From the NCBI RefSeq assembly GCF_000188155.2, contig NZ_KE124774.1, positions 1,680,356-1,744,355 on the forward strand: 64,000 nucleotides of DNA, in the 5' to 3' direction. The notes beneath the pieces are model-generated. The model saw only the letters and a program-made list of their open reading frames with translations, searched no databases and was not told where the DNA came from. This document shows, piece by piece, positions 1 through 64,000 of this stretch. Made by a program: the position numbers and the translations under genes. Positions within the stretch are counted from its first letter, which is position 1. Each line of letters opens with the position of its first letter. Source of the stretch: Methylocystis sp. ATCC 49242 (GTDB lineage Bacteria > Pseudomonadota > Alphaproteobacteria > Rhizobiales > Beijerinckiaceae).

Positions 1-2
1 TG

Positions 3-290
3 GAGGAATGGGACCGCGCCGCGCCGCTGGTCATTCATTGTTATGCGGGCGTCAGTCGCTCGCCGGCCGCGGCCTATATCGCGGCCTGCGCCCTTGCCCC
101 GCATCGATGCGAATTCGACCTTGCGCGCGAACTTCGTGACGCCTCGCCGACCGCGACGCCGAACCGGCGGCTCGTGGCGCTCGCCGACCGGCGGATGGGG
201 CGGGAAGGACGAATGGTCGCGGCCATTTCCGCGATCGGCCGCGGCGCAGACTGCTATGAGGGAGCGCCCTTCGCGCTCGAACTCGCCTGA
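3..290 (+). CDS. Tyrosine-phosphatase-like protein, C-terminal part
   Basis: An open frame enters from the left edge and stops at 290 (TGA), giving 95 residues. It contains the P-loop CYAGVSRS, which matches the CxxGxSRS signature of cysteine-dependent protein tyrosine/dual-specificity phosphatases. The Cys is the expected nucleophile and the Arg the phosphate binder. The rest is helical and Ala/Arg rich, as in short alphaproteobacterial proteins annotated as protein tyrosine phosphatase. The start lies outside the window, so length and N-terminal domains are unknown. It is 11 bases upstream of the next gene on the same strand, so the two may be co-transcribed. Confidence 0.75.
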   Translation, partial: EEWDRAAPLVIHCYAGVSRSPAAAYIAACALAPHRCEFDLARELRDASPTATPNRRLVALADRRMGREGRMVAAISAIGRGADCYEGAPFALELA

Positions 291-301
291 GCGAGGCGAT
301 C

Positions 302-1288
302 GTGACGCCGGCGGCGCGCATTCTGTCGCCGCCGGTCGAAATCGGGCTGACGGCCGCGATCGTCGCGGTGCGTGACGACGAGCCCCTCATCCTGACCACC
401 CGAACCGAAGGCGCCGACGCCGTGGCCTCCCTTCCCTCGGGCCCGTTCGATCCGATTCGTCATCGCACCTTCGAGATCGGACTGCGCGAATGGGTGGCGG
501 AGCAGACCGGCGCGCCGCTGGGCTATGTCGAGCAGCTCTACACCTTCGGCGACCGGGGACGGCACGCCCGCGCCGGCGACCGCGACCCGCATGTCGTGTC
601 GGTCGGCTATCTCGCCCTCACCCGCATCGGCGACGAGACGCAGCGGCCCGCAGAGGGCGCCTGGCGCAGCTGGCACGATTTCTTCCCATGGGAGGACTGG
701 CGAAAGGGCCGACCAGAGATCATCGAGACGACGATAGCGCCGGGCTTGCGCGGCTGGGTCGAGGAGGCGCCGAATGCGGTCTCCTCCGCAGGACTATCGC
801 GCCGGCAGCGGGTCGACCTCCTTTTTGGCGCGCAGGGACGCGGTTTCAACGAGGAGAACGTGCTGGAGCGGTACGAGCTTCTCTATGAAGCCGGCCTTCT
901 GGAAGAGGCCTTGCGCGACGGCCGCGAGGCGGCTGCGAGGCGCGGAAAGCTCGCTCCTCTCGGGGTCCCGATGCGCCACGACCACCGCCGCATACTCGCA
1001 ACCGCCATGGGCCGTTTGCGCGCCAAAATGAAGTATCGGCCGGTGATCTTCGAACTGATGCCGCCCGCGTTCACATTGACTGAACTGCAACGAACAGTTG
1101 AAGCGATCGCCGGCCGCCATCTTCACAAGCAAAACTTCCGTAGACTGGTGGAAACCTCGGCGATCGTCGAGCCCACCGGAGAGATGCTGCTGAAAACCGG
1201 CGGCCGGCCAGCCGCCCTATTCCATTTTCGCCGCAATGTTCTGCAAGAACGTCCTTCACCGGGACTACGCGTCGGGATAAGGAGCTGA
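302..1288 (+). CDS. NUDIX-domain transcriptional regulator, NrtR-like
   Basis: This is a 328-residue protein from a GTG start. The N-terminal half has a NUDIX-like fold. The catalytic NUDIX box is degenerate: only the region around residues 55-70 (REWVAEQTG) resembles it, so hydrolysis is unlikely. The last 80 residues (from about YRPVIFELMPPAFTLTEL) match the winged-helix domain of NrtR-type regulators, which control NAD cofactor genes and sense ADP-ribose. The DNA-binding and effector roles are inferred from that family. No NAD biosynthesis gene lies beside it in the window. It follows the phosphatase-like gene by 11 bases. Confidence 0.7.
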   Translation: MTPAARILSPPVEIGLTAAIVAVRDDEPLILTTRTEGADAVASLPSGPFDPIRHRTFEIGLREWVAEQTGAPLGYVEQLYTFGDRGRHARAGDRDPHVVSVGYLALTRIGDETQRPAEGAWRSWHDFFPWEDWRKGRPEIIETTIAPGLRGWVEEAPNAVSSAGLSRRQRVDLLFGAQGRGFNEENVLERYELLYEAGLLEEALRDGREAAARRGKLAPLGVPMRHDHRRILATAMGRLRAKMKYRPVIFELMPPAFTLTELQRTVEAIAGRHLHKQNFRRLVETSAIVEPTGEMLLKTGGRPAALFHFRRNVLQERPSPGLRVGIRS

Positions 1289-1367
1289 TTTTGCTCTTTA
1301 AGATATTGTTCACCCTGAGATGGTGAACATCGCCTGAAGCTTTGGTCCGTAAGCGTAGAGGTGAGTC

Positions 1368-2171
1368 TTGGGCTATCTGTCGCCGCCGCCGTCGCCGGCG
1401 CCCGTGGTCGTCTACAAGGACGTCGGGGGGCTCGTTACCGATTACGAAGCCCAAACGGAACAGTATCGTCGTGAGAACCGCGAAGTCCGGCTGCATGAAT
1501 GTCGCTCGGCCTGCACGCTGGCGCTGAGCCTGCCAAACGTCTGCGTCTATCCCGACGCCAAGATCAAGTTTCATCAAGCCTACAACGCGATCACCAAGGA
1601 GGTCGACCTCGGCGTCTCGTCGAAGCTCTTCGCCTCCTATCCTTCGGCGGTGCAGGCGCGACTGGGCTATCTGACCCGAGAATATCGCATCCTTTCGGGG
1701 ACCGAACTGATCGCGCTCGGGATGCGCAACTGCAACGGCGACAATCCGGTGCTCATCGCAAACCGCAAGCCGAAGGCTGAGCCCGCGATGGCGATCGCGA
1801 ATGCGCGCCCGAACGCGAATCCGAATCCCTGGGGCGACATCGCTCACAAGGTGCAGACCGCCGTCGCAAGCGCCCTGTCCTCCGGCGCCGGAGAGACGCC
1901 GCGCGGCTCGGTTCGGGTCGCGGTCGCCGACCGCCAGCGCCTTCCGGAGACATCGCGTCTCTCGACGGACGCCACCGCCCGCTTCGAGGGCTCGCCGAGC
2001 GTCGCCCGAGAAATCTCCGACGGCGTGGACGTGCCATTGCCGCCGAGGCGGCCGCCATCTACCGCTTTCACGACGATGGACGCGCAACTCCCGCCCCGGC
2101 TCCAGCTCATCAAGGGCGCCCAGCCGATCCTCGCCACGAGCCGATTCGTTCGCTCGGTGGCGACCCGTTGA
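1368..2171 (+). CDS. Conserved protein with ClpP/crotonase-fold-like signature, possibly 5'-truncated
   Basis: This 267-residue reading frame uses a TTG start, because an in-frame stop lies at 1362. Residues about 10-75 follow the pattern of periplasmic proteins related to COG3904: a GG..v..Y stretch, then CRSACTLALSLPNVCVYP and KFHQAY, the serine-protease-like ClpP fold. The C-terminal 110 residues are Arg/Pro/Ala-rich and low in complexity. Homologues normally start with a signal peptide. None is present here and the ribosome site is weak, so the 5' end may be lost or the start misplaced. Substrate and role are unknown. Confidence 0.55.
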   Translation: MGYLSPPPSPAPVVVYKDVGGLVTDYEAQTEQYRRENREVRLHECRSACTLALSLPNVCVYPDAKIKFHQAYNAITKEVDLGVSSKLFASYPSAVQARLGYLTREYRILSGTELIALGMRNCNGDNPVLIANRKPKAEPAMAIANARPNANPNPWGDIAHKVQTAVASALSSGAGETPRGSVRVAVADRQRLPETSRLSTDATARFEGSPSVAREISDGVDVPLPPRRPPSTAFTTMDAQLPPRLQLIKGAQPILATSRFVRSVATR

Positions 2172-2444
2172 GCGGTCGGGCTCGGGCAATATTTCGCCAC
2201 GATGTTACCTTAACCCTCCTCGCGAGTGGGGACTCAGGCGGCTTTCGGCCGCAAAGGCGTCAGCGACGGCGAAACGCATCGCGAGCGCATGCTCATCCCC
2301 ACACACAGAAAAACGGCTTACGCCCGAAGCGATAGGCCGCCAGCGACTTCCGGCGTGGCGACGGATCGCGGGGCAAGGGACGGATCAAAGGCTTGAGCCG
2401 AGGGTCTTCGGACGCGGCTCGAGCGAGATGGGGAAGCAATCCTT

Positions 2445-4244
2445 TTGACGACGCCGCGCCGCAAGCATCATCGCAGACGATCCCTGGCATTGGGCGCAAT
2501 CGCCGCCTGCATTGCGGCATTCACGCCGAGTCTTACGGAAACCGCCATCGCCAACGGCGACACCCGCACAATCTACCTCCACCACGCCCATACCGGCGAA
2601 GACATTGCGGCGACCTATCTGGTCAATGGTCAGTATGACAGCAATGTACTGCGGCAGCTGAACTGGTTCCTGCGCGACTGGCGCCGCGACGAACCGACGA
2701 ACATGGACCCCCGCCTTTTCGACGTCGTCTGGGAGGCCTATCGCACCGCCGGCGCGGGTAATCAGGTCATCAACGTCGTCTCCGCCTATCGCTCCCCGGA
2801 AACCAACGCCATGCTCCGCTCCCGCTCCCGCGCGGTGGCGAAATATTCCCAGCACATGCTCGGCAAGGCGATGGACACCACCATGCCCGGCATGCCCATG
2901 TCCCATATCCGGGAGATCGGCATGCGCATGCAGCGCGGGGGCGTCGGCTATTATCCGACCGCCGGAACGCCTTTTGTTCATCTCGACGTCGGCAATGTGC
3001 GCTCCTGGCCGCGCATGACCTATGACCAGCTCGTCCGCCTCTTCCCCGATGGCAAGACCGTGCATCTGCCGACCAATGGCCAGCCGCTTGCGCGCTATGA
3101 GGAGGCCCGCGCCGAGATCGAGGCCCGCGGCAACGGCGCCTATGTGACCGCGCCGCGGCGTACGGTCGGCGGCTTCTTCGCGATGCTTTTCGGCGTCGGA
3201 GGCGGCGAGGAGGACGACAGCGAAGTTGCGGCCCCGCCGCCCAGCACGCGCAAGCAATGGGCCTCTCTCGCTCCGCGCAACGGTCGCGGCGCGAAAATGG
3301 CGGAGACGGATGAAGAGGGCGGCGGCGCCCCCGCCGCCGAGGCGGCGACCGACCGCCGCGGACGCGGCCAGCAACTCGCGCGGGCGGAGGAAAATCTTCC
3401 GCGAGGCGAGACCGCGATGTCCTCTCCCGGCGTGACGGCGATGGCGACGCCGGCCGCGGAACAGGCGCAGGAGCCGCAAGAAAAAGAAAGGCCGGCGCCG
3501 ACTGTTCGGGTTCCGCTGCCGCCGCCGGGACGTCCGGCCTCCCTCGCCAGCAAGCCGACGCCGCTCGAGCCGGAAGACAGGGCCACCGCCGTCGCGGCGC
3601 TCGAGATGGGCGCCCAGCCCGATCTGCGCAACTCGTTGGAACAGCAGGAAGCCGAAAGCGTCGAGGCTGGATCGACCCGCGTATATGCAAAAGTCCCGCT
3701 GCCGCCGCATCGCCCATCGATGCTGGTCGCCGCCGTGACCGCGGCGCCGCTTCCGCCGGCGAGGCCGTCCGCTTTGCAGAAGTCCGCCTCAGGCCGCGGC
3801 GCCGACGCAAACGCCGCTCACGCGATTGCGAATCTGGTCGACGAGGGAAAGGGCGCAGGCTCATCCGCAAAACGGACGGACGATGAGCCGCTCGCCTATG
3901 TCGCCCCCGCGTCGGAGAAGAATCAGGACGCGGAAGCGGCAAAAACGCAAAAGCCGGTCGCCGCAAAGACCGAACAACGCACAGTGGCGCGCCGCTCCGA
4001 TTTCGTTCCTGCGCGGCTGGATCGCTCCAACTTCAACACTTTGACTGGCGCGACGCCCACGAGCCGGGCGTCCGCACGCTCGGTGACAGGCGCGCCGATC
4101 GGGGCCGTCCGCGCCGCTGCGCGCGCAGCAGAGCCAAGCGTGCTCGCGCCGCCGCAAAGGCCGTCGCACATCGTCGGCTTCGCTTCGCCGGACGCTACGC
4201 CGCCGACCGACAAATTCGCGCCCGGCGCGCAGCGCGGCCGGTAA
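2445..4244 (+). CDS. DUF882 (YcbK/M15-like) cell-wall peptidase with long Pro/Ala-rich tail
   Basis: This 599-residue exported protein starts at TTG, and its N-terminus (Arg/His-rich then hydrophobic, ending near ETAIANG) is a signal peptide. Residues about 40-205 are a DUF882 domain of the peptidase M15 class: SAYRSPETN, then QHMLGKAMD and FVHLDVG, which carry the expected His/Asp metal ligands. Members are thought to cut or bind peptidoglycan stem peptides in the periplasm. Residues about 210-599 are a low-complexity, charged Pro/Ala tail with repeated PLPP(P/H)RP-like motifs. Such tails are common in Hyphomicrobiales and may be a wall-spanning linker. The gene is intact; IS-A begins 136 bases downstream. 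Confidence 0.8.
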   Translation: MTTPRRKHHRRRSLALGAIAACIAAFTPSLTETAIANGDTRTIYLHHAHTGEDIAATYLVNGQYDSNVLRQLNWFLRDWRRDEPTNMDPRLFDVVWEAYRTAGAGNQVINVVSAYRSPETNAMLRSRSRAVAKYSQHMLGKAMDTTMPGMPMSHIREIGMRMQRGGVGYYPTAGTPFVHLDVGNVRSWPRMTYDQLVRLFPDGKTVHLPTNGQPLARYEEARAEIEARGNGAYVTAPRRTVGGFFAMLFGVGGGEEDDSEVAAPPPSTRKQWASLAPRNGRGAKMAETDEEGGGAPAAEAATDRRGRGQQLARAEENLPRGETAMSSPGVTAMATPAAEQAQEPQEKERPAPTVRVPLPPPGRPASLASKPTPLEPEDRATAVAALEMGAQPDLRNSLEQQEAESVEAGSTRVYAKVPLPPHRPSMLVAAVTAAPLPPARPSALQKSASGRGADANAAHAIANLVDEGKGAGSSAKRTDDEPLAYVAPASEKNQDAEAAKTQKPVAAKTEQRTVARRSDFVPARLDRSNFNTLTGATPTSRASARSVTGAPIGAVRAAARAAEPSVLAPPQRPSHIVGFASPDATPPTDKFAPGAQRGR

Positions 4245-4406
4245 CGATCCGAAATCCTGCTGATTTATTGCACCGCCCGACGCCGATCGACGCTCTCGAA
4301 AATCCGCGAGCGCTACGGTCCGGCGACGCGCGACGTCAAGCCTTGCGTAATAGTCGGTTTCAGAGCCTTGCGCTGAAGGTGACCTGCCCCTGAGAAACTC
4401 GACCAG

Positions 4407-4709
4407 ATGCGATTAGAGTCCGGCCATATCGGGACGGACGAGATGAAGAAGAAGCGGTTCACGGAAGAGCAGATCATCGGGATTTTGCGGGAGCACGAGG
4501 CGGGCGCGAAGGCGGCGGATCTGGCTCGCAAATATGCTGTGTCGGAGACGACGCTTTACAACTGGAAGGCCAAATATGGCGGCATGGACGTCTCCGAGGC
4601 CAAGCGGTTGAAAGCGCTCGAAGAAGAGAATGCGCGGCTGAAGAAGCTTCTGGCCGATCAGATGCTGGAAGCCGCGGCGCTGAAGGAGCTTTTGTCAAAA
4701 AAATGGTAG
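4407..4709 (+). CDS. IS-A transposase OrfA (IS3 family)
   Basis: This is a 100-residue helix-turn-helix protein. The segment [19 protein letters not shown] and the following [18 protein letters not shown] are typical of IS3 OrfA, which recognises the element ends. A Leu/Glu-rich coiled coil follows (residues 68-95) and would mediate dimerisation. The 3' end has a run of seven A (4696-4702) just before the stop, a classic slippery site for -1 frameshifting into orfB to make the OrfAB transposase. An alternative start at residue 13 (ATG) is also possible. Confidence 0.92.
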
Positions 4710-5629
4710 GGCCCGCCGCCAAGCGCGCAGCCGTTGTGCATCTGCGAGCCGCCATGGCTCTGTCGGAGCGTCGGGCCTGCCAGATTGTCGCCGTCGATCG
4801 CGCGACCGTCCGCTACATCTCGAAGCGGCCGACCGACAAGCCGTTACGGGAGCGGCTGCGGGAACTCGCCAACGAGCGCCGGCGCTTCGGCTATCGGCGG
4901 CTGTTCGTGCTGCTGCGGCAGGAGGGCGAGACGTCGGGCAAGAACCGCATCTACCGGCTCTATCGCGAGGAAGGGCTGACGGTGAGAAAGCGGCGCGCCC
5001 GCCGAAGGGCTGTCGGCGCGCGGGCGCCCATTCCTGTCGAGGCGCGGCCGAATGCGCGTTGGTCTTTGGACTTCGTGCATGACCAGTTCGCCTGCGGACG
5101 CCGGTTCCGCATCCTGAACATCGTCGACGACGTGACGCGTGAATGCCTCGCGGCGATCCCCGACACATCCATCTCGGGCCAACGCGTGGCGCGGGAACTG
5201 TCGGCGCTGATCGCATGGCGCGGCAGGCCCGGCATGATCGTTTCGGACAACGGCACGGAGTTCACCTCGAACGCCGTGCTGTCGTGGTCGAGCGAGAACA
5301 GGATCGAGTGGCGCTATATCGCGCCGGGCAAGCCGATGCAGAACGGCTTCTGCGAGAGCTTCAACGGGCGCATGCGCGACGAACTGCTGAACGAGACGCT
5401 GTTCTTCGGGCTCGACCATGCCCGGGAGAAGATCAGCGCCTGGGCCCAGGACTACAATCACCGCCGCCCGCATTCGGCCCTCGGCTATGCGACGCCCGCC
5501 GCCTTCGCGGCCAATCTCACCGCAACAGGCGATCGGCTGCGCAACCCGGACCAACTCCGCCGATCGCCTGTTGCTCCATTCGCGCCCTCGGGCGTATCAA
5601 CCGGAAGGACTCAACCCGCCGCTGGATGA
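4703..5629 (+). CDS. IS-A transposase OrfB, DDE integrase core (IS3 family)
   Basis: This 308-residue frame overlaps orfA by 7 bases and starts at ATG on the A7 slippery run. It has an N-terminal HTH_21-like region, then an rve integrase core: [12 protein letters not shown] (first Asp), [12 protein letters not shown] (second Asp) and a Glu in [14 protein letters not shown] (DDE triad). The C-terminus [12 protein letters not shown] is characteristic of IS3 OrfB. The frame is intact, so the element looks potentially active when fused to OrfA by frameshifting. Confidence 0.92.
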
Positions 5630-5653
5630 AAGTTCAGGGGCAGGTCAAAGGGA

Positions 5654-5709
5654 TGGTGGGGGAAGTAGGACTCGAACCTACGAAGGCTTAGCCAGCGGAT
5701 TTACAGTCC
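5654..5709 (-). other. 3' fragment of tRNA-Tyr (GTA), remnant attachment site
   Basis: Read on the minus strand this gives the anticodon region GACTGTAAATCC, variable arm, T-arm GGTTCGAGTCC and a terminal CCA of a tRNA-Tyr, 56 bases in all. The 5' half (acceptor, D-arm) is absent: the sequence beyond 5709 is AT-rich and unrelated. Tyrosine recombinases of islands often integrate in tRNA 3' ends and leave such a fragment at the distal end. A recombinase pseudogene sits 89 bases away with its 3' end facing the fragment, as at the tRNA-Gln element further along. It is not a functional tRNA. Confidence 0.8.
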
Positions 5710-5798
5710 TGCATCATAATTTCATAATTCATTGTATTAAAACGATTTATGTTGGCTCGACTGCGTTCAATGTTGCATTTTTGTTGCGTCCAGTTTTG

Positions 5799-6735
5799 CT
5801 AACCGAGAAGTCTCCTCTCCGCATCTGCCAGCTCTGCCGCATCGTCCCCCCGGGGGAATAGATGTCCATATCTGTCGGCAGTGATCGTGATTGAACTATG
5901 ACCCATCAGGACCTGAACCGCTTTAAGCGGCATCTCACGCCCGCCGTCCCGAGTCCTGTTGATGAGCCAGCTTGCAAAGAAATGTCTCAGCGAATGGAGG
6001 CCATACTTGGGAGCGCCATTGCCATTTACAATGCCAGCGGTCTTCAAAGCGGGGTTGACGATGCGGTGCACGATATTGGAATGGTGTTGGACAAGACCGG
6101 ATGGAGACGGAAATACCAGCGCCCCCGCGCTTATGGGGCAAACCAACTTCCATTCTTTTAAACGCTTCAATACTCCTGGGGGTACCGGTATCTTTCGATT
6201 GCCGGCTTTAGATTTCGGCGGTCCAATTTTGCAGTACCTATCTGCACGTTGACGGATATGAATCTCGCCAAACTTCAAATCAATGTCGGACCACCGCAAA
6301 CCGCGAAGCTCAGAGGCCCTTAGACCGCAGAAGATCGCGACCAGCAGGATTGGCTCTTGATCGGACGGAATAACTTCAAGCAAGCGCTTTATTTCGTCGC
6401 GGCTTGGGATATCGCGACCAATCTCAAGCTTATCTCTTCCACTCTCCCCCCCCTGCCCTTCTCGCACGCGCAAGCTCGCGAACCGGATTTGCGCCAGCAA
6501 TTTTTCCGGTTTCCTTCGCGTGGGTGATGAGTGAACCCAGAGAAGTTAAAATTTTGCGGATAAGTGCGGGAGATCTAGGGCGTCCCAGCGGGCCAAGCGT
6601 AGCGTCGCCAGACCTCAGAACCTCTCGGAAATCAACGACCATTGGCGTCGTAAGTTTAGAGAGCTTCACGCAACCAATTAGGGGATTGATATGAAGTTCC
6701 ACATGTTGCCGATACTGCGCCAACGTGGCGCGCTC
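5799..6735 (-). pseudogene. Tyrosine recombinase (island integrase), frameshifted and IS-interrupted
   Basis: Two overlapping minus frames form one integrase. The upstream part (6430-6723) has the core-binding domain. The downstream part (5799-6500) has the catalytic domain with GLRASELRGLRW (Arg I), HSLRHFFASW (HxxR) and LMGHSSITITADRYGHLFP (His and nucleophile Tyr). They are offset at a run of eight C around 6446-6453, a likely homopolymer indel. The N-terminus is cut off by IS-B copy A at 6737. The sequence resembles the integrase at 41995-43185. It was probably the integrase of an element at tRNA-Tyr, now inactive. Confidence 0.85.
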
Positions 6736-6737
6736 TA

Positions 6738-7602
6738 GAGGGTGTTATGCACCTTGGATCATGAAATCTGCTGCGCGCTTGAGCATGAGACATGCGAAGG
6801 CGACGACGTGGAGTCCTGCGAGGGTCTGAGCATAGCGCTCGTAGTCTTTGACGAGCCGCCTGCATCGCGTCGCCCAGGCGAATGAACGCTCGACCACCCA
6901 GCGCTTGGGCAGCAACACGAAGCCCTTCTTCGCTTCGGCAAGTTTGACGACGCAAAGCTCGGCGCCCTGCGCCTTTGCGGCCTCGGACGCCTTTTCGCCG
7001 GTGTAGCCCTGATCGACATAAACGAGTTCGACGCTTTCGCCTGTCACATCCTGCACGGCTGCGATGAGCTTGCCGACCTCGGCGCGGTCATCGACATTCG
7101 CCGGCGTGACATGCAACGCCAGCAAATGGCCCAATGTGTCGACTGCCATGTGCAGCTTCGAGCCGCGCTTTCGCTTCGCGCCGTCATAGCCCGCTCGTGG
7201 GCCGCTCTCAGGGGTCGAGCGCAAGGTGCGGCTGTCGATGATCGCCGCCGTCGGCTCCGCCGCCCGCCCGGAAGCGACGCGCAACTGGGCGCGCAGATCC
7301 TGCGCAAGCGCCTCGAACACGCCCGCCGACAGCCAGCGCTGCGATTGCTGATACACGGCGAACCATGGCGGCAGATCGTTGGGCATGGCGCGCCAGGCGA
7401 TGCCGTAGCGCAGCACGTAACGCAGGCCGTTGAACAGCTCGCGCAGCGAATGTTGACGCTGCGGCGCGCCTTCGTCCATGAGCGTCAGATAAGGCGCAAC
7501 CAGCGACCATTCTTCGTCGCTGACGTCAGACGGATAAGGTTTGCGAATCGGAGACATCCGATTCTACTAAGACAATCAATCACCAAAGTACATAACACCC
7601 TC
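6738..7602 (-). mobile_element. IS-B copy A (IS5 family, IS427-like group)
   Basis: This 865-bp element has terminal inverted repeats GAGGGTGTTATG / CATAACACCCTC and is flanked on both sides by TA within CTAG, a 2-bp target duplication typical of IS427-like IS5 elements. Three further copies of equal length lie at 13682, 20851 and 51069. This copy differs from the others by a few silent changes around 6955-6975. It sits exactly at the junction between the integrase pseudogene and a fragment of IS-C. Confidence 0.92.
6745..7557 (-). CDS. IS-B transposase (IS5 family)
   Basis: This is a 270-residue intact transposase. The N-terminal DUF4096-like domain (DVSDEEWSLVAPYL, LRYVLRYGIAWRAMP) is followed by an RNase-H-like core with AAIIDSRTL (first Asp), VDQGYTGE (second Asp) and KRWVVERSFAW (Glu). 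It fills nearly all of the element and would act in trans on the other copies. Confidence 0.93.
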   Translation of the reverse strand: MSPIRKPYPSDVSDEEWSLVAPYLTLMDEGAPQRQHSLRELFNGLRYVLRYGIAWRAMPNDLPPWFAVYQQSQRWLSAGVFEALAQDLRAQLRVASGRAAEPTAAIIDSRTLRSTPESGPRAGYDGAKRKRGSKLHMAVDTLGHLLALHVTPANVDDRAEVGKLIAAVQDVTGESVELVYVDQGYTGEKASEAAKAQGAELCVVKLAEAKKGFVLLPKRWVVERSFAWATRCRRLVKDYERYAQTLAGLHVVAFACLMLKRAADFMIQGA

Positions 7603-7604
7603 TA

Positions 7605-7644
7605 GGTCCTGTGGACACTTACCTTAACCAGAGGACGATGGCTG
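7605..7644 (-). mobile_element. Terminal fragment of IS-C (40 bp)
   Basis: These 40 bases repeat the right terminus of the IS-C element at 19437-20285, including its GGTCCTGTGGACA end, in inverted orientation. The rest of the element is missing and IS-D follows directly. It marks an IS-C insertion later cut down, and IS-B copy A used the CTAG at its edge as target. Confidence 0.8.
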
Positions 7645-8487
7645 TGAGCTGCTGCCGGTTTCGTGGACACCGAGTTAAGTTACTCCCACCTTCTTTTCGA
7701 ACTCAACCGGGCTGACGTAGCCGATCGTCGAATGCCTGCGGACGGGGTTGTAGAACCGCTCGACGTAATCGAAGACGTCTGCCCGGGCGTCGTCAGGCGT
7801 GCGGTAGAGTTTCTTCCCGATCCGCTCCGTCTTCAGTGAAGAGAAGAAGCTCTCCATCGCCGCATTGTCCCAGACATTGCCGGATCGGCTCATCGAGCAA
7901 ACGACGCCATTGTCGGCCATGAGGCGCTGGAACTGCTCGCTCGTATATTGGCTGCCCCTGTCGGAGTGATGCAGCAAGGCGTCCGGCTTGCCGCGACGCC
8001 AGATCGCCATCATCAATGCATCCGCGACAAGACCAGCGGTCATCTCGGCTTTCATCGACCAGCCGACGACCCTTCGCGAGAACAGGTCGATGACTGCGGC
8101 GACGTAGAGCCAGCCTTCCGCCGTCCAAATATAGGTGAAGTCGGCGATCCACTTCTGGTTCGGCGCTTGCGCGGCGAACTGCCGGTCGAGAACATTCGGC
8201 GCGACGACCGCCGACCTTTGTCCGTCGTCCTTCGGCTGACCCCGGCGACGCGGTCGCGCCCGCAAGGCGTTTGCCCGCATCAACCGTTCGATCTTGTGCA
8301 GGCCACAGGAGACGCCTTCGGCTAGAACGTCCCGCCAGACGCGGCGGGCGCCGTAGGTTCGGGCGCTGCCCACGAAGCTCGCGCGGATTTTCTTTGTCAG
8401 CTCCTCGTCCGCGACCGATCGGGCGCTCGGCCCGCGACGCAGCCAGGCGTGAAAGCCCGATCGGGACACGTCCAGCGCTTCGCAGAT
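7645..8487 (-). pseudogene. IS-D copy 1: truncated IS3-family orfB
   Basis: The frame 7675-8486 encodes most of an IS3 OrfB: HTH_21 (GSARTYGARRVWRDVLAEGV), then rve with KWIADFTYIW (Asp), LLHHSDRGSQYTS (Asp) and NAAMESFFSSLKTE (Glu), ending in RRHSTIGYVSPVEFE. Its first nine codons come from the end of IS-A copy 2, which inserted just upstream of ALDVSRSGFHAW. The rest of orfB and all of orfA are missing. The terminus at 7645 (TGAGCTGCTGCC) resembles the 12-bp ends of the other IS-D copy at 34659-35688. It cannot transpose by itself. Confidence 0.85.
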
Positions 8488-8504
8488 GACCTGCCCCTGA
8501 ACTT

Positions 8505-9431
8505 TCATCCAGCGGCGGGTTGAGTCCTTCCGGTTGATACGCCCGAGGGCGCGAATGGAGCAACAGGCGATCGGCGGAGTTGGTCCTGGTTGCGCAGCCG
8601 ATCGCCTGTTGCGGTGAGATTGGCCGCGAAGGTCGCCGGCGTCGCATAGCCGAGGGCCGAATGCGGGCGGCGGTGATTGTAGTCCTGGGCCCAGGCGCTG
8701 ATCTTCTCCCGGGCATGGTCGAGCCCGAAGAACAGCGTCTCGTTCAGCAGTTCGTCACGCATGCGCCGGTTGAAGCTCTCGCAGAAGCCGTTCTGCATCG
8801 GCTTGCCCGGCGCGATATAGCGCCACTCGATCCTGTTCTCGCTCGACCACGACAGCACGGCGTTCGAGGTGAACTCCGTGCCGTTGTCCGAAACGATCAT
8901 GCCGGGCCTGCCGCGCCGTGCGATCAGCGCCGACAGTTCCCGCGCCACGCGTTGGCCCGAGATGGATGTGTCGGGGATCGCCGCGAGGCATTCACGCGTC
9001 ACGTCGTCGACGATGTTCAGGATGCGGAACCGGCGTCCGCAGGCGAACTGGTCATGCACGAAGTCCAAAGACCAACGCGCATTCGGCCGCGCCTCGACAG
9101 GAATGGGCGCCCGCGCGCCGACAGCCCTTCGGCGGGCGCGCCGCTTTCTCACCGTCAGCCCTTCCTCGCGATAGAGCCAGTAGATGCGGTTCTTGCCCGA
9201 CGTCTCGCCCTCCTGCCGCAGCAGCACGAACAGCCGCCGATAGCCGAAGCGCCGGCGCTCGTTGGCGAGTTCCCGCAGCCGCTCCCGTAACGGCTTGTCG
9301 GTCGGCCGCTTCGAGATGTAGCGGACGGTCGCGCGATCGACGGCGACAATCTGGCAGGCCCGACGCTCCGACAGAGCCATGGCGGCTCGCAGATGCGCAA
9401 CGGCTGCGCGCTTGGCGGCGGGCCCTACCAT
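8505..9431 (-). CDS. IS-A transposase OrfB, copy 2
   Basis: This is a 308-residue DDE transposase, almost identical to the OrfB at 4703-5629. The differences are single residues, e.g. [10 protein letters not shown] instead of [10 protein letters not shown] and IARRGRPG instead of IAWRGRPG. The catalytic Asp, Asp and Glu are kept. Confidence 0.92.
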
Positions 9432-9727
9432 TTTTTTGACAAAAGCTCCTTCAGCGCCGCGGCTTCCAGCATCTGATCGGCCAGAAGCTTCTTCAGCCGC
9501 GCATTCTCTTCTTCGAGCGCTTTCAACCGCTTGGCCTCGGAGACGTCCATGCCGCCATATTTGGCCTTCCAGTTGTAAAGCGTCGTCTCCGACACAGCAT
9601 ATTTGCGAGCCAGATCCGCCGCCTTCGCGCCCGCCTCGTGCTCCCGCAAAATCCCGATGATCTGCTCTTCCGTGAACCGCTTCTTCTTCATCTCGTCCGT
9701 CCCGATATGGCCGGACTCTAATCGCAT
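9425..9727 (-). CDS. IS-A transposase OrfA, copy 2
   Basis: This 100-residue HTH/coiled-coil protein is identical in sequence to the OrfA at 4407-4709. It overlaps orfB by 7 bases on the same A7 slippery run, so a -1 frameshift can produce OrfAB. Confidence 0.92.
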
Positions 9728-9753
9728 CTGGTCGAGTTTCTCAGGGGCAGGTC

Positions 9754-9961
9754 ACTGCCATGCAAAGGACAAATGTTCGCCGAGATTAAACAAGGTCATC
9801 AGGCTTTCATGCACCCCGTAGAAATAGCCGACAACGAACGTCAAGGACGCTGCCGTAACCGCGGCTGTTGCCAAGCCAATGAGCTTGCCAATCTCTTCGA
9901 TCGTCCAGTTTTGCACGATGGCCACAGCGGCGCTCGTCTTTTCGTCCTTCGTGGCTTTCAT
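9754..9961 (-). pseudogene. N-terminal fragment of a membrane protein, cut by IS-A
   Basis: From the ATG at 9961 the frame reads MKATKDEKTSAAVAIVQNW, then one clear membrane segment (IGLATAAVTAASLTFVVGYF), and runs into IS-A after about 68 residues, stopping just inside it. The remainder of the protein is not in the window. The family is not recognised. The longer frame up to 10180 has no good start and overlaps unrelated sequence, so this ATG is preferred. Confidence 0.5.
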
Positions 9962-10154
9962 TGAAATTTCTTCCGAAATGTATCGCGAGCCTGGCGTGGC
10001 GCACATCGAACAAGGATTTGCCAAACGCGTCCAAACATCTCCGAATTTCGGGCTGCAAAGCAAGCCAGAGCTCTCGCAGCGCCTCCCCATCTCACGCATG
10101 ATTACGTTCTTTATCATGCGTGAACGCGCAAAGCGCGGAAGCCCCGCGCTGGAC

Positions 10155-10730
10155 TTAACGCAACGGCCGCTTGAGCACAAAGGAACCGGGCACCTCTCTA
10201 AGCTTGGCTTCTGCGATAGGATCGATCACCTCCTTCATATAGCCATCTGCCGTCGATTGGGATTTTACCGGTGCATGCGGAAAGCCCTCTTGCGTTGCCT
10301 CATCCCAAATGACCTGCACTTCGTCCATGAGCCCAATCGCACTTACCACAGGCCCACGCAGCACAAGTTCCCGGCTTTCCTCCAAGCTGAAGCGATACCA
10401 ATTGGCGCTTCCGCAATAGACTACTTGCTCATCGATAATCACTAGCTTCGCATGGAGATTGGCGAGCACTCTTACCGTTGTGTTCGGCCGCTCGTCGAGG
10501 CGAGCGCGAGCAGCAATCCCGTGTTCGCGGAAACTCGAACTCGCTTGATACGGTGGCCGTGTTACAACACGCAAATCGACTGCGGCCGGCAGCGAAAGAA
10601 GCACCTCCGCGAAAAAAGCATCTATCCACGGACCCAGCACCCAAACGCTTGACGACGCGCTCGTTAAGTCCGGGCGAAGGTAGCCGAGAACTTTACCCGT
10701 TCCAAGCGTCTGCCAACTGTTGGACGACAT
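10155..10730 (-). CDS. PLD-family nuclease-like protein, partner of the helicase (DrmC/DpdK-like)
   Basis: This 191-residue protein starts at the ATG at 10730, 38 bases inside the 3' end of the helicase gene, which suggests translational coupling. It has one phospholipase D motif, NLHAKLVIID (H93, K95, D100), followed by YCGSANWYRF, the usual GSxN partner. Single-motif PLD proteins act as dimers and include nucleases such as Nuc, as well as DrmC of DISARM and DpdK of the Dpd systems. A role beside a DNA helicase in foreign-DNA restriction is inferred from gene pairing. An in-frame ATG at 10871 would overlap the helicase by 179 bases and is less likely. Confidence 0.75.
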   Translation of the reverse strand: MSSNSWQTLGTGKVLGYLRPDLTSASSSVWVLGPWIDAFFAEVLLSLPAAVDLRVVTRPPYQASSSFREHGIAARARLDERPNTTVRVLANLHAKLVIIDEQVVYCGSANWYRFSLEESRELVLRGPVVSAIGLMDEVQVIWDEATQEGFPHAPVKSQSTADGYMKEVIDPIAEAKLREVPGSFVLKRPLR

Positions 10731-13356
10731 CCGCAATCTCCTGCGCAGCGACATTTGAGTCGACTCGATATTCTTCTGCAAGAAATCTGCGAAAAGACTC
10801 TTTCGACTTACGGCCTTGCGCTGCAATCTGATTAATTGCAGGTTTCCACGCCGTCGCGATGCGGTCGCCACTCAACAAAGCCTCACTGAGCCCGTTCCCA
10901 CCAGGAGTGCTATCGACGACCCTGATTTCGCCTTGTGGCTCAAACGTGACTTGTAAATCATTGGGCGAACATTCCACGGCGTCGCAGAAGAACGTCTCGA
11001 GAAGCGGACCCAAGATGGGCGCGAGTTCCTTTCGTTTCTGCTCGTCGACAACACGAGCGACGAGCCAGCTCCATCCTTTGGTTCGGTATGAGAAATTATG
11101 AAGGAAAGGGAACGATTCACCTTCGTTTACCGCCGCCCTGAAGCGCTTCGTTACATCAGCGAGCGAAACATATTTCGGCTTTTTCAGTCCGTTAAGATCG
11201 ATTTCCTGATATCCGTCGAACTTGCGCAGGAACGTAAAAATACCAAAGTGCAAAATCCCTTTGGCTGGTTTCTGGCAACCGCTAGTCAATTCCTGCTGCT
11301 CTTCAAGTCCGAACGTATCCTTCCAACGACCGCGAGTGGCGATAGCTTGCGTTTTTTCCTTACTCACCACGATGTGATCTAACCCCTTGAGGTATTTACC
11401 AAGAATAACGCCCTCTGGGCTTTCCCAGGTTCCGACCTCCCATTGGCCGACGTACCGCTTGACGCGGTAGCTGACGCCTAAATGATTCAAATAGACGCCT
11501 TCAGGATGAGCATCTCGGAAAATGGCGATGTCGTCGATTAGCGCAACCTGTTTTCCCGTCTTTTCGTCGATGAGGGGGCGCTTCCCTTGTGAAGCGCTCA
11601 CTCGAAACCCCCTATAAACCCAAAACGGGTCGTCGAAATCGACGAGACCGCTTAGAACCTCCCCCAGCTGCTGCCTCAGGTCACGATAGTGCGGTGCTTC
11701 GCCAAAATAGCGGTTGAGTGCGCTGTTGAAGTCGCCCCAGGATGCATTCTTTTTTTTGAGTCTTGGCATCCATTCCTTGAATGCCGCAGCCATTGCCAGT
11801 AACCGAACCGATTCAAGGTGCAACGGCAGAGATAAAGGCTTCGTGTTGCGAAAATCAACGGCCGCCAATGGCTCTTCGATCAGTCTCTCGTCGGCAGGTG
11901 AGTAGCCCAGGCACAACACGCCAAGCCCAGGCCGCTCGAAGGAGCGGCCCACTCTACCAAGTCGCTGGAGCAACTCGCACCGTCGGGGAGGAAGTTCGTC
12001 CATCACCACCACGTCTAGGCTCGGGAGGTCTACCCCCAGCTCCAAAGCACTTGTGCCGATGACAATCTTTGCCTTTCCGCTAGGCTTAAAAATCATCCTT
12101 TCAATCTGCCGCCGTTTGTCGTTCGGGAGATCGGCGTCATATGCAATCACGCTTCTACTCGGAAGGTCTATTTCTAATTTTTTTTGGAGTCGATGACCGA
12201 CAAACTTGCTTTGGACAAAACAGAGAACATCTGCTTTGTCCCCTAGCAGTTTTGATTCGCCAAGAATTTTATCCGCTACAAGTGGCTTGGTTTCCGGTTT
12301 GATGAGTAAGATGTACCTGCGCAGCAACCCGGGCTCTGCTTTCTGAGCCAGCAAAGCAGGGACTTTTTCCGTTGCTACCAACGACGCCGTTGCTGTTCCC
12401 AGATCGCTCACTTCCAGAAATGGGGAGGAACTCACTCCCGTTAAGTCTTCGGCGAACACGGTCGCTTCCGCCAACGTTGCGGAGGCCAGAAAAAAAGCCG
12501 GATGCTGCTTGCATCCCAGAACATCCATTGACAGGTGCAATCGATCCAGCATTCGTCGCACGTTCGCGCCAGATAGACCGTGCCAGGAGTGCGCCTCATC
12601 GATTATCAATCCACCAAGGTGGCGAAGAAAATCGGCTTGATCCTGGCCCATAAGGCTCCAGTGAACTTTGTCGAGTGTCGAGAGTCTTAGCCGAGCATTC
12701 TTAAATCCGGGTGTCTCAACGTGGTCCGCCATTTTCCGATCACCGTGCACGCCGTACCAGACAGACCATGGTAATTCGACACCGTCTATTTCGATGCGCC
12801 CGCTGAACTTGCCTTGCTCGGCCTCGACCCCTTTCACTCGCGCCTCCAGCGCCGCGAGCCGGTCCGCTTGCCCCCACAAGAGCGCCTGAGTTGGAAAAGT
12901 CGCGATGACCGTTGCTTTCGGGTCTCTTCTTAAAATTTCAAAGGCCCATGCCAAGAATGCCAGGCTCTTGCCCGAGCCTGTTGTTGTAGTCATCAGAACA
13001 TTGGGTACAGCATCTCCGTTAAGGCGTTGGACTATAGAAGCTTGATGCTCATACAATCCGTGCTCGACAATGCGAGGCTCATACGCTTTGAGGAATTCTC
13101 GGAGAGCCCGCGATGGTTTGCCCTTGTCGAGCGGCACCAGTTTTGAAACGGGCGTTGTCAGACAGATTGACTTGCTATGCAGCCGATCCCCGAATGTGCG
13201 AATCAGGTTTGTGGATACCTCAGATGAGGGTGGTGGAACGATTCGCTTTGATTGAATTTTTGCTGACACGCGGGGCATCAGATTCCTCGATCTTAACGAC
13301 ACGTGGCTTTGGCGGAATCTGGTCTCGCCCATCGAGGGCCGAGGCCGTTGTTTCAT
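10693..13356 (-). CDS. SF2 DEAH-box helicase with DUF1998-like C-terminal motif
   Basis: This is an 887-residue protein. Residues about 100-260 hold helicase motifs Q (YEHQ), I (TTTTGSGKS, 123-131) and II (IIDEAHSW, 251-258), with ASATL as motif III. The second RecA domain has TSALELGVDLP and QRLGRVGRS (motif VI, 464-472). The MrfA/YprA-Hrq1 branch of SF2 fits best. Near residue 830 STPGGNGLSEAL resembles the conserved loop of DUF1998. Related helicase-DUF1998 proteins occur in DISARM (DrmA/DrmB), Druantia (DruE) and DNA repair (MrfA). The start overlaps the upstream gene's stop by ATGA and the 3' end overlaps the PLD gene: a tight operon. The region is visibly lower in GC than the backbone, which suggests transfer. 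Confidence 0.85.
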   Translation of the reverse strand: MKQRPRPSMGETRFRQSHVSLRSRNLMPRVSAKIQSKRIVPPPSSEVSTNLIRTFGDRLHSKSICLTTPVSKLVPLDKGKPSRALREFLKAYEPRIVEHGLYEHQASIVQRLNGDAVPNVLMTTTTGSGKSLAFLAWAFEILRRDPKATVIATFPTQALLWGQADRLAALEARVKGVEAEQGKFSGRIEIDGVELPWSVWYGVHGDRKMADHVETPGFKNARLRLSTLDKVHWSLMGQDQADFLRHLGGLIIDEAHSWHGLSGANVRRMLDRLHLSMDVLGCKQHPAFFLASATLAEATVFAEDLTGVSSSPFLEVSDLGTATASLVATEKVPALLAQKAEPGLLRRYILLIKPETKPLVADKILGESKLLGDKADVLCFVQSKFVGHRLQKKLEIDLPSRSVIAYDADLPNDKRRQIERMIFKPSGKAKIVIGTSALELGVDLPSLDVVVMDELPPRRCELLQRLGRVGRSFERPGLGVLCLGYSPADERLIEEPLAAVDFRNTKPLSLPLHLESVRLLAMAAAFKEWMPRLKKKNASWGDFNSALNRYFGEAPHYRDLRQQLGEVLSGLVDFDDPFWVYRGFRVSASQGKRPLIDEKTGKQVALIDDIAIFRDAHPEGVYLNHLGVSYRVKRYVGQWEVGTWESPEGVILGKYLKGLDHIVVSKEKTQAIATRGRWKDTFGLEEQQELTSGCQKPAKGILHFGIFTFLRKFDGYQEIDLNGLKKPKYVSLADVTKRFRAAVNEGESFPFLHNFSYRTKGWSWLVARVVDEQKRKELAPILGPLLETFFCDAVECSPNDLQVTFEPQGEIRVVDSTPGGNGLSEALLSGDRIATAWKPAINQIAAQGRKSKESFRRFLAEEYRVDSNVAAQEIADVVQQLADAWNG

Positions 13357-13681
13357 AATTCAGACGGTTCGAACGACAAAAGTTTCACGAAGTCGCCCAG
13401 CTTCTGCGCCTCTTTTGCAGTGATATCAGCAGGAAGTGTGATCTTGATCGTCTTGCCGGGACGCAGGACGAATTCGTGCCTCACATCGTCGTCAGAAAGC
13501 TCAGGGCCATCAGCGTCGTCTCGTCCGATCAGCTCTGCCCCTTCATCGCTACGCGCGACCTTCCCGATGCTATCGAGACGGAACGTCCAGGTGATGTGAG
13601 GCTTTTTGCCGCGAGCGGATTTGACGACTTGGCCCGCGCCGATCCGTTCGATCCATTCGGCGAAAGCCATCACGTCTTCTA

Positions 13682-14546
13682 GAGGGTGTTATGCACCTTG
13701 GATCATGAAATCTGCTGCGCGCTTGAGCATGAGACATGCGAAGGCGACGACGTGGAGTCCTGCGAGGGTCTGAGCATAGCGCTCGTAGTCTTTGACGAGC
13801 CGCCTGCATCGCGTCGCCCAGGCGAATGAACGCTCGACCACCCAGCGCTTGGGCAGCAACACGAAGCCCTTCTTCGCTTCGGCAAGTTTGACGACGCACA
13901 GTTCGGCGCCTTGCGCCTTCGCCGCCTCGGACGCCTTTTCGCCGGTGTAGCCCTGATCGACATAAACGAGTTCGACGCTTTCGCCTGTCACATCCTGCAC
14001 GGCTGCGATGAGCTTGCCGACCTCGGCGCGGTCATCGACATTCGCCGGCGTGACATGCAACGCCAGCAAATGGCCCAATGTGTCGACTGCCATGTGCAGC
14101 TTCGAGCCGCGCTTTCGCTTCGCGCCGTCATAGCCCGCTCGTGGGCCGCTCTCAGGGGTCGAGCGCAAGGTGCGGCTGTCGATGATCGCCGCCGTCGGCT
14201 CCGCCGCCCGCCCGGAAGCGACGCGCAACTGGGCGCGCAGATCCTGCGCAAGCGCCTCGAACACGCCCGCCGACAGCCAGCGCTGCGATTGCTGATACAC
14301 GGCGAACCATGGCGGCAGATCGTTGGGCATGGCGCGCCAGGCGATGCCGTAGCGCAGCACGTAACGCAGGCCGTTGAACAGCTCGCGCAGCGAATGTTGA
14401 CGCTGCGGCGCGCCTTCGTCCATGAGCGTCAGATAAGGCGCAACCAGCGACCATTCTTCGTCGCTGACGTCAGACGGATAAGGTTTGCGAATCGGAGACA
14501 TCCGATTCTACTAAGACAATCAATCACCAAAGTACATAACACCCTC
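13682..14546 (-). mobile_element. IS-B copy B (IS5 family)
   Basis: This 865-bp copy has terminal repeats GAGGGTGTTATG / CATAACACCCTC with TA at both sides in a CTAG target. It lies inside the leader gene of the helicase operon and is identical in structure to copies C and D. Confidence 0.93.
13689..14501 (-). CDS. IS-B transposase, copy B
   Basis: This 270-residue protein has the same sequence as the transposase at 6745-7557, with the DDE motifs AAIIDSRTL, VDQGYTGE and KRWVVERSFAW intact. It runs in the same direction as the interrupted operon. Confidence 0.93.
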   Translation of the reverse strand: MSPIRKPYPSDVSDEEWSLVAPYLTLMDEGAPQRQHSLRELFNGLRYVLRYGIAWRAMPNDLPPWFAVYQQSQRWLSAGVFEALAQDLRAQLRVASGRAAEPTAAIIDSRTLRSTPESGPRAGYDGAKRKRGSKLHMAVDTLGHLLALHVTPANVDDRAEVGKLIAAVQDVTGESVELVYVDQGYTGEKASEAAKAQGAELCVVKLAEAKKGFVLLPKRWVVERSFAWATRCRRLVKDYERYAQTLAGLHVVAFACLMLKRAADFMIQGA

Positions 14547-14753
14547 TAGATCACCGCCTCCCACCGCGTGAATGCTTTCGAGCGTTGTTTCCCATCGATA
14601 TCTTTGGCGATTTGCCGCCCAGTTGTAAAATTTATATTCATCGAAGTTCGATTCGCGCTGCGCGGAATAAGTCTTCTGCAGCGTCTCCTTGACGGCCTCG
14701 CTGTCAATCGTCATGGCATTTCATCCTTAGTAATGACGGCCTCTGCTATCTAA

Positions 14754-15687
14754 GAGTCCGTCCCAGAAGTTAGTCAACAATTGCAGAGCTTTCGTAGCAT
14801 GAGCCGAATCGACGCGAAACGCAGGAACACGAGCGCTGTGATATTGAGGTTTTCCCAATCCTTGGCCAGTCTTCTACAGCGGTTTAGCCAGGCGATTGAT
14901 CTTTCGACGATCCAGCGCATGGGCAATTTCACGAAGCCCTTCGCCTGATCGGATCGTTTTATAATCTCGATTTTGAGACACGGTAGGATTTTGCCCGTTG
15001 CGTCGGCGAAGATCGGTCCCTGATAGGCGCTGTCAGCCAACAGCTTTTCAAGAAAGGGAAACCGCCCATGCAACGTCGAAAGCAGCAAGACGCCGCCGTC
15101 TCGGTCCTGAATGTCGGCGCCGTGAACGACGGCGCCCATCAACAAACCTTGCGTATCGACGAGTACGTGGCGTTTCTTGCCTTTGATCTTTTTGCCGGCG
15201 TCATAGCCATGCGGATCAATGCGCGCCCCCTTTTTCCGCGCTCTTCACGCTCTGACTATCGATGATCGCCGCGGTGGGGCTCGCCTCTCGTTCCGCTCGT
15301 TCGCGACACATGACGTAGAGCGCGTCGTGCATGCGATCCAGAACGCCGCACCAGGCCCAATCGCAAAAATAACGATACACTGTGCTCTTCGGGGGAAAAT
15401 CCTTGGGAATGTACCGCCATTGGCATCCCGTGCTCAGCACATACATGATGGCGTTGAACACCGCCCGCATGTCCACTTCACGCTTGCGCCCGCCACGCTT
15501 GGCCGGAGGAATAAGCGGCGCCACATGCCCCCACTCCTCGTCCGTCACATCACTCGGATAACGTAACCTGTCGCGATTGTATTTCGCCCGGTTTGCCTTC
15601 GTCCACATCGACGGCCTCCTACGAATCAGACCGCCTCCCATCCATCACAACAGATTCATTCGATTCAACATCTTTCAGGACGGACAC
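14754..15687 (-). mobile_element. IS-E (IS5 family, IS1031-like) with TAA target duplication
   Basis: This 934-bp element is bounded by imperfect inverted repeats (GAGTCCGTCCCAGAAG and CTTTCAGGACGGACAC) and by direct TAA trinucleotides at 14751-14753 and 15688-15690. TNA duplications are typical of IS1031-like IS5 elements. It sits 40 bases upstream of the helicase operon's leader gene and separates it from the DUF4258 gene. Confidence 0.88.
14774..15608 (-). CDS. IS-E transposase in two frames
   Basis: The first frame (15608 down to 15216) carries the DUF4096-like N-terminus (YPSDVTDEEWGHVAPLIPP, GCQWRYIPKDFPP) and the first catalytic Asp (TAAIIDSQSVK). The second frame continues with RIDPHGYDAGKK, LLADSAYQGP (Asp) and RWIVERSIAW (Glu), ending at 14774. 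The frames change at GGAAAAAGGGGGCG near 15220, an A5G5 run. Many IS5 elements use frameshifting at such runs to make the full transposase, so this may be programmed rather than a mutation. The needed shift reads as +1 (or -2) here, which is less usual. Confidence 0.8.
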
Positions 15688-15729
15688 TAACGCTTAGCCG
15701 TGATTGCGCCGGCAAATTTTGTGTCGCAG

Positions 15730-16032
15730 TTAGCTCACCAACGCGCGCCGCTCGGCGCGGCGCAGCAACCAGCGCTCCTTACCTGCATTAGCGTGGTAGG
15801 CGGTGACGATCGTATCGCCATCGACGACTACCCGTTTGCCCACAAGGCGTTTGGCTTGATCTCTCAAGTGTCTCAATTCGCGGTCTAAAACTTGAAAATC
15901 CTTCTGTCTCACGAGATATCCGCCCTCGACCTCGGTGCCAATTCTCTTGATCAATTCCAGGTCATTGGGCGCGATCCCTCGCTGAGCAACCCGTTTCGTG
16001 GCGTGCGCAGTGAGGTGAGTGAGACTGTTCAT
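15730..16032 (-). CDS. DUF4258 domain protein
   Basis: This 100-residue basic protein contains THLTAHATKRVAQRGI and later VVVDGDTIVTAYHAN, the conserved H/R and late Thr/Tyr pattern of DUF4258. Members are small, often found near mobile DNA, and some resemble RelE/HicA-type toxins; none of that is proven here. It has the same orientation as the helicase operon. If IS-E is removed, only about 80 bases separate it from the leader gene, so it may have been the first operon gene. AT-rich DNA upstream (16090-16140) would suit a promoter. Confidence 0.75.
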   Translation of the reverse strand: MNSLTHLTAHATKRVAQRGIAPNDLELIKRIGTEVEGGYLVRQKDFQVLDRELRHLRDQAKRLVGKRVVVDGDTIVTAYHANAGKERWLLRRAERRALVS

Positions 16033-16386
16033 GGCGTCATCTCCGTTAGCAGCGACGGAAGTTGCTGCCGTCTGTTAGGTAAGAGTTAAAAATGCAAATA
16101 GCAAGCTAAAATAGCGAAAAAAAACTTAGCTGCTGCTTGTTTCGAATCCTAAATGGGTTGCGGCCTTTTAGGCGCAAGCGCCCCGATGGCAAAGCTCAAG
16201 GAGTCAAGGGGGATGCGCCGGCGGCTCGCGAACGATTGGCTCCCGAAACCCCGTGTCCTCCACACCCTTGGCCGCGCTAACGCTTTGCCGTCAAAACCAC
16301 GAGGTGGGAGCAGTATGCGGGAATTTCGCTCGTACGGATCTGTGCGGAGGACGCTCCGTAATGCGCGTCCCGCAATCAGTAACGCA
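16033..16386. other. Intergenic DNA without a convincing gene
   Basis: About 350 bases lie between the DUF4258 start and the integrase remnant. The first 110 bases are AT-rich and probably hold the promoter of the DUF4258 gene. The rest shows no reading frame with protein-like composition and a ribosome site. Confidence 0.5.
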
Positions 16387-16622
16387 TCAAATCGTGATCC
16401 GCTCGACCTCGTCGAGCGTGATCTCGTCTCCCGTGCGATCATAGAGCTTCGTGGTGCGCGGACTTTCGTGCGCCGCCATGGCCTGCGCGTTTTCAAGCGT
16501 GCCGCCGGCTTCCAGATAGGCGGTGATGCCCGTGGCGCGGAATGTATGGCAGCCGATCCTACCTCGCGCGCCGAGATCGGCGGCGCGGCGCTGGATCATG
16601 CGGTAGGCGTCGATCTGGTGTA
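16387..16622 (-). pseudogene. Tyrosine recombinase, C-terminal fragment cut by IS-F
   Basis: The last 78 residues of a recombinase remain: IGCHTFRATGITAYLEAGG (HxxR), AMAAHESPRTTKLYDRTGD (His and nucleophile Tyr), ending DEVERITI. The upstream part stops exactly at the IS-F copy 1 end at 16623. It belongs to a different recombinase lineage from the two tRNA-linked integrases in this window and probably came from a plasmid or ICE. Confidence 0.8.
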
Positions 16623-16747
16623 TGAACAGCGGCGGCAAAGTGTACCACTGAACCGGCTTTGGGGGCTGCTTTGACGGCGGCGCAAAAGTGTACCGGTCCT
16701 GATAGGCCGAACTCGATGTCATCGACTGGCATGGAGAGGCCGAAAGG

Positions 16748-18286
16748 ATGTTCACAGTGGAACTCTATGCCCGGGTGAGACGCGCGGTGATGGCGGAAGG
16801 GCTGAGCCGGCGGGAAGCGGCCAGGCGCTTCGGCGTGCACCGCAATACGATCACGAAGATGCTTCAATATTCGGTTCCGCCGGGGTATCGGCGTCGGGAG
16901 CGGCCGATCTCGAAGAAGCTGGGGCCGTATATGGCCTGGATCGACAAGGTCCTGGCGGATGATCGGCTTGTTCACGCCAAGCAGCGTCATACGGCACAGC
17001 GGATATTCGAACGGCTGCGGGACGAAGAAGGGTTTTCCGGCGGCTACACGATCGTCCGGGAATATGTCGCGCAGGCGCAGTTGCGGTCGCGCGAGATGTT
17101 TATTCCACTCAGCCATCGACCGGGGAATGCGCAGGCGGATTTTGGCGAGGCGGACGCCTATATCGCCGGCAGGAAGGTCCGCTTTCATTATTTTTGCATG
17201 GACCTGCCGCATTCGGACGGCTGCTTCGTCAATGCCTATCCGGCGGAGACGGCGGAAGCCTTCTGCGACGGCCATGTCGCGGCCTTCGCCTTCTTTGGCG
17301 GCGTCCCCCAGTCCATTCTTTACGACAATACGCGTCTCGCGGTCGCCAGGATCGTGAAGGGTGGAGAGCGTCTGCGTTCGCAAATGTTTGCGGAACTCCA
17401 GAGCCATTACCTTTTTGCTGATCGCTTTGGCCGGCCCGGCAAGGGGAATGACAAGGGCAAGGTCGAGGGGCTTGTCGGCTATGTCCGGCGCAACTTCATG
17501 ACGCCACTGCCCGTGGCGGAGAGTTTCGAGGCGCTGAACGCGAGGTTCCTGGACGCCTGCACGAAACGACGGCGGGCGATCCTGCGCGGCCAGTCGACGC
17601 CGATCGGCGAACGCATGCAGGCGGATATGGCGGCATTCCTGCCGGCGCCGCCGGCTCCCTATGACGCCTGTCACAAGGTCGCGACGCGCGTGTCGTCGAT
17701 GGCGCTGGTGCGCTACCGCAACAACGATTACTCGGTCCCGATGCGCTTCGGCCATCGGGAGGTGCTGGCCAAGGGCTATGTCGATCGGGTCGAGATTGTC
17801 TGCGGCGGGGAGACCATCGCCGTGCATGCGCGCAGCTACGGCAAGGCCGAGTTCATCTACAACCCGCTGCATTATCTCGCTTTACTCGAACACAAGAGCC
17901 GCGCGCTCGATCAGGCCGCGCCGCTCGACGACTGGCGGCTTGCCGACTGCGTGCATCGTCTGCGGCGGCTGATGGAGGCGCGCATGGGGAATAGCGGGCG
18001 CCGCGAGTTCATCCAGGTGCTGCGGCTGATGGAGGACTTTCATCAGCATCAGGTCGAACAGGCGGTCGCGGAGGCGCTGCGTCTTGGCGCGATCAGCTTT
18101 GACGCAGTGAAGATGCTGCTGCTGGCCAGGCTGGAGAACCGGCCCGCGCGGCTCGATCTGACATTCTACCCCTACCTGCCGGCGGCTACGGTCGGCGCGA
18201 CGGATCCGCGCGCCTATCTCGGGCTCGTCGCCGGCGCGAGCGTCATCGCGGGCGTCATGGACTCGAACGCGGGGGGGCCGGCATGA
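16748..18286 (+). CDS. istA: IS-F transposase IstA (IS21 family)
   Basis: This is a 512-residue DDE transposase. An N-terminal HTH (LSRREAARRFGVHRNTITKM) binds the ends. The rve core includes NAQADFGEADAY (Asp), PQSILYDNTRLAV (Asp) and KGKVEGLVGYVRRN (Glu). A C-terminal Mu-transposase-like beta-barrel follows. It overlaps istB by 4 bases. This copy has Asn in FVNAYPAE where copies 2 and 3 have Lys. Confidence 0.95.
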   Translation: MFTVELYARVRRAVMAEGLSRREAARRFGVHRNTITKMLQYSVPPGYRRRERPISKKLGPYMAWIDKVLADDRLVHAKQRHTAQRIFERLRDEEGFSGGYTIVREYVAQAQLRSREMFIPLSHRPGNAQADFGEADAYIAGRKVRFHYFCMDLPHSDGCFVNAYPAETAEAFCDGHVAAFAFFGGVPQSILYDNTRLAVARIVKGGERLRSQMFAELQSHYLFADRFGRPGKGNDKGKVEGLVGYVRRNFMTPLPVAESFEALNARFLDACTKRRRAILRGQSTPIGERMQADMAAFLPAPPAPYDACHKVATRVSSMALVRYRNNDYSVPMRFGHREVLAKGYVDRVEIVCGGETIAVHARSYGKAEFIYNPLHYLALLEHKSRALDQAAPLDDWRLADCVHRLRRLMEARMGNSGRREFIQVLRLMEDFHQHQVEQAVAEALRLGAISFDAVKMLLLARLENRPARLDLTFYPYLPAATVGATDPRAYLGLVAGASVIAGVMDSNAGGPA

Positions 18287-19125
18287 CCATCTCGCATGAG
18301 CCAGGTTCGCAGACGATCGTCGCGCCGCAGGTGCTGCTGGGTAATCATCTCAAGGCGCTGAAGCTTCCCACCTTCGCGCGCGAATATGAGAAGGTGGCGC
18401 TGGAGTCGGCGCAGGACCGCGCCGATTACCCGCGCTATCTGCTACGCCTGTGCGAACTGGAGCGCATTGATCGCGAGCGGCGCAATGTCGAGCGCCGCAT
18501 CCGGCTGGCGCGCTTTACGCAGGTCAAAAGCCTCGACACATTTGACTTTACCGCCCAGCCTTCACTCAACAAGCCGCTCGTGCTGGAGCTAGCGCGGTGC
18601 GAATGGATCGAGAAGCGACAGAACTGCATCGCCCTTGGGCCAAGCGGAACGGGGAAGACCCACGTCGCGCTCGCCCTGGGGCTCGCCGCCTGCCAGAAGG
18701 GGTTCAGCGTCGCGTTCACGACCGCCGCGGCTCTTGTGCACGAACTGATGGAGGCGCGCGACGAGCGCCGCCTGCGCGCGCTGCAAAAGCATCTCAACAC
18801 CGTCAAACTGCTGATCGTCGACGAACTGGGCTATGTGCCGTTCACGGCGGTCGGCTCAGAGCTGCTCTTCGAGGTCTTCAGCCAGCGCTATGAACGCGGT
18901 GCGACGCTGGTGACCAGCAATCTGCCCTTTGATGAATGGACGTCGGTGTTTGGCTCCGAGCGTCTCACCGGCGCATTGCTCGACCGGCTCACCCATCATG
19001 TCCACATTCTGGAAATGAACGGCGAGAGCTATCGGCTGGCGACCGCAAAGAAAGCGCAACGGCGAAACCGCGATCTCCCCGACGCGCCCGCAATCGACAA
19101 AGGAGGCGCCGACACGACGAACTGA
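18283..19125 (+). CDS. istB: IS-F helper ATPase IstB
   Basis: This 280-residue AAA+ ATPase has Walker A GPSGTGKTH and Walker B LLIVDELGYV, then TSNLPFDEW as sensor region. IstB selects targets and activates IstA. It overlaps istA by ATGA, which implies coupled translation. It is intact. Confidence 0.95.
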   Translation: MTISHEPGSQTIVAPQVLLGNHLKALKLPTFAREYEKVALESAQDRADYPRYLLRLCELERIDRERRNVERRIRLARFTQVKSLDTFDFTAQPSLNKPLVLELARCEWIEKRQNCIALGPSGTGKTHVALALGLAACQKGFSVAFTTAAALVHELMEARDERRLRALQKHLNTVKLLIVDELGYVPFTAVGSELLFEVFSQRYERGATLVTSNLPFDEWTSVFGSERLTGALLDRLTHHVHILEMNGESYRLATAKKAQRRNRDLPDAPAIDKGGADTTN

Positions 19126-19280
19126 TCGCCGTCGCGCGCGTTGAACCGCGCTGCGCTACGCTCCGCGCGCCTCAACGCCCGCGTCAACTAAACTACAAGG
19201 GCCGTGCGGCCCTTTTCTCGAAACCAGACCGGTACACTTTTACCCCGCCTTCATGCACATTTTGTCCCCGCCATTGACAA

Positions 19281-19358
19281 ACGCCCAACTTCGAACGTGA
19301 CACCGACCTCAAAGCATACCGCGCTTGGCAGGCGAAGAAAGATCGCCACCCATACTGA
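19281..19358 (+). pseudogene. C-terminal remnant of an unknown protein, cut by IS-F copy 1
   Basis: Directly after the IS-F right end an open frame of 25 codons (TPNFERDTDLKAYRAWQAKK, ending in PY) runs to a TGA. Its composition is protein-like and it has no start. It is most likely the tail of a gene truncated by the IS. The family cannot be named from this length. Confidence 0.35.
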
Positions 19359-19436
19359 GTTAAGGCCTATCCGCTCGGCGGACAAACGTTTGCAGACGTC
19401 CGCGCCCGCCGCTTTGTCCGCTGAGCGTGGACGCTA

Positions 19437-20285
19437 GGTCCTGTGGACTCTTGGGGGGATTCCCGAATCGGGGTCGAGATGATTCAAGGCTTTCTTTTGA
19501 GGAGGAAGCCTTGGGCGTCTCGGAGCGACTGGTTCTTACGGATCCGCAATGGGCTCGGATATCTGGCTTGATCATTGGCCGCCCGGATCAGCGTGGGTCC
19601 ACGGGGCGCGACAATCGCATGTTCGTTGAAGGGGTTCTGTGGCTGGTGCGCACGGGTTCGCCCTGGCGCGACCTTCCCGAAGCCTTTGGTGAATGGAACA
19701 GCGTGTTTCGGCGTTTCAGCCGCTGGAGCGAGAAGGGCGTATGGTTTCGGTTGTTCGAGGCCTTGGCTGACGATCCCGACTTTGAATATCTGATCGTCGA
19801 CTCCACCATCGTCCGGGCGCATCAGCACGCCAGCGGCGCAAAAGGGGGGCTCAAAATCAGGCCATCGGCCGCTCGCGCGGTGGCCTGAGCACGAAAATCC
19901 ATCTCGCCGTGCGCGGGCTCGGTTGTCCTGTTCGCTTTCGCCTCACCGCCGGGCAGTCGGGCGACGCGCCGCAAGCCCTCGCCCTTGTCGAAGGTCTGCA
20001 AGCGGACCTCGTCATGGCCGACACAGCCTATGATTCCGATGCGTTCCGCAAAGCGATCGCAGCCAAAAATGCGACGGCCGTCATTCCCAACAACCCATCC
20101 CGGGCCATAAAGCATCCGCTCGACGCGCATCACTATGCGCAGCGTCACCTCGTCGAGTGCTCCTTCAGCAAGCTCAAGCAATTCAGGCGCGTCGCCACGA
20201 GATATGAAAAAACCGCGAAAAACTACCTCGCAGTTGTGACAGTCGCAGCCATCGTCCTCTGGTTAAGGTAAGTGTCCACAGGACC
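19437..20285 (+). mobile_element. IS-C (IS5 family, IS427-like group)
   Basis: This 849-bp element has inverted ends GGTCCTGTGGAC / GTCCACAGGACC and is flanked on both sides by TA within CTAG. A 40-bp fragment of the same end is at 7605-7644. Confidence 0.9.
19511..20271 (+). CDS. IS-C transposase, two frames joined by -1 frameshift
   Basis: The first frame begins at TTG 19511 behind a strong AGGAGG site. It has TDPQWARISGLIIGRP, WRDLPEAFGEW and YLIVDSTIVRAHQHASG (first Asp). At AAAAGGGGGG (about 19850) a -1 shift leads into AQNQAIGRSRGGLSTKIH, then VMADTAYDSD (second Asp) and RHLVECSFSKLKQF (Glu). A4G6 is a known slippery sequence in this group, so the frameshift is probably programmed. Confidence 0.85.
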
Positions 20286-20481
20286 TAGCTAGGCGGCCTC
20301 TCATGTGAGGACGTTTGACCGGGACCGCCGCGCGATCAACGCGGCTCGCTTCCCTCGCTTTGCCCGGTTGCAGCTCCGCCCCACTCTACGGCGCGCCTGA
20401 AGGCACGGCGTTTGATCCCCCGCTCTCGGGTCCCGGTCCCCCTGCCCCCACTCCCGCGGCCCGGCGAGCAGGGGAACCGCC
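20286..20481. other. Intergenic DNA upstream of the ArdC remnant
   Basis: This is about 200 bases of GC-rich sequence, including CTCATGTGAG and a long C-rich tract. No gene is seen. Similar leader sequence usually precedes ardC genes on alphaproteobacterial plasmids, so it may be the original 5' region of the ardC fragment. Confidence 0.4.
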
Positions 20482-20616
20482 ATGAAGAGCGAACGCTTCG
20501 ACACTCACCGGCACATCACCAACCAGATCATCGCCGCGATCAAAAAAGCGCGCAGGCGACTTCTGTCTTCCCCCGACATCGGTCGGCCGGCAACATGGTG
20601 CGCCCGGGCGGAAGCT
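20482..20616 (+). pseudogene. ArdC-like antirestriction protein, N-terminal fragment
   Basis: The first 22 residues (MKSERFDTHRHITNQIIAAI) match the start of ArdC/DUF1738 ssDNA-binding antirestriction proteins. After the AAAAAAG run the frame slips: the other frame continues with the conserved HRSAGNMVRP segment. The rest of the protein is missing; the sequence then changes to the 3' end of a convergent gene. ArdC protects incoming plasmid DNA from restriction. Its remnant indicates that conjugative-plasmid or ICE DNA once occupied this place. Confidence 0.65.
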
Positions 20617-20837
20617 CAGGAACACTCATCCGTATGGACGCGGACGCTACCGTCAGATTGGGTTTTGCCCTTATCATATTTGTCGCTGGCGACCTTTTCT
20701 ACCCGAGACATTCCATAATCTTGAATCGCCATGTGCGAAGATTTAACAACGACAGGCTTTCCTGTTGCCGCGTCCGTTGCTTGGATTGAAACGCCGTCTG
20801 GACTTTCGACCCGTTTGCCCGTGAAATTTAAAGGCAT
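20616..20837 (-). CDS. Small conserved protein, DUF1488-like
   Basis: This 73-residue protein begins MPLNFTGKRVESPDGVSIQA and has a GGAG ribosome site nine bases before the ATG. The two-strand pattern (hydrophobic FTG, then VSIQATDAATGKPVVVKSS) resembles small DUF1488-type proteins common on rhizobial plasmids. IS-B copy C lies 13 bases upstream of the start and has displaced the promoter. The family call is tentative. Confidence 0.5.
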   Translation of the reverse strand: MPLNFTGKRVESPDGVSIQATDAATGKPVVVKSSHMAIQDYGMSRVEKVASDKYDKGKTQSDGSVRVHTDECS

Positions 20838-20850
20838 TGGCGAACTCCTA

Positions 20851-21715
20851 GAGGGTGTTATGTACTTTGGTGATTGATTGTCTTAGTAGAATCGGATGTC
20901 TCCGATTCGCAAACCTTATCCGTCTGACGTCAGCGACGAAGAATGGTCGCTGGTTGCGCCTTATCTGACGCTCATGGACGAAGGCGCGCCGCAGCGTCAA
21001 CATTCGCTGCGCGAGCTGTTCAACGGCCTGCGTTACGTGCTGCGCTACGGCATCGCCTGGCGCGCCATGCCCAACGATCTGCCGCCATGGTTCGCCGTGT
21101 ATCAGCAATCGCAGCGCTGGCTGTCGGCGGGCGTGTTCGAGGCGCTTGCGCAGGATCTGCGCGCCCAGTTGCGCGTCGCTTCCGGGCGGGCGGCGGAGCC
21201 GACGGCGGCGATCATCGACAGCCGCACCTTGCGCTCGACCCCTGAGAGCGGCCCACGAGCGGGCTATGACGGCGCGAAGCGAAAGCGCGGCTCGAAGCTG
21301 CACATGGCAGTCGACACATTGGGCCATTTGCTGGCGTTGCATGTCACGCCGGCGAATGTCGATGACCGCGCCGAGGTCGGCAAGCTCATCGCAGCCGTGC
21401 AGGATGTGACAGGCGAAAGCGTCGAACTCGTTTATGTCGATCAGGGCTACACCGGCGAAAAGGCGTCCGAGGCGGCGAAGGCGCAAGGCGCCGAACTGTG
21501 CGTCGTCAAACTTGCCGAAGCGAAGAAGGGCTTCGTGTTGCTGCCCAAGCGCTGGGTGGTCGAGCGTTCATTCGCCTGGGCGACGCGATGCAGGCGGCTC
21601 GTCAAAGACTACGAGCGCTATGCTCAGACCCTCGCAGGACTCCACGTCGTCGCCTTCGCATGTCTCATGCTCAAGCGCGCAGCAGATTTCATGATCCAAG
21701 GTGCATAACACCCTC
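20851..21715 (+). mobile_element. IS-B copy C (IS5 family)
   Basis: This is an 865-bp copy in plus orientation, with the same termini and TA duplication in a CTAG target as the other copies. It lies just upstream of the small gene at 20616-20837. Confidence 0.93.
20896..21708 (+). CDS. IS-B transposase, copy C
   Basis: This is a 270-residue intact IS5-family transposase, same protein as the other three copies, with AAIIDSRTL, VDQGYTGE and KRWVVERSFAW as DDE motifs. Confidence 0.93.
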   Translation: MSPIRKPYPSDVSDEEWSLVAPYLTLMDEGAPQRQHSLRELFNGLRYVLRYGIAWRAMPNDLPPWFAVYQQSQRWLSAGVFEALAQDLRAQLRVASGRAAEPTAAIIDSRTLRSTPESGPRAGYDGAKRKRGSKLHMAVDTLGHLLALHVTPANVDDRAEVGKLIAAVQDVTGESVELVYVDQGYTGEKASEAAKAQGAELCVVKLAEAKKGFVLLPKRWVVERSFAWATRCRRLVKDYERYAQTLAGLHVVAFACLMLKRAADFMIQGA

Positions 21716-21844
21716 TAGCCGCTGGCCTCCGCCCGAAGATTACGTAACATGGCGCTGTCGAGAAGTGGATGCGGTTTATCGCCGCCCAGCCGCGCACGCC
21801 TTGCGCCGCGGCAAGCAGGCATTCGCGGGGAGGAGGAACAGAAA

Positions 21845-22093
21845 ATGACGGCGCTGGGACGTAAGCGTTGCATTGAACTCCGAATGGACAGGGAAACCGC
21901 TTGGGCGATGCGTCGCGTACTGTTACGATTCCACAGAGGCGCTGCGCTTGCCTATGAAGGCCGAGCGCTATCGGCTAACGAGGAGCGGCAAAAACATCTC
22001 GAATATGCCTTGGCCGATACCATCGAGCAGGATGTTATCAAGTTAATGCGAATCTGCGGGTGGGAAGAGGAAGACGACGCCCCACGCGAGTGA
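21845..22093 (+). CDS. Hypothetical protein, 82 residues
   Basis: The ATG at 21845 follows GGGAGGAGGAACAGAAA, an excellent ribosome site. The product is charged and helical (MTALGRKRCIELRMDRETAW at the start, acidic EEEDDAPRE at the end), with no membrane segment and no known motif. Similar short helical proteins occur among phage and plasmid accessory genes. Its neighbours are IS-B copy C and xoxF; no functional link is visible. Confidence 0.55.
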   Translation: MTALGRKRCIELRMDRETAWAMRRVLLRFHRGAALAYEGRALSANEERQKHLEYALADTIEQDVIKLMRICGWEEEDDAPRE

Positions 22094-22326
22094 CCTGTGT
22101 GTGTCGAAAACCTCATCCGCGCTGATGTGGCGACGAAATCGGCTGAGCTGGCGAGATGATCGCGCTAATCCGGTTATTGCTGGCCATCCCGGCGTCGCTG
22201 TCCCTGCTCAAAAATCTATCCCCGGCCTACTCGCCTCCGTATTTTCACTTATGGAAACGGATAGAGCGGCGTCCGATATCTTAAGGATCTCTCCAATGTT
22301 TCCTTTGTCCATTTTGGAGGGCAACT

Positions 22327-22359
22327 AGGCCGCCCGACACTCTCGGAGCGGCCTTTTTT
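22327..22359 (+). terminator. Rho-independent terminator
   Basis: A GC-rich stem, AGGCCGC pairing with GCGGCCT around a 19-base middle that itself can pair CCG/CGG, is followed by six T. It would end transcription coming from 21845 and isolate the xoxF region. Confidence 0.7.
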
Positions 22360-22881
22360 AAGCGCTGGCTTTTATGGCCGAGTTGGTCAGCCCTCATGTT
22401 TTGGCGATGGGCTTCGCAAGCCGCACGTCCGACCCCGTCCCTATCTTTCGCCCTCGGGCGAAAGATAGCCAGCGCAAATCAAGCTCTAGGGAGGAATCCA
22501 CGATCCGCCTGCGGGCGACTCATTTCTGCGTATTTCCAATGAGTCAGGGTATAACAGGCCCGAGGGGAGCAAACTGCGCGGCGCCGCCCGCCCACGATCC
22601 ATGCCAAGTGGGCGACGCAGCAACCGCTGAGGCGACGACACACGCAAGAATCCGGGCCGGGGCGGCGGAAGTCGTGCGAATGTGAAGCCAGGGACAGGAG
22701 CCTGTCCGCTGGACCCATTGTGGCGAACCCGAGAAGTCGCCAAGGGCAATTTTGTTGACGTTGACAAAATCCGGACGAAGGGCGACAGCGCTTTGCACGT
22801 GTCGTCGCCTTCATTTCGCCAAGCGAGCGGTAAAATTGGGGCGCGCGGGAACAAAATCGCCTCATTCACTGGGAGGAATGC
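22360..22881. promoter_or_regulatory. xoxF upstream region
   Basis: No convincing gene lies in these 520 bases. A frame at 22374-22685 lacks a ribosome site and protein-like composition. A perfect hairpin (22441-22468) lies in the first third. The xoxF promoter is expected in the 150 bases before 22882; GTTGACGTTGACAAAATCC near 22754 contains TTGACA-like hexamers that could be a -35 box. GGGAGGA before the ATG is the ribosome site. Confidence 0.4.
22441..22468. repeat. Perfect 13-bp-arm hairpin
   Basis: CTATCTTTCGCCC and its exact complement are separated by two bases. No T-run follows, so it is not a standard terminator. It could be a protein-binding palindrome or the footprint of a small repeat. 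Confidence 0.6.
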
Positions 22882-24909
22882 ATGAATACGGCTACGCGAA
22901 ATCTTCTCGCCACCACTGCGGTCATATGGCTTGCCGGCGGGGGCGTTTATTTCCTGGGCAACTCCTTGCAAGACGCAAAGGGCCCCTCGACTCACGAAAA
23001 CGCAGGCGCTGGAGAATCTTCGCCGTCCAAGCCCTCTGACGTGGCGGCCGCCCCGGCGACGCCCGCCCCGGCCGCCGAGCCGGCTCCGGCTGCGCCGGCG
23101 GCGCCCGCTCCGGTGGCCGAGGCCGCGATCCCGACTGCCGCCGCGCCCGGGTCTGCCGACGAGTTGCTGGCGCTTCAGAAGGACCCGAAGCAGTGGGTCT
23201 CGCCGACTGGCGACTACGCGAATCTGCGCCATTCGGCTCTCAAGCAGATCACGGCTGAGAACGTCGGCAAGCTTGCTCCGGCGTGGCAGTTTTCGACCGG
23301 CGTGCTGCGTGGCCACGAAGGCGCCCCGCTCGTCGTCGGCGACGTGATGTATCTCCACACGCCGTTCCCGAACAATGTTTACGCGCTCGACCTGAAGGAT
23401 CCGGATCACAAGATCCTCTGGAAGTATGAGCCGAAGCAGGATCCGTCCGTCGTTCCGGTCATGTGCTGCGACACGGTGAACCGCGGCCTCGCCTATGGCG
23501 ACGGCAAGATCTTCCTGGCCCAGGCGGACACGACGCTTGTCGCGCTCGACGCCAAGACCGGCAAGCTGGTCTGGTCGGTGAAGAACGGCGACCCGGCGAA
23601 GGGCCAGACCTCCACCGCCGCTCCGCACGTCTTCAAGGACAAGGTGTTCGTGGGCATCGCCGGCGGCGAGTTCGGCGTGCGCGGCCACATCACCGCTTAC
23701 GACATCAAGGACGGCAAGCTGGCCTGGCGCGGCTACTCCATGGGCCCCGACAGCGACACGCTGATGGACCCGGAGAAGACCACCCATCTCGGCAAGCCGG
23801 TCGGCAAGGACTCGGGCATCTCGACCTGGCAGGGTGACCAGTGGCAGATCGGCGGCGGCACCACCTGGGGCTGGTACAGCTATGATCCGGAACTGAACCT
23901 CGTCTATTACGGCTCGGGCAACCCCTCGACCTGGAACCCGAAGCAGCGTCCGGGCGACAACCGCTGGTCCATGACCATCTGGGCGCGCGACCTCGACACG
24001 GGCAAGGCCAAGTGGGTCTACCAGATGACCCCCCACGACGAGTGGGACTATGACGGCATCAACGAGATGGTTCTCGCCGACCAGAACATCGGCGGAACGA
24101 CCCGCAAGACGCTCGTCCACTTCGACCGCAACGGCTTCGGCTACACGCTGGACCGGGTGACGGGCGAGCTGCTCGTCGCCGAGAAGTTCGACCCGGCCGT
24201 GAACTGGGCGACCAAGGTCGACATGGACAAGAACTCCAAGACCTATGGCCGTCCGCTGGTCGTGTCGAAATATTCGACCGAGCAGAATGGCGAGGACACC
24301 AACACCCAGGGCGTGTGCCCGGCGGCGTTGGGCGTGAAGGACCAGCAGCCGGTCTCCTATGACCCGGCGACGGGTCTGTTCCTGGTGCCGACGAACCACG
24401 TCTGCATGGACTACGAGCCGTTCCGCGTGTCCTACACCGCGGGTCAGCCCTACGTCGGCGCGACGCTGGAAATGTATCCGGCGGGCAAGGTGCTCGGCGA
24501 CGGCACCAACAACACCGGCAACTTCATCGCCTGGGACGCCAAGGTCGGCAAGATCGTCTGGTCGAACAAGGAGCAGTTCTCGGTGTGGTCGGGCGCGGTG
24601 TCGACCGACGGCGGCGTGACCTTCTACGGCACGCTCGAGGGCTATCTGAAGGCCGTCGACACGAAGACCGGCAAGGAGCTTTACAAGTACAAGACTCCGT
24701 CGGGAATCATCGGCAACGTCATCACCTATGAGTCAGGCGGCAAGCAGTATGTCGCGGTCCTCTCGGGCGTTGGCGGCTGGGCCGGCATCGGCCTTGCGGC
24801 TGGTCTGTCGAAGAGCAATGAAGGTCTCGGCGCGGTGGGCAACTACGCCTCGCTCGCCAACTACACCGCCCTCGGCGGCGTGCTGACCGTCTTCGCTCTG
24901 CCGAACTAA
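22882..24909 (+). CDS. xoxF: Lanthanide-dependent methanol dehydrogenase, XoxF type, with N-terminal anchor and Pro/Ala linker
   Basis: This is a 675-residue PQQ-dependent alcohol dehydrogenase that oxidises methanol to formaldehyde in the periplasm. The eight-blade propeller spans residues about 95-675. Adjacent cysteines C195-C196 (MCCDTVNRG) form the disulfide under [12 protein letters not shown] holds catalytic Asp389 and, two residues on, Asp391. That second Asp is the XoxF signature for lanthanide binding; calcium MxaF enzymes have Ala there. Residues 1-35 are a signal or anchor helix, and residues about 40-88 are an unusual Ala/Pro linker that makes the protein about 70 residues longer than typical XoxF. 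No xoxJ, xoxG or pqq gene is nearby. IS-F copy 2 begins 69 bases after the stop. Confidence 0.88.
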
Positions 24910-25103
24910 GCGAGACGCTTGGCGCATAAGCAAATCTGGCGCTCGGCGCACCCCTCGGTCGGGTGTCGCCGAGCGTTATGAACAGCGGCGGCAAAGTGTA
25001 CCACTGAACCGGCTTTGGGGGCTGCTGTGACGGCGGCGCAAAAGTGTACCGGTCCTGATAGGCCGAACTCGATGTCATCGACTGGCATGGAGAGGCCGAA
25101 AGG

Positions 25104-26642
25104 ATGTTCACAGTGGAACTCTATGCCCGGGTGAGACGCGCGGTGATGGCGGAAGGGCTGAGCCGGCGGGAAGCGGCCAGGCGCTTCGGCGTGCACCGCA
25201 ATACGATCACGAAGATGCTTCAATATTCGGTTCCGCCGGGGTATCGGCGTCGGGAGCGGCCGATCTCGAAGAAGCTGGGGCCGTATATGGCCTGGATCGA
25301 CAAGGTCCTGGCGGATGATCGGCTTGTTCACGCCAAGCAGCGTCATACGGCACAGCGGATATTCGAACGGCTGCGGGACGAAGAAGGGTTTTCCGGCGGT
25401 TACACGATCGTCCGGGAATATGTCGCGCAGGCGCAGTTGCGGTCGCGCGAGATGTTTATTCCACTCAGCCATCGACCGGGGAATGCGCAGGCGGATTTTG
25501 GCGAGGCGGACGCCTATATCGCCGGCAGGAAGGTCCGCTTTCATTATTTTTGCATGGACCTGCCGCATTCGGACGGCTGCTTCGTCAAGGCCTATCCGGC
25601 GGAGACGGCGGAAGCCTTCTGCGACGGCCATGTCGCGGCCTTCGCCTTCTTTGGCGGCGTCCCCCAGTCCATTCTTTACGACAATACGCGTCTCGCGGTG
25701 GCCAGGATCGTGAAGGGTGGAGAGTGTCTGCGTTCGCAAATGTTTGCGGAACTCCAGAGCCATTACCTTTTTGCTGATCGCTTTGGCCGGCCCGGCAAGG
25801 GGAATGACAAGGGCAAGGTCGAGGGGCTTGTCGGCTATGTCCGGCGCAACTTCATGACGCCACTGCCCGTGGCGGAGAGTTTCGAGGCGCTGAACGCGAG
25901 GTTCCTGGACGCCTGCACGAAACGACGGCGGGCGATCCTGCGCGGCCAGTCGACGCCGATCGGCGAACGCATGCAGGCGGATATGGCGGCATTCCTGCCG
26001 GCGCCGCCGGCTCCCTATGACGCCTGTCACAAGGTCGCGACGCGCGTGTCGTCGATGGCGCTGGTGCGCTACCGCAACAACGATTACTCGGTCCCGATGC
26101 GCTTCGGCCATCGGGAGGTGCTGGCCAAGGGCTATGTCGATCGGGTCGAGATTGTCTGCGGCGGGGAGACCATCGCCGTGCATGCGCGCAGCTACGGCAA
26201 GGCCGAGTTCATCTACAACCCGCTGCATTATCTCGCTTTACTCGAACACAAGAGCCGCGCGCTCGATCAGGCCGCGCCGCTCGACGACTGGCGGCTTGCC
26301 GACTGCGTGCATCGTCTGCGGCGGCTGATGGAGGCGCGCATGGGGAATAGCGGGCGCCGCGAGTTCATCCAGGTGCTGCGGCTGATGGAGGACTTTCATC
26401 AGCATCAGGTCGAACAGGCGGTCGCGGAGGCGCTGCATCTTGGCGCGATCAGCTTTGACGCAGTGAAGATGCTGCTGCTGGCCAGGCTGGAGAACCGGCC
26501 CGCGCGGCTCGATCTGACATTCTACCCCTACCTGCCGGCGGCTACGGTCGGCGCGACGGATCCGCGCGCCTATCTCGGGCTCGTCGCCGGCGCGAGCGTC
26601 ATCGCGGGCGTCATGGACTCGAACGCGGGGGGGCCGGCATGA
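25104..26642 (+). CDS. istA: IS-F transposase IstA, copy 2
   Basis: This 512-residue DDE transposase is nearly identical to copy 1, with Lys in FVKAYPAE, Cys in KGGECLRSQ and His in EALHLGAI. The catalytic motifs and N-terminal HTH are intact. It overlaps istB by 4 bases. Confidence 0.95.
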   Translation: MFTVELYARVRRAVMAEGLSRREAARRFGVHRNTITKMLQYSVPPGYRRRERPISKKLGPYMAWIDKVLADDRLVHAKQRHTAQRIFERLRDEEGFSGGYTIVREYVAQAQLRSREMFIPLSHRPGNAQADFGEADAYIAGRKVRFHYFCMDLPHSDGCFVKAYPAETAEAFCDGHVAAFAFFGGVPQSILYDNTRLAVARIVKGGECLRSQMFAELQSHYLFADRFGRPGKGNDKGKVEGLVGYVRRNFMTPLPVAESFEALNARFLDACTKRRRAILRGQSTPIGERMQADMAAFLPAPPAPYDACHKVATRVSSMALVRYRNNDYSVPMRFGHREVLAKGYVDRVEIVCGGETIAVHARSYGKAEFIYNPLHYLALLEHKSRALDQAAPLDDWRLADCVHRLRRLMEARMGNSGRREFIQVLRLMEDFHQHQVEQAVAEALHLGAISFDAVKMLLLARLENRPARLDLTFYPYLPAATVGATDPRAYLGLVAGASVIAGVMDSNAGGPA

Positions 26643-27481
26643 CCATCTCGCATGAGCCAGGTTCGCAGACGATCGTCGCGCCGCAGGTGCTGCTGGGTAA
26701 TCATCTCAAGGCGCTGAAGCTTCCCACCTTCGCGCGCGAATATGAGAAGGTGGCGCTGGAGTCGGCGCAGGACCGCGCCGATTACCCGCGCTATCTGCTA
26801 CGCCTGTGCGAACTGGAGCGCATTGATCGCGAGCGGCGCAATGTCGAGCGCCGCATCCGGCTGGCGCGCTTTACGCAGGTCAAAAGCCTCGACACATTTG
26901 ACTTTACCGCCCAGCCTTCACTCAACGAGCCGCTCGTGCTGGAGCTGGCGCGGTGCGAATGGATCGAGAAGCGACAGAACTGCATCGCCCTTGGGCCAAG
27001 CGGAACGGGGAAGACCCACGTCGCGCTCGCCCTGGGGCTCGCCGCCTGCCAGAAGGGGTTCAGCGTCGCGTTCACGACCGCCGCGGCTCTTGTGCACGAA
27101 CTGATGGAGGCGCGCGACGAGCGCCGCCTGCGCGCGCTGCAAAAGCATCTCAACACCGTCAAACTGCTGATCGTCGACGAACTGGGCTATGTGCCGTTCA
27201 CGGCGGTCGGCTCAGAGCTGCTCTTCGAGGTCTTCAGCCAGCGCTATGAACGCGGTGCGACGCTGGTGACCAGCAATCTGCCCTTTGATGAATGGACGTC
27301 GGTGTTTGGCTCCGAGCGTCTCACCGGCGCATTGCTCGACCGGCTCACCCATCATGTCCACATTCTGGAAATGAACGGCGAGAGCTATCGGCTGGCGACC
27401 GCAAAGAAAGCGCAACGGCGAAACCGCGATCTCCCCGACGCGCCCGCAATCGACAAAGGAGGCGCCGACACGACGAACTGA
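26639..27481 (+). CDS. istB: IS-F helper ATPase IstB, copy 2
   Basis: This 280-residue AAA+ ATPase has Walker A GPSGTGKTH and Walker B LLIVDELGYV intact. It differs from copies 1 and 3 by Glu instead of Lys in SLNEPLVLE. Confidence 0.95.
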   Translation: MTISHEPGSQTIVAPQVLLGNHLKALKLPTFAREYEKVALESAQDRADYPRYLLRLCELERIDRERRNVERRIRLARFTQVKSLDTFDFTAQPSLNEPLVLELARCEWIEKRQNCIALGPSGTGKTHVALALGLAACQKGFSVAFTTAAALVHELMEARDERRLRALQKHLNTVKLLIVDELGYVPFTAVGSELLFEVFSQRYERGATLVTSNLPFDEWTSVFGSERLTGALLDRLTHHVHILEMNGESYRLATAKKAQRRNRDLPDAPAIDKGGADTTN

Positions 27482-27635
27482 TCGCCGTCGCGCGCGTTGA
27501 ACCGCGCTGCGCTACGCTCCGCGCGCCTCAACGCCCGCGTCAACTAAACTACAAGGGCCGTGCGGCCCTTTTCTCGAAACCAGACCGGTACACTTTTACC
27601 CCGCCTTCATGCACATTTTGTCCCCGCCATTGACA

Positions 27636-28168
27636 CTTGCCTCGTTCGCTTCGACAGCAACAAATACTCGGTGAAGGCCAGCGCCGTTGGCCGGCCCGTC
27701 GAAGTTCAGGCCTATGCCGACCGCATCGTCATTCGGCAGGACGGGAGTGTCGTCGCTGAACATCCCAGACGCTTTGGCCGAGACGAGACGACCTACGACC
27801 CCTGGCATTACGTGCCCGTCCTGGCGAGGAAGCCGGGCGCCCTGAGGAACGGCGCGCCGTTCAAGGACTGGGTGCTGCCATCCGGCATGGAAAGGATTCG
27901 GCGCAAGCTCGCGGGCTCCACCGACGGCGATCGGCAAATGGTGAAAATCCTCGCCGCGGTTCTCGACGACGGGCTGCCGGCGGTCGAAGCCGCCTGCGCC
28001 GAGGCCATGGATCAGGGCGTCCATTCCGCCGACGTCATTCTCAACATCCTCGCGCGCCGCCGCGATCCCGGACCGCCGCTGACCATCCTCACGCCGGACG
28101 CTCTGAAGCTGCGGCACACCCCTCTCGCCGATTGCGCAAGATACGATCAACTGAGGAGTTCGAGCTGA
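27636..28168 (+). pseudogene. IS-G IstA, C-terminal fragment
   Basis: About 176 residues are open from the IS-F junction, beginning VRFDSNKYSVKASAVGRPVE, the beta-barrel domain that follows the DDE core in IstA. The catalytic core is lost, so this element cannot move by itself. The stop overlaps the istB start (TGATG). Confidence 0.8.
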
Positions 28169-28899
28169 TGATGGAACGCACGCAAATCTTCGATCTCATG
28201 GGAGAACTCAAGCTCTATGGCATGAGGAGCGCTTACGACGAGGTGATCGCCGCGGGCGTCAAGCGGCAGCACGAGCCGCCGCAGATCGTGGGCGACCTTC
28301 TCAAAGCCGAAATCGCCGAAAAACACGCCCGCTCGATCAAATATCAGATGACCATCGCCAAGCTGCCCTTAGCGAAGGACATTGACGACTTCGACTTCAA
28401 CGGCGCGACTGTCAACGAGACGCTCGCGCGCGACCTTGCAAGCGGCGGCTTTGTCGCTCAGCAGCGCAACATCGTTCTCGTCGGCGGCACGGGAACCGGC
28501 AAGACGCATCTCGCGATCGCCATTGCGAGAAGCTGCATTCGCGCCAGCCTGCGCGGGCGCTTCTACACCACGGTCGATCTCGTCAATCGGCTCGAGGCGG
28601 AAACGCGCGCCGGACGGCAGGGACGGCTCGCCGATTACCTCACCCGCCTCGACGTCGTCATCCTCGACGAACTCGGCTATCTGCCCTTCGCGCAGGCGGG
28701 CGGCCAATTGCTGTTCCATCTGATCAGTCGGCTCTATGAGCGCACCTCGATCATCGTCACCACCAACCTGGCTTTCGGCGAATGGCCGAGCGTCTTTGGC
28801 GATCCGAAGATGACGACCGCGCTGCTCGACCGCCTTACCCATCACTGCGACATCGTCGAGACCGGCAACGAAAGCTGGCGCTTCAAGAACCGCGCCTGA
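28168..28899 (+). CDS. istB: IS-G helper ATPase IstB
   Basis: This 243-residue AAA+ protein has Walker [11 protein letters not shown] and Walker [13 protein letters not shown], followed by TTNLAFGEW. It starts at ATG 28168 overlapping the istA stop. The gene is intact, but its transposase partner is truncated, so its product is probably without function unless it helps a copy elsewhere. Confidence 0.88.
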
Positions 28900-29287
28900 G
28901 CCTGTCCACTTCGTCAGGCCGCTGCCGTTATCGGCATGACAGCGGTCGGGCTATGCCCTCCCGCCGTCATACCAATAACGGCAGAAAACTCGCGCCAAGA
29001 CAGGGGTCCCTTTTGGATGAAAAACTGGGGTCCCGATCCAATGGCGTTTGACAGGTAGACCTCGCCGCCGGCGTCCACACACACGCTTCTGGCGAACTGC
29101 CTCTTGGTGCTATTCTCGCCTTGTGCGATTAGTTGTCAATGGCGGGGACAAAATGTGCATGAAGGCGGGGTAAAAGTGTACCGGTCTGGTTTCGAGAAAA
29201 GGGCCGCACGGCCCTTGTAGTTTAGTTGACGCGGGCGTTGAGGCGCGCGGAGCGTAGCGCAGCGCGGTTCAACGCGCGCGACGGCGA

Positions 29288-30130
29288 TCAGTTCGTCGTG
29301 TCGGCGCCTCCTTTGTCGATTGCGGGCGCGTCGGGGAGATCGCGGTTTCGCCGTTGCGCTTTCTTTGCGGTCGCCAGCCGATAGCTCTCGCCGTTCATTT
29401 CCAGAATGTGGACATGATGGGTGAGCCGGTCGAGCAATGCGCCGGTGAGACGCTCGGAGCCAAACACCGACGTCCATTCATCAAAGGGCAGATTGCTGGT
29501 CACCAGCGTCGCACCGCGTTCATAGCGCTGGCTGAAGACCTCGAAGAGCAGCTCTGAGCCGACCGCCGTGAACGGCACATAGCCCAGTTCGTCGACGATC
29601 AGCAGTTTGACGGTGTTGAGATGCTTTTGCAGCGCGCGCAGGCGGCGCTCGTCGCGCGCCTCCATCAGTTCGTGCACAAGAGCCGCGGCGGTCGTGAACG
29701 CGACGCTGAACCCCTTCTGGCAGGCGGCGAGCCCCAGGGCGAGCGCGACGTGGGTCTTCCCCGTTCCGCTTGGCCCAAGGGCGATGCAGTTCTGTCGCTT
29801 CTCGATCCATTCGCACCGCGCTAGCTCCAGCACGAGCGGCTTGTTGAGTGAAGGCTGGGCGGTAAAGTCAAATGTGTCGAGGCTTTTGACCTGCGTAAAG
29901 CGCGCCAGCCGGATGCGGCGCTCGACATTGCGCCGCTCGCGATCAATGCGCTCCAGTTCGCACAGGCGTAGCAGATAGCGCGGGTAATCGGCGCGGTCCT
30001 GCGCCGACTCCAGCGCCACCTTCTCATATTCGCGCGCGAAGGTGGGAAGCTTCAGCGCCTTGAGATGATTACCCAGCAGCACCTGCGGCGCGACGATCGT
30101 CTGCGAACCTGGCTCATGCGAGATGGTCAT
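29288..30130 (-). CDS. istB: IS-F helper ATPase IstB, copy 3
   Basis: This 280-residue AAA+ ATPase has the same sequence as copy 1 (SLNKPLVLE). Walker A GPSGTGKTH and Walker B LLIVDELGYV are intact. Confidence 0.95.
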   Translation of the reverse strand: MTISHEPGSQTIVAPQVLLGNHLKALKLPTFAREYEKVALESAQDRADYPRYLLRLCELERIDRERRNVERRIRLARFTQVKSLDTFDFTAQPSLNKPLVLELARCEWIEKRQNCIALGPSGTGKTHVALALGLAACQKGFSVAFTTAAALVHELMEARDERRLRALQKHLNTVKLLIVDELGYVPFTAVGSELLFEVFSQRYERGATLVTSNLPFDEWTSVFGSERLTGALLDRLTHHVHILEMNGESYRLATAKKAQRRNRDLPDAPAIDKGGADTTN

Positions 30131-31665
30131 GCCGGCCCCCCCGCGTTCGAGTCCATGACGCCCGCGATGACGCTCGCGCCGGCGACGAGCCCGAGATAGG
30201 CGCGCGGATCCGTCGCGCCGACCGTAGCCGCCGGCAGGTAGGGGTAGAATGTCAGATCGAGCCGCGCGGGCCGGTTCTCCAGCCTGGCCAGCAGCAGCAT
30301 CTTCACTGCGTCAAAGCTGATCGCGCCAAGACGCAGCGCCTCCGCGACCGCCTGTTCGACCTGATGCTGATGAAAGTCCTCCATCAGCCGCAGCACCTGG
30401 ATGAACTCGCGGCGCCCGCTATTCCCCATGCGCGCCTCCATCAGCCGCCGCAGACGATGCACGCAGTCGGCAAGCCGCCAGTCGTCGAGCGGCGCGGCCT
30501 GATCGAGCGCGCGGCTCTTGTGTTCGAGTAAAGCGAGATAATGCAGCGGGTTGTAGATGAACTCGGCCTTGCCGTAGCTGCGCGCATGCACGGCGATGGT
30601 CTCCCCGCCGCAGACAATCTCGACCCGATCGACATAGCCCTTGGCCAGCACCTCCCGATGGCCGAAGCGCATCGGGACCGAGTAATCGTTGTTGCGGTAG
30701 CGCACCAGCGCCATCGACGACACGCGCGTCGCGACCTTGTGACAGGCGTCATAGGGAGCCGGCGGCGCCGGCAGGAATGCCGCCATATCCGCCTGCATGC
30801 GTTCGCCGATCGGCGTCGACTGGCCGCGCAGGATCGCCCGCCGTCGTTTCGTGCAGGCGTCCAGGAACCTCGCGTTCAGCGCCTCGAAACTCTCCGCCAC
30901 GGGCAGTGGCGTCATGAAGTTGCGCCGGACATAGCCGACAAGCCCCTCGACCTTGCCCTTGTCATTCCCCTTGCCGGGCCGGCCAAAGCGATCAGCAAAA
31001 AGGTAATGGCTCTGGAGTTCCGCAAACATTTGCGAACGCAGACGCTCTCCACCCTTCACGATCCTGGCGACCGCGAGACGCGTATTGTCGTAAAGAATGG
31101 ACTGGGGGACGCCGCCAAAGAAGGCGAAGGCCGCGACATGGCCGTCGCAGAAGGCTTCCGCCGTCTCCGCCGGATAGGCCTTGACGAAGCAGCCGTCCGA
31201 ATGCGGCAGGTCCATGCAAAAATAATGAAAGCGGACCTTCCTGCCGGCGATATAGGCGTCCGCCTCGCCAAAATCCGCCTGCGCATTCCCCGGTCGATGG
31301 CTGAGTGGAATAAACATCTCGCGCGACCGCAACTGCGCCTGCGCGACATATTCCCGGACGATCGTGTAACCGCCGGAAAACCCTTCTTCGTCCCGCAGCC
31401 GTTCGAATATCCGCTGTGCCGTATGACGCTGCTTGGCGTGAACAAGCCGATCATCCGCCAGGACCTTGTCGATCCAGGCCATATACGGCCCCAGCTTCTT
31501 CGAGATCGGCCGCTCCCGACGCCGATACCCCGGCGGAACCGAATATTGAAGCATCTTCGTGATCGTATTGCGGTGCACGCCGAAGCGCCTGGCCGCTTCC
31601 CGCCGGCTCAGCCCTTCCGCCATCACCGCGCGTCTCACCCGGGCATAGAGTTCCACTGTGAACAT
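30127..31665 (-). CDS. istA: IS-F transposase IstA, copy 3
   Basis: This 512-residue DDE transposase has intact catalytic motifs (NAQADFGEADAY, SILYDNTRLAV, KGKVEGLVGY) and overlaps istB by 4 bases. It shares KGGERLRSQ and EALRLGAI with copy 1. Confidence 0.95.
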   Translation of the reverse strand: MFTVELYARVRRAVMAEGLSRREAARRFGVHRNTITKMLQYSVPPGYRRRERPISKKLGPYMAWIDKVLADDRLVHAKQRHTAQRIFERLRDEEGFSGGYTIVREYVAQAQLRSREMFIPLSHRPGNAQADFGEADAYIAGRKVRFHYFCMDLPHSDGCFVKAYPAETAEAFCDGHVAAFAFFGGVPQSILYDNTRLAVARIVKGGERLRSQMFAELQSHYLFADRFGRPGKGNDKGKVEGLVGYVRRNFMTPLPVAESFEALNARFLDACTKRRRAILRGQSTPIGERMQADMAAFLPAPPAPYDACHKVATRVSSMALVRYRNNDYSVPMRFGHREVLAKGYVDRVEIVCGGETIAVHARSYGKAEFIYNPLHYLALLEHKSRALDQAAPLDDWRLADCVHRLRRLMEARMGNSGRREFIQVLRLMEDFHQHQVEQAVAEALRLGAISFDAVKMLLLARLENRPARLDLTFYPYLPAATVGATDPRAYLGLVAGASVIAGVMDSNAGGPA

Positions 31666-31893
31666 CCTTTCGGCCTCTCCATGCCAGTCGATGACATCGA
31701 GTTCGGCCTATCAGGACCGGTACACTTTTGCGCCGCCGTCAAAGCAGCCCCCAAAGCCGGTTCAGTGGTACACTTTGCCGCCGCTGTTCATATATTGACG
31801 TCGTCGAGTGGGCGGGGCGACGCATGGCCTGGATGGCATCGCTTGTAATTGGCTACGGCAAAGCCGTTCGGCGGCGGCAACGGGAGGCGAGGA

Positions 31894-33189
31894 TTGGCAC
31901 GAATAAAAATCGCCTATGTCGGAGGCGGGAGCACTCGCGCCCCTGGAACGTTGGCTGCGCTCATCAACCAGGGTGAGAACTTCGCCGGCTCGGAGATCGT
32001 CCTCATCGACCTTGAGGCCGATCGCCTCGCCGTGGTCAAACTCCTCGCCGAGCGCATGGCGCGGTGCCGGGGTCTCGAGTTGACGATCTCGGCGACGACT
32101 GAACGCCGCGGTGGGCTGATGGACTGCGATGTCGTCCTCACCTGTTTCCGGCCTGGTGGCTTCCAGGCGCGCTACCTCGACGAGAGCATTCCTCTCCGGC
32201 ACGGGTTCGTCGGCCAGGAGACGCAGGGGCCAGGTGGCCTCTTCCTGGCCCTACGCTCGGTCGCGGTCATGAAGGAGATTATCGCAGACTTAGAACGCGT
32301 CGCCCCGCGGGCAATGATCATCAACTACACGAACCCCGCGAATATCGTGTCGCAAGCTGTATCCGAGAACACGACGATCCCAATCGTCTCACTCTGCGGG
32401 GGACCGATCTCCGACCCAGCTGAGTTAGCGACAGCGGCGGGGCTCGACCCCGCGCGGCTCGACGTTCGCTCAATCGGGCTGAATCACGCTTCTTGGTCGA
32501 TCCGCCACCGCTACGATGACCAAGACATCATGCCGCTCCTGGCTGCGGCGTGGAAGGAGCGCCGCGACGACGCGCAGATCAAGCCGGCCCTGCGCCGGAT
32601 GTGGCGGATCGCGCTCGCCACTGGATCGATCCCCAGCAAGTACGCGATGTATTACTACTTCACGGACGAGATCCTGGCCGAGCTACGGGCCAAGCCGACG
32701 ACCCGCGCGCAGGACATCATGGGCGCGATACCTGACTACTGGGCGCACTACCTCGAGCAAGCCAAGTGCGACTGCCCGGAACTCGATCCAAACCGCTCGC
32801 GTCGCCCCATCAAACTGGCGATCGACGTAATTGACGCCATCTTCAACGATCGCCGGGCGCTTCTCCCAGTCAACGTCCCGAACCGGAGCGCGATCCCTGG
32901 TTTCCCCGACGAGCTTGTGGTGGAGACGCTCGGGGTAGCCGATGCCTCTGGCGTCGCGCCATTGGCGATGGGCACCGTGCCGGTGCCAGTGACTGGCCTG
33001 GTCCACGCCCTGGCCGAGTACCAGATGCTCGCCGCCCGGGCGGCTTGGGATGGGAGTCGCCGGGACGCGATCCAAGCGCTCCTGGCCAATCCGCTTTCCA
33101 TGAAAATGGGGAGAGTCGAGGCGCTTTACGACGAAATGGTGGCCGCACATAAGGAGTACGTGCCGGAGCGCCTCTTGAATGATCGGTAA
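31894..33189 (+). CDS. Glycoside hydrolase family 4 (NAD- and metal-dependent alpha/beta-glycosidase)
   Basis: This is a 431-residue protein. The N-terminal Rossmann motif KIAYVGGGSTRAPG binds NAD. Later NYTNPANIVS, VSLCGGP and GLNHASW match the conserved GH4 blocks, with the Cys and His as divalent-metal ligands. GH4 enzymes cleave alpha- or beta-glycosides, sometimes phosphorylated, by transient C3 oxidation; the exact substrate cannot be told. The TTG at 31894 is chosen because GGGAGGCGAGGA precedes it and the Rossmann strand begins at once. GH4 is unusual in methylotrophic alphaproteobacteria, and the gene sits between IS-F and a peptidase gene, so transfer from another phylum is likely. 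Confidence 0.85.
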   Translation: MARIKIAYVGGGSTRAPGTLAALINQGENFAGSEIVLIDLEADRLAVVKLLAERMARCRGLELTISATTERRGGLMDCDVVLTCFRPGGFQARYLDESIPLRHGFVGQETQGPGGLFLALRSVAVMKEIIADLERVAPRAMIINYTNPANIVSQAVSENTTIPIVSLCGGPISDPAELATAAGLDPARLDVRSIGLNHASWSIRHRYDDQDIMPLLAAAWKERRDDAQIKPALRRMWRIALATGSIPSKYAMYYYFTDEILAELRAKPTTRAQDIMGAIPDYWAHYLEQAKCDCPELDPNRSRRPIKLAIDVIDAIFNDRRALLPVNVPNRSAIPGFPDELVVETLGVADASGVAPLAMGTVPVPVTGLVHALAEYQMLAARAAWDGSRRDAIQALLANPLSMKMGRVEALYDEMVAAHKEYVPERLLNDR

Positions 33190-33578
33190 CGGCATGGCGG
33201 TCGATATTACGTGCGTTCTTGAGGCACACCGTTGCGAGTGGTTGCGACGGTGGGTGAGACGGTCCGTTTGGCCTTCCTCAGCGTAGATGGCGCAAACAAG
33301 AAGACGGGCGACGCGTTCCCGCAACCGGATAGCAAAATCCGGTCGCGGGCTGCACCGGGAACTCAACATGTAAAAAAAGCGTCGTATGAAGTGGATCGCT
33401 AGCGCTCGCCGTCGATTCCGTTCGACGAGGCATAGCAGAGACGGGGGCTCCGGCAGTGCGTCAAAGTCCATTTTGAATATTGCAGCCATCCGATAGCGCT
33501 CGGTCCATACTAGCGTAGCCAGAGGCATCGAAAGGGGCACCGCTGGCGACTGCATGGCACAGCTGACGTCGATCGGGA
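33190..33578. other. Region between two convergent genes, no gene seen
   Basis: In about 390 bases between the ends of the GH4 and M55 genes, both strands have short open stretches but none with a ribosome site plus protein-like composition. A minus-strand frame reaching 33606 overlaps the peptidase end and is not supported. Confidence 0.5.
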
Positions 33579-34442
33579 TTACGGCGGCGTGCGAATCGTT
33601 GCGCACCGCATGATGGCGTTAAAGGTATAGATGAAACGCTCGCCGTCCTCTGGGACCCAGGCCACGGTTCGCACGCCCGCGCGGGACACGCCGGGAACGA
33701 GGGCAGCTTGATCGGCGTGCGCTTGGTGATCGAACTCCAATTCGACGACGCAACCTGTCGGCAGCGTGAAGGGCCGCGCCGCCTCGAGGCGGCGCACGGC
33801 CTGCTCCGCGGCCTCCCGAATGAGCGCCTGGGCTTTGCGCGGGTGGAGGTGGAGGGCGGCGTAGGTGCTGATCGCCTCCTTGACAACGACGCCGATGACC
33901 TGCTCGCCGAGGAGCGCCTGAGTCTGGGCTACCGCCTTGTCGTCGCCGGCAATGAGGATCACCGGGATGCCGAAGTGCCCAGCTACGACCGCGTTAATAC
34001 CGAACTCACCGGTCGAGACGCCGTCGATACGGACATCATTCAGCCACCTCGACCAGGTGTGCGCTAGGGGGGCGGAGGTGCCAGCCTTGGCATGGTAACC
34101 GGTGTAGAAGACGCCGGCGATTCCCTCTAGATCAACCCCCTGCATCATCCTCAGCGGCATGTCGCTGCCGCTGAGGAAGCGGACCGCCGGGTGGAGTTCT
34201 TCCGGGATCAGATTTCGCTTCCCGTCGTGGCCGTCGTTGACAATGACCTCTTCGGCACCTCCTGCCAGCGCACCCTCGACCGCCGAGTTCACCTCGGCCG
34301 TCATACGCCGTCTGGTACGAAGGTAGCGGTCCTGCGAGTGTGGCTCGGAACCGCCGACCACCTCAGGCGGCATTACCTGAGTCCAGGAGACAACCCCACA
34401 GGTTCCTTCCATGTCGGCCGAAATGAGAATCTTTCCAACCAT
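33579..34442 (-). CDS. M55 family D-aminopeptidase (DppA-like)
   Basis: This is a 287-residue protein. KILISADMEGTCGVV at the start carries the Asp and Glu zinc ligands of the M55 family. VNDGHDGKRNL and YTGYHAKAG hold the His ligands, and GEFGINAVVAGHFGIPVIL matches the C-terminal core. DppA self-assembles as a ring and releases D-amino acids from D-Ala-type peptides. The ATG at 34442 is preferred because AAAGGA lies upstream and the first beta-strand begins there; an upstream ATG adds 17 residues unlike the family. It converges with the GH4 gene. Together they look like a carbohydrate/peptide scavenging pair without their transporter. Confidence 0.85.
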   Translation of the reverse strand: MVGKILISADMEGTCGVVSWTQVMPPEVVGGSEPHSQDRYLRTRRRMTAEVNSAVEGALAGGAEEVIVNDGHDGKRNLIPEELHPAVRFLSGSDMPLRMMQGVDLEGIAGVFYTGYHAKAGTSAPLAHTWSRWLNDVRIDGVSTGEFGINAVVAGHFGIPVILIAGDDKAVAQTQALLGEQVIGVVVKEAISTYAALHLHPRKAQALIREAAEQAVRRLEAARPFTLPTGCVVELEFDHQAHADQAALVPGVSRAGVRTVAWVPEDGERFIYTFNAIMRCATIRTPP

Positions 34443-34658
34443 CAGGCGCGTGTCCTTTAACTGGCCGATCGTTTGATACTTTGGCGTCGGCAACGCGTGA
34501 TCCCATCACGCATTCCCGCGGTCGAATGAAAGGTTCCCAATTCTTGTCTACCTTGACCTTCCGAGTGCGAGGTCTGTGGACAGGCGTTCTAAGAGCGATT
34601 TAGGTCTGGCTAGGGCTGTTTTGTCAAGTTCCCAAACCACAAGCATTGCTGGGTGGTC

Positions 34659-35688
34659 TGGCCTGCTGCCAGTTTCATGGAAGCCGAGCAACGTTGTTTC
34701 ATGAGGCCGGAGGTTGGTTATGGCGAGACGGATATTCAGTCGGGAGTTCAAGGTAGAAGCCGTTCGGCTGGTTAAGAAGCGCGGCATCTCCGTCGCGCAG
34801 GCCTGCCGCGATCTAGATGTGCATGAGAACCTGTCGCGGCAGGAGTTGACGGCGCATCCAGCGCAGGCCTTTCCCGGGCGCGGCCAGCAGACGCCCGGGC
34901 AACTGGAGATCGAGCGGCTGCGCCGTGAAGTCGCCAAACTACGGGCGGAGCGCGACACCCTAAAAAAAGGCCGCAGTCTTCTTCGCGAGCGAAGCGAAAT
35001 GAGGTGCACTTTCATCGCGAAGCACCGGAGCGTCTGGCCGGTGGCGTGGCTCTGCGAAGCGCTGGACGTCCCCCGGTGGGCTTTCACGCCTGGCTGCGTC
35101 GCGGGTCGAGCGTCCGGGCGTTCGCCGACTGGCGGCGAAAATACGCGGGAGCTTTGGGCGGCGCCCGCACCTATGGCGCCCGCCGTGTCTGTCGGGACGT
35201 CCTGGCGGAAGGCTTCTCCTGCAGCCTGCACACGATCGAACGGTTGATGCGGGCGAACGCCTTCCGGGCGCGACCGCGTCGCCGTAGCCTGCCGAAGGAC
35301 GACGGACAACTCGTCACGGATGCGTTGATGATGGCGCTCTGGCGGCGCGGCAAGCCGGACGCCCTGCTCCGTCACTCCGATAGGGGCAGCCAATACGAGC
35401 GAGCAGTTCCAGCGCCTGATGGGCGACAATGGCGTCGTTTGTTCGGTGAGACGATCCGGCAATGTCTGGGACAATTCGGCAATGGAGAGCTTCTTCTCTT
35501 CACTGAAGACCGAGCGGATCGGAAAGAAAATCTACCGCGTGACGACGCGCGCGCCGATGTCTTCCATTACGTCGAGCGGTTCTACAACCCTGTCCGCAGG
35601 CATTCGCCGATCGGCTACGTCAGCCCGGTTAAATTCGAAGAAGTTGGGGGTAACTTAACTCGGCGTCCACGAAATCGGCAGCAGGCCA
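34659..35688 (+). pseudogene. IS-D copy 2: decayed IS3-family element
   Basis: Perfect 12-bp inverted ends (TGGCCTGCTGCC and complement) bound 1,030 bp. OrfA starts near 34720 (RRIFSREFKVEAVRLVKKRG), with an LEIERLRREVAKLRAERD coiled coil. OrfB follows in several shifted frames (ARTYGARRVCRDVLAEGF, LLRHSDRGSQY, NPVRRHSPIGYVSPVKFE). Compared with IS-D copy 1, a block after KDDGQ is deleted, removing the first catalytic Asp, and at least two frameshifts occur. It is dead but its ends are complete. Confidence 0.85.
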
Positions 35689-35881
35689 ATCAGCGGTGCT
35701 GGCAGGTTAATTACATTAACCCATATTGTATCCAAACTGCAGCCTCGCGATAAGGCCCAGTCGGCGGAAGAGGGTTTTAATTTTGAGGGGGCATCGACAA
35801 AGAGCGTTTTTTCTGCCTTGGCCATTCCCCCACCCCTCTGTAAAAGTTTCAGCAATCTTTGAGGGGGGAAGAGGAGGCTCA

Positions 35882-36622
35882 ATGAATTCGCTATCCGTTG
35901 CTGCCGTCGTGCTCGGCAGCGCATCCGGCACTGCACTTGTTGGCCTGCTTCTGCATGCCAGATTGCAAAGCCATTTGGACCCAGATTCAAAGGAGGTTAT
36001 CAAGCTTGTGATGGGTCTGATCGGCACCATGTCAGCGCTGATCCTTGGTCTGCTTATAGGCTCGGCGAATAACTCCTACAATACGCAGAGGAATGAGTTG
36101 CAATCGGTCTCAGCCAACATTGTCTTGCTCGATAGACTGCTGGCATCCTATGGAACGGAGACCAAAGGGGCGCGCGACGAACTACGAAGCGCGGTCAAGG
36201 GGGCCCATGACCGAATCTGGTCGCGGGGAGGCCCGCGACCGGCAAATGTTGACTCAGCCATCAAATTTATAGAGCAGCTCCAGGGTCTAACTCCCAAGAC
36301 CGAGACTGGGAAAATCTTGCATCGTCGAACCATGGAGGTGGCGGCGGGTATTCTGCAAACTCGACTGTTGATGGCAGAACAGGCCGAGGACGCGCTCCCC
36401 AAACCGTTCCTGGCGGTGCTAATATTCTGGATAGGCGCGCTCTTCTTGGGCTTCGGCCTCTTTACTCGTTGGAATGGCACGGTGATAGCAGCTCTGCTGT
36501 TGGGCGCGATTTCTTTCTCGGGCGCTATTTTTCTTATCATTGAGCTGAGCATGCCCTTTGAAGGGATCATGCGACTCTCCGACGCCCCGTTGCGCCACGC
36601 GCTGGCGCAAATCGGTGGATAA
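35882..36622 (+). CDS. DUF4239 membrane protein (bestrophin-like domain)
   Basis: This is a 246-residue protein with four membrane segments: near residues 5-27, 40-62, 185-205 and 210-232. A soluble helical part of about 120 residues lies between TM2 and TM3. This layout and IGTMSALILGLLIGSANNSY are typical of DUF4239 proteins, which resemble bestrophin anion channels; function is unproven. The ATG at 35882 follows AGAGGAGG, a strong ribosome site, so the longer upstream frame is not used. It stands alone between IS-D copy 2 and the porin gene. Confidence 0.8.
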   Translation: MNSLSVAAVVLGSASGTALVGLLLHARLQSHLDPDSKEVIKLVMGLIGTMSALILGLLIGSANNSYNTQRNELQSVSANIVLLDRLLASYGTETKGARDELRSAVKGAHDRIWSRGGPRPANVDSAIKFIEQLQGLTPKTETGKILHRRTMEVAAGILQTRLLMAEQAEDALPKPFLAVLIFWIGALFLGFGLFTRWNGTVIAALLLGAISFSGAIFLIIELSMPFEGIMRLSDAPLRHALAQIGG

Positions 36623-36806
36623 GACCAACGCGATTTTTCTGGGAAGGAAGGGAGGATGGCGCACGCATCCTTTGCGGCTTTGTTCTAGATGGCCGCCACG
36701 GTTTTGGCCAATGCAAGTGCGAAGAGGTTCTTGGACGAGAGGTTATCCAACGCGGCGTAAGCAACGACTGAGTCAGCGAATGGTAAATTGGTGAAGTTCA
36801 AGGCTG

Positions 36807-38975
36807 ATGATCGAACGCCTTAGTCCACTTCGGAGCGCAGCAACAACGGCGATCGTGCTCGTCCTGGGGCTGACGCCTGTTCCAGGCACCGAGCCCGGCG
36901 CGATGGAGGGAGGACAGTTGGCACCGCCTTCCGTGTTCACCTGGACCGGCCTTTACGCGGGCGCCAACTTCGGCCACGCTTGGGCCTCGAAAAACGCGAT
37001 CGGGCTCCGCTCGACCAATCTGGTCGATCTCACGACCATTGGCTTCGGCCCTGCTTCAGCTCTGAGCGCTTCCGGCGTCGCTGACGCAAGGCTCAACGGA
37101 TTATTCGCCGGCGGACAGGTTGGCTATAATTGGCAGTTCGCCAAGCAGTTTGTCGTGGGCGTAGAGGCTGATATTCAGGGTGCCAGCGTCGATGGCGGCG
37201 GCGGCCTCGCCAATGTGGCAGCGGCCCGCCTCGCGCCGCCCGCCTGGGCGGTGACCAGCGCGTCGCTCCGACGCAACCTCGAGTATATTGCCACGCTTCG
37301 CGGACGGTTCGGCTATGCCGCCACGCCAACCCTGTTGCTCTATGCGACGGGCGGCATCGCCCATGGCCGGGCGCGGGCTGGGATCGAACTGGAGCAGAGC
37401 CTGACGTCCTCGGATTTCGACGACGCCGAGGTCGAGGGTGAACATTACGGCAATCTGATGGGCTTTGTCATCGGCGGCGGGCTCGAGGCGGCGTTTGGAA
37501 GGCACGTCAGCGGGAAGCTTGAATACCTCTATTACGACCTCGGGACGCTGCGGCTCGGTACCCCTCGGATCGATCGGCTCGCCTATTTCAACTCCGCCTC
37601 CATGATCGACCTTCTCGCCGTCACGCGCCTATCGACCCGTTTCAATGGCCATCTGCTCCGCGCGGGCGTGAACTACCGCTTTGAGTGGAGCCGACCGCAA
37701 ACCTATAGCTCGGCGGCCGCTCCGCTCTTCGCAATCAATGACGACGCTGCGGAGCCAGACGAATCGCATCACGGAAACCCTCTTCAGGGATCGCCAAACG
37801 ACGTCTCCCAGCAGCTCGCCGAGGCGAAGGCGCGACCCGCGTCGCTGTTGCCCTTCGGGCCGCTTTCGCCCCTTCACGAGGCTTGGAAACTGCTGGACAA
37901 ACGCCTGCAGGAAGAGATCGGGCTCGACCTCGGGCTCAATTATACCTCGCTCTACCTGAGCGCGAACCGCATGCTCTCGCTCACTCAAAAAATCGAAAAC
38001 GAGGACCGGCCGCTCAGGCCCGCGCAAAACGAAGGGGCGAGCGGCGATCTCGATTTCTTCGGAAGGCTGCGGCTAAGCCCGCCCGGCGCGCGCTGGCCGC
38101 GGGCGATCGCCTTCGCCACCGAATGGCGCCATCCCTTCACCCTTGTGCCGCCCGGACGGCTCGGAGACGAAATCGGCTCCATCTGGGGGACCGCGAACGG
38201 ATTCAACAAATACGCCTATTCGCTCACCGAGCTTTATTGGGAGCAGGGGTCTCGCGAAGACGGGCTGATGTATCGGATCGGCCGCATGAAGCCGTCGAAT
38301 GTCTGGAAACGGGGGCGTTTCGTCAGCTCCAATGATAGCTTCCTGAACACAACGCTCTCGAGTACGCCGGCCATGGCGCTGCCCGGCGCGGGCTTAGGTG
38401 CGGCCGCCGCCGTCGCGCTCCCAGAAGACGTTTACATTCTCCTGGGCCTAAATGACGCCAACGGCTCAAATTATCAGCCGGGACATCCCGAACGCGGCGA
38501 GTTCTTTTATGGGCTCAGCCTGGGCGTCAAGCGGGGTAAGAGCAAGACCGGCACGGGACATTACTTCGTTACGCTTTGGCACCGGGATCGGCTGAAACTC
38601 CAAGATGTGCCAAGCGGCCAGGGGATCGCCTTTCACGTTGAGCAGGAAGTCGACTCGGAGACTAAGATCGTCCCGTTCGCGCGCTATTCCTATGGCTATG
38701 GGGCAGGCTTGCGCGTGCGTCAGTCCCTTGCGGTCGGGATGGGCGTGGAAAAGCCCTTTGACCGACAATCGGATCGCTTTGGGCTGGCCTTTTCCTGGGC
38801 GGAGCCCGTTAGCAATCCCAAACGCGACCAATATGGGTTCGAGGCGTTCTATCGCCTCGCCCTCACGCCCGATACGCAGCTGACCCCAGATCTGCAAATC
38901 ATCTTCGCTCCTGCTGACAATCCGCAGGCGTCGAGCGTGGTCGTCGGGGGCGTCAGGCTTCGTACGCTCTTTTGA
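36807..38975 (+). CDS. Outer-membrane fusion: Omp25-like barrel plus OprB-type carbohydrate porin
   Basis: This is a 722-residue protein with a signal peptide (residues 1-33). Residues about 45-290 are an OmpA/Omp25-type eight-strand barrel: FTWTGLYAGANFGHAW, GGQVGYNWQFAKQFVVGVEA, and a last strand LLRAGVNYRFEW. After a linker (295-355), residues about 365-722 resemble OprB porins: LGLNYTSLYLSANRML, GDLDFFGRLRL, ELYWEQG, YRIGRMKPSN, and a terminal VVVGGVRLRTLF ending in Phe as outer-membrane proteins do. Either part alone is common; one chain with both is unusual. It may form a small barrel tethered to a sugar or solute pore. There are no frameshifts. It is not in an operon. Confidence 0.78.
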   Translation: MIERLSPLRSAATTAIVLVLGLTPVPGTEPGAMEGGQLAPPSVFTWTGLYAGANFGHAWASKNAIGLRSTNLVDLTTIGFGPASALSASGVADARLNGLFAGGQVGYNWQFAKQFVVGVEADIQGASVDGGGGLANVAAARLAPPAWAVTSASLRRNLEYIATLRGRFGYAATPTLLLYATGGIAHGRARAGIELEQSLTSSDFDDAEVEGEHYGNLMGFVIGGGLEAAFGRHVSGKLEYLYYDLGTLRLGTPRIDRLAYFNSASMIDLLAVTRLSTRFNGHLLRAGVNYRFEWSRPQTYSSAAAPLFAINDDAAEPDESHHGNPLQGSPNDVSQQLAEAKARPASLLPFGPLSPLHEAWKLLDKRLQEEIGLDLGLNYTSLYLSANRMLSLTQKIENEDRPLRPAQNEGASGDLDFFGRLRLSPPGARWPRAIAFATEWRHPFTLVPPGRLGDEIGSIWGTANGFNKYAYSLTELYWEQGSREDGLMYRIGRMKPSNVWKRGRFVSSNDSFLNTTLSSTPAMALPGAGLGAAAAVALPEDVYILLGLNDANGSNYQPGHPERGEFFYGLSLGVKRGKSKTGTGHYFVTLWHRDRLKLQDVPSGQGIAFHVEQEVDSETKIVPFARYSYGYGAGLRVRQSLAVGMGVEKPFDRQSDRFGLAFSWAEPVSNPKRDQYGFEAFYRLALTPDTQLTPDLQIIFAPADNPQASSVVVGGVRLRTLF

Positions 38976-39600
38976 TCGCGGGTCGCGTTTTGGATTTGCA
39001 CCTGTCCCTACTGGACAATGGAGCCGAGCTTTCGCGACACAAAGGACCCTCGCTTCGGCATGGGGTTAGGCATTCTTCGCATCGCCGATCCGCATCGACG
39101 CGACAGACTTCTTCTCTTAAACGCCTTCGCTATTTTACTTTTGACGCTGCTCGGCGCGGCAGGCGAAAGCCTCGGCATGGATCGTGATCTCAAGGTCAAC
39201 ACCACCAAGCGGAGAACGCATTTGTGAAGTTGCATGGAATAAGGACCCCGCTTTTGGGGTGATTTGCATCCAATCGGGCCCCCCGGGGCAAAGGGTCCAC
39301 AGTGGCCTCCTGACGGGAGGGAGGCCGAGGTTGGGATGCTGGTTGTGGAAACGATTGCGAAGATTCGGCGCGTGTACGCGGCGGCGCAATACTCGAGCCA
39401 ATGAGCGGCGCGTTGTGTGACCGCGTGGCGGCGTAAAACCCGGCCACTTTGGGGCTGAGCTTTTCCGGATTCGATTCGGGAGGGCGGCCGGGGATGTTTG
39501 CGGTGGAGTCATCGTGGCCATACAGCTTGATGTCGATTTCGTTCTGGGTGATCAGGCTGAGCGGCGTGTCGCGCGAAGAGTCGCCAGCCTTCATCTTGCC
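38976..39600. other. Eroded region without a supported gene
   Basis: About 600 bases follow the porin gene. Several short frames overlap on both strands, but none has a ribosome site or recognisable motif. Phage-derived fragments begin after it, so it is probably decayed mobile DNA. Confidence 0.4.
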
Positions 39601-39609
39601 GCCAGCCGT

Positions 39610-39950
39610 TCATTCGTCGCTGCCATACATGCGCCACATGGCGGAGGTGAATGCAATCTCAGCGTCACGCTCCGGGTTAGCGCCCTCCTGCGCCAGATCA
39701 CGATTGACAAGGAACGCGTGCCCGAGCCCGGCAACGTCCAGAACGCCGCCCATGATCGAGCAATACGCCGAGTAGGACGCGAGCGGTTCGCCCTTCCAAC
39801 GCGGCTTGCCCTTGGCAATCCAGCCCTGAATGATCGTCAGGCAGTGCTTCACCAACTCCGGACGGTTTTCCTCAACCCAATTTTGAAGCTGCGGATGCTT
39901 GAAGGTGCGGCCCTTCTTCGGGTCGCGCTTCGCATCGAGCCGGATGACGA
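39610..39950 (-). pseudogene. Phage/plasmid primase-helicase, C-terminal fragment
   Basis: Read on the minus strand the frame gives VIRLDAKRDPKKGRTFKHPQ, NWVEENRPELVKHCLTIIQG and later SIMGGVLDVAGLGHAFL. This is the usual C-terminal pattern of phage and plasmid helicases (RLD..rP..R.Fkh, W..enR.eLv.a.L.l...Wi, GGiL..aG). The ATPase part upstream is absent: beyond about 39950 the sequence turns into an unrelated plus-strand tail (DEAAARKQIKDIPDVGKVAL). It is a fragment of an older mobile element. Confidence 0.6.
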
Positions 39951-40092
39951 GGCGGCGGCGCGCAAGCAGATCAAGGACATTCCCGACGTCGGCAAAGTCG
40001 CTCTTGCGGAAGTCATGAAATACAAGGAAAAATTCACGCCGCCGAACAAGAGCTCGGGCGACGACAAGTAGTATCGCCGCCCGCGCTTCTTT

Positions 40093-40368
40093 TTAGCCGC
40101 TGAGCGCGCGCTTCATGACGCGCGCCGCCGCCACGTAGCTGCCAAGCCGTTCGTTGAACAGGCTGCAATAGTCACCTGGCAGTACGTCGCTACAGTTCCA
40201 CACCAGACCGCACGCCTCTGTGAGCGTGATCTGACGCTCTTCGAACTCAACTGTCGGCTCGGGCGCGCCGGGCCGACAGTTGATGAACAGCTCGATCGCC
40301 TCGAGGAAAGCGTCACGGACGTGGCTCTTGGCGTGGCCGCCATTGCGGTCGTAGGCGTAATGTTTCAT
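40093..40368 (-). CDS. Hypothetical protein, 91 residues, phage-type
   Basis: The frame starts MKHYAYDRNGGHAKSHVRDA and contains LTEACGLVWNCSDVLPGDYC. It has even composition, no membrane segment and no known catalytic motif. Its convincing codon usage and position among phage remnants suggest a small phage or plasmid accessory gene. Confidence 0.5.
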   Translation of the reverse strand: MKHYAYDRNGGHAKSHVRDAFLEAIELFINCRPGAPEPTVEFEERQITLTEACGLVWNCSDVLPGDYCSLFNERLGSYVAAARVMKRALSG

Positions 40369-40710
40369 TTAAGCTCTGCCTTTCGTTTTGCTGATAACGA
40401 AAGGCCGGGCGGACGCCCCGATCTCGCTCGCGCCGCCTCGGCCTCATTTAGAGGCCATGCCATGCCTTGCCGCGTTACATCGCCGCTACAGCGCGGCAAT
40501 GCACTTCGCGCCTGCGATCGGGTCGGCGGGAGGAATTATTTGTAGGCTCGCATGAAGGCGGCCCTTTGGCAAACTAAGCAGGCGCCCGATTTCGACTGGC
40601 GGCCGGTGCGATCAATGCCGACGGTGCGATCAACCGCCGCATGAAGTGCAGCGCCTTCCGCGCATATCCCGAGCCGCCCGCGAAAGGACGGGCGAAAGGG
40701 AGTGAAAACG

Positions 40711-40791
40711 ATGAGCATTGGCTTTCAAGCGCTATTCCTGCTGGCGCTCTTCGCCGCCGTCGGCGCCATGTCGGCGATTCTCGTGCTGTAA
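40711..40791 (+). CDS. Very small membrane protein, 26 residues
   Basis: An ATG preceded by AAAGGGAGTGAAAACG (good ribosome site) opens a 26-codon frame. It starts MSIGFQALFLLALFAAVGAM and ends in SAILVL, a single membrane helix covering almost the whole protein. Size and form recall short regulatory or toxin-like membrane peptides. No partner is evident. Confidence 0.4.
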   Translation: MSIGFQALFLLALFAAVGAMSAILVL

Positions 40792-41389
40792 CTAGACAAT
40801 CTGGCCGCGCGCATCGTCAAACCTTGACTTTACGCGCCGTGCGGCCAGATTTTGCCACTCCTGAATTAGACACGGTTTGCCCGCGTCCTGCGCCTCATAC
40901 GGCGACGCGGTTGCTTCTTCCAGCGGACGCGCGGGCATTTCAAAAAGCGAAGCCGCAGAGCGCAGGAACGCTCCACGGCCTCTTGATCGCCCCTCCGCGC
41001 AGTCGGAAACGCCCCTTGTAGAACCTGGACGCCTCCCATGACACCCTCAATCGGCTCCTGCCGCCCTCCGGCCATATCGACCGCTCGGCCGTGCTCAAAG
41101 ATGGGCATCGCCAGTATTGGTAGATGGAAGCCCACGGCTGGAGGTTCGGCCGCTGTCTGTCCTATTCATGGCACGTGAGCGGGCGATGCGCGATAGGGCC
41201 CAAGCGCCGCCCAGGCCGCGGGTCAGACAGCTGCTCGCGCGCCCTCCGTCAAGGGTGTCATGGCGCTCAATGTGTCGACACCATTCCGACACCAATCTGG
41301 CTTCCGACTGTGTACCCCCTGCTTGGGCCCAGTGACGGACTTCCTCACAGGCTTGACGCCATCCGTCAATTTGTTCTTTCTTTGTTCAC

Positions 41390-41761
41390 ATGGCGAGACG
41401 GCGCATCCCTGAGAACACGAGCGACTATTCCAGATGGTTGGCGGGCGAGATCTCGGATCGGTCGGCTGGCATTCGGCTGAGCCCGACGACCTCGCTTTTC
41501 GTCGGGATGGCGCTCGAGGGCTACGCCGAGTCGCTGGATCAGCGGGAAGCCGGCGAGTTGCCCTTTATCGTGACAGCCATCGATCCGGATGGTGGGTCCG
41601 AGGTCATTGCGGCCGCGAAGAACCTCCATGTGGCAACGGCCGCGTTTACTGCCTCTGTCGTCGCGCGTCCCAAAAGCCGAATCGTGCTTCGACACGGCGC
41701 AAGGGTTATTTCCGAGAATCGGGCGCAAGAAGCGACCTCAGTGACCAAGGCCATGGAGTGA
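41390..41761 (+). CDS. Hypothetical protein, 123 residues
   Basis: The frame begins MARRRIPENTSDYSRWLAGE and shows mixed alpha/beta composition with FIVTAIDPDGGSEVIAAAKN. The 5' region (TTTGTTCACATG) has no strong ribosome site. No family is recognised. It lies just outside the left repeat of the tRNA-Gln element. Confidence 0.4.
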   Translation: MARRRIPENTSDYSRWLAGEISDRSAGIRLSPTTSLFVGMALEGYAESLDQREAGELPFIVTAIDPDGGSEVIAAAKNLHVATAAFTASVVARPKSRIVLRHGARVISENRAQEATSVTKAME

Positions 41762-41888
41762 CGCGCCGATCGCAATTTCGGGCGGCTGAATGTGGGGATA
41801 CGCGTCGACCATTTGGTGACACCGAAGTGACACAGGCGCAGGTGCGCCGTGACATGAATTTGCAAATATCTGATTTTATTAGAAAAAT

Positions 41889-41938
41889 AGTGGCTGGGGG
41901 ACCTGGATTCGAACCAAGATTAACGGAGTCAGAGTCCG
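41889..41938 (-). other. attL: 50-bp copy of the tRNA-Gln 3' end
   Basis: This 50-bp stretch is identical to 57901-57950. It covers the 3' part of tRNA-Gln (anticodon stem to CCA) and diverges immediately outside on both sides. The integrase gene starts 57 bases further in. It marks the left boundary of the integrative element. Confidence 0.92.
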
Positions 41939-41994
41939 GCCGTGATCATTGTTCTATAAGGGTTTTCTCAATCCGCGCCGCGCACGCGCCGCGT

Positions 41995-43185
41995 CTACTC
42001 GCCCTTTCCTAAGATCAAATCCGCAGCTGCCGCCAGTTCGTCCGCGTGATCATGCTGCGGGAAAAGATGGCCATATGTATCCAGCGTGACGCTGATGTTC
42101 GAATGGCCGAGCCGCTCTTGAACGATCTTCGCCGGGAGCGCGAGGCCGCCGTCTTCCTTTCGATTGATCATCCAAGAGGCGCAGAAATGCCGGAGGCTAT
42201 GCAGCCCGGTATATTTCGCCCTGCCCTCCTTCGTGACGACACCGGCGGCGACACAAACGGGCTTTAGCCCACGGTTCACAATGTTCTGATGCAGCTCGAT
42301 CGTCCCCTTCCCCGTAGGAAAGACGAGGTCGCCCGGCGGGCAGGCGACCTTCCATTCGCGCAGGACATTCACCAGGGCACGCGGGATTGGGACAACCCGC
42401 TCGCCGGCGACCGTCTTGGGCGCACCGATCGACTTGTAACGGTCTGCGCGCTGTCTGACGTGGATTTCCCCGCGCGATAGGTCGACGTCACCCCAATGGA
42501 GGCCACGCAACTCGGAGCTGCGCAGGCCGGCGAAAATCGCCGTCATCAGCAATGGCCGCCAGCGTCCTTTCGCGGCCGTCAGAATGGCCCGGATCTCATC
42601 CCGCGTGGGAACGTCCACCCCAACCTTGATCTTGCCGCGCTGGCGCGCCTCCGCCTGCCGCTCGATGCCGGCGTGGCGACGCGCGCGAACGTCGCGGACG
42701 ACGTTTTTCGCGAGCAGGCCCCTTTCCTGGGCGTCGGAGAGCATCGATCCAAGGCTGCGCACGATCCTCTTTATCATCGCCGGCGAGCGGGGCTTGTCGA
42801 ACGGGGCCGAGCCGGCTCGCATCGCGTCTTCGAACGCGCGGACCATCGGCGGCGTTATTGCCGAAAGCCTCGTCGTGCCCATCGCAGGGAGAATATGCAA
42901 CTGAATGTGTTGCTCGTAAGCCTCAACGGTCGTTCGCTCGAGCTGTCGCCCTTCACAGCTCGAGATCCACAAGCGCGCTGCCTCACGCACGGTTATCGTC
43001 GCGCTGTCGGCGACGTGGACCCCTGCCCTAACGTCGACTCGGGCGCTCTCATGCCATCTGACGGCGTCGCCCTTCCGCTTGAAACTCTTCTGCCGCCGCA
43101 CCCCACCGGCGTCGGTATAATCGGCGAGCCAGATTTCATATTCCTCGCCCTTGCGGGTGCGACGAGTGCGCTTGCGGACGCTCAT
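41995..43185 (-). CDS. int: Tyrosine recombinase, integrase of the tRNA-Gln element
   Basis: This is a 396-residue intact integrase. An N-terminal arm-binding domain (DYTDAGGVRRQKSFKRKGDA), a SAM-like core-binding domain (residues about 70-165) and a catalytic domain are all present. Its active-site residues are in GLRSSELRGLHW (Arg), HSLRHFCASW (HxxR), RLGHSNISVTLDTYGHLFP (His and Tyr nucleophile). It would recombine the 50-bp att sequences. Its 3' end faces attL, and it overlaps the upstream regulator gene by 4 bases. Confidence 0.93.
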   Translation of the reverse strand: MSVRKRTRRTRKGEEYEIWLADYTDAGGVRRQKSFKRKGDAVRWHESARVDVRAGVHVADSATITVREAARLWISSCEGRQLERTTVEAYEQHIQLHILPAMGTTRLSAITPPMVRAFEDAMRAGSAPFDKPRSPAMIKRIVRSLGSMLSDAQERGLLAKNVVRDVRARRHAGIERQAEARQRGKIKVGVDVPTRDEIRAILTAAKGRWRPLLMTAIFAGLRSSELRGLHWGDVDLSRGEIHVRQRADRYKSIGAPKTVAGERVVPIPRALVNVLREWKVACPPGDLVFPTGKGTIELHQNIVNRGLKPVCVAAGVVTKEGRAKYTGLHSLRHFCASWMINRKEDGGLALPAKIVQERLGHSNISVTLDTYGHLFPQHDHADELAAAADLILGKGE

Positions 43186-43832
43186 TTTTCAATCTCCGCA
43201 AGCTCTCGTTCAACTTGAGCGACGATCTTCGAGAGATTCATTGTCGAAACGTGACGACTTCCCGAACCTTCCTCCATCGCCAAAATTGGGCCGATCACGT
43301 CCTTTCCGCGAACGCGAATAGCCCACACCTCTTGCAACGGATTGCCGACGTTAACGACCTTGCCCGGTCCCGATATTTCCCCTTGGATTGGGAATGTTGG
43401 CGCTGCGATCTTAAAGTTCTCGGCGCGCATTCCAATCTTTGGTTTCCAAACCGAAGACATGCAATTGAAGACCATAAAAAGGCGGAGGTGTTCGACTTCG
43501 TAAGGCCAGGCGTCCAGATTGCATTCCGCGGTCGTGGGCGACTCCCATTCTTCGCGAAACGCTGGACCTATCTTGCGCTCCCAATAAACATTCACGATGA
43601 CCTGTATTTGCGCGGGCCCTAGGCCCATCTCGAATAGTTCCATGGCGAAAATGAGCGTGTAAATTTCGTTCCGTCCGTAATCCACCCTCCCGCCCTTACC
43701 AGGCTTATCGCCCCGCGGGATTCCGAGCTTTTGCAGATTTTGAACGCGCCCTCGAAGCGCGCCTTTAACGACATCGGGGTTTCCCCAGTAGAGCCGGCTT
43801 AGCAGTTCCATTGTCTGCGAATAGGTCGCCAC
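43182..43832 (-). CDS. Probable element repressor/regulator with MerR-like N-terminal domain
   Basis: This is a 216-residue protein. Residues about 5-75 (GRVQNLQKLGIPRGDKPG, RVDYGRNEIYTLIFAMELFE) resemble the winged HTH of MerR-type proteins; the rest is unassigned. The stop overlaps the int start (ATGA), so both are co-transcribed. It is divergent from the Xis-like and replication genes across a 145-bp region with palindromes, the usual place of a lysogeny-type repressor. Repressor function is inferred from position. Confidence 0.6.
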   Translation of the reverse strand: MATYSQTMELLSRLYWGNPDVVKGALRGRVQNLQKLGIPRGDKPGKGGRVDYGRNEIYTLIFAMELFEMGLGPAQIQVIVNVYWERKIGPAFREEWESPTTAECNLDAWPYEVEHLRLFMVFNCMSSVWKPKIGMRAENFKIAAPTFPIQGEISGPGKVVNVGNPLQEVWAIRVRGKDVIGPILAMEEGSGSRHVSTMNLSKIVAQVERELAEIEK

Positions 43833-43977
43833 GTCGCCAAACTCCTCAAGATCGGCAACGGCGTAACCACAGACTTGTGTTTCGTGTCAATTGCGATTAG
43901 GAAGATCAAAGCATAACCACAATGTTATGTTTCTAGACAATCCTGTCACGGTTTGGCTTTAGTCAAACGGAGGAGCA
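43833..43977. promoter_or_regulatory. Divergent control region of the element
   Basis: This 145-bp AT-rich region lies between the repressor/int operon and the replication operon. It contains CATAAC-cacaat-GTTATG (perfect 6-bp arms, 43912-43929), an 18-bp near-palindrome GTTTGGCTTTAGTCAAAC (43951-43968) just before the ribosome site, and a half-site repeat GCGTAACCACA (43861) / GCATAACCACA (43911). These are candidate operators; exact promoters are not resolved. Confidence 0.6.
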
Positions 43978-44208
43978 ATGAACCAGAGCCCTAATTCGAT
44001 CGCCGACGACCTCCTCGAGGGCGCTGACGAGATTTCCATTTTTCTCTTCGGAGAACACGACGACAAGCGCCGCGTCTATCATCTGATCGCCCGCGGCCAT
44101 CTGCCTAGCTTCAGGATCGGCAAAAAGATTTTCGCGAGAAAATCAGCGCTGCTCAAGCATCTCTCTGATCTCGAGGCGAATGGCACGAAAGGCGGCAAGG
44201 CCGCGTAA
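43978..44208 (+). CDS. Xis/AlpA-like small DNA-binding protein
   Basis: This 76-residue protein has a strong ribosome site (GGAGGAGCAATG). Residues 25-62 (YHLIARGHLPSFRIGKKIFA) match the winged-helix excisionase fold (MerR-like, HTH_17), where a reading helix is followed by the wing RIGKKIFARKSAL. In satellites and prophages such proteins control excision and the early operon. It is the first gene of the plus-strand replication operon. Confidence 0.75.
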   Translation: MNQSPNSIADDLLEGADEISIFLFGEHDDKRRVYHLIARGHLPSFRIGKKIFARKSALLKHLSDLEANGTKGGKAA

Positions 44209-44325
44209 ACGAGAAAGGCCGGATCGGTGGCACGATCCGGCCTTTAACTCTGCCCGCAAGTCTCTGAAAACTTGCGGAATTCCCCCACCTGCTAAAATAG
44301 GGAACGCCTATGCGGCGTATTGGCA

Positions 44326-44586
44326 ATGTCCAACAAAACAACAACCAAGTCAATCCAAAAAATCATCCCATTTCCAAGAATTAAGCCCGAATTTTTGGTG
44401 CTCGACCACCGCGAAAATCCAGACGGCTCGCGAACTTTCTGGCTTGAAACCGACGACGCCGACATGCCGGGGATCGTCGCGCAGTCGCGCGACTACGCCA
44501 AAATTCTGCAAGTCGCGGACGAAATTTTAGCGAAAGGAAACGCTCGCCTTTTCGATCTCTACGCGAGCGGACGCTTGTGCGAATGA
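44326..44586 (+). CDS. Hypothetical protein, 86 residues
   Basis: The ATG at 44326 starts MSNKTTTKSIQKIIPFPRIK; the middle has a beta-rich part (FLVLDHRENPDGSRTFWLET). Its stop overlaps the primase start (ATGA), so it belongs to the replication operon. No family is recognised; it might be a primase accessory protein. Confidence 0.6.
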   Translation: MSNKTTTKSIQKIIPFPRIKPEFLVLDHRENPDGSRTFWLETDDADMPGIVAQSRDYAKILQVADEILAKGNARLFDLYASGRLCE

Positions 44587-45467
44587 CGGCGGCGCAGATC
44601 TCCCGTTCGCTGCGCGGCTTCCCATCCGGCCACGGCTGGCTATGTCGCTGTCCATGCGATGACCACGGAAGGGGGCGCGGCGACCGCGCCCCGTCATTGT
44701 CCATTTGCGACGGCGACTACGGACGCCTGCTCGTCCATTGCTTCGCCGGATGTGAGCCCGTCGAAGTGCTTGACTCTCTGCGCCGGCGCGGCCTGCTCGA
44801 TGACCGACCGGCGAGCCGCAATGAGCCGAAGCCGCGGCGCCCGGCGCCGGAACCGCTGCATGAGCCGGATGAACGCGCGCTGGCGCTGTGGCGCGAGGCT
44901 GTGCCGATCGAAGGGACGCCGGCAGAGCGCTATCTGATAGCGCGCGGCATCCGTTACGCGCCGCCGTCGCTGCGCTACCTGGCCGCTGCGGAATACATGC
45001 GGGGACGGGTTTATTTGCCGGCGATGATGGCCGCCGTGCAGGCGCCCGACCGTCGCCTTGTCGCGTGTCAGCTGACGTTTTTGGACCCGCGCGGCGATCG
45101 AAAGGCGCAGGTCGCGACGCCTCGCCGCACGTATGGCGCGCTCGGCGCTGGCGCCGTGAGGCTCGATCACGTCGACGAAGTGCTCGGGCTCTCCGAGGGC
45201 GTCGAGACGGCTTTGAGCGCGATGGCGCTCTATGGCGTGCCGACCTGGGCTTGCCTCGGAGCCTCGCGAATGAGTCGCGTCGCCATCCCGAAGAATCTGC
45301 GTCATCTGATTGTCTTCGCGGACGCCGACGAGCCAGGCCGCGCCGCTGCTGCGCGAGTCCGCGAGGCGCATCCCGACATTCGCGTATCCGTTCGTTTCCC
45401 AGACGCCCCGCACGGCGATTTTAACGACGTACTGCGCGCCGCCAACAGCGCGGAGGTGGCGGCATGA
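44583..45467 (+). CDS. Zinc-finger/Toprim primase
   Basis: This is a 294-residue protein. The N-terminal zinc ribbon WLCRCPCDDHGRGRGDRAPS plus LLVHCFAGCEPV resembles CHC2-type primase fingers. A middle domain (RYLIARGIRYAPPSLRYLAA) is followed by a Toprim domain with LSEGVETALSAM (Glu), CLGASRM and VFADADEPGRAAA (DxD). This layout occurs in phage and satellite primases (DUF7146/Toprim_3). It would prime replication of the excised element. The ATG at 44583 overlaps the previous stop; a GTG six bases upstream is possible. It overlaps the helicase gene by 4 bases. Confidence 0.85.
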   Translation: MTAAQISRSLRGFPSGHGWLCRCPCDDHGRGRGDRAPSLSICDGDYGRLLVHCFAGCEPVEVLDSLRRRGLLDDRPASRNEPKPRRPAPEPLHEPDERALALWREAVPIEGTPAERYLIARGIRYAPPSLRYLAAAEYMRGRVYLPAMMAAVQAPDRRLVACQLTFLDPRGDRKAQVATPRRTYGALGAGAVRLDHVDEVLGLSEGVETALSAMALYGVPTWACLGASRMSRVAIPKNLRHLIVFADADEPGRAAAARVREAHPDIRVSVRFPDAPHGDFNDVLRAANSAEVAA

Positions 45468-46831
45468 ACGCGCCCGTCAGAAAAATCCGCGTGGCGGACG
45501 AAACCGTAACGATTGGCGGCGTCCTCAAGCGGGTAACGACGTTCGACGATCTCAACACGCGGTATGCGCTACTCCAGCAGGCGGGATCACCAAGCGTCTA
45601 TGTCTCCCGCGAAGATTTCCTTCCGATTCAGGACGGCGATTTGAAGCGCCGCCTTGCCAGCGAAGTCGTCGTTGTAGGCGAAAAGGACGGCAAGCCTATT
45701 TATACGTCGGCGTTCAAATTCTGGACGGAGCACGCGCGGCGCCATGTCTACCGGCGCGCGGCGTTCACAAGCAAGGCAATACCAGATGACACGATCAATC
45801 TTTTCCGCGGGTTTGGCGTCGTCCCAAAGCCCGGCAACTGCGATCGCATCATCTCTCATATTCGCGAGGTGATCTGCTCGGGCAATGAAACCGACGCCGA
45901 CGCGATGCTGAAGCTGCTGGCTTGGCAAATCCAGAACATTGGCGAGCCGTCGCGCATCATCGTCATTCTAAAAAGCGAGCAGCAGCAGGTCGGCAAAGGC
46001 GTCTTGCTCGACGGGGTAATGACGAAAATTTACGGGCAAAGCGGCTTCAGCGCCGCCCAGACTGATCAGATCCTCGGGCGGTTCAATTCCAAGATTCGCG
46101 GCTGCGCCTTCGTCTTTCTCGACGAAGTATTGTTTTCTGGGGATAGGAAAGCCGCAGACGGAATCAAAAGCTTGTCTACGGCGACCGGCACGGGGATTGA
46201 GGAAAAGGGCCTGCCGATCGTTCAATGCCCGGTCGCCCTAAATTTCTGGCTGGCGTCTAATCACGAGAACGCCGCCTTCATCGAGGAGCACGACGCCCGC
46301 TATTGGGCGCTGGAGGTAAGCCCGCATCGCGTCGGCGATGTCGCCTACTTCTCCACCTTGATGGAGGAGATCAATAGCGGCGGCCGCGAAGCCTTCGCGC
46401 ATTACCTGCTCAATCTCGACGTGTCCGGCTTCGTTCCCTTCCGCGATGTTCCCAAGAACAACGCCGTAAAGGACAAAATGATCAGACTGTCGATTAACCC
46501 CTATGACGCACGCAAGTGGCTGGAGGAATGCTGTCATACGGGGCGCTTGATCGGCGCTATGCACCCCGATGAAAACAGATGGATTGAATGGGTCGAGGGC
46601 GAATCCTTTTCGTTCGCGACGCTGAGAGACGCTTACACGGAATGGCAAAAGAGCGTCAGGTCGCCAGTCGCACCGAAGCCGACGCCGATCGGCAATCTTG
46701 GCGAAGTATTTGGAAAAGCCGGGCTCGAACGATCACGCACTAAATCAGATCGGCGCTACGCACTGCCCTGTGTCGAGAGCTGCCTCGCGTCCATCTGGGC
46801 CCGCGATCGCGTTCAATCGGTCAAGCATTGA
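45464..46831 (+). CDS. DUF5906 / D5-like replicative helicase ATPase
   Basis: This is a 455-residue protein. Residues about 160-290 form an SF3-like ATPase: ILKSEQQQVGKGVLLDGVM (P-loop with GKG), FVFLDEVLFSG (Walker B) and ALNFWLASNHENA (sensor). The C-terminal part (residues 340-455) is a winged-helix-like region (WLEECCHTGRL, FATLRDAYTEW). DUF5906 ATPases are the helicase part of P4-alpha- and NrS-1-like replication proteins. With the Toprim primase it forms a two-gene primase-helicase module. No polymerase is present, so a host polymerase would be needed. Confidence 0.85.
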   Translation: MNAPVRKIRVADETVTIGGVLKRVTTFDDLNTRYALLQQAGSPSVYVSREDFLPIQDGDLKRRLASEVVVVGEKDGKPIYTSAFKFWTEHARRHVYRRAAFTSKAIPDDTINLFRGFGVVPKPGNCDRIISHIREVICSGNETDADAMLKLLAWQIQNIGEPSRIIVILKSEQQQVGKGVLLDGVMTKIYGQSGFSAAQTDQILGRFNSKIRGCAFVFLDEVLFSGDRKAADGIKSLSTATGTGIEEKGLPIVQCPVALNFWLASNHENAAFIEEHDARYWALEVSPHRVGDVAYFSTLMEEINSGGREAFAHYLLNLDVSGFVPFRDVPKNNAVKDKMIRLSINPYDARKWLEECCHTGRLIGAMHPDENRWIEWVEGESFSFATLRDAYTEWQKSVRSPVAPKPTPIGNLGEVFGKAGLERSRTKSDRRYALPCVESCLASIWARDRVQSVKH

Positions 46832-46966
46832 GGATGCGTCCCCTCCCCACCGAGGGAATGGGTGAGGGCCACCCGTGCTGTAAGGCCATCAATTACCGGA
46901 TTGTGCAGGCTATACGGATGCAGGAAAAGCGGGGGCGTGTCTCAGGGATGGGAAAGCGCAAAGGTA

Positions 46967-47503
46967 TCAGGATTTGGTCTGTTGGCTCGCATCGGCTAGA
47001 AGTGCTTTAGATTCATCTTCTTTCGCCTGCCTTATTATTAAGGTGCCAAGCCTTACAACCTCATCTCCTACCGTTGCTCTTACTTTTATTCTGCCTCCGC
47101 TGTTTATAAAAACAGGAGATAGTAGGAATGGCACTGTGATCGAGACCATCGGCACAACATCGTCGCCATTGTGCATAGGCATTGCTTCGTCAATCGGCGT
47201 AGATGCAAATGCGGATCTTGGGATTGTCTTCGATATAGATTGCGGCCTATCTGCGTCACTTGGCATGTGAACAGAAAGTATTACATCAGACGAAAACTTA
47301 GTATCTGCGCGCTCATAATATTTAACTACTATCCCGAGCTTTGGAATAATGAGCGGGAAATTCCCTTCAAATATTAAATCAGAAGCATAAACCCCAATGA
47401 TGCTATACTTGCCATGCAGTTCCTGCCGTATGTCGTCACAAAAAATAGAAAACCCCCAAGCTGGCGGAGTTGGTAGCATCAGAAAGACTCTCTTTTTATG
47501 CAA
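46967..47503 (-). CDS. DUF6941-like protein, third gene of a reverse cassette
   Basis: This 178-residue protein contains AWGFSIFCDDIRQELHGKYS followed by IIGVYASDLIFEG, the hallmark of DUF6941 proteins, which are small beta-rich proteins of unknown role in varied genomes. It has no signal peptide or membrane segment. It overlaps the XRE gene by 25 bases and so is co-translated. Lower GC than the adjacent replication genes suggests a separate origin. Confidence 0.65.
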   Translation of the reverse strand: MHKKRVFLMLPTPPAWGFSIFCDDIRQELHGKYSIIGVYASDLIFEGNFPLIIPKLGIVVKYYERADTKFSSDVILSVHMPSDADRPQSISKTIPRSAFASTPIDEAMPMHNGDDVVPMVSITVPFLLSPVFINSGGRIKVRATVGDEVVRLGTLIIRQAKEDESKALLADASQQTKS

Positions 47504-47955
47504 ACATTTGAAGTTAGGTTTCTTTTTGCGCTTGCCGTAGCTCGATTATAAATGCCGTCAACATGCGGCCAGTTTTCGTTTACGATCAGGATAGCTGGGC
47601 AGAATTTGTGAGCCACCCCGTCTATAAGGTCGGCATATATGTCGTAATTCTCCATGCAGGATTCACGCGGCCTCACCTCAACATGAAGCTCGCCGTCCAT
47701 GGCCTCAACAAGAGCGCCAACGGTCTCCAGGGTCCAATTCCCGGGGCCAGCCAGCGCTCGCGTGATCTGGGAAGGATGGTAGCCGATAGCCTCGGCAAGG
47801 TCCTTTTTCTTCACCCCTTCAAGCTGGCGCTGCTGCCAAAGGCTATCGACCGCATCAAAAATCGCTTCACGCACGCGCGCAAAGCCAAGCGTGCGGCGCT
47901 CTTCTGCCTTATGCTCTGGCGTTAATGTCTCTGACATTTGCGGTGACGTAATCAT
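47479..47955 (-). CDS. XRE-family antitoxin-like regulator
   Basis: This 158-residue protein starts at ATG 47955 with AGGGGA upstream. Residues about 45-105 form a Cro/C1-type HTH (KKKDLAEAIGYHPSQITRAL, then TLETVGALVEAMDGELHVEV), as in HigA-like antitoxins. A C-terminal extension (residues 105-158) is not typical of HigA and may contact the toxin or DUF6941 protein. It overlaps the toxin-like gene by 47 bases and the DUF6941 gene by 25 bases. Confidence 0.7.
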   Translation of the reverse strand: MITSPQMSETLTPEHKAEERRTLGFARVREAIFDAVDSLWQQRQLEGVKKKDLAEAIGYHPSQITRALAGPGNWTLETVGALVEAMDGELHVEVRPRESCMENYDIYADLIDGVAHKFCPAILIVNENWPHVDGIYNRATASAKRNLTSNVCIKRESF

Positions 47956-48442
47956 GAACGGTTTCCCCTGAATGCGGCTCCAAACCAGTGAAATATTTGT
48001 CCCATTCAGCCGCGCATTGCGCCATGGCGTTCCTCCACTCATTGGAAGTCTTGCCACCCAATAGGCGCTTGGTGTTCATTCCTGTGACGATGATGAAGTC
48101 AGGGCGCGCGAACCGGAAGAAGACCCTGACTTGGTTCACAGGTTCCGTTATACGGAATTCCCATATCTCCCCCTCCGCTGGGTCAAGGCGCGCTAAGCTT
48201 GCCCCTGGCTTGGTTCCAGATAGCCGCACACGCATCGGAGCGCCAATAACCCATCTTTCGAGTGCCACCTGAACGTATGGCCTAAGGCCCAATACGTTGA
48301 TTGCAGAGTTCCCGTCGTCGACAGCGCGCTGTGCTAGAGCCGTCAGAAATGCCCCTCTCTTGGCGGCATGCCCTTTTGGAGGCCACACCCTTCGGAGCGC
48401 CCCGGTATCCTCATGCGTCTTCAGATATTGCACGATTGACAT
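47909..48442 (-). CDS. HigB/RelE-like toxin candidate
   Basis: This is a 177-residue protein. The C-terminal half has the RelE/HigB strand pattern: EGEIWEFRITEPVNQVRVFF, RFARPDFIIVTGMNTKRLLG, then a helix EWRNAMAQCAAEWDKYF. HigB toxins are ribosome-linked mRNA interferases, and the toxin-first order with an XRE partner is the higBA order. The N-terminal 70 residues are extra. TTG 48451 or ATG 48442 may be the start; the ATG has AGGA upstream. Toxin activity is inferred. Confidence 0.55.
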   Translation of the reverse strand: MSIVQYLKTHEDTGALRRVWPPKGHAAKRGAFLTALAQRAVDDGNSAINVLGLRPYVQVALERWVIGAPMRVRLSGTKPGASLARLDPAEGEIWEFRITEPVNQVRVFFRFARPDFIIVTGMNTKRLLGGKTSNEWRNAMAQCAAEWDKYFTGLEPHSGETVHDYVTANVRDINARA

Positions 48443-48451
48443 AAAAGTCAA

Positions 48452-48638
48452 TTCCTGGGGCCAAGAGATAGGCTCAAATCATTTCTCAACCCCTAACGTA
48501 TCTGATGCTGATAGGATTGCGTCAATCGGCGGAGCGCTGCCAACAACCCTTCCACTGACGCGACGCAGGATGCGTCAGCGCGGCATTAGCAACCATCAGA
48601 TGTTGCTCGCCATTGCTGACACGGCGACTGCGGCAGAC
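48452..48638. promoter_or_regulatory. Upstream region of the toxin-antitoxin-like operon
   Basis: About 190 bases lie before the toxin-like gene. Its promoter must be here on the minus strand. GACGCGACGCAGGATGCGTC near 48557-48576 contains the short inverted repeat GACGC/GCGTC, which could be an operator for the XRE protein. No gene is seen. Confidence 0.35.
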
Positions 48639-48914
48639 CGGTGACAGGGTGACATCCAGTGACACCCCGATGACGCCCCCATGACGCCCCCGGTGTCACC
48701 TATTAAGATACTGAAAATAAGAAAATAAGTCGCCGAGTGACAGGGGTGACACCCAAAACCGCTCAGTCGGCTCTCACCCACAGATTTTTATACGGTTTTA
48801 TCCATTTACCCTGTCACCCTGTCATCAGAAGATATCGATAAAATAAAAACAACGTGCCAGCGGGTGACACCCCCGTTTCGCCACCCTGTCACCCCCTGTC
48901 ACCCCCTGTCACCA
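48639..48914. repeat. GTGACA/TGTCAC iteron field with AT-rich tracts: candidate replication origin
   Basis: In 276 bp the hexamer GTGACA or TGTCAC occurs at least ten times on both strands, mostly with flanking G/C runs (GGGTGACACCC type). Three copies of CTGTCACCCC are in tandem with exactly 10-bp spacing at 48885-48913. Three AT-rich stretches (about 48702-48729, 48783-48808, 48830-48853) separate the clusters. Iterons next to AT-rich DNA beside primase-helicase genes are the make-up of P4-type satellite and plasmid origins. It is not a CRISPR array: repeats are too short and spacing irregular. Confidence 0.7.
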
Positions 48915-49255
48915 TGAGCTTTAGCGTAACGAGTGAGCCAGACGGGGGGAAATGCCCGCCTCACACTTCCGCCCACGCTACGAAATTTTCCTCGGGTCAC
49001 GACCTTTGCCGTTTGGCCACAAACTTGCAGTCCCGGCTTCCCTTCGTTCGCGGGAAACCAATCGACGCCCGGAAACGCGGTTATAGAGCCCGCCTGATGC
49101 GGTTTCCGTCTCGCGGCTTATAGTGGCTCGGGCATAGGTTAGACGCGCCAGCGGGCTTCTCTGGCAATCCTGCGCGCTGTCTGGTCTGGAGGGTGAAGGC
49201 CGCCCACCGAGGGGCGGGTAGTGGGCGGCCCACCGGTCGGGGCGTCGGTTAGCGG
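48915..49255. other. Non-coding stretch after the iterons
   Basis: About 340 bases with scattered short frames and a hairpin-rich stretch around 49198-49250: GGCCGCCCACC near 49198 partly pairs with GTGGGCGGCC near 49220. No supported gene. It may carry the terS promoter region or packaging sequences. Confidence 0.35.
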
Positions 49256-49438
49256 TCAAGCCCTGACGCCCCGAAGATCGTGCATAACGGCGGCGGCGCC
49301 GTCTGCGATAAAGTCACGCTCCACGGCCATTCGCTGCCTCCGCGATCGGATCAGCGCCCGACAGTTCGGCATGGTCGGAAAGCGACGCCGCTCGTTTCCT
49401 GCGCGGACTGGCACGCCACTGCCAATCGGCATCGTCAC
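49256..49438 (-). CDS. Possible small basic protein, 60 residues
   Basis: A minus-strand frame reads MPIGSGVPVRAGNERRRFPT after an initial MT and continues RSRRQRMAVERDFIADGAAA. It has protein-like composition, but ribosome site and homology are unclear. It may be a small phage-type DNA-binding protein or a chance frame. Confidence 0.3.
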   Translation of the reverse strand: MTMPIGSGVPVRAGNERRRFPTMPNCRALIRSRRQRMAVERDFIADGAAAVMHDLRGVRA

Positions 49439-49788
49439 CGGCGGTCGAATTTAGCACCACGGATCTTGCGTGTGCTGGGCCGTGGCATCCTGCGGGAGAT
49501 TTCGCGTCGAATTACATTGTAAATCGCCGCAACCCCCGCATTTCCGGGAGATTCCGCGCGATTGCAATTTATGACAACGCGCAATTTTACAAAGTCGCGA
49601 GCGAGAGAAAACGAACGTTTGAACGCGTTTCCGAACGATTGCAGCTTAGAAAACAGATATTTACGCGAAAATCGGCGGTTTTCGGAATGAGCCGATCCTG
49701 CGAGCGCAATGCGCGAACAATCTGCGAACATATTGCACATTCCAAGGATGTGGATTATTTTCCAAATCACATTCATTTGGTGTGACAT
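49439..49788. promoter_or_regulatory. Leader of the packaging operon
   Basis: About 350 bases, clearly AT-rich from 49500 on (ACATTGTAAATCG, AAACAGATATTTACGCG, CACATTCATTTGGTGTGAC). No gene is supported. The promoter of the terS-terL operon is expected here. Confidence 0.4.
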
Positions 49789-50196
49789 ATGACCAACACA
49801 GCTGAAGCAGGCGGGGCGAAGAGGAAGCGGAAGCAGTTCGGCCGGCACGGGAAGCCGCATCGGATTGACGGGCTGGACCTTCGCACAAGCGCCGGGCGGA
49901 GATATTCGGCCCACTTCCGCGCCCTCGTGGCCGAGTTCGGCGACGCCGATATCCCGCGCCTGAAAGAAGTCGCCGCACATAGGGCGACCCTTGAGCAAAT
50001 GCAGATCGAGGCCCTTGGCCTTGATTACTGGAAGGCCGCAAAGGCCCGAGACGGAATTGTCTCGCTCGCCCGCCTGATCTCCAAGCAGGAAACAGTGTTG
50101 CGCGCAGCGAAAGAGGCGAAGGCCGCCGAGCCGCAGAAGCCGCAGACGCTCGCCGACTTCCTCGCCAATCGCCCAAAGGCGGCCGTAGATGCTTAA
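49789..50196 (+). CDS. Small terminase subunit candidate (TerS-like)
   Basis: This 135-residue basic protein (MTNTAEAGGAKRKRKQFGRH at the start) has a helical middle (HFRALVAEFGDADIPRLKEV, ARLISKQETVLRAAKEAKAA). It overlaps terL by 8 bases. Its position directly before terL, its length and its basic N-terminus fit a small terminase subunit that recognises the pac/cos site, but no clear HTH signature can be shown. Confidence 0.6.
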   Translation: MTNTAEAGGAKRKRKQFGRHGKPHRIDGLDLRTSAGRRYSAHFRALVAEFGDADIPRLKEVAAHRATLEQMQIEALGLDYWKAAKARDGIVSLARLISKQETVLRAAKEAKAAEPQKPQTLADFLANRPKAAVDA

Positions 50197-51068
50197 TATC
50201 GTTGAGGCGATGGATGACCCCGCGCTTTTCGGCCGATGGTTTCCGGGGGCTTCGTGGGATCCGTGGCGCGTCGTTTTGAAGGCGGCTCATGGCTTGCCAA
50301 TGACGGAGGCGGAGGCGGATTTCTTCCGATCCGTGGCTGACCGAGACCCGCCCTCGAGGCGGGCGCGGGAGTTGTGGGCCGTTTGCGGCAGGCGCGCCGG
50401 CAAGGACTCGATTGCCTCTGCGATCGTAACCTGGTCGGCGGCAATGTTCGACGGCGCGGACCGGCTGCGGCCTGGCGAGCGCGCTTTGTGCTTGTGCCTC
50501 GCCTGTGACAAAGACCAGGCGCGGATCGTGCTCTCTTACGTGCGCGCATACTTCGCGGAACTCGAGCCACTGCGCGCGATGGTGACGCGCGAGACGAAGG
50601 ACGGGCTCGAGTTGAGCAACGGCGTAGACATCTACGTCGGCGTAAACGACTTCCGCGCCGTCCGAGGCCGGACCATCCTTTGTGCAGTTCTGGACGAAAT
50701 CGCATACTGGCGCGACGAAAATTCAGCGTCGCCGGACCTCGAGCTTTATCGCGCGCTCAAACCTGGCATGGCGACGCTGCCCGAAGCGATGCTGATCGGC
50801 ATTTCCAGCCCCTACAGGCGCGCTGGGCTGCTACACGCGAAGCATAGGCAAGCCTACGGCCGGGACGGCGACACGCTCGTGATACGCGCCCCCAGCGCCG
50901 TTATGAATCCGACGCTGGACCAGGCCGAGATTGACCAGGCGATGGCTGAAGACCCGGCGGCGGCGCGGGCGGAATGGCTCGCGGAGTTTCGCGACGACAT
51001 CAGCGGGTTTCTCGGTCTGGATCTGATCGAGGCGGCGGTTGACCCGACCATCGTCACCCGGCCGCCTA

Positions 51069-51933
51069 GAGGGTGTTATGCACCTTGGATCATGAAATCT
51101 GCTGCGCGCTTGAGCATGAGACATGCGAAGGCGACGACGTGGAGTCCTGCGAGGGTCTGAGCATAGCGCTCGTAGTCTTTGACGAGCCGCCTGCATCGCG
51201 TCGCCCAGGCGAATGAACGCTCGACCACCCAGCGCTTGGGCAGCAACACGAAGCCCTTCTTCGCTTCGGCAAGTTTGACGACGCACAGTTCGGCGCCTTG
51301 CGCCTTCGCCGCCTCGGACGCCTTTTCGCCGGTGTAGCCCTGATCGACATAAACGAGTTCGACGCTTTCGCCTGTCACATCCTGCACGGCTGCGATGAGC
51401 TTGCCGACCTCGGCGCGGTCATCGACATTCGCCGGCGTGACATGCAACGCCAGCAAATGGCCCAATGTGTCGACTGCCATGTGCAGCTTCGAGCCGCGCT
51501 TTCGCTTCGCGCCGTCATAGCCCGCTCGTGGGCCGCTCTCAGGGGTCGAGCGCAAGGTGCGGCTGTCGATGATCGCCGCCGTCGGCTCCGCCGCCCGCCC
51601 GGAAGCGACGCGCAACTGGGCGCGCAGATCCTGCGCAAGCGCCTCGAACACGCCCGCCGACAGCCAGCGCTGCGATTGCTGATACACGGCGAACCATGGC
51701 GGCAGATCGTTGGGCATGGCGCGCCAGGCGATGCCGTAGCGCAGCACGTAACGCAGGCCGTTGAACAGCTCGCGCAGCGAATGTTGACGCTGCGGCGCGC
51801 CTTCGTCCATGAGCGTCAGATAAGGCGCAACCAGCGACCATTCTTCGTCGCTGACGTCAGACGGATAAGGTTTGCGAATCGGAGACATCCGATTCTACTA
51901 AGACAATCAATCACCAAAGTACATAACACCCTC
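51069..51933 (-). mobile_element. IS-B copy D (IS5 family), in terL
   Basis: This 865-bp copy has GAGGGTGTTATG / CATAACACCCTC ends and TA on both sides in a CTAG target. It lies opposite to terL and is the only IS inside the tRNA-Gln element, so it arrived after the element integrated or came with it. Confidence 0.93.
51076..51888 (-). CDS. IS-B transposase, copy D
   Basis: This is a 270-residue intact IS5-family transposase identical to that of copies B and C, with the DDE motifs AAIIDSRTL, VDQGYTGE and KRWVVERSFAW. Confidence 0.93.
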   Translation of the reverse strand: MSPIRKPYPSDVSDEEWSLVAPYLTLMDEGAPQRQHSLRELFNGLRYVLRYGIAWRAMPNDLPPWFAVYQQSQRWLSAGVFEALAQDLRAQLRVASGRAAEPTAAIIDSRTLRSTPESGPRAGYDGAKRKRGSKLHMAVDTLGHLLALHVTPANVDDRAEVGKLIAAVQDVTGESVELVYVDQGYTGEKASEAAKAQGAELCVVKLAEAKKGFVLLPKRWVVERSFAWATRCRRLVKDYERYAQTLAGLHVVAFACLMLKRAADFMIQGA

Positions 51934-52465
51934 TAGGCTCGGCTACTCATACGTTGGTTTCTGCGACCCGGCGTCGGGCACGGGCAAGGACAGTTTCGCG
52001 CTCGCGATTGCTCACACCGAGAACGACGTTGCCGTTGTCGACGTCGTCCACGAGGTCCGGCCCCTTTTCAATCCGCAGGATGCAGCTGCTGAGTGTTCGT
52101 CGATTCTCAAAGGCTATGGCGTGCGTTCCGTCACTGGCGACCGATACGCGCCCGGCTTCACGGTCGAGGCCTTCGCGCGCCATGGGATTCGCTACGAATT
52201 CAGCGAGCGCGATCGATCGCAGATTTATATCGAGGCCTTGCCGCTATTCACGAGCGGCCGCGTCCGGCTGGTCGACAATCGACGCATGGTCTCGCAGTTC
52301 GCGGCCTTGGAGCGTCGCACGGCGCCGTCTGGCAGAGACCGCATTGATCACCCGCGCGATGCGCATGACGACCTTTCGAACGCGGTTGCCGGCGCGATGG
52401 TTGCCGCGGTTGTTCGGCGAGGGTGCCGCATGGTCGTCGAACCCCTGCAAATTTAGGAGAACCAC

Positions 52466-52810
52466 ATGACGACATTGGCAGAGCTACTCAACGCCCGCGA
52501 AGTCGCCGGCGCGAGATACGCGGCGGCAGCGGCGGAACTGCAAGCCGCATGGATCGATTTAGCCGCGCTCGACGCGACGCTCCAAAACGGCAACGTGCGC
52601 GGATTGGCCACCCCGCCAACAAATCCTGACGAAACAATGAACGGCGCGCATTTCGGCCAGGGCCCGAGCGACATTCGGACGTTTGGCACGGCTCCGCCAT
52701 CCGCCGGCGCGCTGGCGCACCCCACGTATTTCCCGAATGACGGGATTGACTGGTTTGGGGCGATCAAGGCGGCCACGGCCAACTATCTCGCTTCGTTCAC
52801 CGCCGATTAA
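52466..52810 (+). CDS. Hypothetical phage-type protein, 114 residues
   Basis: The ATG follows AGGAGAACCAC, a good ribosome site, nine bases after the terL stop. The first 45 residues are an Ala-rich helix (LLNAREVAGARYAAAAAELQ), the rest is Pro/Gly-rich. No family is recognised. In intact phages the portal gene is usual here, but this protein is far too small for that. Confidence 0.6.
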   Translation: MTTLAELLNAREVAGARYAAAAAELQAAWIDLAALDATLQNGNVRGLATPPTNPDETMNGAHFGQGPSDIRTFGTAPPSAGALAHPTYFPNDGIDWFGAIKAATANYLASFTAD

Positions 52811-52823
52811 ATTGGAGCGCAAA

Positions 52824-53444
52824 ATGAACCCCAAGGCTGAAATGTTTATCGGCAGATTGCCCGCGGGACACCCCGTCGACCTCGCCGACCTTATCCCGAG
52901 TGCATTTGGAGTTGTGGACGGCTTTCGCGAGAAAGCCCGGGCGATTCGGGCTGACCCGACGCTGAGCAAGATCGGCGCGGACGCCGCAGTTGAAAAGGCG
53001 CTGAAGTCGGGCCCGGTCGCGCATCTCTCGCAGATGAAGGCGAGCGTCGACAAGCGGCTTGCTGACGCGGTGAAGCAACGCGGCGTGCTGCGTGATCGTG
53101 TTTTGAAGGCGGAGAATTTCCCCGAGGCGCGCAAGACCGAAGTCAGGACGTGGCTTCGCAGCCTGCCCGAGATTGAGCGCTTAAAGCTCGTCAGCTCGAC
53201 GAATGACCCGCTGATCAGCGAGGCCGTGCTGGGCGCGCCTCACTATCTTTCGGGGCTCCCGCAAGATGTATGGTCGCGCGCGGCTGATGCGGCCGTCGAG
53301 GCGGCCTATTCCGAGCCGCTGGCGCAGATTGCCATGCTCGAGCGTTCCTACTCCGAGGCGCGGGCCGCGCTGCAGGTGGCGGCGGATGACCTGCGCCGGG
53401 AGTCCGGATTCGACACTAAAGATTTCGAAAAACTCGCCGCGTGA
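52824..53444 (+). CDS. Hypothetical phage-type protein, 206 residues
   Basis: It starts at ATG 52824 (GGAG upstream), MNPKAEMFIGRLPAGHPVDL. It is almost entirely helical, with MLERSYSEARAALQVAADDL near the end suggesting a coiled coil. No membrane segment or known motif is seen. Helical composition and position after terL would suit a scaffold- or assembly-type protein, but this is speculation. Confidence 0.6.
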   Translation: MNPKAEMFIGRLPAGHPVDLADLIPSAFGVVDGFREKARAIRADPTLSKIGADAAVEKALKSGPVAHLSQMKASVDKRLADAVKQRGVLRDRVLKAENFPEARKTEVRTWLRSLPEIERLKLVSSTNDPLISEAVLGAPHYLSGLPQDVWSRAADAAVEAAYSEPLAQIAMLERSYSEARAALQVAADDLRRESGFDTKDFEKLAA

Positions 53445-53510
53445 TTTGAAGGGCGGCTTCCCCGGAGGAAACCGGGCGAGCGCTGGATGGCGCCGAGGCC
53501 GTTCTGGATG

Positions 53511-53540
53511 AGGGGCCGCGTTTCCGGTTCCGCGGCCCCT
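53511..53540. repeat. Perfect 10-bp-arm hairpin between phage genes
   Basis: AGGGGCCGCG and its exact complement CGCGGCCCCT enclose a 10-base loop. No T-run follows, so intrinsic termination is unlikely. It lies 17 bases before the start of the next gene and could slow or control its translation. Confidence 0.6.
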
Positions 53541-53557
53541 AGCGGGAGAGTAAGGAC

Positions 53558-53872
53558 GTGACGAGCGCCAAGCAAAAGATGGATCCGCCGTTCACCTCGC
53601 GGGAGTCGAAAGAGGCGCTCGAGCATGTCAAGGCGTTCGTGTTGGCGAATTTGGAGCCGGGCTACATTGATTTGCAGGCGCTGCGCCTGGTCGGGGAGCC
53701 GCGCGACGTGATCAACCGCGATATCGAAGCGCAGCGCATCGGATTTGTTGGCGAGCTGGAGAAGCACGCAGGATTTTCCCGGGCGCGCGTTGTGGCTTTT
53801 GGCGTCGCCTTCGCGAGCCTCATCGCGGATCGTGTTGCCGATCTTGAAACGCACGAAGGAGGCCGGGCGTGA
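53558..53872 (+). CDS. Hypothetical phage-type protein, 104 residues
   Basis: GTG start with GGGAGAGTAAGG upstream. The product is helical (ESKEALEHVKAFVLANLEPG, DLQALRLVGEPRDVINRDIE) and overlaps the next gene by 4 bases. Its place just before a gp10-like gene suggests a head-tail connector-type role, but no motif proves it. Confidence 0.55.
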   Translation: MTSAKQKMDPPFTSRESKEALEHVKAFVLANLEPGYIDLQALRLVGEPRDVINRDIEAQRIGFVGELEKHAGFSRARVVAFGVAFASLIADRVADLETHEGGRA

Positions 53873-54408
53873 AGATTTCGCTTGGCGAGATGGCCGCTCG
53901 GTTGATCACGATGGATCGCGACGTCGGCGCGGCGATGGAAGCCGCCGTCGTGAAGGGCTGCAAAATGATCGAGAGGAAGGCCAAGGCGCAAATTGGCCAT
54001 CTCCAGCCTTTTTGGCCGCCTCTCGCCCAGTCGACGCAGGATGAGCGCGTTCGGCTTGGCTATGCAGCGAATAAGCCGCTGTTGCGCACGGGCGAGCTGA
54101 AGCGGTCGATCCAGATGGCCGCGCCCTATCGCGACGGAAATCGAGTCTTCGGCTACGTCTTCTCGGACAGCGAGATCGCGGTCTATCAGGAGCTCGGAAC
54201 GAAGACGATCCCGCCTCGCTCATTCATCAAGACCGCCGCAGATGGGCAGGCGCACCTTGTCGCGCAAATGGCCGCGAAGATGGTTGTGCACGCCATGGTG
54301 CATGGCGGCAAAGAATACCACCTGTGGAAGCACGTTATGCATTCATTCCACAGGGCCGGCGAGAAGCTGAAAGAGGCGATTCCGGACGACGGCGACGGCG
54401 AAGAGTAA
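53869..54408 (+). CDS. HK97 gp10-like / minor tail-type protein
   Basis: This 179-residue protein has an N-terminal helix with basic residues (CKMIERKAKAQIG). It is followed by LLRTGELKRSIQMAAPYRDG and VYQELGTKTIPPRSFIKTAA, the conserved 'tG.L..Si...' and 'ye.GT..ippRpFl' pattern of HK97 gp10-type neck/tail-completion proteins. It overlaps the preceding gene by 4 bases (ATGA overlap). Confidence 0.7.
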   Translation: MKISLGEMAARLITMDRDVGAAMEAAVVKGCKMIERKAKAQIGHLQPFWPPLAQSTQDERVRLGYAANKPLLRTGELKRSIQMAAPYRDGNRVFGYVFSDSEIAVYQELGTKTIPPRSFIKTAADGQAHLVAQMAAKMVVHAMVHGGKEYHLWKHVMHSFHRAGEKLKEAIPDDGDGEE

Positions 54409-54426
54409 GACAGCGGAGAAAAGTCT

Positions 54427-54858
54427 GTGGCGATCGACACACTCATCCTCGGGCCGGTGACCTTCACGGACTTCTCGCCACCGTCGCACATGCCATTCGG
54501 CGGCCAGCAGGCGATGGTTGTCCACCGCCTGCCGGGCGGCTCGCGCGTCATCGATACGCTCGGGCCCGACGACATGGACATCCGCTGGAACGGCCGGCTG
54601 TGGGGCGACGACGCCTATGCGACGGCCCTGCAGCTCAACGCGCTGCGTCGCGCCGGCCTGCCGCTGCCGCTGATCTTCGGCGGGCAGTTCTACATGGTGC
54701 TGATCTCCGACTTCAGCTGCGAGATCGAGCGCCTGCCGCTCGACTGCCTTTACGAGATCACCTGCGTCGTCACCGACATCAACACCTTCTCGCCCCTGTC
54801 CAGCGCGGCGCTGGCGGCGGCGGACCTTGCCGCGGCGGCCGCCATTGGCAATTCATGA
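54427..54858 (+). CDS. Tail-associated protein, gpU-like
   Basis: GTG start with GGAGA upstream. This 143-residue beta-rich protein (DTLILGPVTFTDFSPPSHMP, then LGPDDMDIRWNGRLWGDDAY and PLPLIFGGQFYMVLISDFSC) has the layout of P2 gpU-type tail-end or baseplate proteins: an antibody-like 'rlG...l.w.G.l.g..a' core and a final 'y.it..v' strand. The tail of the protein is Ala-rich. The family link is by pattern only. Confidence 0.55.
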   Translation: MAIDTLILGPVTFTDFSPPSHMPFGGQQAMVVHRLPGGSRVIDTLGPDDMDIRWNGRLWGDDAYATALQLNALRRAGLPLPLIFGGQFYMVLISDFSCEIERLPLDCLYEITCVVTDINTFSPLSSAALAAADLAAAAAIGNS

Positions 54859-54918
54859 GCGGCGGGGGCATACTCCCCAAGACAGCGCATCCCACTGTCG
54901 CGGCGCCCCGCGTCTCCG

Positions 54919-54954
54919 AGGCCGCTCTCCGCAAAGGGGCGGCCTTTCGTTTTT
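54919..54954 (+). terminator. Rho-independent terminator after the tail gene
   Basis: AGGCCGC pairs with GCGGCCT around a 13-base loop, then TTCGTTTTT. It would end the terS-terL-tail operon. Confidence 0.7.
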
Positions 54955-55185
54955 GGCGCGTCGCGGCATAGCTACTGCCAGTAAAGACCAGCGGGCTTCA
55001 TCAACTTTTCCGCGCCAATGTTTGCTTATACCAATATTATACTTTCAAGCTGCTTCAATTTGCTTCACAAGACTGTTTACATCGCGGAATTCGCGCGTAT
55101 GCTTTCCGGCGCTCAATCGAGCGGGCGACCGAGGCGCGGCAACGCCAAGGTCGCCCTGACCAAAGCGAAAAGAAAGGTTTTCGCT

Positions 55186-55524
55186 ATGACCAAACAGTCA
55201 CATACCACACCGTCACGCGCGTTTCCGCTTCCCTACCAGTCCCACATTCACCCGCTCGCGGCCTGCGTTTCGGCGCTTTGCGAGGATCTTCAGACTGACG
55301 ACGATGAGGCGCACGCCGACGCCGTGGATAAGCTGGAGCACCTCGTGCCGGTGCTGATGCACGAAACGCCGCATTCGCGAGACGAATTCCGCGTCAAGGC
55401 GGCCGCGCTGGTTCGCGTGATCGCGGCGCGCTGGTCCGAGGAAGACGAGCATCATCCTTTCGTTCTCGAAGTGAAGGAGATCCTGCACCTTGACCTACAG
55501 TCCGTAGGGGGCAGCCCATGCTGA
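55186..55524 (+). CDS. Hypothetical protein, 112 residues
   Basis: The ATG at 55186 follows AAAGAAAGGTTTTCGCT. The product has a polar N-terminus (MTKQSHTTPSRAFPLPYQSH) and an acidic helical body (DEAHADAVDKLEHLVPVLMH). The open frame extends upstream to 55018, but that part contains a poorly supported start. It overlaps the next gene by 7 bases. Family not recognised. Confidence 0.55.
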   Translation: MTKQSHTTPSRAFPLPYQSHIHPLAACVSALCEDLQTDDDEAHADAVDKLEHLVPVLMHETPHSRDEFRVKAAALVRVIAARWSEEDEHHPFVLEVKEILHLDLQSVGGSPC

Positions 55525-55826
55525 CCACAACCGGAAGGATCGACCGCTCCGCGATCATGAAGGACGCCCACAAACGCTTCAGAGACGGGCGCCGCCTCGG
55601 GCTCGATTGGACCTTCGGCCAATGCCTGCGGACGGCCTGGGCGGCGGCGAAGATGCGGCGGGCAGGCGCCGCCCAAGAAATGAAAAACCTCCCGGATTTC
55701 TCCGGGAGGCTTTCTGTAAATCCCGGCGACATCCGTGAGGGGCTGGGGTGTGGCGACAGGATTTACTCGACGGAACTCTCTCACATTCTTCCTGAACGGG
55801 CCATGTCCGCGCCGTTCATCTTCTAG
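55518..55826 (+). CDS. Hypothetical protein, 102 residues
   Basis: It begins MLTTTGRIDRSAIMKDAHKR and continues FRDGRRLGLDWTFGQCLRTA, a compact helical sequence common in small phage/plasmid proteins of Hyphomicrobiales. A hairpin with terminator shape (55688-55709) lies within the second half of the frame, so only the first 55 residues are well supported and the real product may be affected by a changed 3' end. Confidence 0.5.
   Translation: MLTTTGRIDRSAIMKDAHKRFRDGRRLGLDWTFGQCLRTAWAAAKMRRAGAAQEMKNLPDFSGRLSVNPGDIREGLGCGDRIYSTELSHILPERAMSAPFIF
55688..55709 (+). terminator. Terminator-like hairpin
   Basis: CCTCCCGGA and TCCGGGAGG form a perfect 9-bp stem with a 4-base loop, followed by CTTTCTG. 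It is strong in pairing but weak in its T-run. Confidence 0.5.
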
Positions 55827-56302
55827 TCAGGAAAGCCCCGCAGGAGCGCGCCGGGCTGAAGATGGCGGCGTGATCGGCTGGCAGAAAGATTGCATCAGCC
55901 AGCGTAGAAGCTGACGATGCCAATACCCCTCTCGATCGTCAGCGAGGACGGCCCGCCTCCATAGCTCCCAGGCGGGCCGTTTTGCATTTAGGTTCGTCGC
56001 GATCACGAGAGCAGCGGCGCGAGCCATCCTTGTTGGCGACGGGGTGTTTTGCTTTTCTGGAAATGCGTGGACCAATTGTGCAGCCGGATTTTCGCGTCCG
56101 TGGTCTGCGTCAAAACGCCCGCCTTGGCTACGCTTGAATCTGTAAACCCGGTGAAAGAGCATCCCGCCGCCGTCGAGTAGACGCCTCTCCTCTTCGGTAA
56201 GCCCGAGCGTCGATTCGTCCCGGCGCTCGGGCCGATTTTGCGGCATCCATAGTGACAAAATCACAGACTGCGGCCGATACGCGAATTTAAAAAAGAAGCA
56301 TC
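55827..56302. other. Intergenic region with strong bidirectional terminator
   Basis: The 475 bases contain a perfect 11-bp stem at 55948-55980 (ACGGCCCGCCT pairing with AGGCGGGCCGT, then TTT). A minus-strand frame (55827-56264) runs across this hairpin, has no ribosome site and is not accepted. Confidence 0.5.
55948..55984 (+). terminator. Strong stem-loop terminator
   Basis: An 11-bp perfect stem (ACGGCCCGCCT / AGGCGGGCCGT) with an 11-base loop is followed by TTTGC. It ends plus-strand transcription from the 55186-55826 gene pair. Confidence 0.65.
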
Positions 56303-56575
56303 ATGGACACTCAAATTTTCTCGGCTCTGGAGGAATGGGCGCGTCTCGAGTCCATGCACCATGAGGCCAAAATCAAACAAGAAGGCGAAGCCGTAGATTT
56401 GGATCGGTCTATGGTTTCAGCCAAGGAGTTGGAGATCTTAGAAATGCGCCCGCAAACAAAGGCGGGCGCGCTCGTGCAATTGCACTTCTGCGCGACATTC
56501 TTGGAAAGAAATAGCGAAAATGGACATTTAGCCGCGCGCGCGATCCGCGGTGCGACGAGTGTATTTGGTTGGTGA
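56303..56575 (+). CDS. Hypothetical protein, 90 residues
   Basis: It starts MDTQIFSALEEWARLESMHH after an AT-rich leader (AATTTAAAAAAGAAGCATC). It is an acidic helical protein with MRPQTKAGALVQLHFCATFL in the second half. Similar short proteins occur as stand-alone genes in Hyphomicrobiales genomes. No known domain. Confidence 0.6.
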   Translation: MDTQIFSALEEWARLESMHHEAKIKQEGEAVDLDRSMVSAKELEILEMRPQTKAGALVQLHFCATFLERNSENGHLAARAIRGATSVFGW

Positions 56576-56692
56576 GAAACCTCCTAGCCTTGCCTTCTTG
56601 GAATCAGTGGCCTAGCCTCCCATTAAGTCGGCCCGCGGGTCCGATAATTGAACGCCCCGACCGTGGATGTAACGGCGGGGCGTTTTTGCTTT

Positions 56693-56992
56693 TCAACTGA
56701 GCTTCGACGCCAACACGTCCACCCGTTCAATTTCCGGGGGACCATCGAAAAGCTCTGGCGCTCTTGCCATAAGTGCCTTCGCCACTTCGCCGCCCAGATG
56801 CGCGTCCCTGGCCTTTTGGTCTGGAAACACGTCAAATATGGCGAAACTCGTGGGTGTAAAACGCACCGCGAACCACGCGACCGTGCCGGGCTCGGCCTGC
56901 ACGAGCGGCAGCGCCGATTTCAGAAAGGCTGCGACTTCATCCTCTTTTCCCGGCTTTGCCTCCATAGTCGCCAAAATCCCGAAATTGACCAT
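56693..56992 (-). CDS. ABM-fold (YgiN-like) monooxygenase/quinol-type enzyme
   Basis: This 99-residue protein starts at ATG 56992 (MVNFGILATMEAKPGKEDEV). The alternating beta-alpha pattern with PGTVAWFAVRFTPTSFAIFD and DAHLGGEVAKALMARAPELF matches the antibiotic biosynthesis monooxygenase fold, a dimeric ferredoxin-like barrel. Members oxidise small aromatics or act as heme or quinone enzymes; the substrate here is unknown. It is a metabolic 'cargo' gene within the att boundaries. Confidence 0.75.
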   Translation of the reverse strand: MVNFGILATMEAKPGKEDEVAAFLKSALPLVQAEPGTVAWFAVRFTPTSFAIFDVFPDQKARDAHLGGEVAKALMARAPELFDGPPEIERVDVLASKLS

Positions 56993-57079
56993 TGCGACCT
57001 CCTCGAGAAATACGGCCTCCCGCCCCTTAGATTGCCCTGAATTGCCAATTTTCCACGATAGCCGGACGGGCAGTTCGCT

Positions 57080-57463
57080 ATGCCCCGTTACATCAACCCG
57101 ACAACGGACATCGCCATGATGCGCATCCACGGTGCTCGCTCGACGCCAGGCCTGCGCGGCTCTATCGTCCCGGCGATGCAGAAGCGGAACTGGCGCCGGA
57201 CCTCATTCCGCCGGCTCGACGGGACGGTCGACGTCGCGACCGACGACTGGTCGTTGCTCGACGACGCGGGCCGGCCACTGGCGCGCATCTATCTGCAAGA
57301 CGGCGGGCCGCAGGGCGGGCGCTGGGCGTGGTTTGTCCAAGTCGCGCCGGACGGGACGCCCTGGAATGGCGGGACCGGCTATGCGGCGTCAGGGCGCGAG
57401 GCTCGAGAGATAAGCGAGCAGCTTGTCCCGCCTGGCACACAGGAACGCCGAGCGCGGATGTAG
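57080..57463 (+). CDS. Hypothetical protein, 127 residues
   Basis: From ATG 57080 (or the ATG pair at 57116-57121) the frame encodes a beta-rich small domain: RRLDGTVDVATDDWSLLDDA, PLARIYLQDGGPQGGRWAWF, VQVAPDGTPWNGGTGYA. The regular Gly/Trp spacing is typical of small phage or island proteins of unknown role. No membrane segment. Confidence 0.55.
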   Translation: MPRYINPTTDIAMMRIHGARSTPGLRGSIVPAMQKRNWRRTSFRRLDGTVDVATDDWSLLDDAGRPLARIYLQDGGPQGGRWAWFVQVAPDGTPWNGGTGYAASGREAREISEQLVPPGTQERRARM

Positions 57464-57478
57464 CGCCGGGCCATTTTG

Positions 57479-57592
57479 TTATGGCCATACCGCGACCACG
57501 GCGTGAGCGAGACCGACGGCCATATGAGCTGCAAAAGCGGCCGCCGCTGCGAGACAGATAATCTTGAGCAATCCAATGTCGTCCGGGTTCAT
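57479..57592 (-). CDS. Small membrane protein, 37 residues
   Basis: A minus-strand frame from ATG 57592, with AAGGG eight bases upstream, starts MNPDDIGLLKIICLAAAAAF and ends HAVVAVWP. It is a single hydrophobic helix of about 25 residues after a short polar N-terminus. It is too short for standard gene callers. Its place at the edge of the element could suit a holin-like or regulatory peptide, but this is unproven. Confidence 0.4.
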   Translation of the reverse strand: MNPDDIGLLKIICLAAAAAFAAHMAVGLAHAVVAVWP

Positions 57593-57900
57593 CGCCATAA
57601 CCCTTGAGCGGGACCGCATCGCGTAGCCTCAATGCAAGATGCTCCACGAATGCGGCAGGAGCTTCAAGAGAATTCTCAATTTTATGGTTTTCGCTGGATC
57701 AAGACGCCCCGCAACCGGCCCCAGCATCGGGCGGCGGGAATGGGGAGGCGAGGGGCGTTCCCGCGCCGCATCTGCGCCGCGTGGAGCAAACGGCCCCACG
57801 TTGGAAACCGTTGTAAATCAAGGAAATCAGTTGTAGCAGATTGCGGCGCGGAAATGGCCCATTTTGAGGAGGCCGAAAGCCAGAAAGTCTTTTGAAATCA

Positions 57901-57950
57901 AGTGGCTGGGGGACCTGGATTCGAACCAAGATTAACGGAGTCAGAGTCCG
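57901..57950 (-). other. attR: 50-bp repeat inside tRNA-Gln
   Basis: Identical over 50 bp to 41889-41938. It covers the tRNA 3' part up to the anticodon stem, and the gene stays complete because the element carries the same 3' sequence. It marks the right end of the 16-kb element. Confidence 0.92.
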
Positions 57951-57976
57951 CTGTTCTACCGTTGAACTATCCCCCA
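57903..57976 (-). tRNA. tRNA-Gln (CTG)
   Basis: A 74-base cloverleaf on the minus strand: acceptor TGGGGGA pairs with TCCCCCA, the anticodon stem GCGGA/TCCGT holds the loop CTCTGAC (anticodon CTG), the T-arm contains GGTTCGAATCC, and CCA is encoded. It is complete and serves as integration site of the element to its left. Confidence 0.93.
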
Positions 57977-58205
57977 ACGCGCGATGCTGGCGACGGGGCG
58001 CTGCTTCGCTCGTGAGCGAGAGGTGTCTAGTAAGCGCCGCGGGCGCTGTCAACCGTTTGACACGCTTCTATCGACGACTTGTGCGGCCCGGCGAGGGGAG
58101 AGAGCGGACGAATCCCGTCCGTGGCGCGGAAAACGCCTTGCGGGACGGGCGGCGTTCCGGCATGAAAGAAAGTTAAAACGCGAACAGGGTCGCGGAAGCG
58201 GCGTG

Positions 58206-59357
58206 ATGCGCGACTCAACGGATTACTGCGGGAGCATTGCCTTGGCAGGGACCGAACGGCCCACACATACAGGGCCGGGTCTGGATGCGAGAGACTGCGG
58301 CGGCGGTCCGGGGGCGATGACGCTCGCCGCGCCCACAATGGTCGCGCGCCCCCTCTCCTCCTGGAGCCAGCACACCTACGCCGCGCTCGATCTCGGCACC
58401 AACAATTGCCGCCTGCTGATCGCGCGGCCGGACAGGCGTCCCCGCCGGCGCAACGGCGACTTCCTGCGGGTCATCGACGCCTTCTCGCGCATCGTGCGTC
58501 TTGGCGAAGGGCTCGGCCGCGCCGGCCGGATCAGCGAGGAGGCCATCGAGCGCACCATCGCCGCGCTGGAAATCTGCCGCGACAAAATGGAGGCGCGCGG
58601 CGTCACCAGGGCTCGGCTCGTCGCGACCCAGGCCTGCCGCGGCGCCGAAAACGGCGACGAATTCGTCGAGCGCGTGCGCGAGCGGACGGGTCTCGAGCTC
58701 GAAGTCATCGACCGGGAAACCGAAGCGCGCTTCGCCGCGCGGGGCTGCGGGTCGCTTGCCGATCCCCACGCCGAGAGCGTGCTGCTGTTCGACATCGGCG
58801 GCGGCTCGACTGAACTCGTCTGGCTGACCCGCCCGTCGCACCGCCCCGACGCGCGCGGCCTGCACAGCTGGACGTCGCTCGAACTCGGCGTGGTGACGTT
58901 GGCCGAGCATTTCGGCGGCAAGAGCGTCGACGCCGCGACCTTCGCCGCCATGAAAAGTCACGCGCAGGAGGCTCTGGCGCATTTCGTCGAGGCGACTACT
59001 GGGGTGCGGCGCTGCTCGCGTTTCCATTTGCTCGGCACCTCCGGCACCGTCACGACCCTCGCCGGCGTCCATCTTGGCCTCGAGCGTTACGACCGCTGGC
59101 GCGTCGACGGTCTGTGGATGAGCGACGAGGACGCGACTCGGGCTATCGAGCGGCTGCGCGACATGAATTTCGAGCAGCGCGTGGCGAACGGCTGCATCGG
59201 CCCCCAGCGTGCGGACCTCGTTCTCGCCGGCTGCGCGATCTTCGAAGCGATCCGCGAGATGTTTCCGGCGAGTCGCACCCGCATCGCCGACCGCGGCCTG
59301 CGGGAAGGGATGCTGCTCGAACTGATGGAAGCTGACGGAGCGCTCGCCCGCGCCTGA
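58206..59357 (+). CDS. Ppx/GppA family exopolyphosphatase/pppGpp phosphatase
   Basis: This 383-residue protein starts at ATG 58206. The actin-like ATPase fold shows YAALDLGTNNCRLLIARP (phosphate-1 loop), ARLVATQACRGAENGDEFVE, LLFDIGGGSTELVWL (phosphate-2 loop) and FHLLGTSGTVTTLAGVHLGL. The family degrades polyphosphate or pppGpp in the cytosol. The N-terminal 55 residues before the first loop are extra; ATG 58317 (MTLAAPTM) is a possible alternative. In alphaproteobacteria such a gene often precedes rlmE, which is not seen here. Confidence 0.88.
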   Translation: MRDSTDYCGSIALAGTERPTHTGPGLDARDCGGGPGAMTLAAPTMVARPLSSWSQHTYAALDLGTNNCRLLIARPDRRPRRRNGDFLRVIDAFSRIVRLGEGLGRAGRISEEAIERTIAALEICRDKMEARGVTRARLVATQACRGAENGDEFVERVRERTGLELEVIDRETEARFAARGCGSLADPHAESVLLFDIGGGSTELVWLTRPSHRPDARGLHSWTSLELGVVTLAEHFGGKSVDAATFAAMKSHAQEALAHFVEATTGVRRCSRFHLLGTSGTVTTLAGVHLGLERYDRWRVDGLWMSDEDATRAIERLRDMNFEQRVANGCIGPQRADLVLAGCAIFEAIREMFPASRTRIADRGLREGMLLELMEADGALARA

Positions 59358-59457
59358 TCGACTGCTGCGCCCTCGACGACGGGGCGCGCAGTCGGCAGAA
59401 TGGCTACGCGTGCGATTCGGATTCCGGCTGCGCGCGCTTTCTCTTGCGACCGGCTCA

Positions 59458-60699
59458 ATGACCGACGAACTGAACGCACCTCTCGGAAGCGGCGCTTCCC
59501 GACCGAAGCCGGCCGTCGCGAAACCGCGGCGCGCTTTTGGCGCGGCGGCGGGCGGCCTCGTCGCCATCGGGGCGCTCGCCCTTTATCTTGCGCCGCGCGA
59601 CCCCTACGGCGGCGAACCCCACGCCGTCGCCCGCATCGAGCCTGCGAAGGCCCCGGAGCCCGCGCCGCCGCTCCCGCCCGTCGCCGTCGCCGCCGCCGGG
59701 GAGCCCGCCCCGCCGCCAGCCGGCCGCGAACAGATTTCCACCGTCAGTGAATTCGAGCAACTCTCGGGCGTGAAGGTGACGCGCAGCGGCGCCTCGGAGG
59801 GCGGAACCGCCCGCATCATCCGGATCGAGCCGCCGTCCGGCGTCAGGCTGACGCCGGCGCCGGACCGCCGCGTCGTCGAAAAGGGCCGTTACGGGCTGCT
59901 GCCGAAGATCGGCGCGGACGGCGCGCGGCCGATGGACGTCTATGCACGGCCCTTCGTCACCGCGCCGTCGCTGAAAGCCGATGCGCCGCGCATCGCGCTG
60001 GTCATCGGCGGCCTCGGGCTGAACGCCGCCACCTCGGCCGACGCGATCGACCAGTTGCCCGAGGGCGTCACCCTCGCCTTCGCGCCCTATGGGGCGGAGC
60101 TCGACCGTCTCGTCGCTTCCGCCCGCGCGCGCGGTCACGAGGCGCTGTTGCAGGCGCCGATGGAGCCCTTCGACTATCCGCAGAACAACCCCGGCCCGCA
60201 TACGCTCGTCACCGGCGCGCCGGACGGCGGCGCCGACGATCTCCAGTGGCTGATGAGCCGCTTTTCGGGCTACGCCGGCGTCATGAACTATCTTGGCGGC
60301 CGCTATACGGCCGATGAGCAGGCGCTGTCCGGCGCCCTCGCGGAGATCGCGCAGCGCGGCCTTTTCTTTCTCGACGACCGCGCCGCGCCGCAGTCTCTCA
60401 TAACGGCTCTCGCGCCGAAATTCTCGCTTCCGCACGCGAAGGTGGACGTGGTGATCGACGCGCGAAACACGCCGCAATCCATCGACGCGGCGTTGGCGCA
60501 ACTCGAAACCCAGGCGCGCGACAAGGGCGTCGCCATCGGTTTCGCCAACGCCGTGCCCGCGACGATTTCCCGCGTCGCCCGCTTCGCCCGCGATCTCGAA
60601 CGACGCGGCATTGCGCTCGCTCCTGTTTCGGCTGCGCTCGCGCCCAGGGGCGCCTCTGGCGGCACGGCTGCGGACGCCGGCCGGGGCGCACGCCGATGA
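59458..60699 (+). CDS. Divergent polysaccharide deacetylase family protein (YibQ/DUF610)
   Basis: This is a 413-residue protein. A membrane anchor (residues 25-44, [20 protein letters not shown]) and a Pro/Ala linker lead to the deacetylase-like domain from residue about 175: [80 protein letters not shown]. Members are periplasmic NodB-fold proteins, often beside divisome or CtpA-type genes. The stop overlaps the rppH start by 4 bases (ATGA), so they form an operon. Confidence 0.85.
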
Positions 60700-61202
60700 G
60701 CGGACCGAAGCCCCATTACCGCCCCTGCGTCGGCGTGGCGCTGCTCAACGCGCAGGGCCTCGTCTTCATCGGCCGGCGGCGCGGCAAGGGAACGTTCGAC
60801 GTCGTCGCCCCGCCCTTTCTGTGGCAGATGCCGCAGGGCGGCATCGACGAGGGCGAGACGCCCTATGAAGCTGCGCTGCGCGAACTCCATGAAGAGACCA
60901 ATGTGTCGAGCGTGGAGCTGATCGCCGAGGCGCCGCGCTGGCTGAGCTATGACCTGCCGCCGGAGGCCAACAAGCGCTGGACCGGCAAATATCTCGGCCA
61001 GACGCAACGCTGGTTCGCGCTGCGCTTCACCGGCGACGAGAGCGAGATCGACATTCATTATCCCGGTGGGGGCAAACACAAGCCGGAATTCGACGAATGG
61101 CGCTGGGAGAAACTCTCGCACTTGCCCGAACTGATCGTGCCGTTCAAGCGTCCTGTCTATATGGAAGTCCTGAGAGAGTTCGCGCGTTACGCCAAGGCGT
61201 GA
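60696..61202 (+). CDS. rppH: RNA pyrophosphohydrolase RppH
   Basis: This 168-residue NUDIX hydrolase removes pyrophosphate from mRNA 5' ends and so starts decay. The NUDIX box reads [20 protein letters not shown], with the RELHEE metal-binding glutamates. [20 protein letters not shown] at the start and [10 protein letters not shown] downstream are family-typical. Length is normal. It overlaps the upstream gene by 4 bases. Confidence 0.93.
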
Positions 61203-61211
61203 CGTTTTTGC

Positions 61212-61880
61212 TCACGCGCGCAGCGCTGATTCCGGATCGGCGCAAAAGGCGGTGAAAAGCTCGACGAAGCGTCCGATGTGATAGCCGTCGACGAGCGCGT
61301 GATTGGACTGCAAGCCGAGCGGGACTTTCGCTTTCGACCCTTCCTCGTAGACCTTTCCGACGCTGAAAAGGGGGATGGACGCATTGTGTCGCGAATAGGG
61401 ATGATGAATTGACGTAAAACTGAACCACGGCACGTTGGTGATGAAAATCTGACACTGCCGCTCCGGCGCGTCGCTCTGGTCAAGCCCCCTCTTCGCCCGC
61501 TCGATCCGATCGATATTGACCGCGTAATCCGTCGTGAAGCAGCCGCTGTAAACGCCCTTGGCGAAATTCAGGACGTTTTCATGGTCCAGCACCGTGAAAG
61601 AAGGCAGCACCTTGTCGAACTCCACCAGAATCTCGTCTTCTATCCTGTGCCTGAGTTCGGGAATCTCATTCGCCGCCCTGGTCAGCAGAAAGCTGAGGGT
61701 GACGAAGAAACGCAGTCCTTGCGCCGAGACATGGCGCCGGAGCCGCGTGATGTCGATCTGCACGGTTCTCGAGTTCACCGGCACATCGAAGGCGCGAAAG
61801 TAATCGTAATGCCTCCGGCGCGGATAGGTCGCAAGATCGATCGCTCTGCAAACCGGCGGCTCTTCATGTCGCCCCGACAT
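61212..61880 (-). CDS. Chloramphenicol-acetyltransferase-fold acyltransferase
   Basis: This 222-residue protein is homologous to CAT: it starts with RAIDLATYPRRRHYDYFRAF, has VPWFSFTSIHHPY near residue 150, and ends with LGLQSNHALVDGYHIGRFVE, in which HxxxDG holds the catalytic His. In true CAT the motif is HHxxxDG; here Asn replaces the first His. It may acetylate chloramphenicol or, more likely for a backbone gene, another hydroxyl substrate. It overlaps the next minus-strand gene's end. Confidence 0.82.
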   Translation of the reverse strand: MSGRHEEPPVCRAIDLATYPRRRHYDYFRAFDVPVNSRTVQIDITRLRRHVSAQGLRFFVTLSFLLTRAANEIPELRHRIEDEILVEFDKVLPSFTVLDHENVLNFAKGVYSGCFTTDYAVNIDRIERAKRGLDQSDAPERQCQIFITNVPWFSFTSIHHPYSRHNASIPLFSVGKVYEEGSKAKVPLGLQSNHALVDGYHIGRFVELFTAFCADPESALRA

Positions 61881-62070
61881 GGTTCATTTCCTCTCGACCG
61901 TCGCGCCCCGGGAGCGAACGCAATTTACAAAACTCGAGCGCGTTCAGAAAAGCTTCGACGACGGCGCGGATGTCCGCCTCCTGCGTGCTGGAGACCGCCA
62001 CAAAATGGCGATCTCCGTCTTCAATTCGAGAGAAGCTCACGCTTGTTGAAGCTCGCCTCCCGCGCATGAT
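61864..62070 (-). CDS. Small hypothetical protein, 68 residues
   Basis: From ATG 62070 the frame reads MRGRRASTSVSFSRIEDGDR, followed by a helix (EADIRAVVEAFLNALEFCKL). It overlaps the CAT-fold gene by 17 bases, which suggests coupled expression. The open frame continues upstream to 62226 without a good start. Function unknown. Confidence 0.45.
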   Translation of the reverse strand: MMRGRRASTSVSFSRIEDGDRHFVAVSSTQEADIRAVVEAFLNALEFCKLRSLPGRDGREEMNHVGAT

Positions 62071-62084
62071 GTAACGTGTTCGAT

Positions 62085-62501
62085 CTACACCTTCTTGAGG
62101 TTGATGACATAGACCGACACATTGGCGTCCGGGAAAGGTGTAATGTCGACGAGGGTCATGTCGTTGCCGCTGACGCTCGAAGTGTATTGATACAGTCTGC
62201 CATTCGCCTTCAGCCTCCCGACGCATGTATTCGCGTTGAAGACATTATCCGCCGCCGCGAAGTTGACGTTCACGTTGAGCGGTCCGATCGTCGCTTCGCC
62301 GGACTGGGTGAAGTTTCCATTGCCGCCCGCGGCAAATGTAATCGTCTGGGTAAGCGCAAACTTGACCGTAGCCTTCGTCTGCGTGTTGTAAATTTCTCCA
62401 GCGGCGGATCCGACGAACTTGCCGACGGGCTTGGTGCAAACGGCATAGGCGGAGCTCGACCAAAACATCAGTGCGCCCAGCGTCATGAGAAGCTTTTTCA
62501 T
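62085..62501 (-). CDS. Secreted protein of unknown function, 138 residues
   Basis: The ATG at 62501 follows GGAGATTGGA. MKKLLMTLGALMFWSSSAYA is a clear signal peptide with an AYA cleavage site. The mature part (TKPVGKFVGSAAGEIYNTQT, ATVKFALTQTITFAAGGNGN) is beta-rich with two Cys, likely a small periplasmic or surface barrel or sandwich. No family is recognised. An earlier ATG at 62513 would add four residues. Confidence 0.75.
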   Translation of the reverse strand: MKKLLMTLGALMFWSSSAYAVCTKPVGKFVGSAAGEIYNTQTKATVKFALTQTITFAAGGNGNFTQSGEATIGPLNVNVNFAAADNVFNANTCVGRLKANGRLYQYTSSVSGNDMTLVDITPFPDANVSVYVINLKKV

Positions 62502-62740
62502 TCCAATCTCCATGAATTGTCGACATTATCATTTCAATGATACCGAGTATTACTTGAAAAAGTCAAAAACAACCGAATGCATCGGCGCCAACCATAGTCG
62601 CGGATAGTTCAGTCGCCGGATCGATTTTGACGCTTCGGGAAATAGACGGAGAAACGCGCCGACGCCGCGTCGCAGCGCCGTTTCGAGCTTGCCGCACGAG
62701 CCGTTGACGGCCATTTGTTTAGCTGCTCCGATCCGTGTCC

Positions 62741-64000
62741 ATGGGCAGCGCTGTGGAACGCGGAGACAAAGCATTGCAAAAGGCGCCGACACTATATGTT
62801 CACGTTTTCGCGCTCGCCCTGCTGTCGACGACCGTTTGCGCGAGGGAAAAGGGCGGCGTTCGATTCATGGAGCCCTATGCGGTCGAAGGATTGGGCGTTG
62901 GAGCCCCTGTCGTCCCCGGCTCATGGCAGTACAGACGATATAAATGTCAGCCGAGCGAACAATATCAGAGTTCGATCGTCTGCCGCTTCAACGAAATGAA
63001 GGACGGCGCCAGCAATGCGATCACAATTCTGCATCTCTACAACAACATCGTCACATATATAAATAAATCGGTTTCGCCCGCCTTTTTCACCCGACAAGAA
63101 ATCGAGCGCGAACTGACGCGGCTTTCGACCCAGTTCGGGAACGCGCCGCAAATTCGCATGTCACGCGCCGGCGTGATCGCGACATGGGGCGACATCGAAC
63201 TTCAGCCGTTGCATCCGCGCGCTTTGTCCGCGCTGGCCGGCGGGGACAATCCGAAACTCGGATTCCTCGTCGATTACCTCATGAATTTTCATCAGTCCGC
63301 AAGAGAGGGCCTTCCCGTCTACAGGCTTGCAGGTGGCAAGGGCTTCGTCTGGGTCGCCAGATTCGCGAGGCCGGGGCAGAATGGAATGCTCCGTTTTCTC
63401 GCGGCGGACCCTTCCCGGATGGAACAGACCTCCGCGCAGTTTCATCCTGTAGGAGAGGAGCCCGCCGAACCGCCGCCGCCAGCGCCGGGGGTTTCTCGTG
63501 TCCCGGGGCCGGAATCGAAGCAGGACGCCACGTCGTGGGGCTCGGGATTTTTCATTTCCGCTTCGGGGAGCGTCGTCACCAACGCCCATGTCGTCGAGGG
63601 CTGCGACAGGCCCTGGATCATTGCCGGATCGGGAGCGCCTGAACCCGCGCGCGTAATCGCCCGCGACAGCGCAAATGATCTCGCCCTGCTCAAAAGCGAA
63701 ATAAAGCCTCCCTCGACGGCGTCGCTGCGCGCCGGCGTCAGGATCGGCGAGGAGATCGCCGTATTCGGCTATCCGCTGGTCGGCCTTCTCTCGACAAAAG
63801 GAAATTTCACGGTCGGAAATGTCTCTGCGCTCGCGGGCCTGAACGACGACACGCGATACATCCAGATTTCCGCGCCGGTGCAGCCGGGCAACAGCGGCGG
63901 CCCCGTGCTCGACCGGAATGGCGGCGTGATCGGCGTGGTCGTCAGCAAGCTCAATGTCCTCAAGATCGCGGCGACGACGCAGGACGTGGCCCAGAACGTC
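62741..64000 (+). CDS. Trypsin-like (S1C) serine protease, C-terminus beyond the window
   Basis: The frame from ATG 62741 stays open to the window end (420 codons). Residues about 17-34 (LYVHVFALALLSTTVCA) are a signal peptide. Residues 40-235 are an unassigned N-terminal region, then a Pro-rich linker (about 240-258). The protease domain follows: GSVVTNAHVVEGCD (His), ANDLALL (Asp), QISAPVQPGNSGGPVLD (Ser). Order and spacing match secreted S1C/HtrA-like proteases. Whether a PDZ or other domain follows cannot be seen. Confidence 0.82.
   Translation, partial: MGSAVERGDKALQKAPTLYVHVFALALLSTTVCAREKGGVRFMEPYAVEGLGVGAPVVPGSWQYRRYKCQPSEQYQSSIVCRFNEMKDGASNAITILHLYNNIVTYINKSVSPAFFTRQEIERELTRLSTQFGNAPQIRMSRAGVIATWGDIELQPLHPRALSALAGGDNPKLGFLVDYLMNFHQSAREGLPVYRLAGGKGFVWVARFARPGQNGMLRFLAADPSRMEQTSAQFHPVGEEPAEPPPPAPGVSRVPGPESKQDATSWGSGFFISASGSVVTNAHVVEGCDRPWIIAGSGAPEPARVIARDSANDLALLKSEIKPPSTASLRAGVRIGEEIAVFGYPLVGLLSTKGNFTVGNVSALAGLNDDTRYIQISAPVQPGNSGGPVLDRNGGVIGVVVSKLNVLKIAATTQDVAQNV

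Follow-up and report, generated by a model that had tools for sequence, protein, structure and literature searches.

The 16-kb element at positions 41889–57950 of the window, i.e. of the whole 64-kb stretch of Methylocystis DNA that was analysed, is quite probably an integrated phage satellite with the life cycle proposed below. Since its compact relatives are portal-less, it can be understood as a decayed member of a group of satellites that possess a terminase but no portal. As is general for phage satellites, it is small, integrated between defined att ends, encodes its own integrase and does not contain a full virion gene set. It has the gene order of the group, namely int, primase/helicase, terS and a terL of the same subfamily, with no portal; it departs from the group in that terL is not intact, due to the insertion of an insertion sequence (IS).

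Ends and gene content of the element

A 16-kb element bounded by 50-bp repeats of the tRNA-Gln 3' part had been proposed in a first-pass annotation, and the perfect pair was confirmed. The direct repeats at 41889–41938 and 57901–57950 are identical in 50 of 50 bases, with no extension by even one base on either side. The repeat on the integrase side is a partial copy of the tRNA-Gln 3' part; the other one overlaps the intact target gene, tRNA-Gln (CTG) (57903–57976, minus strand; ARAGORN, Rfam). According to ARAGORN this is the sole tRNA gene in the window, and Rfam concurs. The left flank of the window had no match in nine congeneric stretches, so that no clean empty site was obtained.

The integrase beside attL is intact, as had been claimed: this tyrosine integrase of 396 aa (41995–43185, minus strand) matches Phage_integrase nearly over its full length (PF00589, 1.6e-21, positions 4–171 of 172), as well as PHROG integrases (1.8e-69). 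Its start is overlapped by a 216-aa ORF (43182–43832, minus strand), a putative regulator that clusters with a 220-aa ORF in locus L011. Divergent from it is a small HTH_17 protein of the Xis/AlpA type (43978–44208, plus strand; PF12728, 7.9e-05, below the Pfam cut-off; phrog_18541, 3.4e-16). Of the postulated divergent pair, the orientation and the Xis-like member hold, the latter with a match below the cut-off; the supposedly repressor-like 216-aa partner has no family match in Pfam or PHROG. Pfam matches bore out both the Toprim primase (44577–45467, plus strand; DUF7146 and Toprim_3, PF13362; PHROG DNA primase, 2.6e-44) and the DUF5906 replicative helicase (45464–46831, plus strand; PF19263, 1.8e-14), relatives of which reach 71% in G171 and 56–63% in G103. 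They are followed on the minus strand by a 178-aa ORF that may be cargo or a regulator (46967–47503; phrog_31406 of unknown function, 1.6e-08) and by a Cro/C1-type HTH protein (47479–48057; PF01381, 1.7e-05). The suggested iteron field (48640–48916), a likely replication origin, is corroborated by the clustering of TGTCAC/GTGACA repeats, 11 of which start within 48600–48950 compared to 34 across all 64 kb.

The 135-aa ORF directly 5' of terL (49789–50196, plus strand) is TerS-like, as annotated, although neither Pfam nor PHROG yields a match at E 0.1; this putative identity is based on its position and on BLAST, which joins it to the terS cluster of the family. Behind terL, all on the plus strand, lie a 114-aa ORF (52466–52810) with relatives in eight loci by tblastn (two being the same genome twice or thrice), the protein C6cc described below, an HK97-gp10-like neck/tail-completion protein (53869–54408; PF04883, 7.3e-06; PHROG neck1, 4.3e-11) with a relative in phage phiKX1, and an ORF related to the N-terminal part of a longer phiKX1 hypothetical protein (54427–54858; phrog_21362, 4.6e-28). 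The predicted few tail-type genes therefore reduce to one neck-like gene, the remainder being this ORF akin to a phage protein of unknown function. In the window element, neither Pfam and PHROG, applied to 29 ORFs of the region including the IS transposase, nor our own models gave a match to portal, capsid or tape measure.

An insertion sequence splits terL

The annotated terL is present, but it is not whole. Its 5' part, the ATPase half (50189 to about 51069, plus strand), matches PHROG terminase large subunits (2.6e-17), and so does its 3' part, the nuclease half (about 51933 to 52456, plus strand; 0.00066 for 52121–52456). Between them lies an IS5-family insertion sequence of 863 bp (51070–51932, minus strand) with CTAG on both sides and a transposase ORF at 51076–51888 on the minus strand. 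The two parts differ in their best relatives, as they might in a mosaic TerL: the N-terminal part is closest to L035 (61.7%) and the C-terminal part to L008 (55.5%), L035 (46.9%) being 62 places down the ranking for the latter. Recombination between two IS copies was considered as the origin of the split gene and was rejected. Both terL parts share one reading frame across the IS, which fits a simple insertion. The CTAG flanks cannot discriminate between the two events, as 18 of the 24 IS instances listed (the four window copies counted twice) carry CTAG on both sides.

At least 40 long copies of this IS with an identity of at least 99% exist in the genome (40 scored out of 182 candidates), which argues for a recent insertion into terL; four copies lie within the window. 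With its terL cut, the window copy is probably unable to package itself by means of its own terminase. The earlier statement that the element has packaging genes of its own is valid for the group of relatives, but the terL of the window copy is interrupted.

Relatives carry a terminase and almost no detectable portal

TerL relatives were found in 10 of 397 genomes of the order (own genome included) and on 281 genome-contig stretches, the best 80 of which were retained. Relatives with an open terL include those of Methylosinus sp. Ce-a6 (L142) and Rhodoblastus sphagnicola DSM 16996 (L008/L139). Att-type repeats bracket integrase and TerL in 42 of 172 loci tested, or in 41 once the duplicate L196 was dropped. 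These complete elements are 7.8–18.0 kb in size, and 35 of the 41 touch a tRNA gene; as the search applied a distance filter of 5–20 kb and some repeats are just 15–18 bp long, the 80 bacterial-genome loci are the less size-biased sample. The loci include identical sequences under two ids with identical gene lists (L008/L139, L029/L043, L031/L196, L032/L152, L048/L157, L052/L171, L055/L186). Of these duplicates, only L196 had to be taken out to give the 41 complete elements, which still contain both L053 and L054, two nearly identical loci. L198, which belongs to the 80 genome loci, lacks an ORF of the TerL cluster. Gene calls in relatives stem from a home-made ORF scorer; some of their starts are wrong, and some opposite-strand ORFs are spurious.

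Family tables were calculated for a batch of 128 proteins of at least 230 aa, without the integrase, helicase, TerL, TerS, resolvase and C6cc clusters and the window transposase. As 25 of 159 PHROG and 25 of 46 Pfam families are listed there, a single weak portal match could hide, and separate model searches were therefore performed for portal, capsid and C6cc. The search of genome and viral loci retained the best match per locus and model, and a second search considered all matches for three of the five portal models. In the 80 bacterial-genome loci, these models, which would overlook any portal dissimilar to the five families they represent, gave a single portal match within the 10 kb read (L169, 8.8 kb upstream of terL) and none downstream of terL; a capsid gene was found in six. 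In viral contigs, which served as control, the same models detected a portal in 37 of 80 loci and a narrower portal model did so in 19 of 80. Phages with a related TerL therefore exist. The large portal cluster results from single linkage and contains, besides portals, shorter ORFs of a head-morphogenesis-like kind; members from L112, L068 and L101 and the ORF of L169 were checked for portal identity, and L113 for the shorter kind. In the 41 complete elements no portal, six capsid genes, 14 matches to the C6cc model and at least nine tape-measure genes were detected. The satellite reading is well supported by these numbers, and relatives that always continue into portal, capsid and tape-measure genes, the outcome named beforehand as contrary to it, were not observed. 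Furthermore, in a tree the TerL sequences of complete elements tend to group separately from those of portal-bearing contigs, with 8 changes compared to a mean of 21.7 and a minimum of 16 in 300 shuffles.

The presence of a tape-measure gene in some satellite-like relatives that have no portal complicates a simple story.

C6cc (52824–53444, plus strand) is an uncharacterised, all-helical protein of 206 aa typical of the slot just after terL. Its fold was predicted by AF2 with a mean pLDDT of 93.2. For the window member and one other member, a search of 50,697 phage records gave no match. A tentative extension, which we consider somewhat less likely than its converse, is a cross-phylum family of satellites with a private terminase as their fixed core and, in the slot behind terL, a swappable assembly factor (C6cc, capsid protein, neck, hub, prohead protease or tape measure), the portal being almost never carried. 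If this were true, each satellite would contribute the motor together with a single dominant assembly part, and the helper portal would be what it always has to steal; members with a tape measure would also set tail length or tail identity.

Alternative explanations

The first-pass annotation had also allowed for a stripped prophage, and erosion by deletions that spared the integrase, the replication genes, the terminase and a few tail genes would account for the broken terL and the four IS copies in the window. The neck-like gene and ORF 54427–54858 point in the same direction, as they are akin to genes of phiKX1, a phage of 53 kb for which a tail sheath is annotated, and so does the TerL N-terminal part, which adjoins a portal-bearing clade in the tree, together with the portals of the 37 viral-contig loci. 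However, this explanation fares poorly with the genome loci, where no portal follows terL, and a compact plan with open terL and att-type repeats recurs in alpha- and gammaproteobacteria and in an acidobacterium. The two C6cc members that are matchless in phage records argue against it as well, and we regard it as unlikely. A degraded satellite of the cfPICI type that formerly had its own head genes is the least probable origin and hardly to be expected. Six complete relatives do have a capsid gene, and in a congener the same tRNA-Gln site is occupied by an element whose ORFs include portal-like and protease-capsid-like ones (assigned by eye); yet the capsid-bearing relatives still have no detected portal, C6cc occurs in 14 of 41, and none of the proteins of the window element matches the congener stretch at E 1e-4.

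It is also very improbable that the element is an integrative island whose terminase acts outside virion packaging, e.g. in plasmid-like maintenance or phage competition. The same terS-terL pair does occur, together with ParA-family genes, in records of plasmids (pKNA06 of Komagataeibacter nataicola and its relative, Methylobacterium plasmid pM44601; TerL 48% identical to the L008 query), where a DUF2213 protease or a C6cc-type ORF comes after terL, and a resolvase lies shortly 5' of terS in many loci. Against a function of this kind stand 59 invariant columns across 13 diverse TerL members, which include residues of the ATPase and nuclease motifs, and the recurrence of tape-measure, capsid, protease, neck and hub genes beside terL. 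A piece of a gene transfer agent (GTA) was rejected, because a GTA-like cluster about 10 kb to the left of the window is separate.

Comparison with known satellites

The element has in common with P4-like satellites the integration into a tRNA gene, a primase-helicase, an iteron-like origin and an HTH/AlpA-type regulator. In contrast to P4, it has terS- and terL-type genes, and its primase and helicase are separate genes; we know of no terminase gene in P4-like satellites. Classical Gram-negative PICIs consist of int, AlpA and primase-rep, are not known to carry TerL, and differ from the element in its TerL-type gene. To our knowledge, TerL does not belong to the classical P4/PICI gene set. 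The likeness to P4-like satellites and PICIs that had been noted thus extends to the overall plan and stops short of the portal and capsid of cfPICIs.

According to PMC10690885, it is the P2 terminase that packages P4 DNA, and cfPICIs encode portal, protease, major capsid protein, connectors and their own small and large terminase subunits. cfPICIs and the group described here are both integrated satellites with TerS and TerL; however, cfPICIs carry portal and capsid, whereas our group has no detected portal and a capsid gene in six of 41 complete elements. In the window, both terminase genes are present, with terL broken by the IS, and neither a portal nor a capsid model finds a match. AH14b resembles the element in its size (16.8 kb), its integrase, its AlpA-like regulator and its split primase and helicase, a short Toprim primase of 293 aa beside a helicase-like gene; it is packaged in helper heads, and its authors found no terminase in it (PMC4936722). 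The nearest printed relative found is the unnamed group 8 of 'putative satellite phage' circular scaffolds from a 2015 glacier (cryoconite) virome. Its member ML_43_3791 (15,770 bp) stems from a filtered, DNase-treated virus fraction and is listed with ParB, terminase, resolvase, phage tail, prim-pol and P4-type integrase genes; compared by gene list only, this circle of about 16 kb has a plan like that of our resolvase/tape-measure members. In the sections of that article at hand, group 8 is neither named as a family nor compared across genomes (PMC4490671).

Proposed life cycle and significance

As a satellite, the element would insert itself into the 3' part of tRNA-Gln by means of its integrase, leaving the gene whole, and the Xis-like protein would aid excision. 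Upon induction by a helper phage, its replication would rely on primase, DUF5906 helicase and the iteron field. In intact members, the own TerS-TerL may dock on the helper portal and load satellite DNA into helper heads; helper assembly may be biased towards the satellite by one or two further assembly proteins (C6cc, protease, capsid, neck or tape measure). The window copy, whose terL was recently cut, would probably move only with a terminase supplied in trans. A search with PF05065 and PF04860 revealed no obvious complete helper prophage in the genome; its two capsid and two portal matches are located in a GTA-like cluster, where a stop interrupts the portal frame, and in another cluster, about 10 kb long.

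Within the accessible parts of a mainly open-access literature (including PMC11389934, PMC10690885, PMC10803314, PMC4936722 and PMC4490671), known satellites borrow the helper terminase, encode a TerS or some other redirector of packaging, or supply a complete head, and no description of terminase-bearing, portal-less satellites as a family was found. The window copy, recently inactivated and located in a genome rich in ISs, matters less than the group. TerL of this subfamily together with C6cc is a marker for finding satellites in alphaproteobacteria, and satellites with a terminase but no portal would make the compatibility of motor and portal, besides DNA recognition, a handle for piracy.

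Ends, gene content and integration site of the element

The window (contig positions G000:C6:1680356-1744355 of the 4.73-Mb source genome, assembled in 6 contigs) contains a single detectable tRNA gene, a whole tRNA-Gln on the minus strand (57903-57976). The first-pass annotation had proposed perfect 50-bp direct repeats as the ends of the element, and these were confirmed: the att repeat on the integrase side (41889-41938) is identical to the one overlapping tRNA-Gln (57901-57950), and neither side can be extended by a further base. From the left, the element encodes an integrase (minus strand), a 216-aa ORF without known family, a small HTH_17 protein, a Toprim primase and a DUF5906 helicase. 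These are followed by a minus-strand HTH protein, an iteron field (48640-48916), a TerS-like ORF, terL, a 114-aa ORF, the 206-aa helical protein C6cc (52824-53444, plus strand), an HK97-gp10-like neck protein and a phrog_21362-related ORF. Small ORFs without known function, one of which matches ABM monooxygenase, fill the stretch up to the tRNA. Integrase, HTH_17 protein, primase, helicase and TerS-like ORF were all located inside the repeats as annotated, and the predicted iterons were recovered with 11 starts of TGTCAC or its complement in 350 bp, compared to 0.19 at the window-wide rate. Analysis of ten window proteins with PADLOC yielded weak HTH matches only.

A query spanning tRNA-Gln and the neighbouring gene ppx matched somewhere in 38 of 39 genomes of the genus; its full 1.4 kb was covered in 7 genomes, the own genome being counted in both cases, and the pieces lie far apart in some others. 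Of nine congeneric stretches, seven have one copy of the att core, which lies beside ppx in five of them; L253 has two copies and L259 none. The same tRNA-Gln site is occupied in L253 by a different 10.4-kb element (L253:1538-12014) that encodes an integrase-like ORF of its own and ORFs resembling helicase, portal and protease-capsid, as judged by eye; none of the window element's proteins matched this stretch at E 1e-4. Because the left flank of the window had no match in the nine stretches, no clean empty site was demonstrated. Two congeners each have one partial copy (53 bp) of the tRNA-Gln 3' end that is not beside ppx (L260:9708-9759 and L261:9584-9635), possibly an att scar of another element. 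The window also has fragments of another integrase, akin to the element's, beside an IS copy (5799-6723). Their identity is 54.5% to the L162 integrase (231 aa) and 47% to that of the window element (91 aa), and they are probably what is left of a further element. Two near-identical, directly repeated segments of some 2.7 kb lie at 16621-19279 and 24977-27635.

An insertion sequence splits terL

The annotated terL is present, but the first-pass annotation missed that it is not whole: an IS5-family element of 863 bp (ends at 51070 and 51932, CTAG at both sides) splits the gene. The transposase ORF (PF01609, DUF4096) occupies 51076-51888 on the minus strand. The terL parts before and after the IS are in the same reading frame, and each matches terminase large subunits separately; searches and tree calculation used the two parts separately. 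Given the interruption, the window copy probably does not yield a functional large terminase. The genome holds at least 40 long matches to the IS at ≥99% identity, including the window copy (a lower bound, as 40 of 182 first-look candidates were scored), and the insertion into terL is therefore recent; the multiplication of the IS in this genome is a recent burst. The same IS is found four times in the window (6739-7601, 13683-14545, 20852-21714 and 51070-51932).

Portal genes are rare in relatives from bacterial genomes

The low number of genomes matched by helicase or TerL at each level indicates a thinly spread group. At family level, 3 of 298 genomes have a close relative of the helicase (E 1e-40 or better); at order level, the open TerL of the relative L008 matched 10 of 397 at 1e-20; and at class level, a TerL profile matched 3 of 385 at 1e-60. 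Each count includes the own genome. Pattern scans yielded 281 related genome-contig stretches, of which the best 80 were kept (L123-L202), and 88 viral-contig stretches, of which 80 were kept (L043-L122). Hosts of the genome loci include Mesorhizobium, Methylobacterium, Methylosinus, Methylocystis, Brevundimonas, Halomonas, Thiomicrospira, Nitrospira and Acidobacteria. Among 50,697 phage records, L008 TerL had 5 matches (all ≤26.2% identity), the gammaproteobacterial member L160 had 18 and the alphaproteobacterial-type member L029 had 3 (all <30%). L008 TerL matched 5 of 72,556 plasmid records, namely two Komagataeibacter nataicola and two Methylobacterium plasmids at 48%, and a Roseomonas plasmid at 37% over one third of the query. 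In the Komagataeibacter plasmid records L040 (pKNA06) and L039, the resolvase-terS-terL-DUF2213 set is present twice, a pattern expected if a unit of roughly 15 kb had dimerised.

Complete elements were identified by direct repeats 5-20 kb apart (≥15 bp if touching a tRNA gene, otherwise ≥18 bp) around a common-cluster integrase and TerL. Such repeats were found in 42 of 172 loci; after L196 was dropped as a second copy of L031, 41 elements of 7.8-18.0 kb remained, the window's among them, and 35 touch a tRNA gene. Direct terminal repeats of 60, 114 and 51 bp, a feature expected of circular molecules, are present at the contig ends of L053, L054 and L149. All six-frame stop-to-stop ORFs of at least 80 residues were scanned in the 41 elements. 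Neither the two portal profiles nor the three single portal proteins used as queries found a portal. C6cc matched in 14 elements and a capsid profile in six (L083, L133, L147, L149, L163, L167). Tape measure proteins occur in at least nine, by our own models in L034, L037, L142, L157 and L163 and by PHROG at 1e-13 or better in L129, L134, L136 and L186; weaker matches in L031 and L127 were left uncounted.

The alternative that the element is an ordinary prophage with deletions would have relatives that always continue into portal, capsid and tape measure genes; this was not observed in the genome loci. Because the 20-kb filter limits the first count, all 80 genome loci (best 80 of 281) were scanned, 68 of which have at least 5 kb of sequence behind terL. 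A portal occurs in one, L169, where a real portal relative lies 8.8 kb upstream of terL, separate from the terL module; a capsid occurs in six (L133, L147, L149, L160, L163, L167). As a control, the same models found portals in 37 of the 80 viral-contig loci, and a narrower portal model with the other two found 19, with the same single genome match. Representatives of both portal clusters were compared with PHROG, phage records and solved portal structures; the counts cover the modelled families, and a wholly different portal family would escape. In a FastTree calculation with 151 TerL rows, the labels portal (28 rows, including L169) and complete without portal (39 rows) require 8 changes, compared to an average of 21.7 and a minimum of 16 in 300 shuffles. 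Judged from this tree, portal-bearing and complete portal-less TerL sequences form mostly separate lineages, with several switches. The N part of the window TerL lies near L035 and near a portal-bearing clade, which speaks for phage ancestry of its terL branch. Within this TerL (50189-52456), the ATPase half is closest to L035 and the nuclease half to L008, hinting at domain mosaicism.

The slot behind terL

Gene content directly behind terL differs among the loci. This slot holds a capsid protein in L147, L149, L160 and L167, protease plus capsid in L163, and a DUF2213 head-maturation protease in L146, L202 and pKNA06. Further loci have C6cc, followed in some by a tape measure, neck protein or baseplate hub. 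Of 22 listed C6cc ORFs (three of which repeat another under a second id), 19 have their start within the range from 87 bp upstream to 260 bp downstream of the terL end. The start lies 365 bp past terL in L037, 1.5 kb past it and behind a portal ORF in L045, and 0.37 kb past the 3' part of terL in the window. The predicted fold is all-helical with high confidence (mean pLDDT 93.2, 14 sequences); C6cc gave no informative match, and neither of the two members tried matched any of the 50,697 phage records. From its position, our guess is a role facing scaffold, adaptor or portal. Phage-defence-type domains (SMODS, AbiC, AbiJ, HSDR) appear as single cases in relatives, among the matches listed.

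Proposed working and relation to known satellites

Beside the observed ends, gene content, recurring plan and IS, family knowledge suggests how such elements may work. Integrase and Xis would mediate excision, and primase, helicase and iterons would serve replication. In intact members, TerS and TerL would drive satellite DNA through the portal of a helper, whose virion assembly the additional assembly protein may bias; packaging of the window copy would require a terminase in trans.

The capsid/portal models PF05065 and PF04860 each matched two places in the genome and identified no helper. Left of the window (L267/L268, G000:C6 about 1658-1671 kb) lie a portal whose frame is interrupted by a stop, a protease-like ORF, a capsid and a 1291-aa ORF, which we take to be a gene-transfer-agent order. 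The second cluster (L269:9266-19077, G000:C6 about 2.52-2.53 Mb) comprises, in about 10 kb, capsid, protease-like, portal and integrase-like ORFs and a long ORF that by eye may be a tape measure; no terminase was noticed, and its gene set is the complement of the window's. Apart from capsid and portal, the ORFs of both clusters were named by BLAST to our own clusters or by eye.

Of the published descriptions found, Group 8 of a cryoconite virome comes nearest, a set of small circles called putative satellite phages (PMC4490671). Its member ML_43_3791 (15,770 bp) has ParB, terminase, resolvase, phage tail, prim-pol and P4-type integrase; the source material had been filtered at 0.2 um and treated with DNase, and non-viral DNA is also reported from it by the authors (PMC4490671). 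According to a summary, cfPICIs have their own portal and capsid (PMC10690885), whereas these genes occur in 0 and 6 of the 41 complete elements. AH14b is a packaged 16.8-kb satellite in which its authors did not find a terminase (PMC4936722), whereas the elements here carry a terL-type gene. The kinds named in a review are P4-like, PICI, cfPICI, PLE, PICMI, VEIMEs, tycheposons, a soil group and the plasmid pDolos (PMC11389934). From these descriptions and kinds, we judge the group to be a variant within the known satellites. We call the window element a decayed member of this satellite group.
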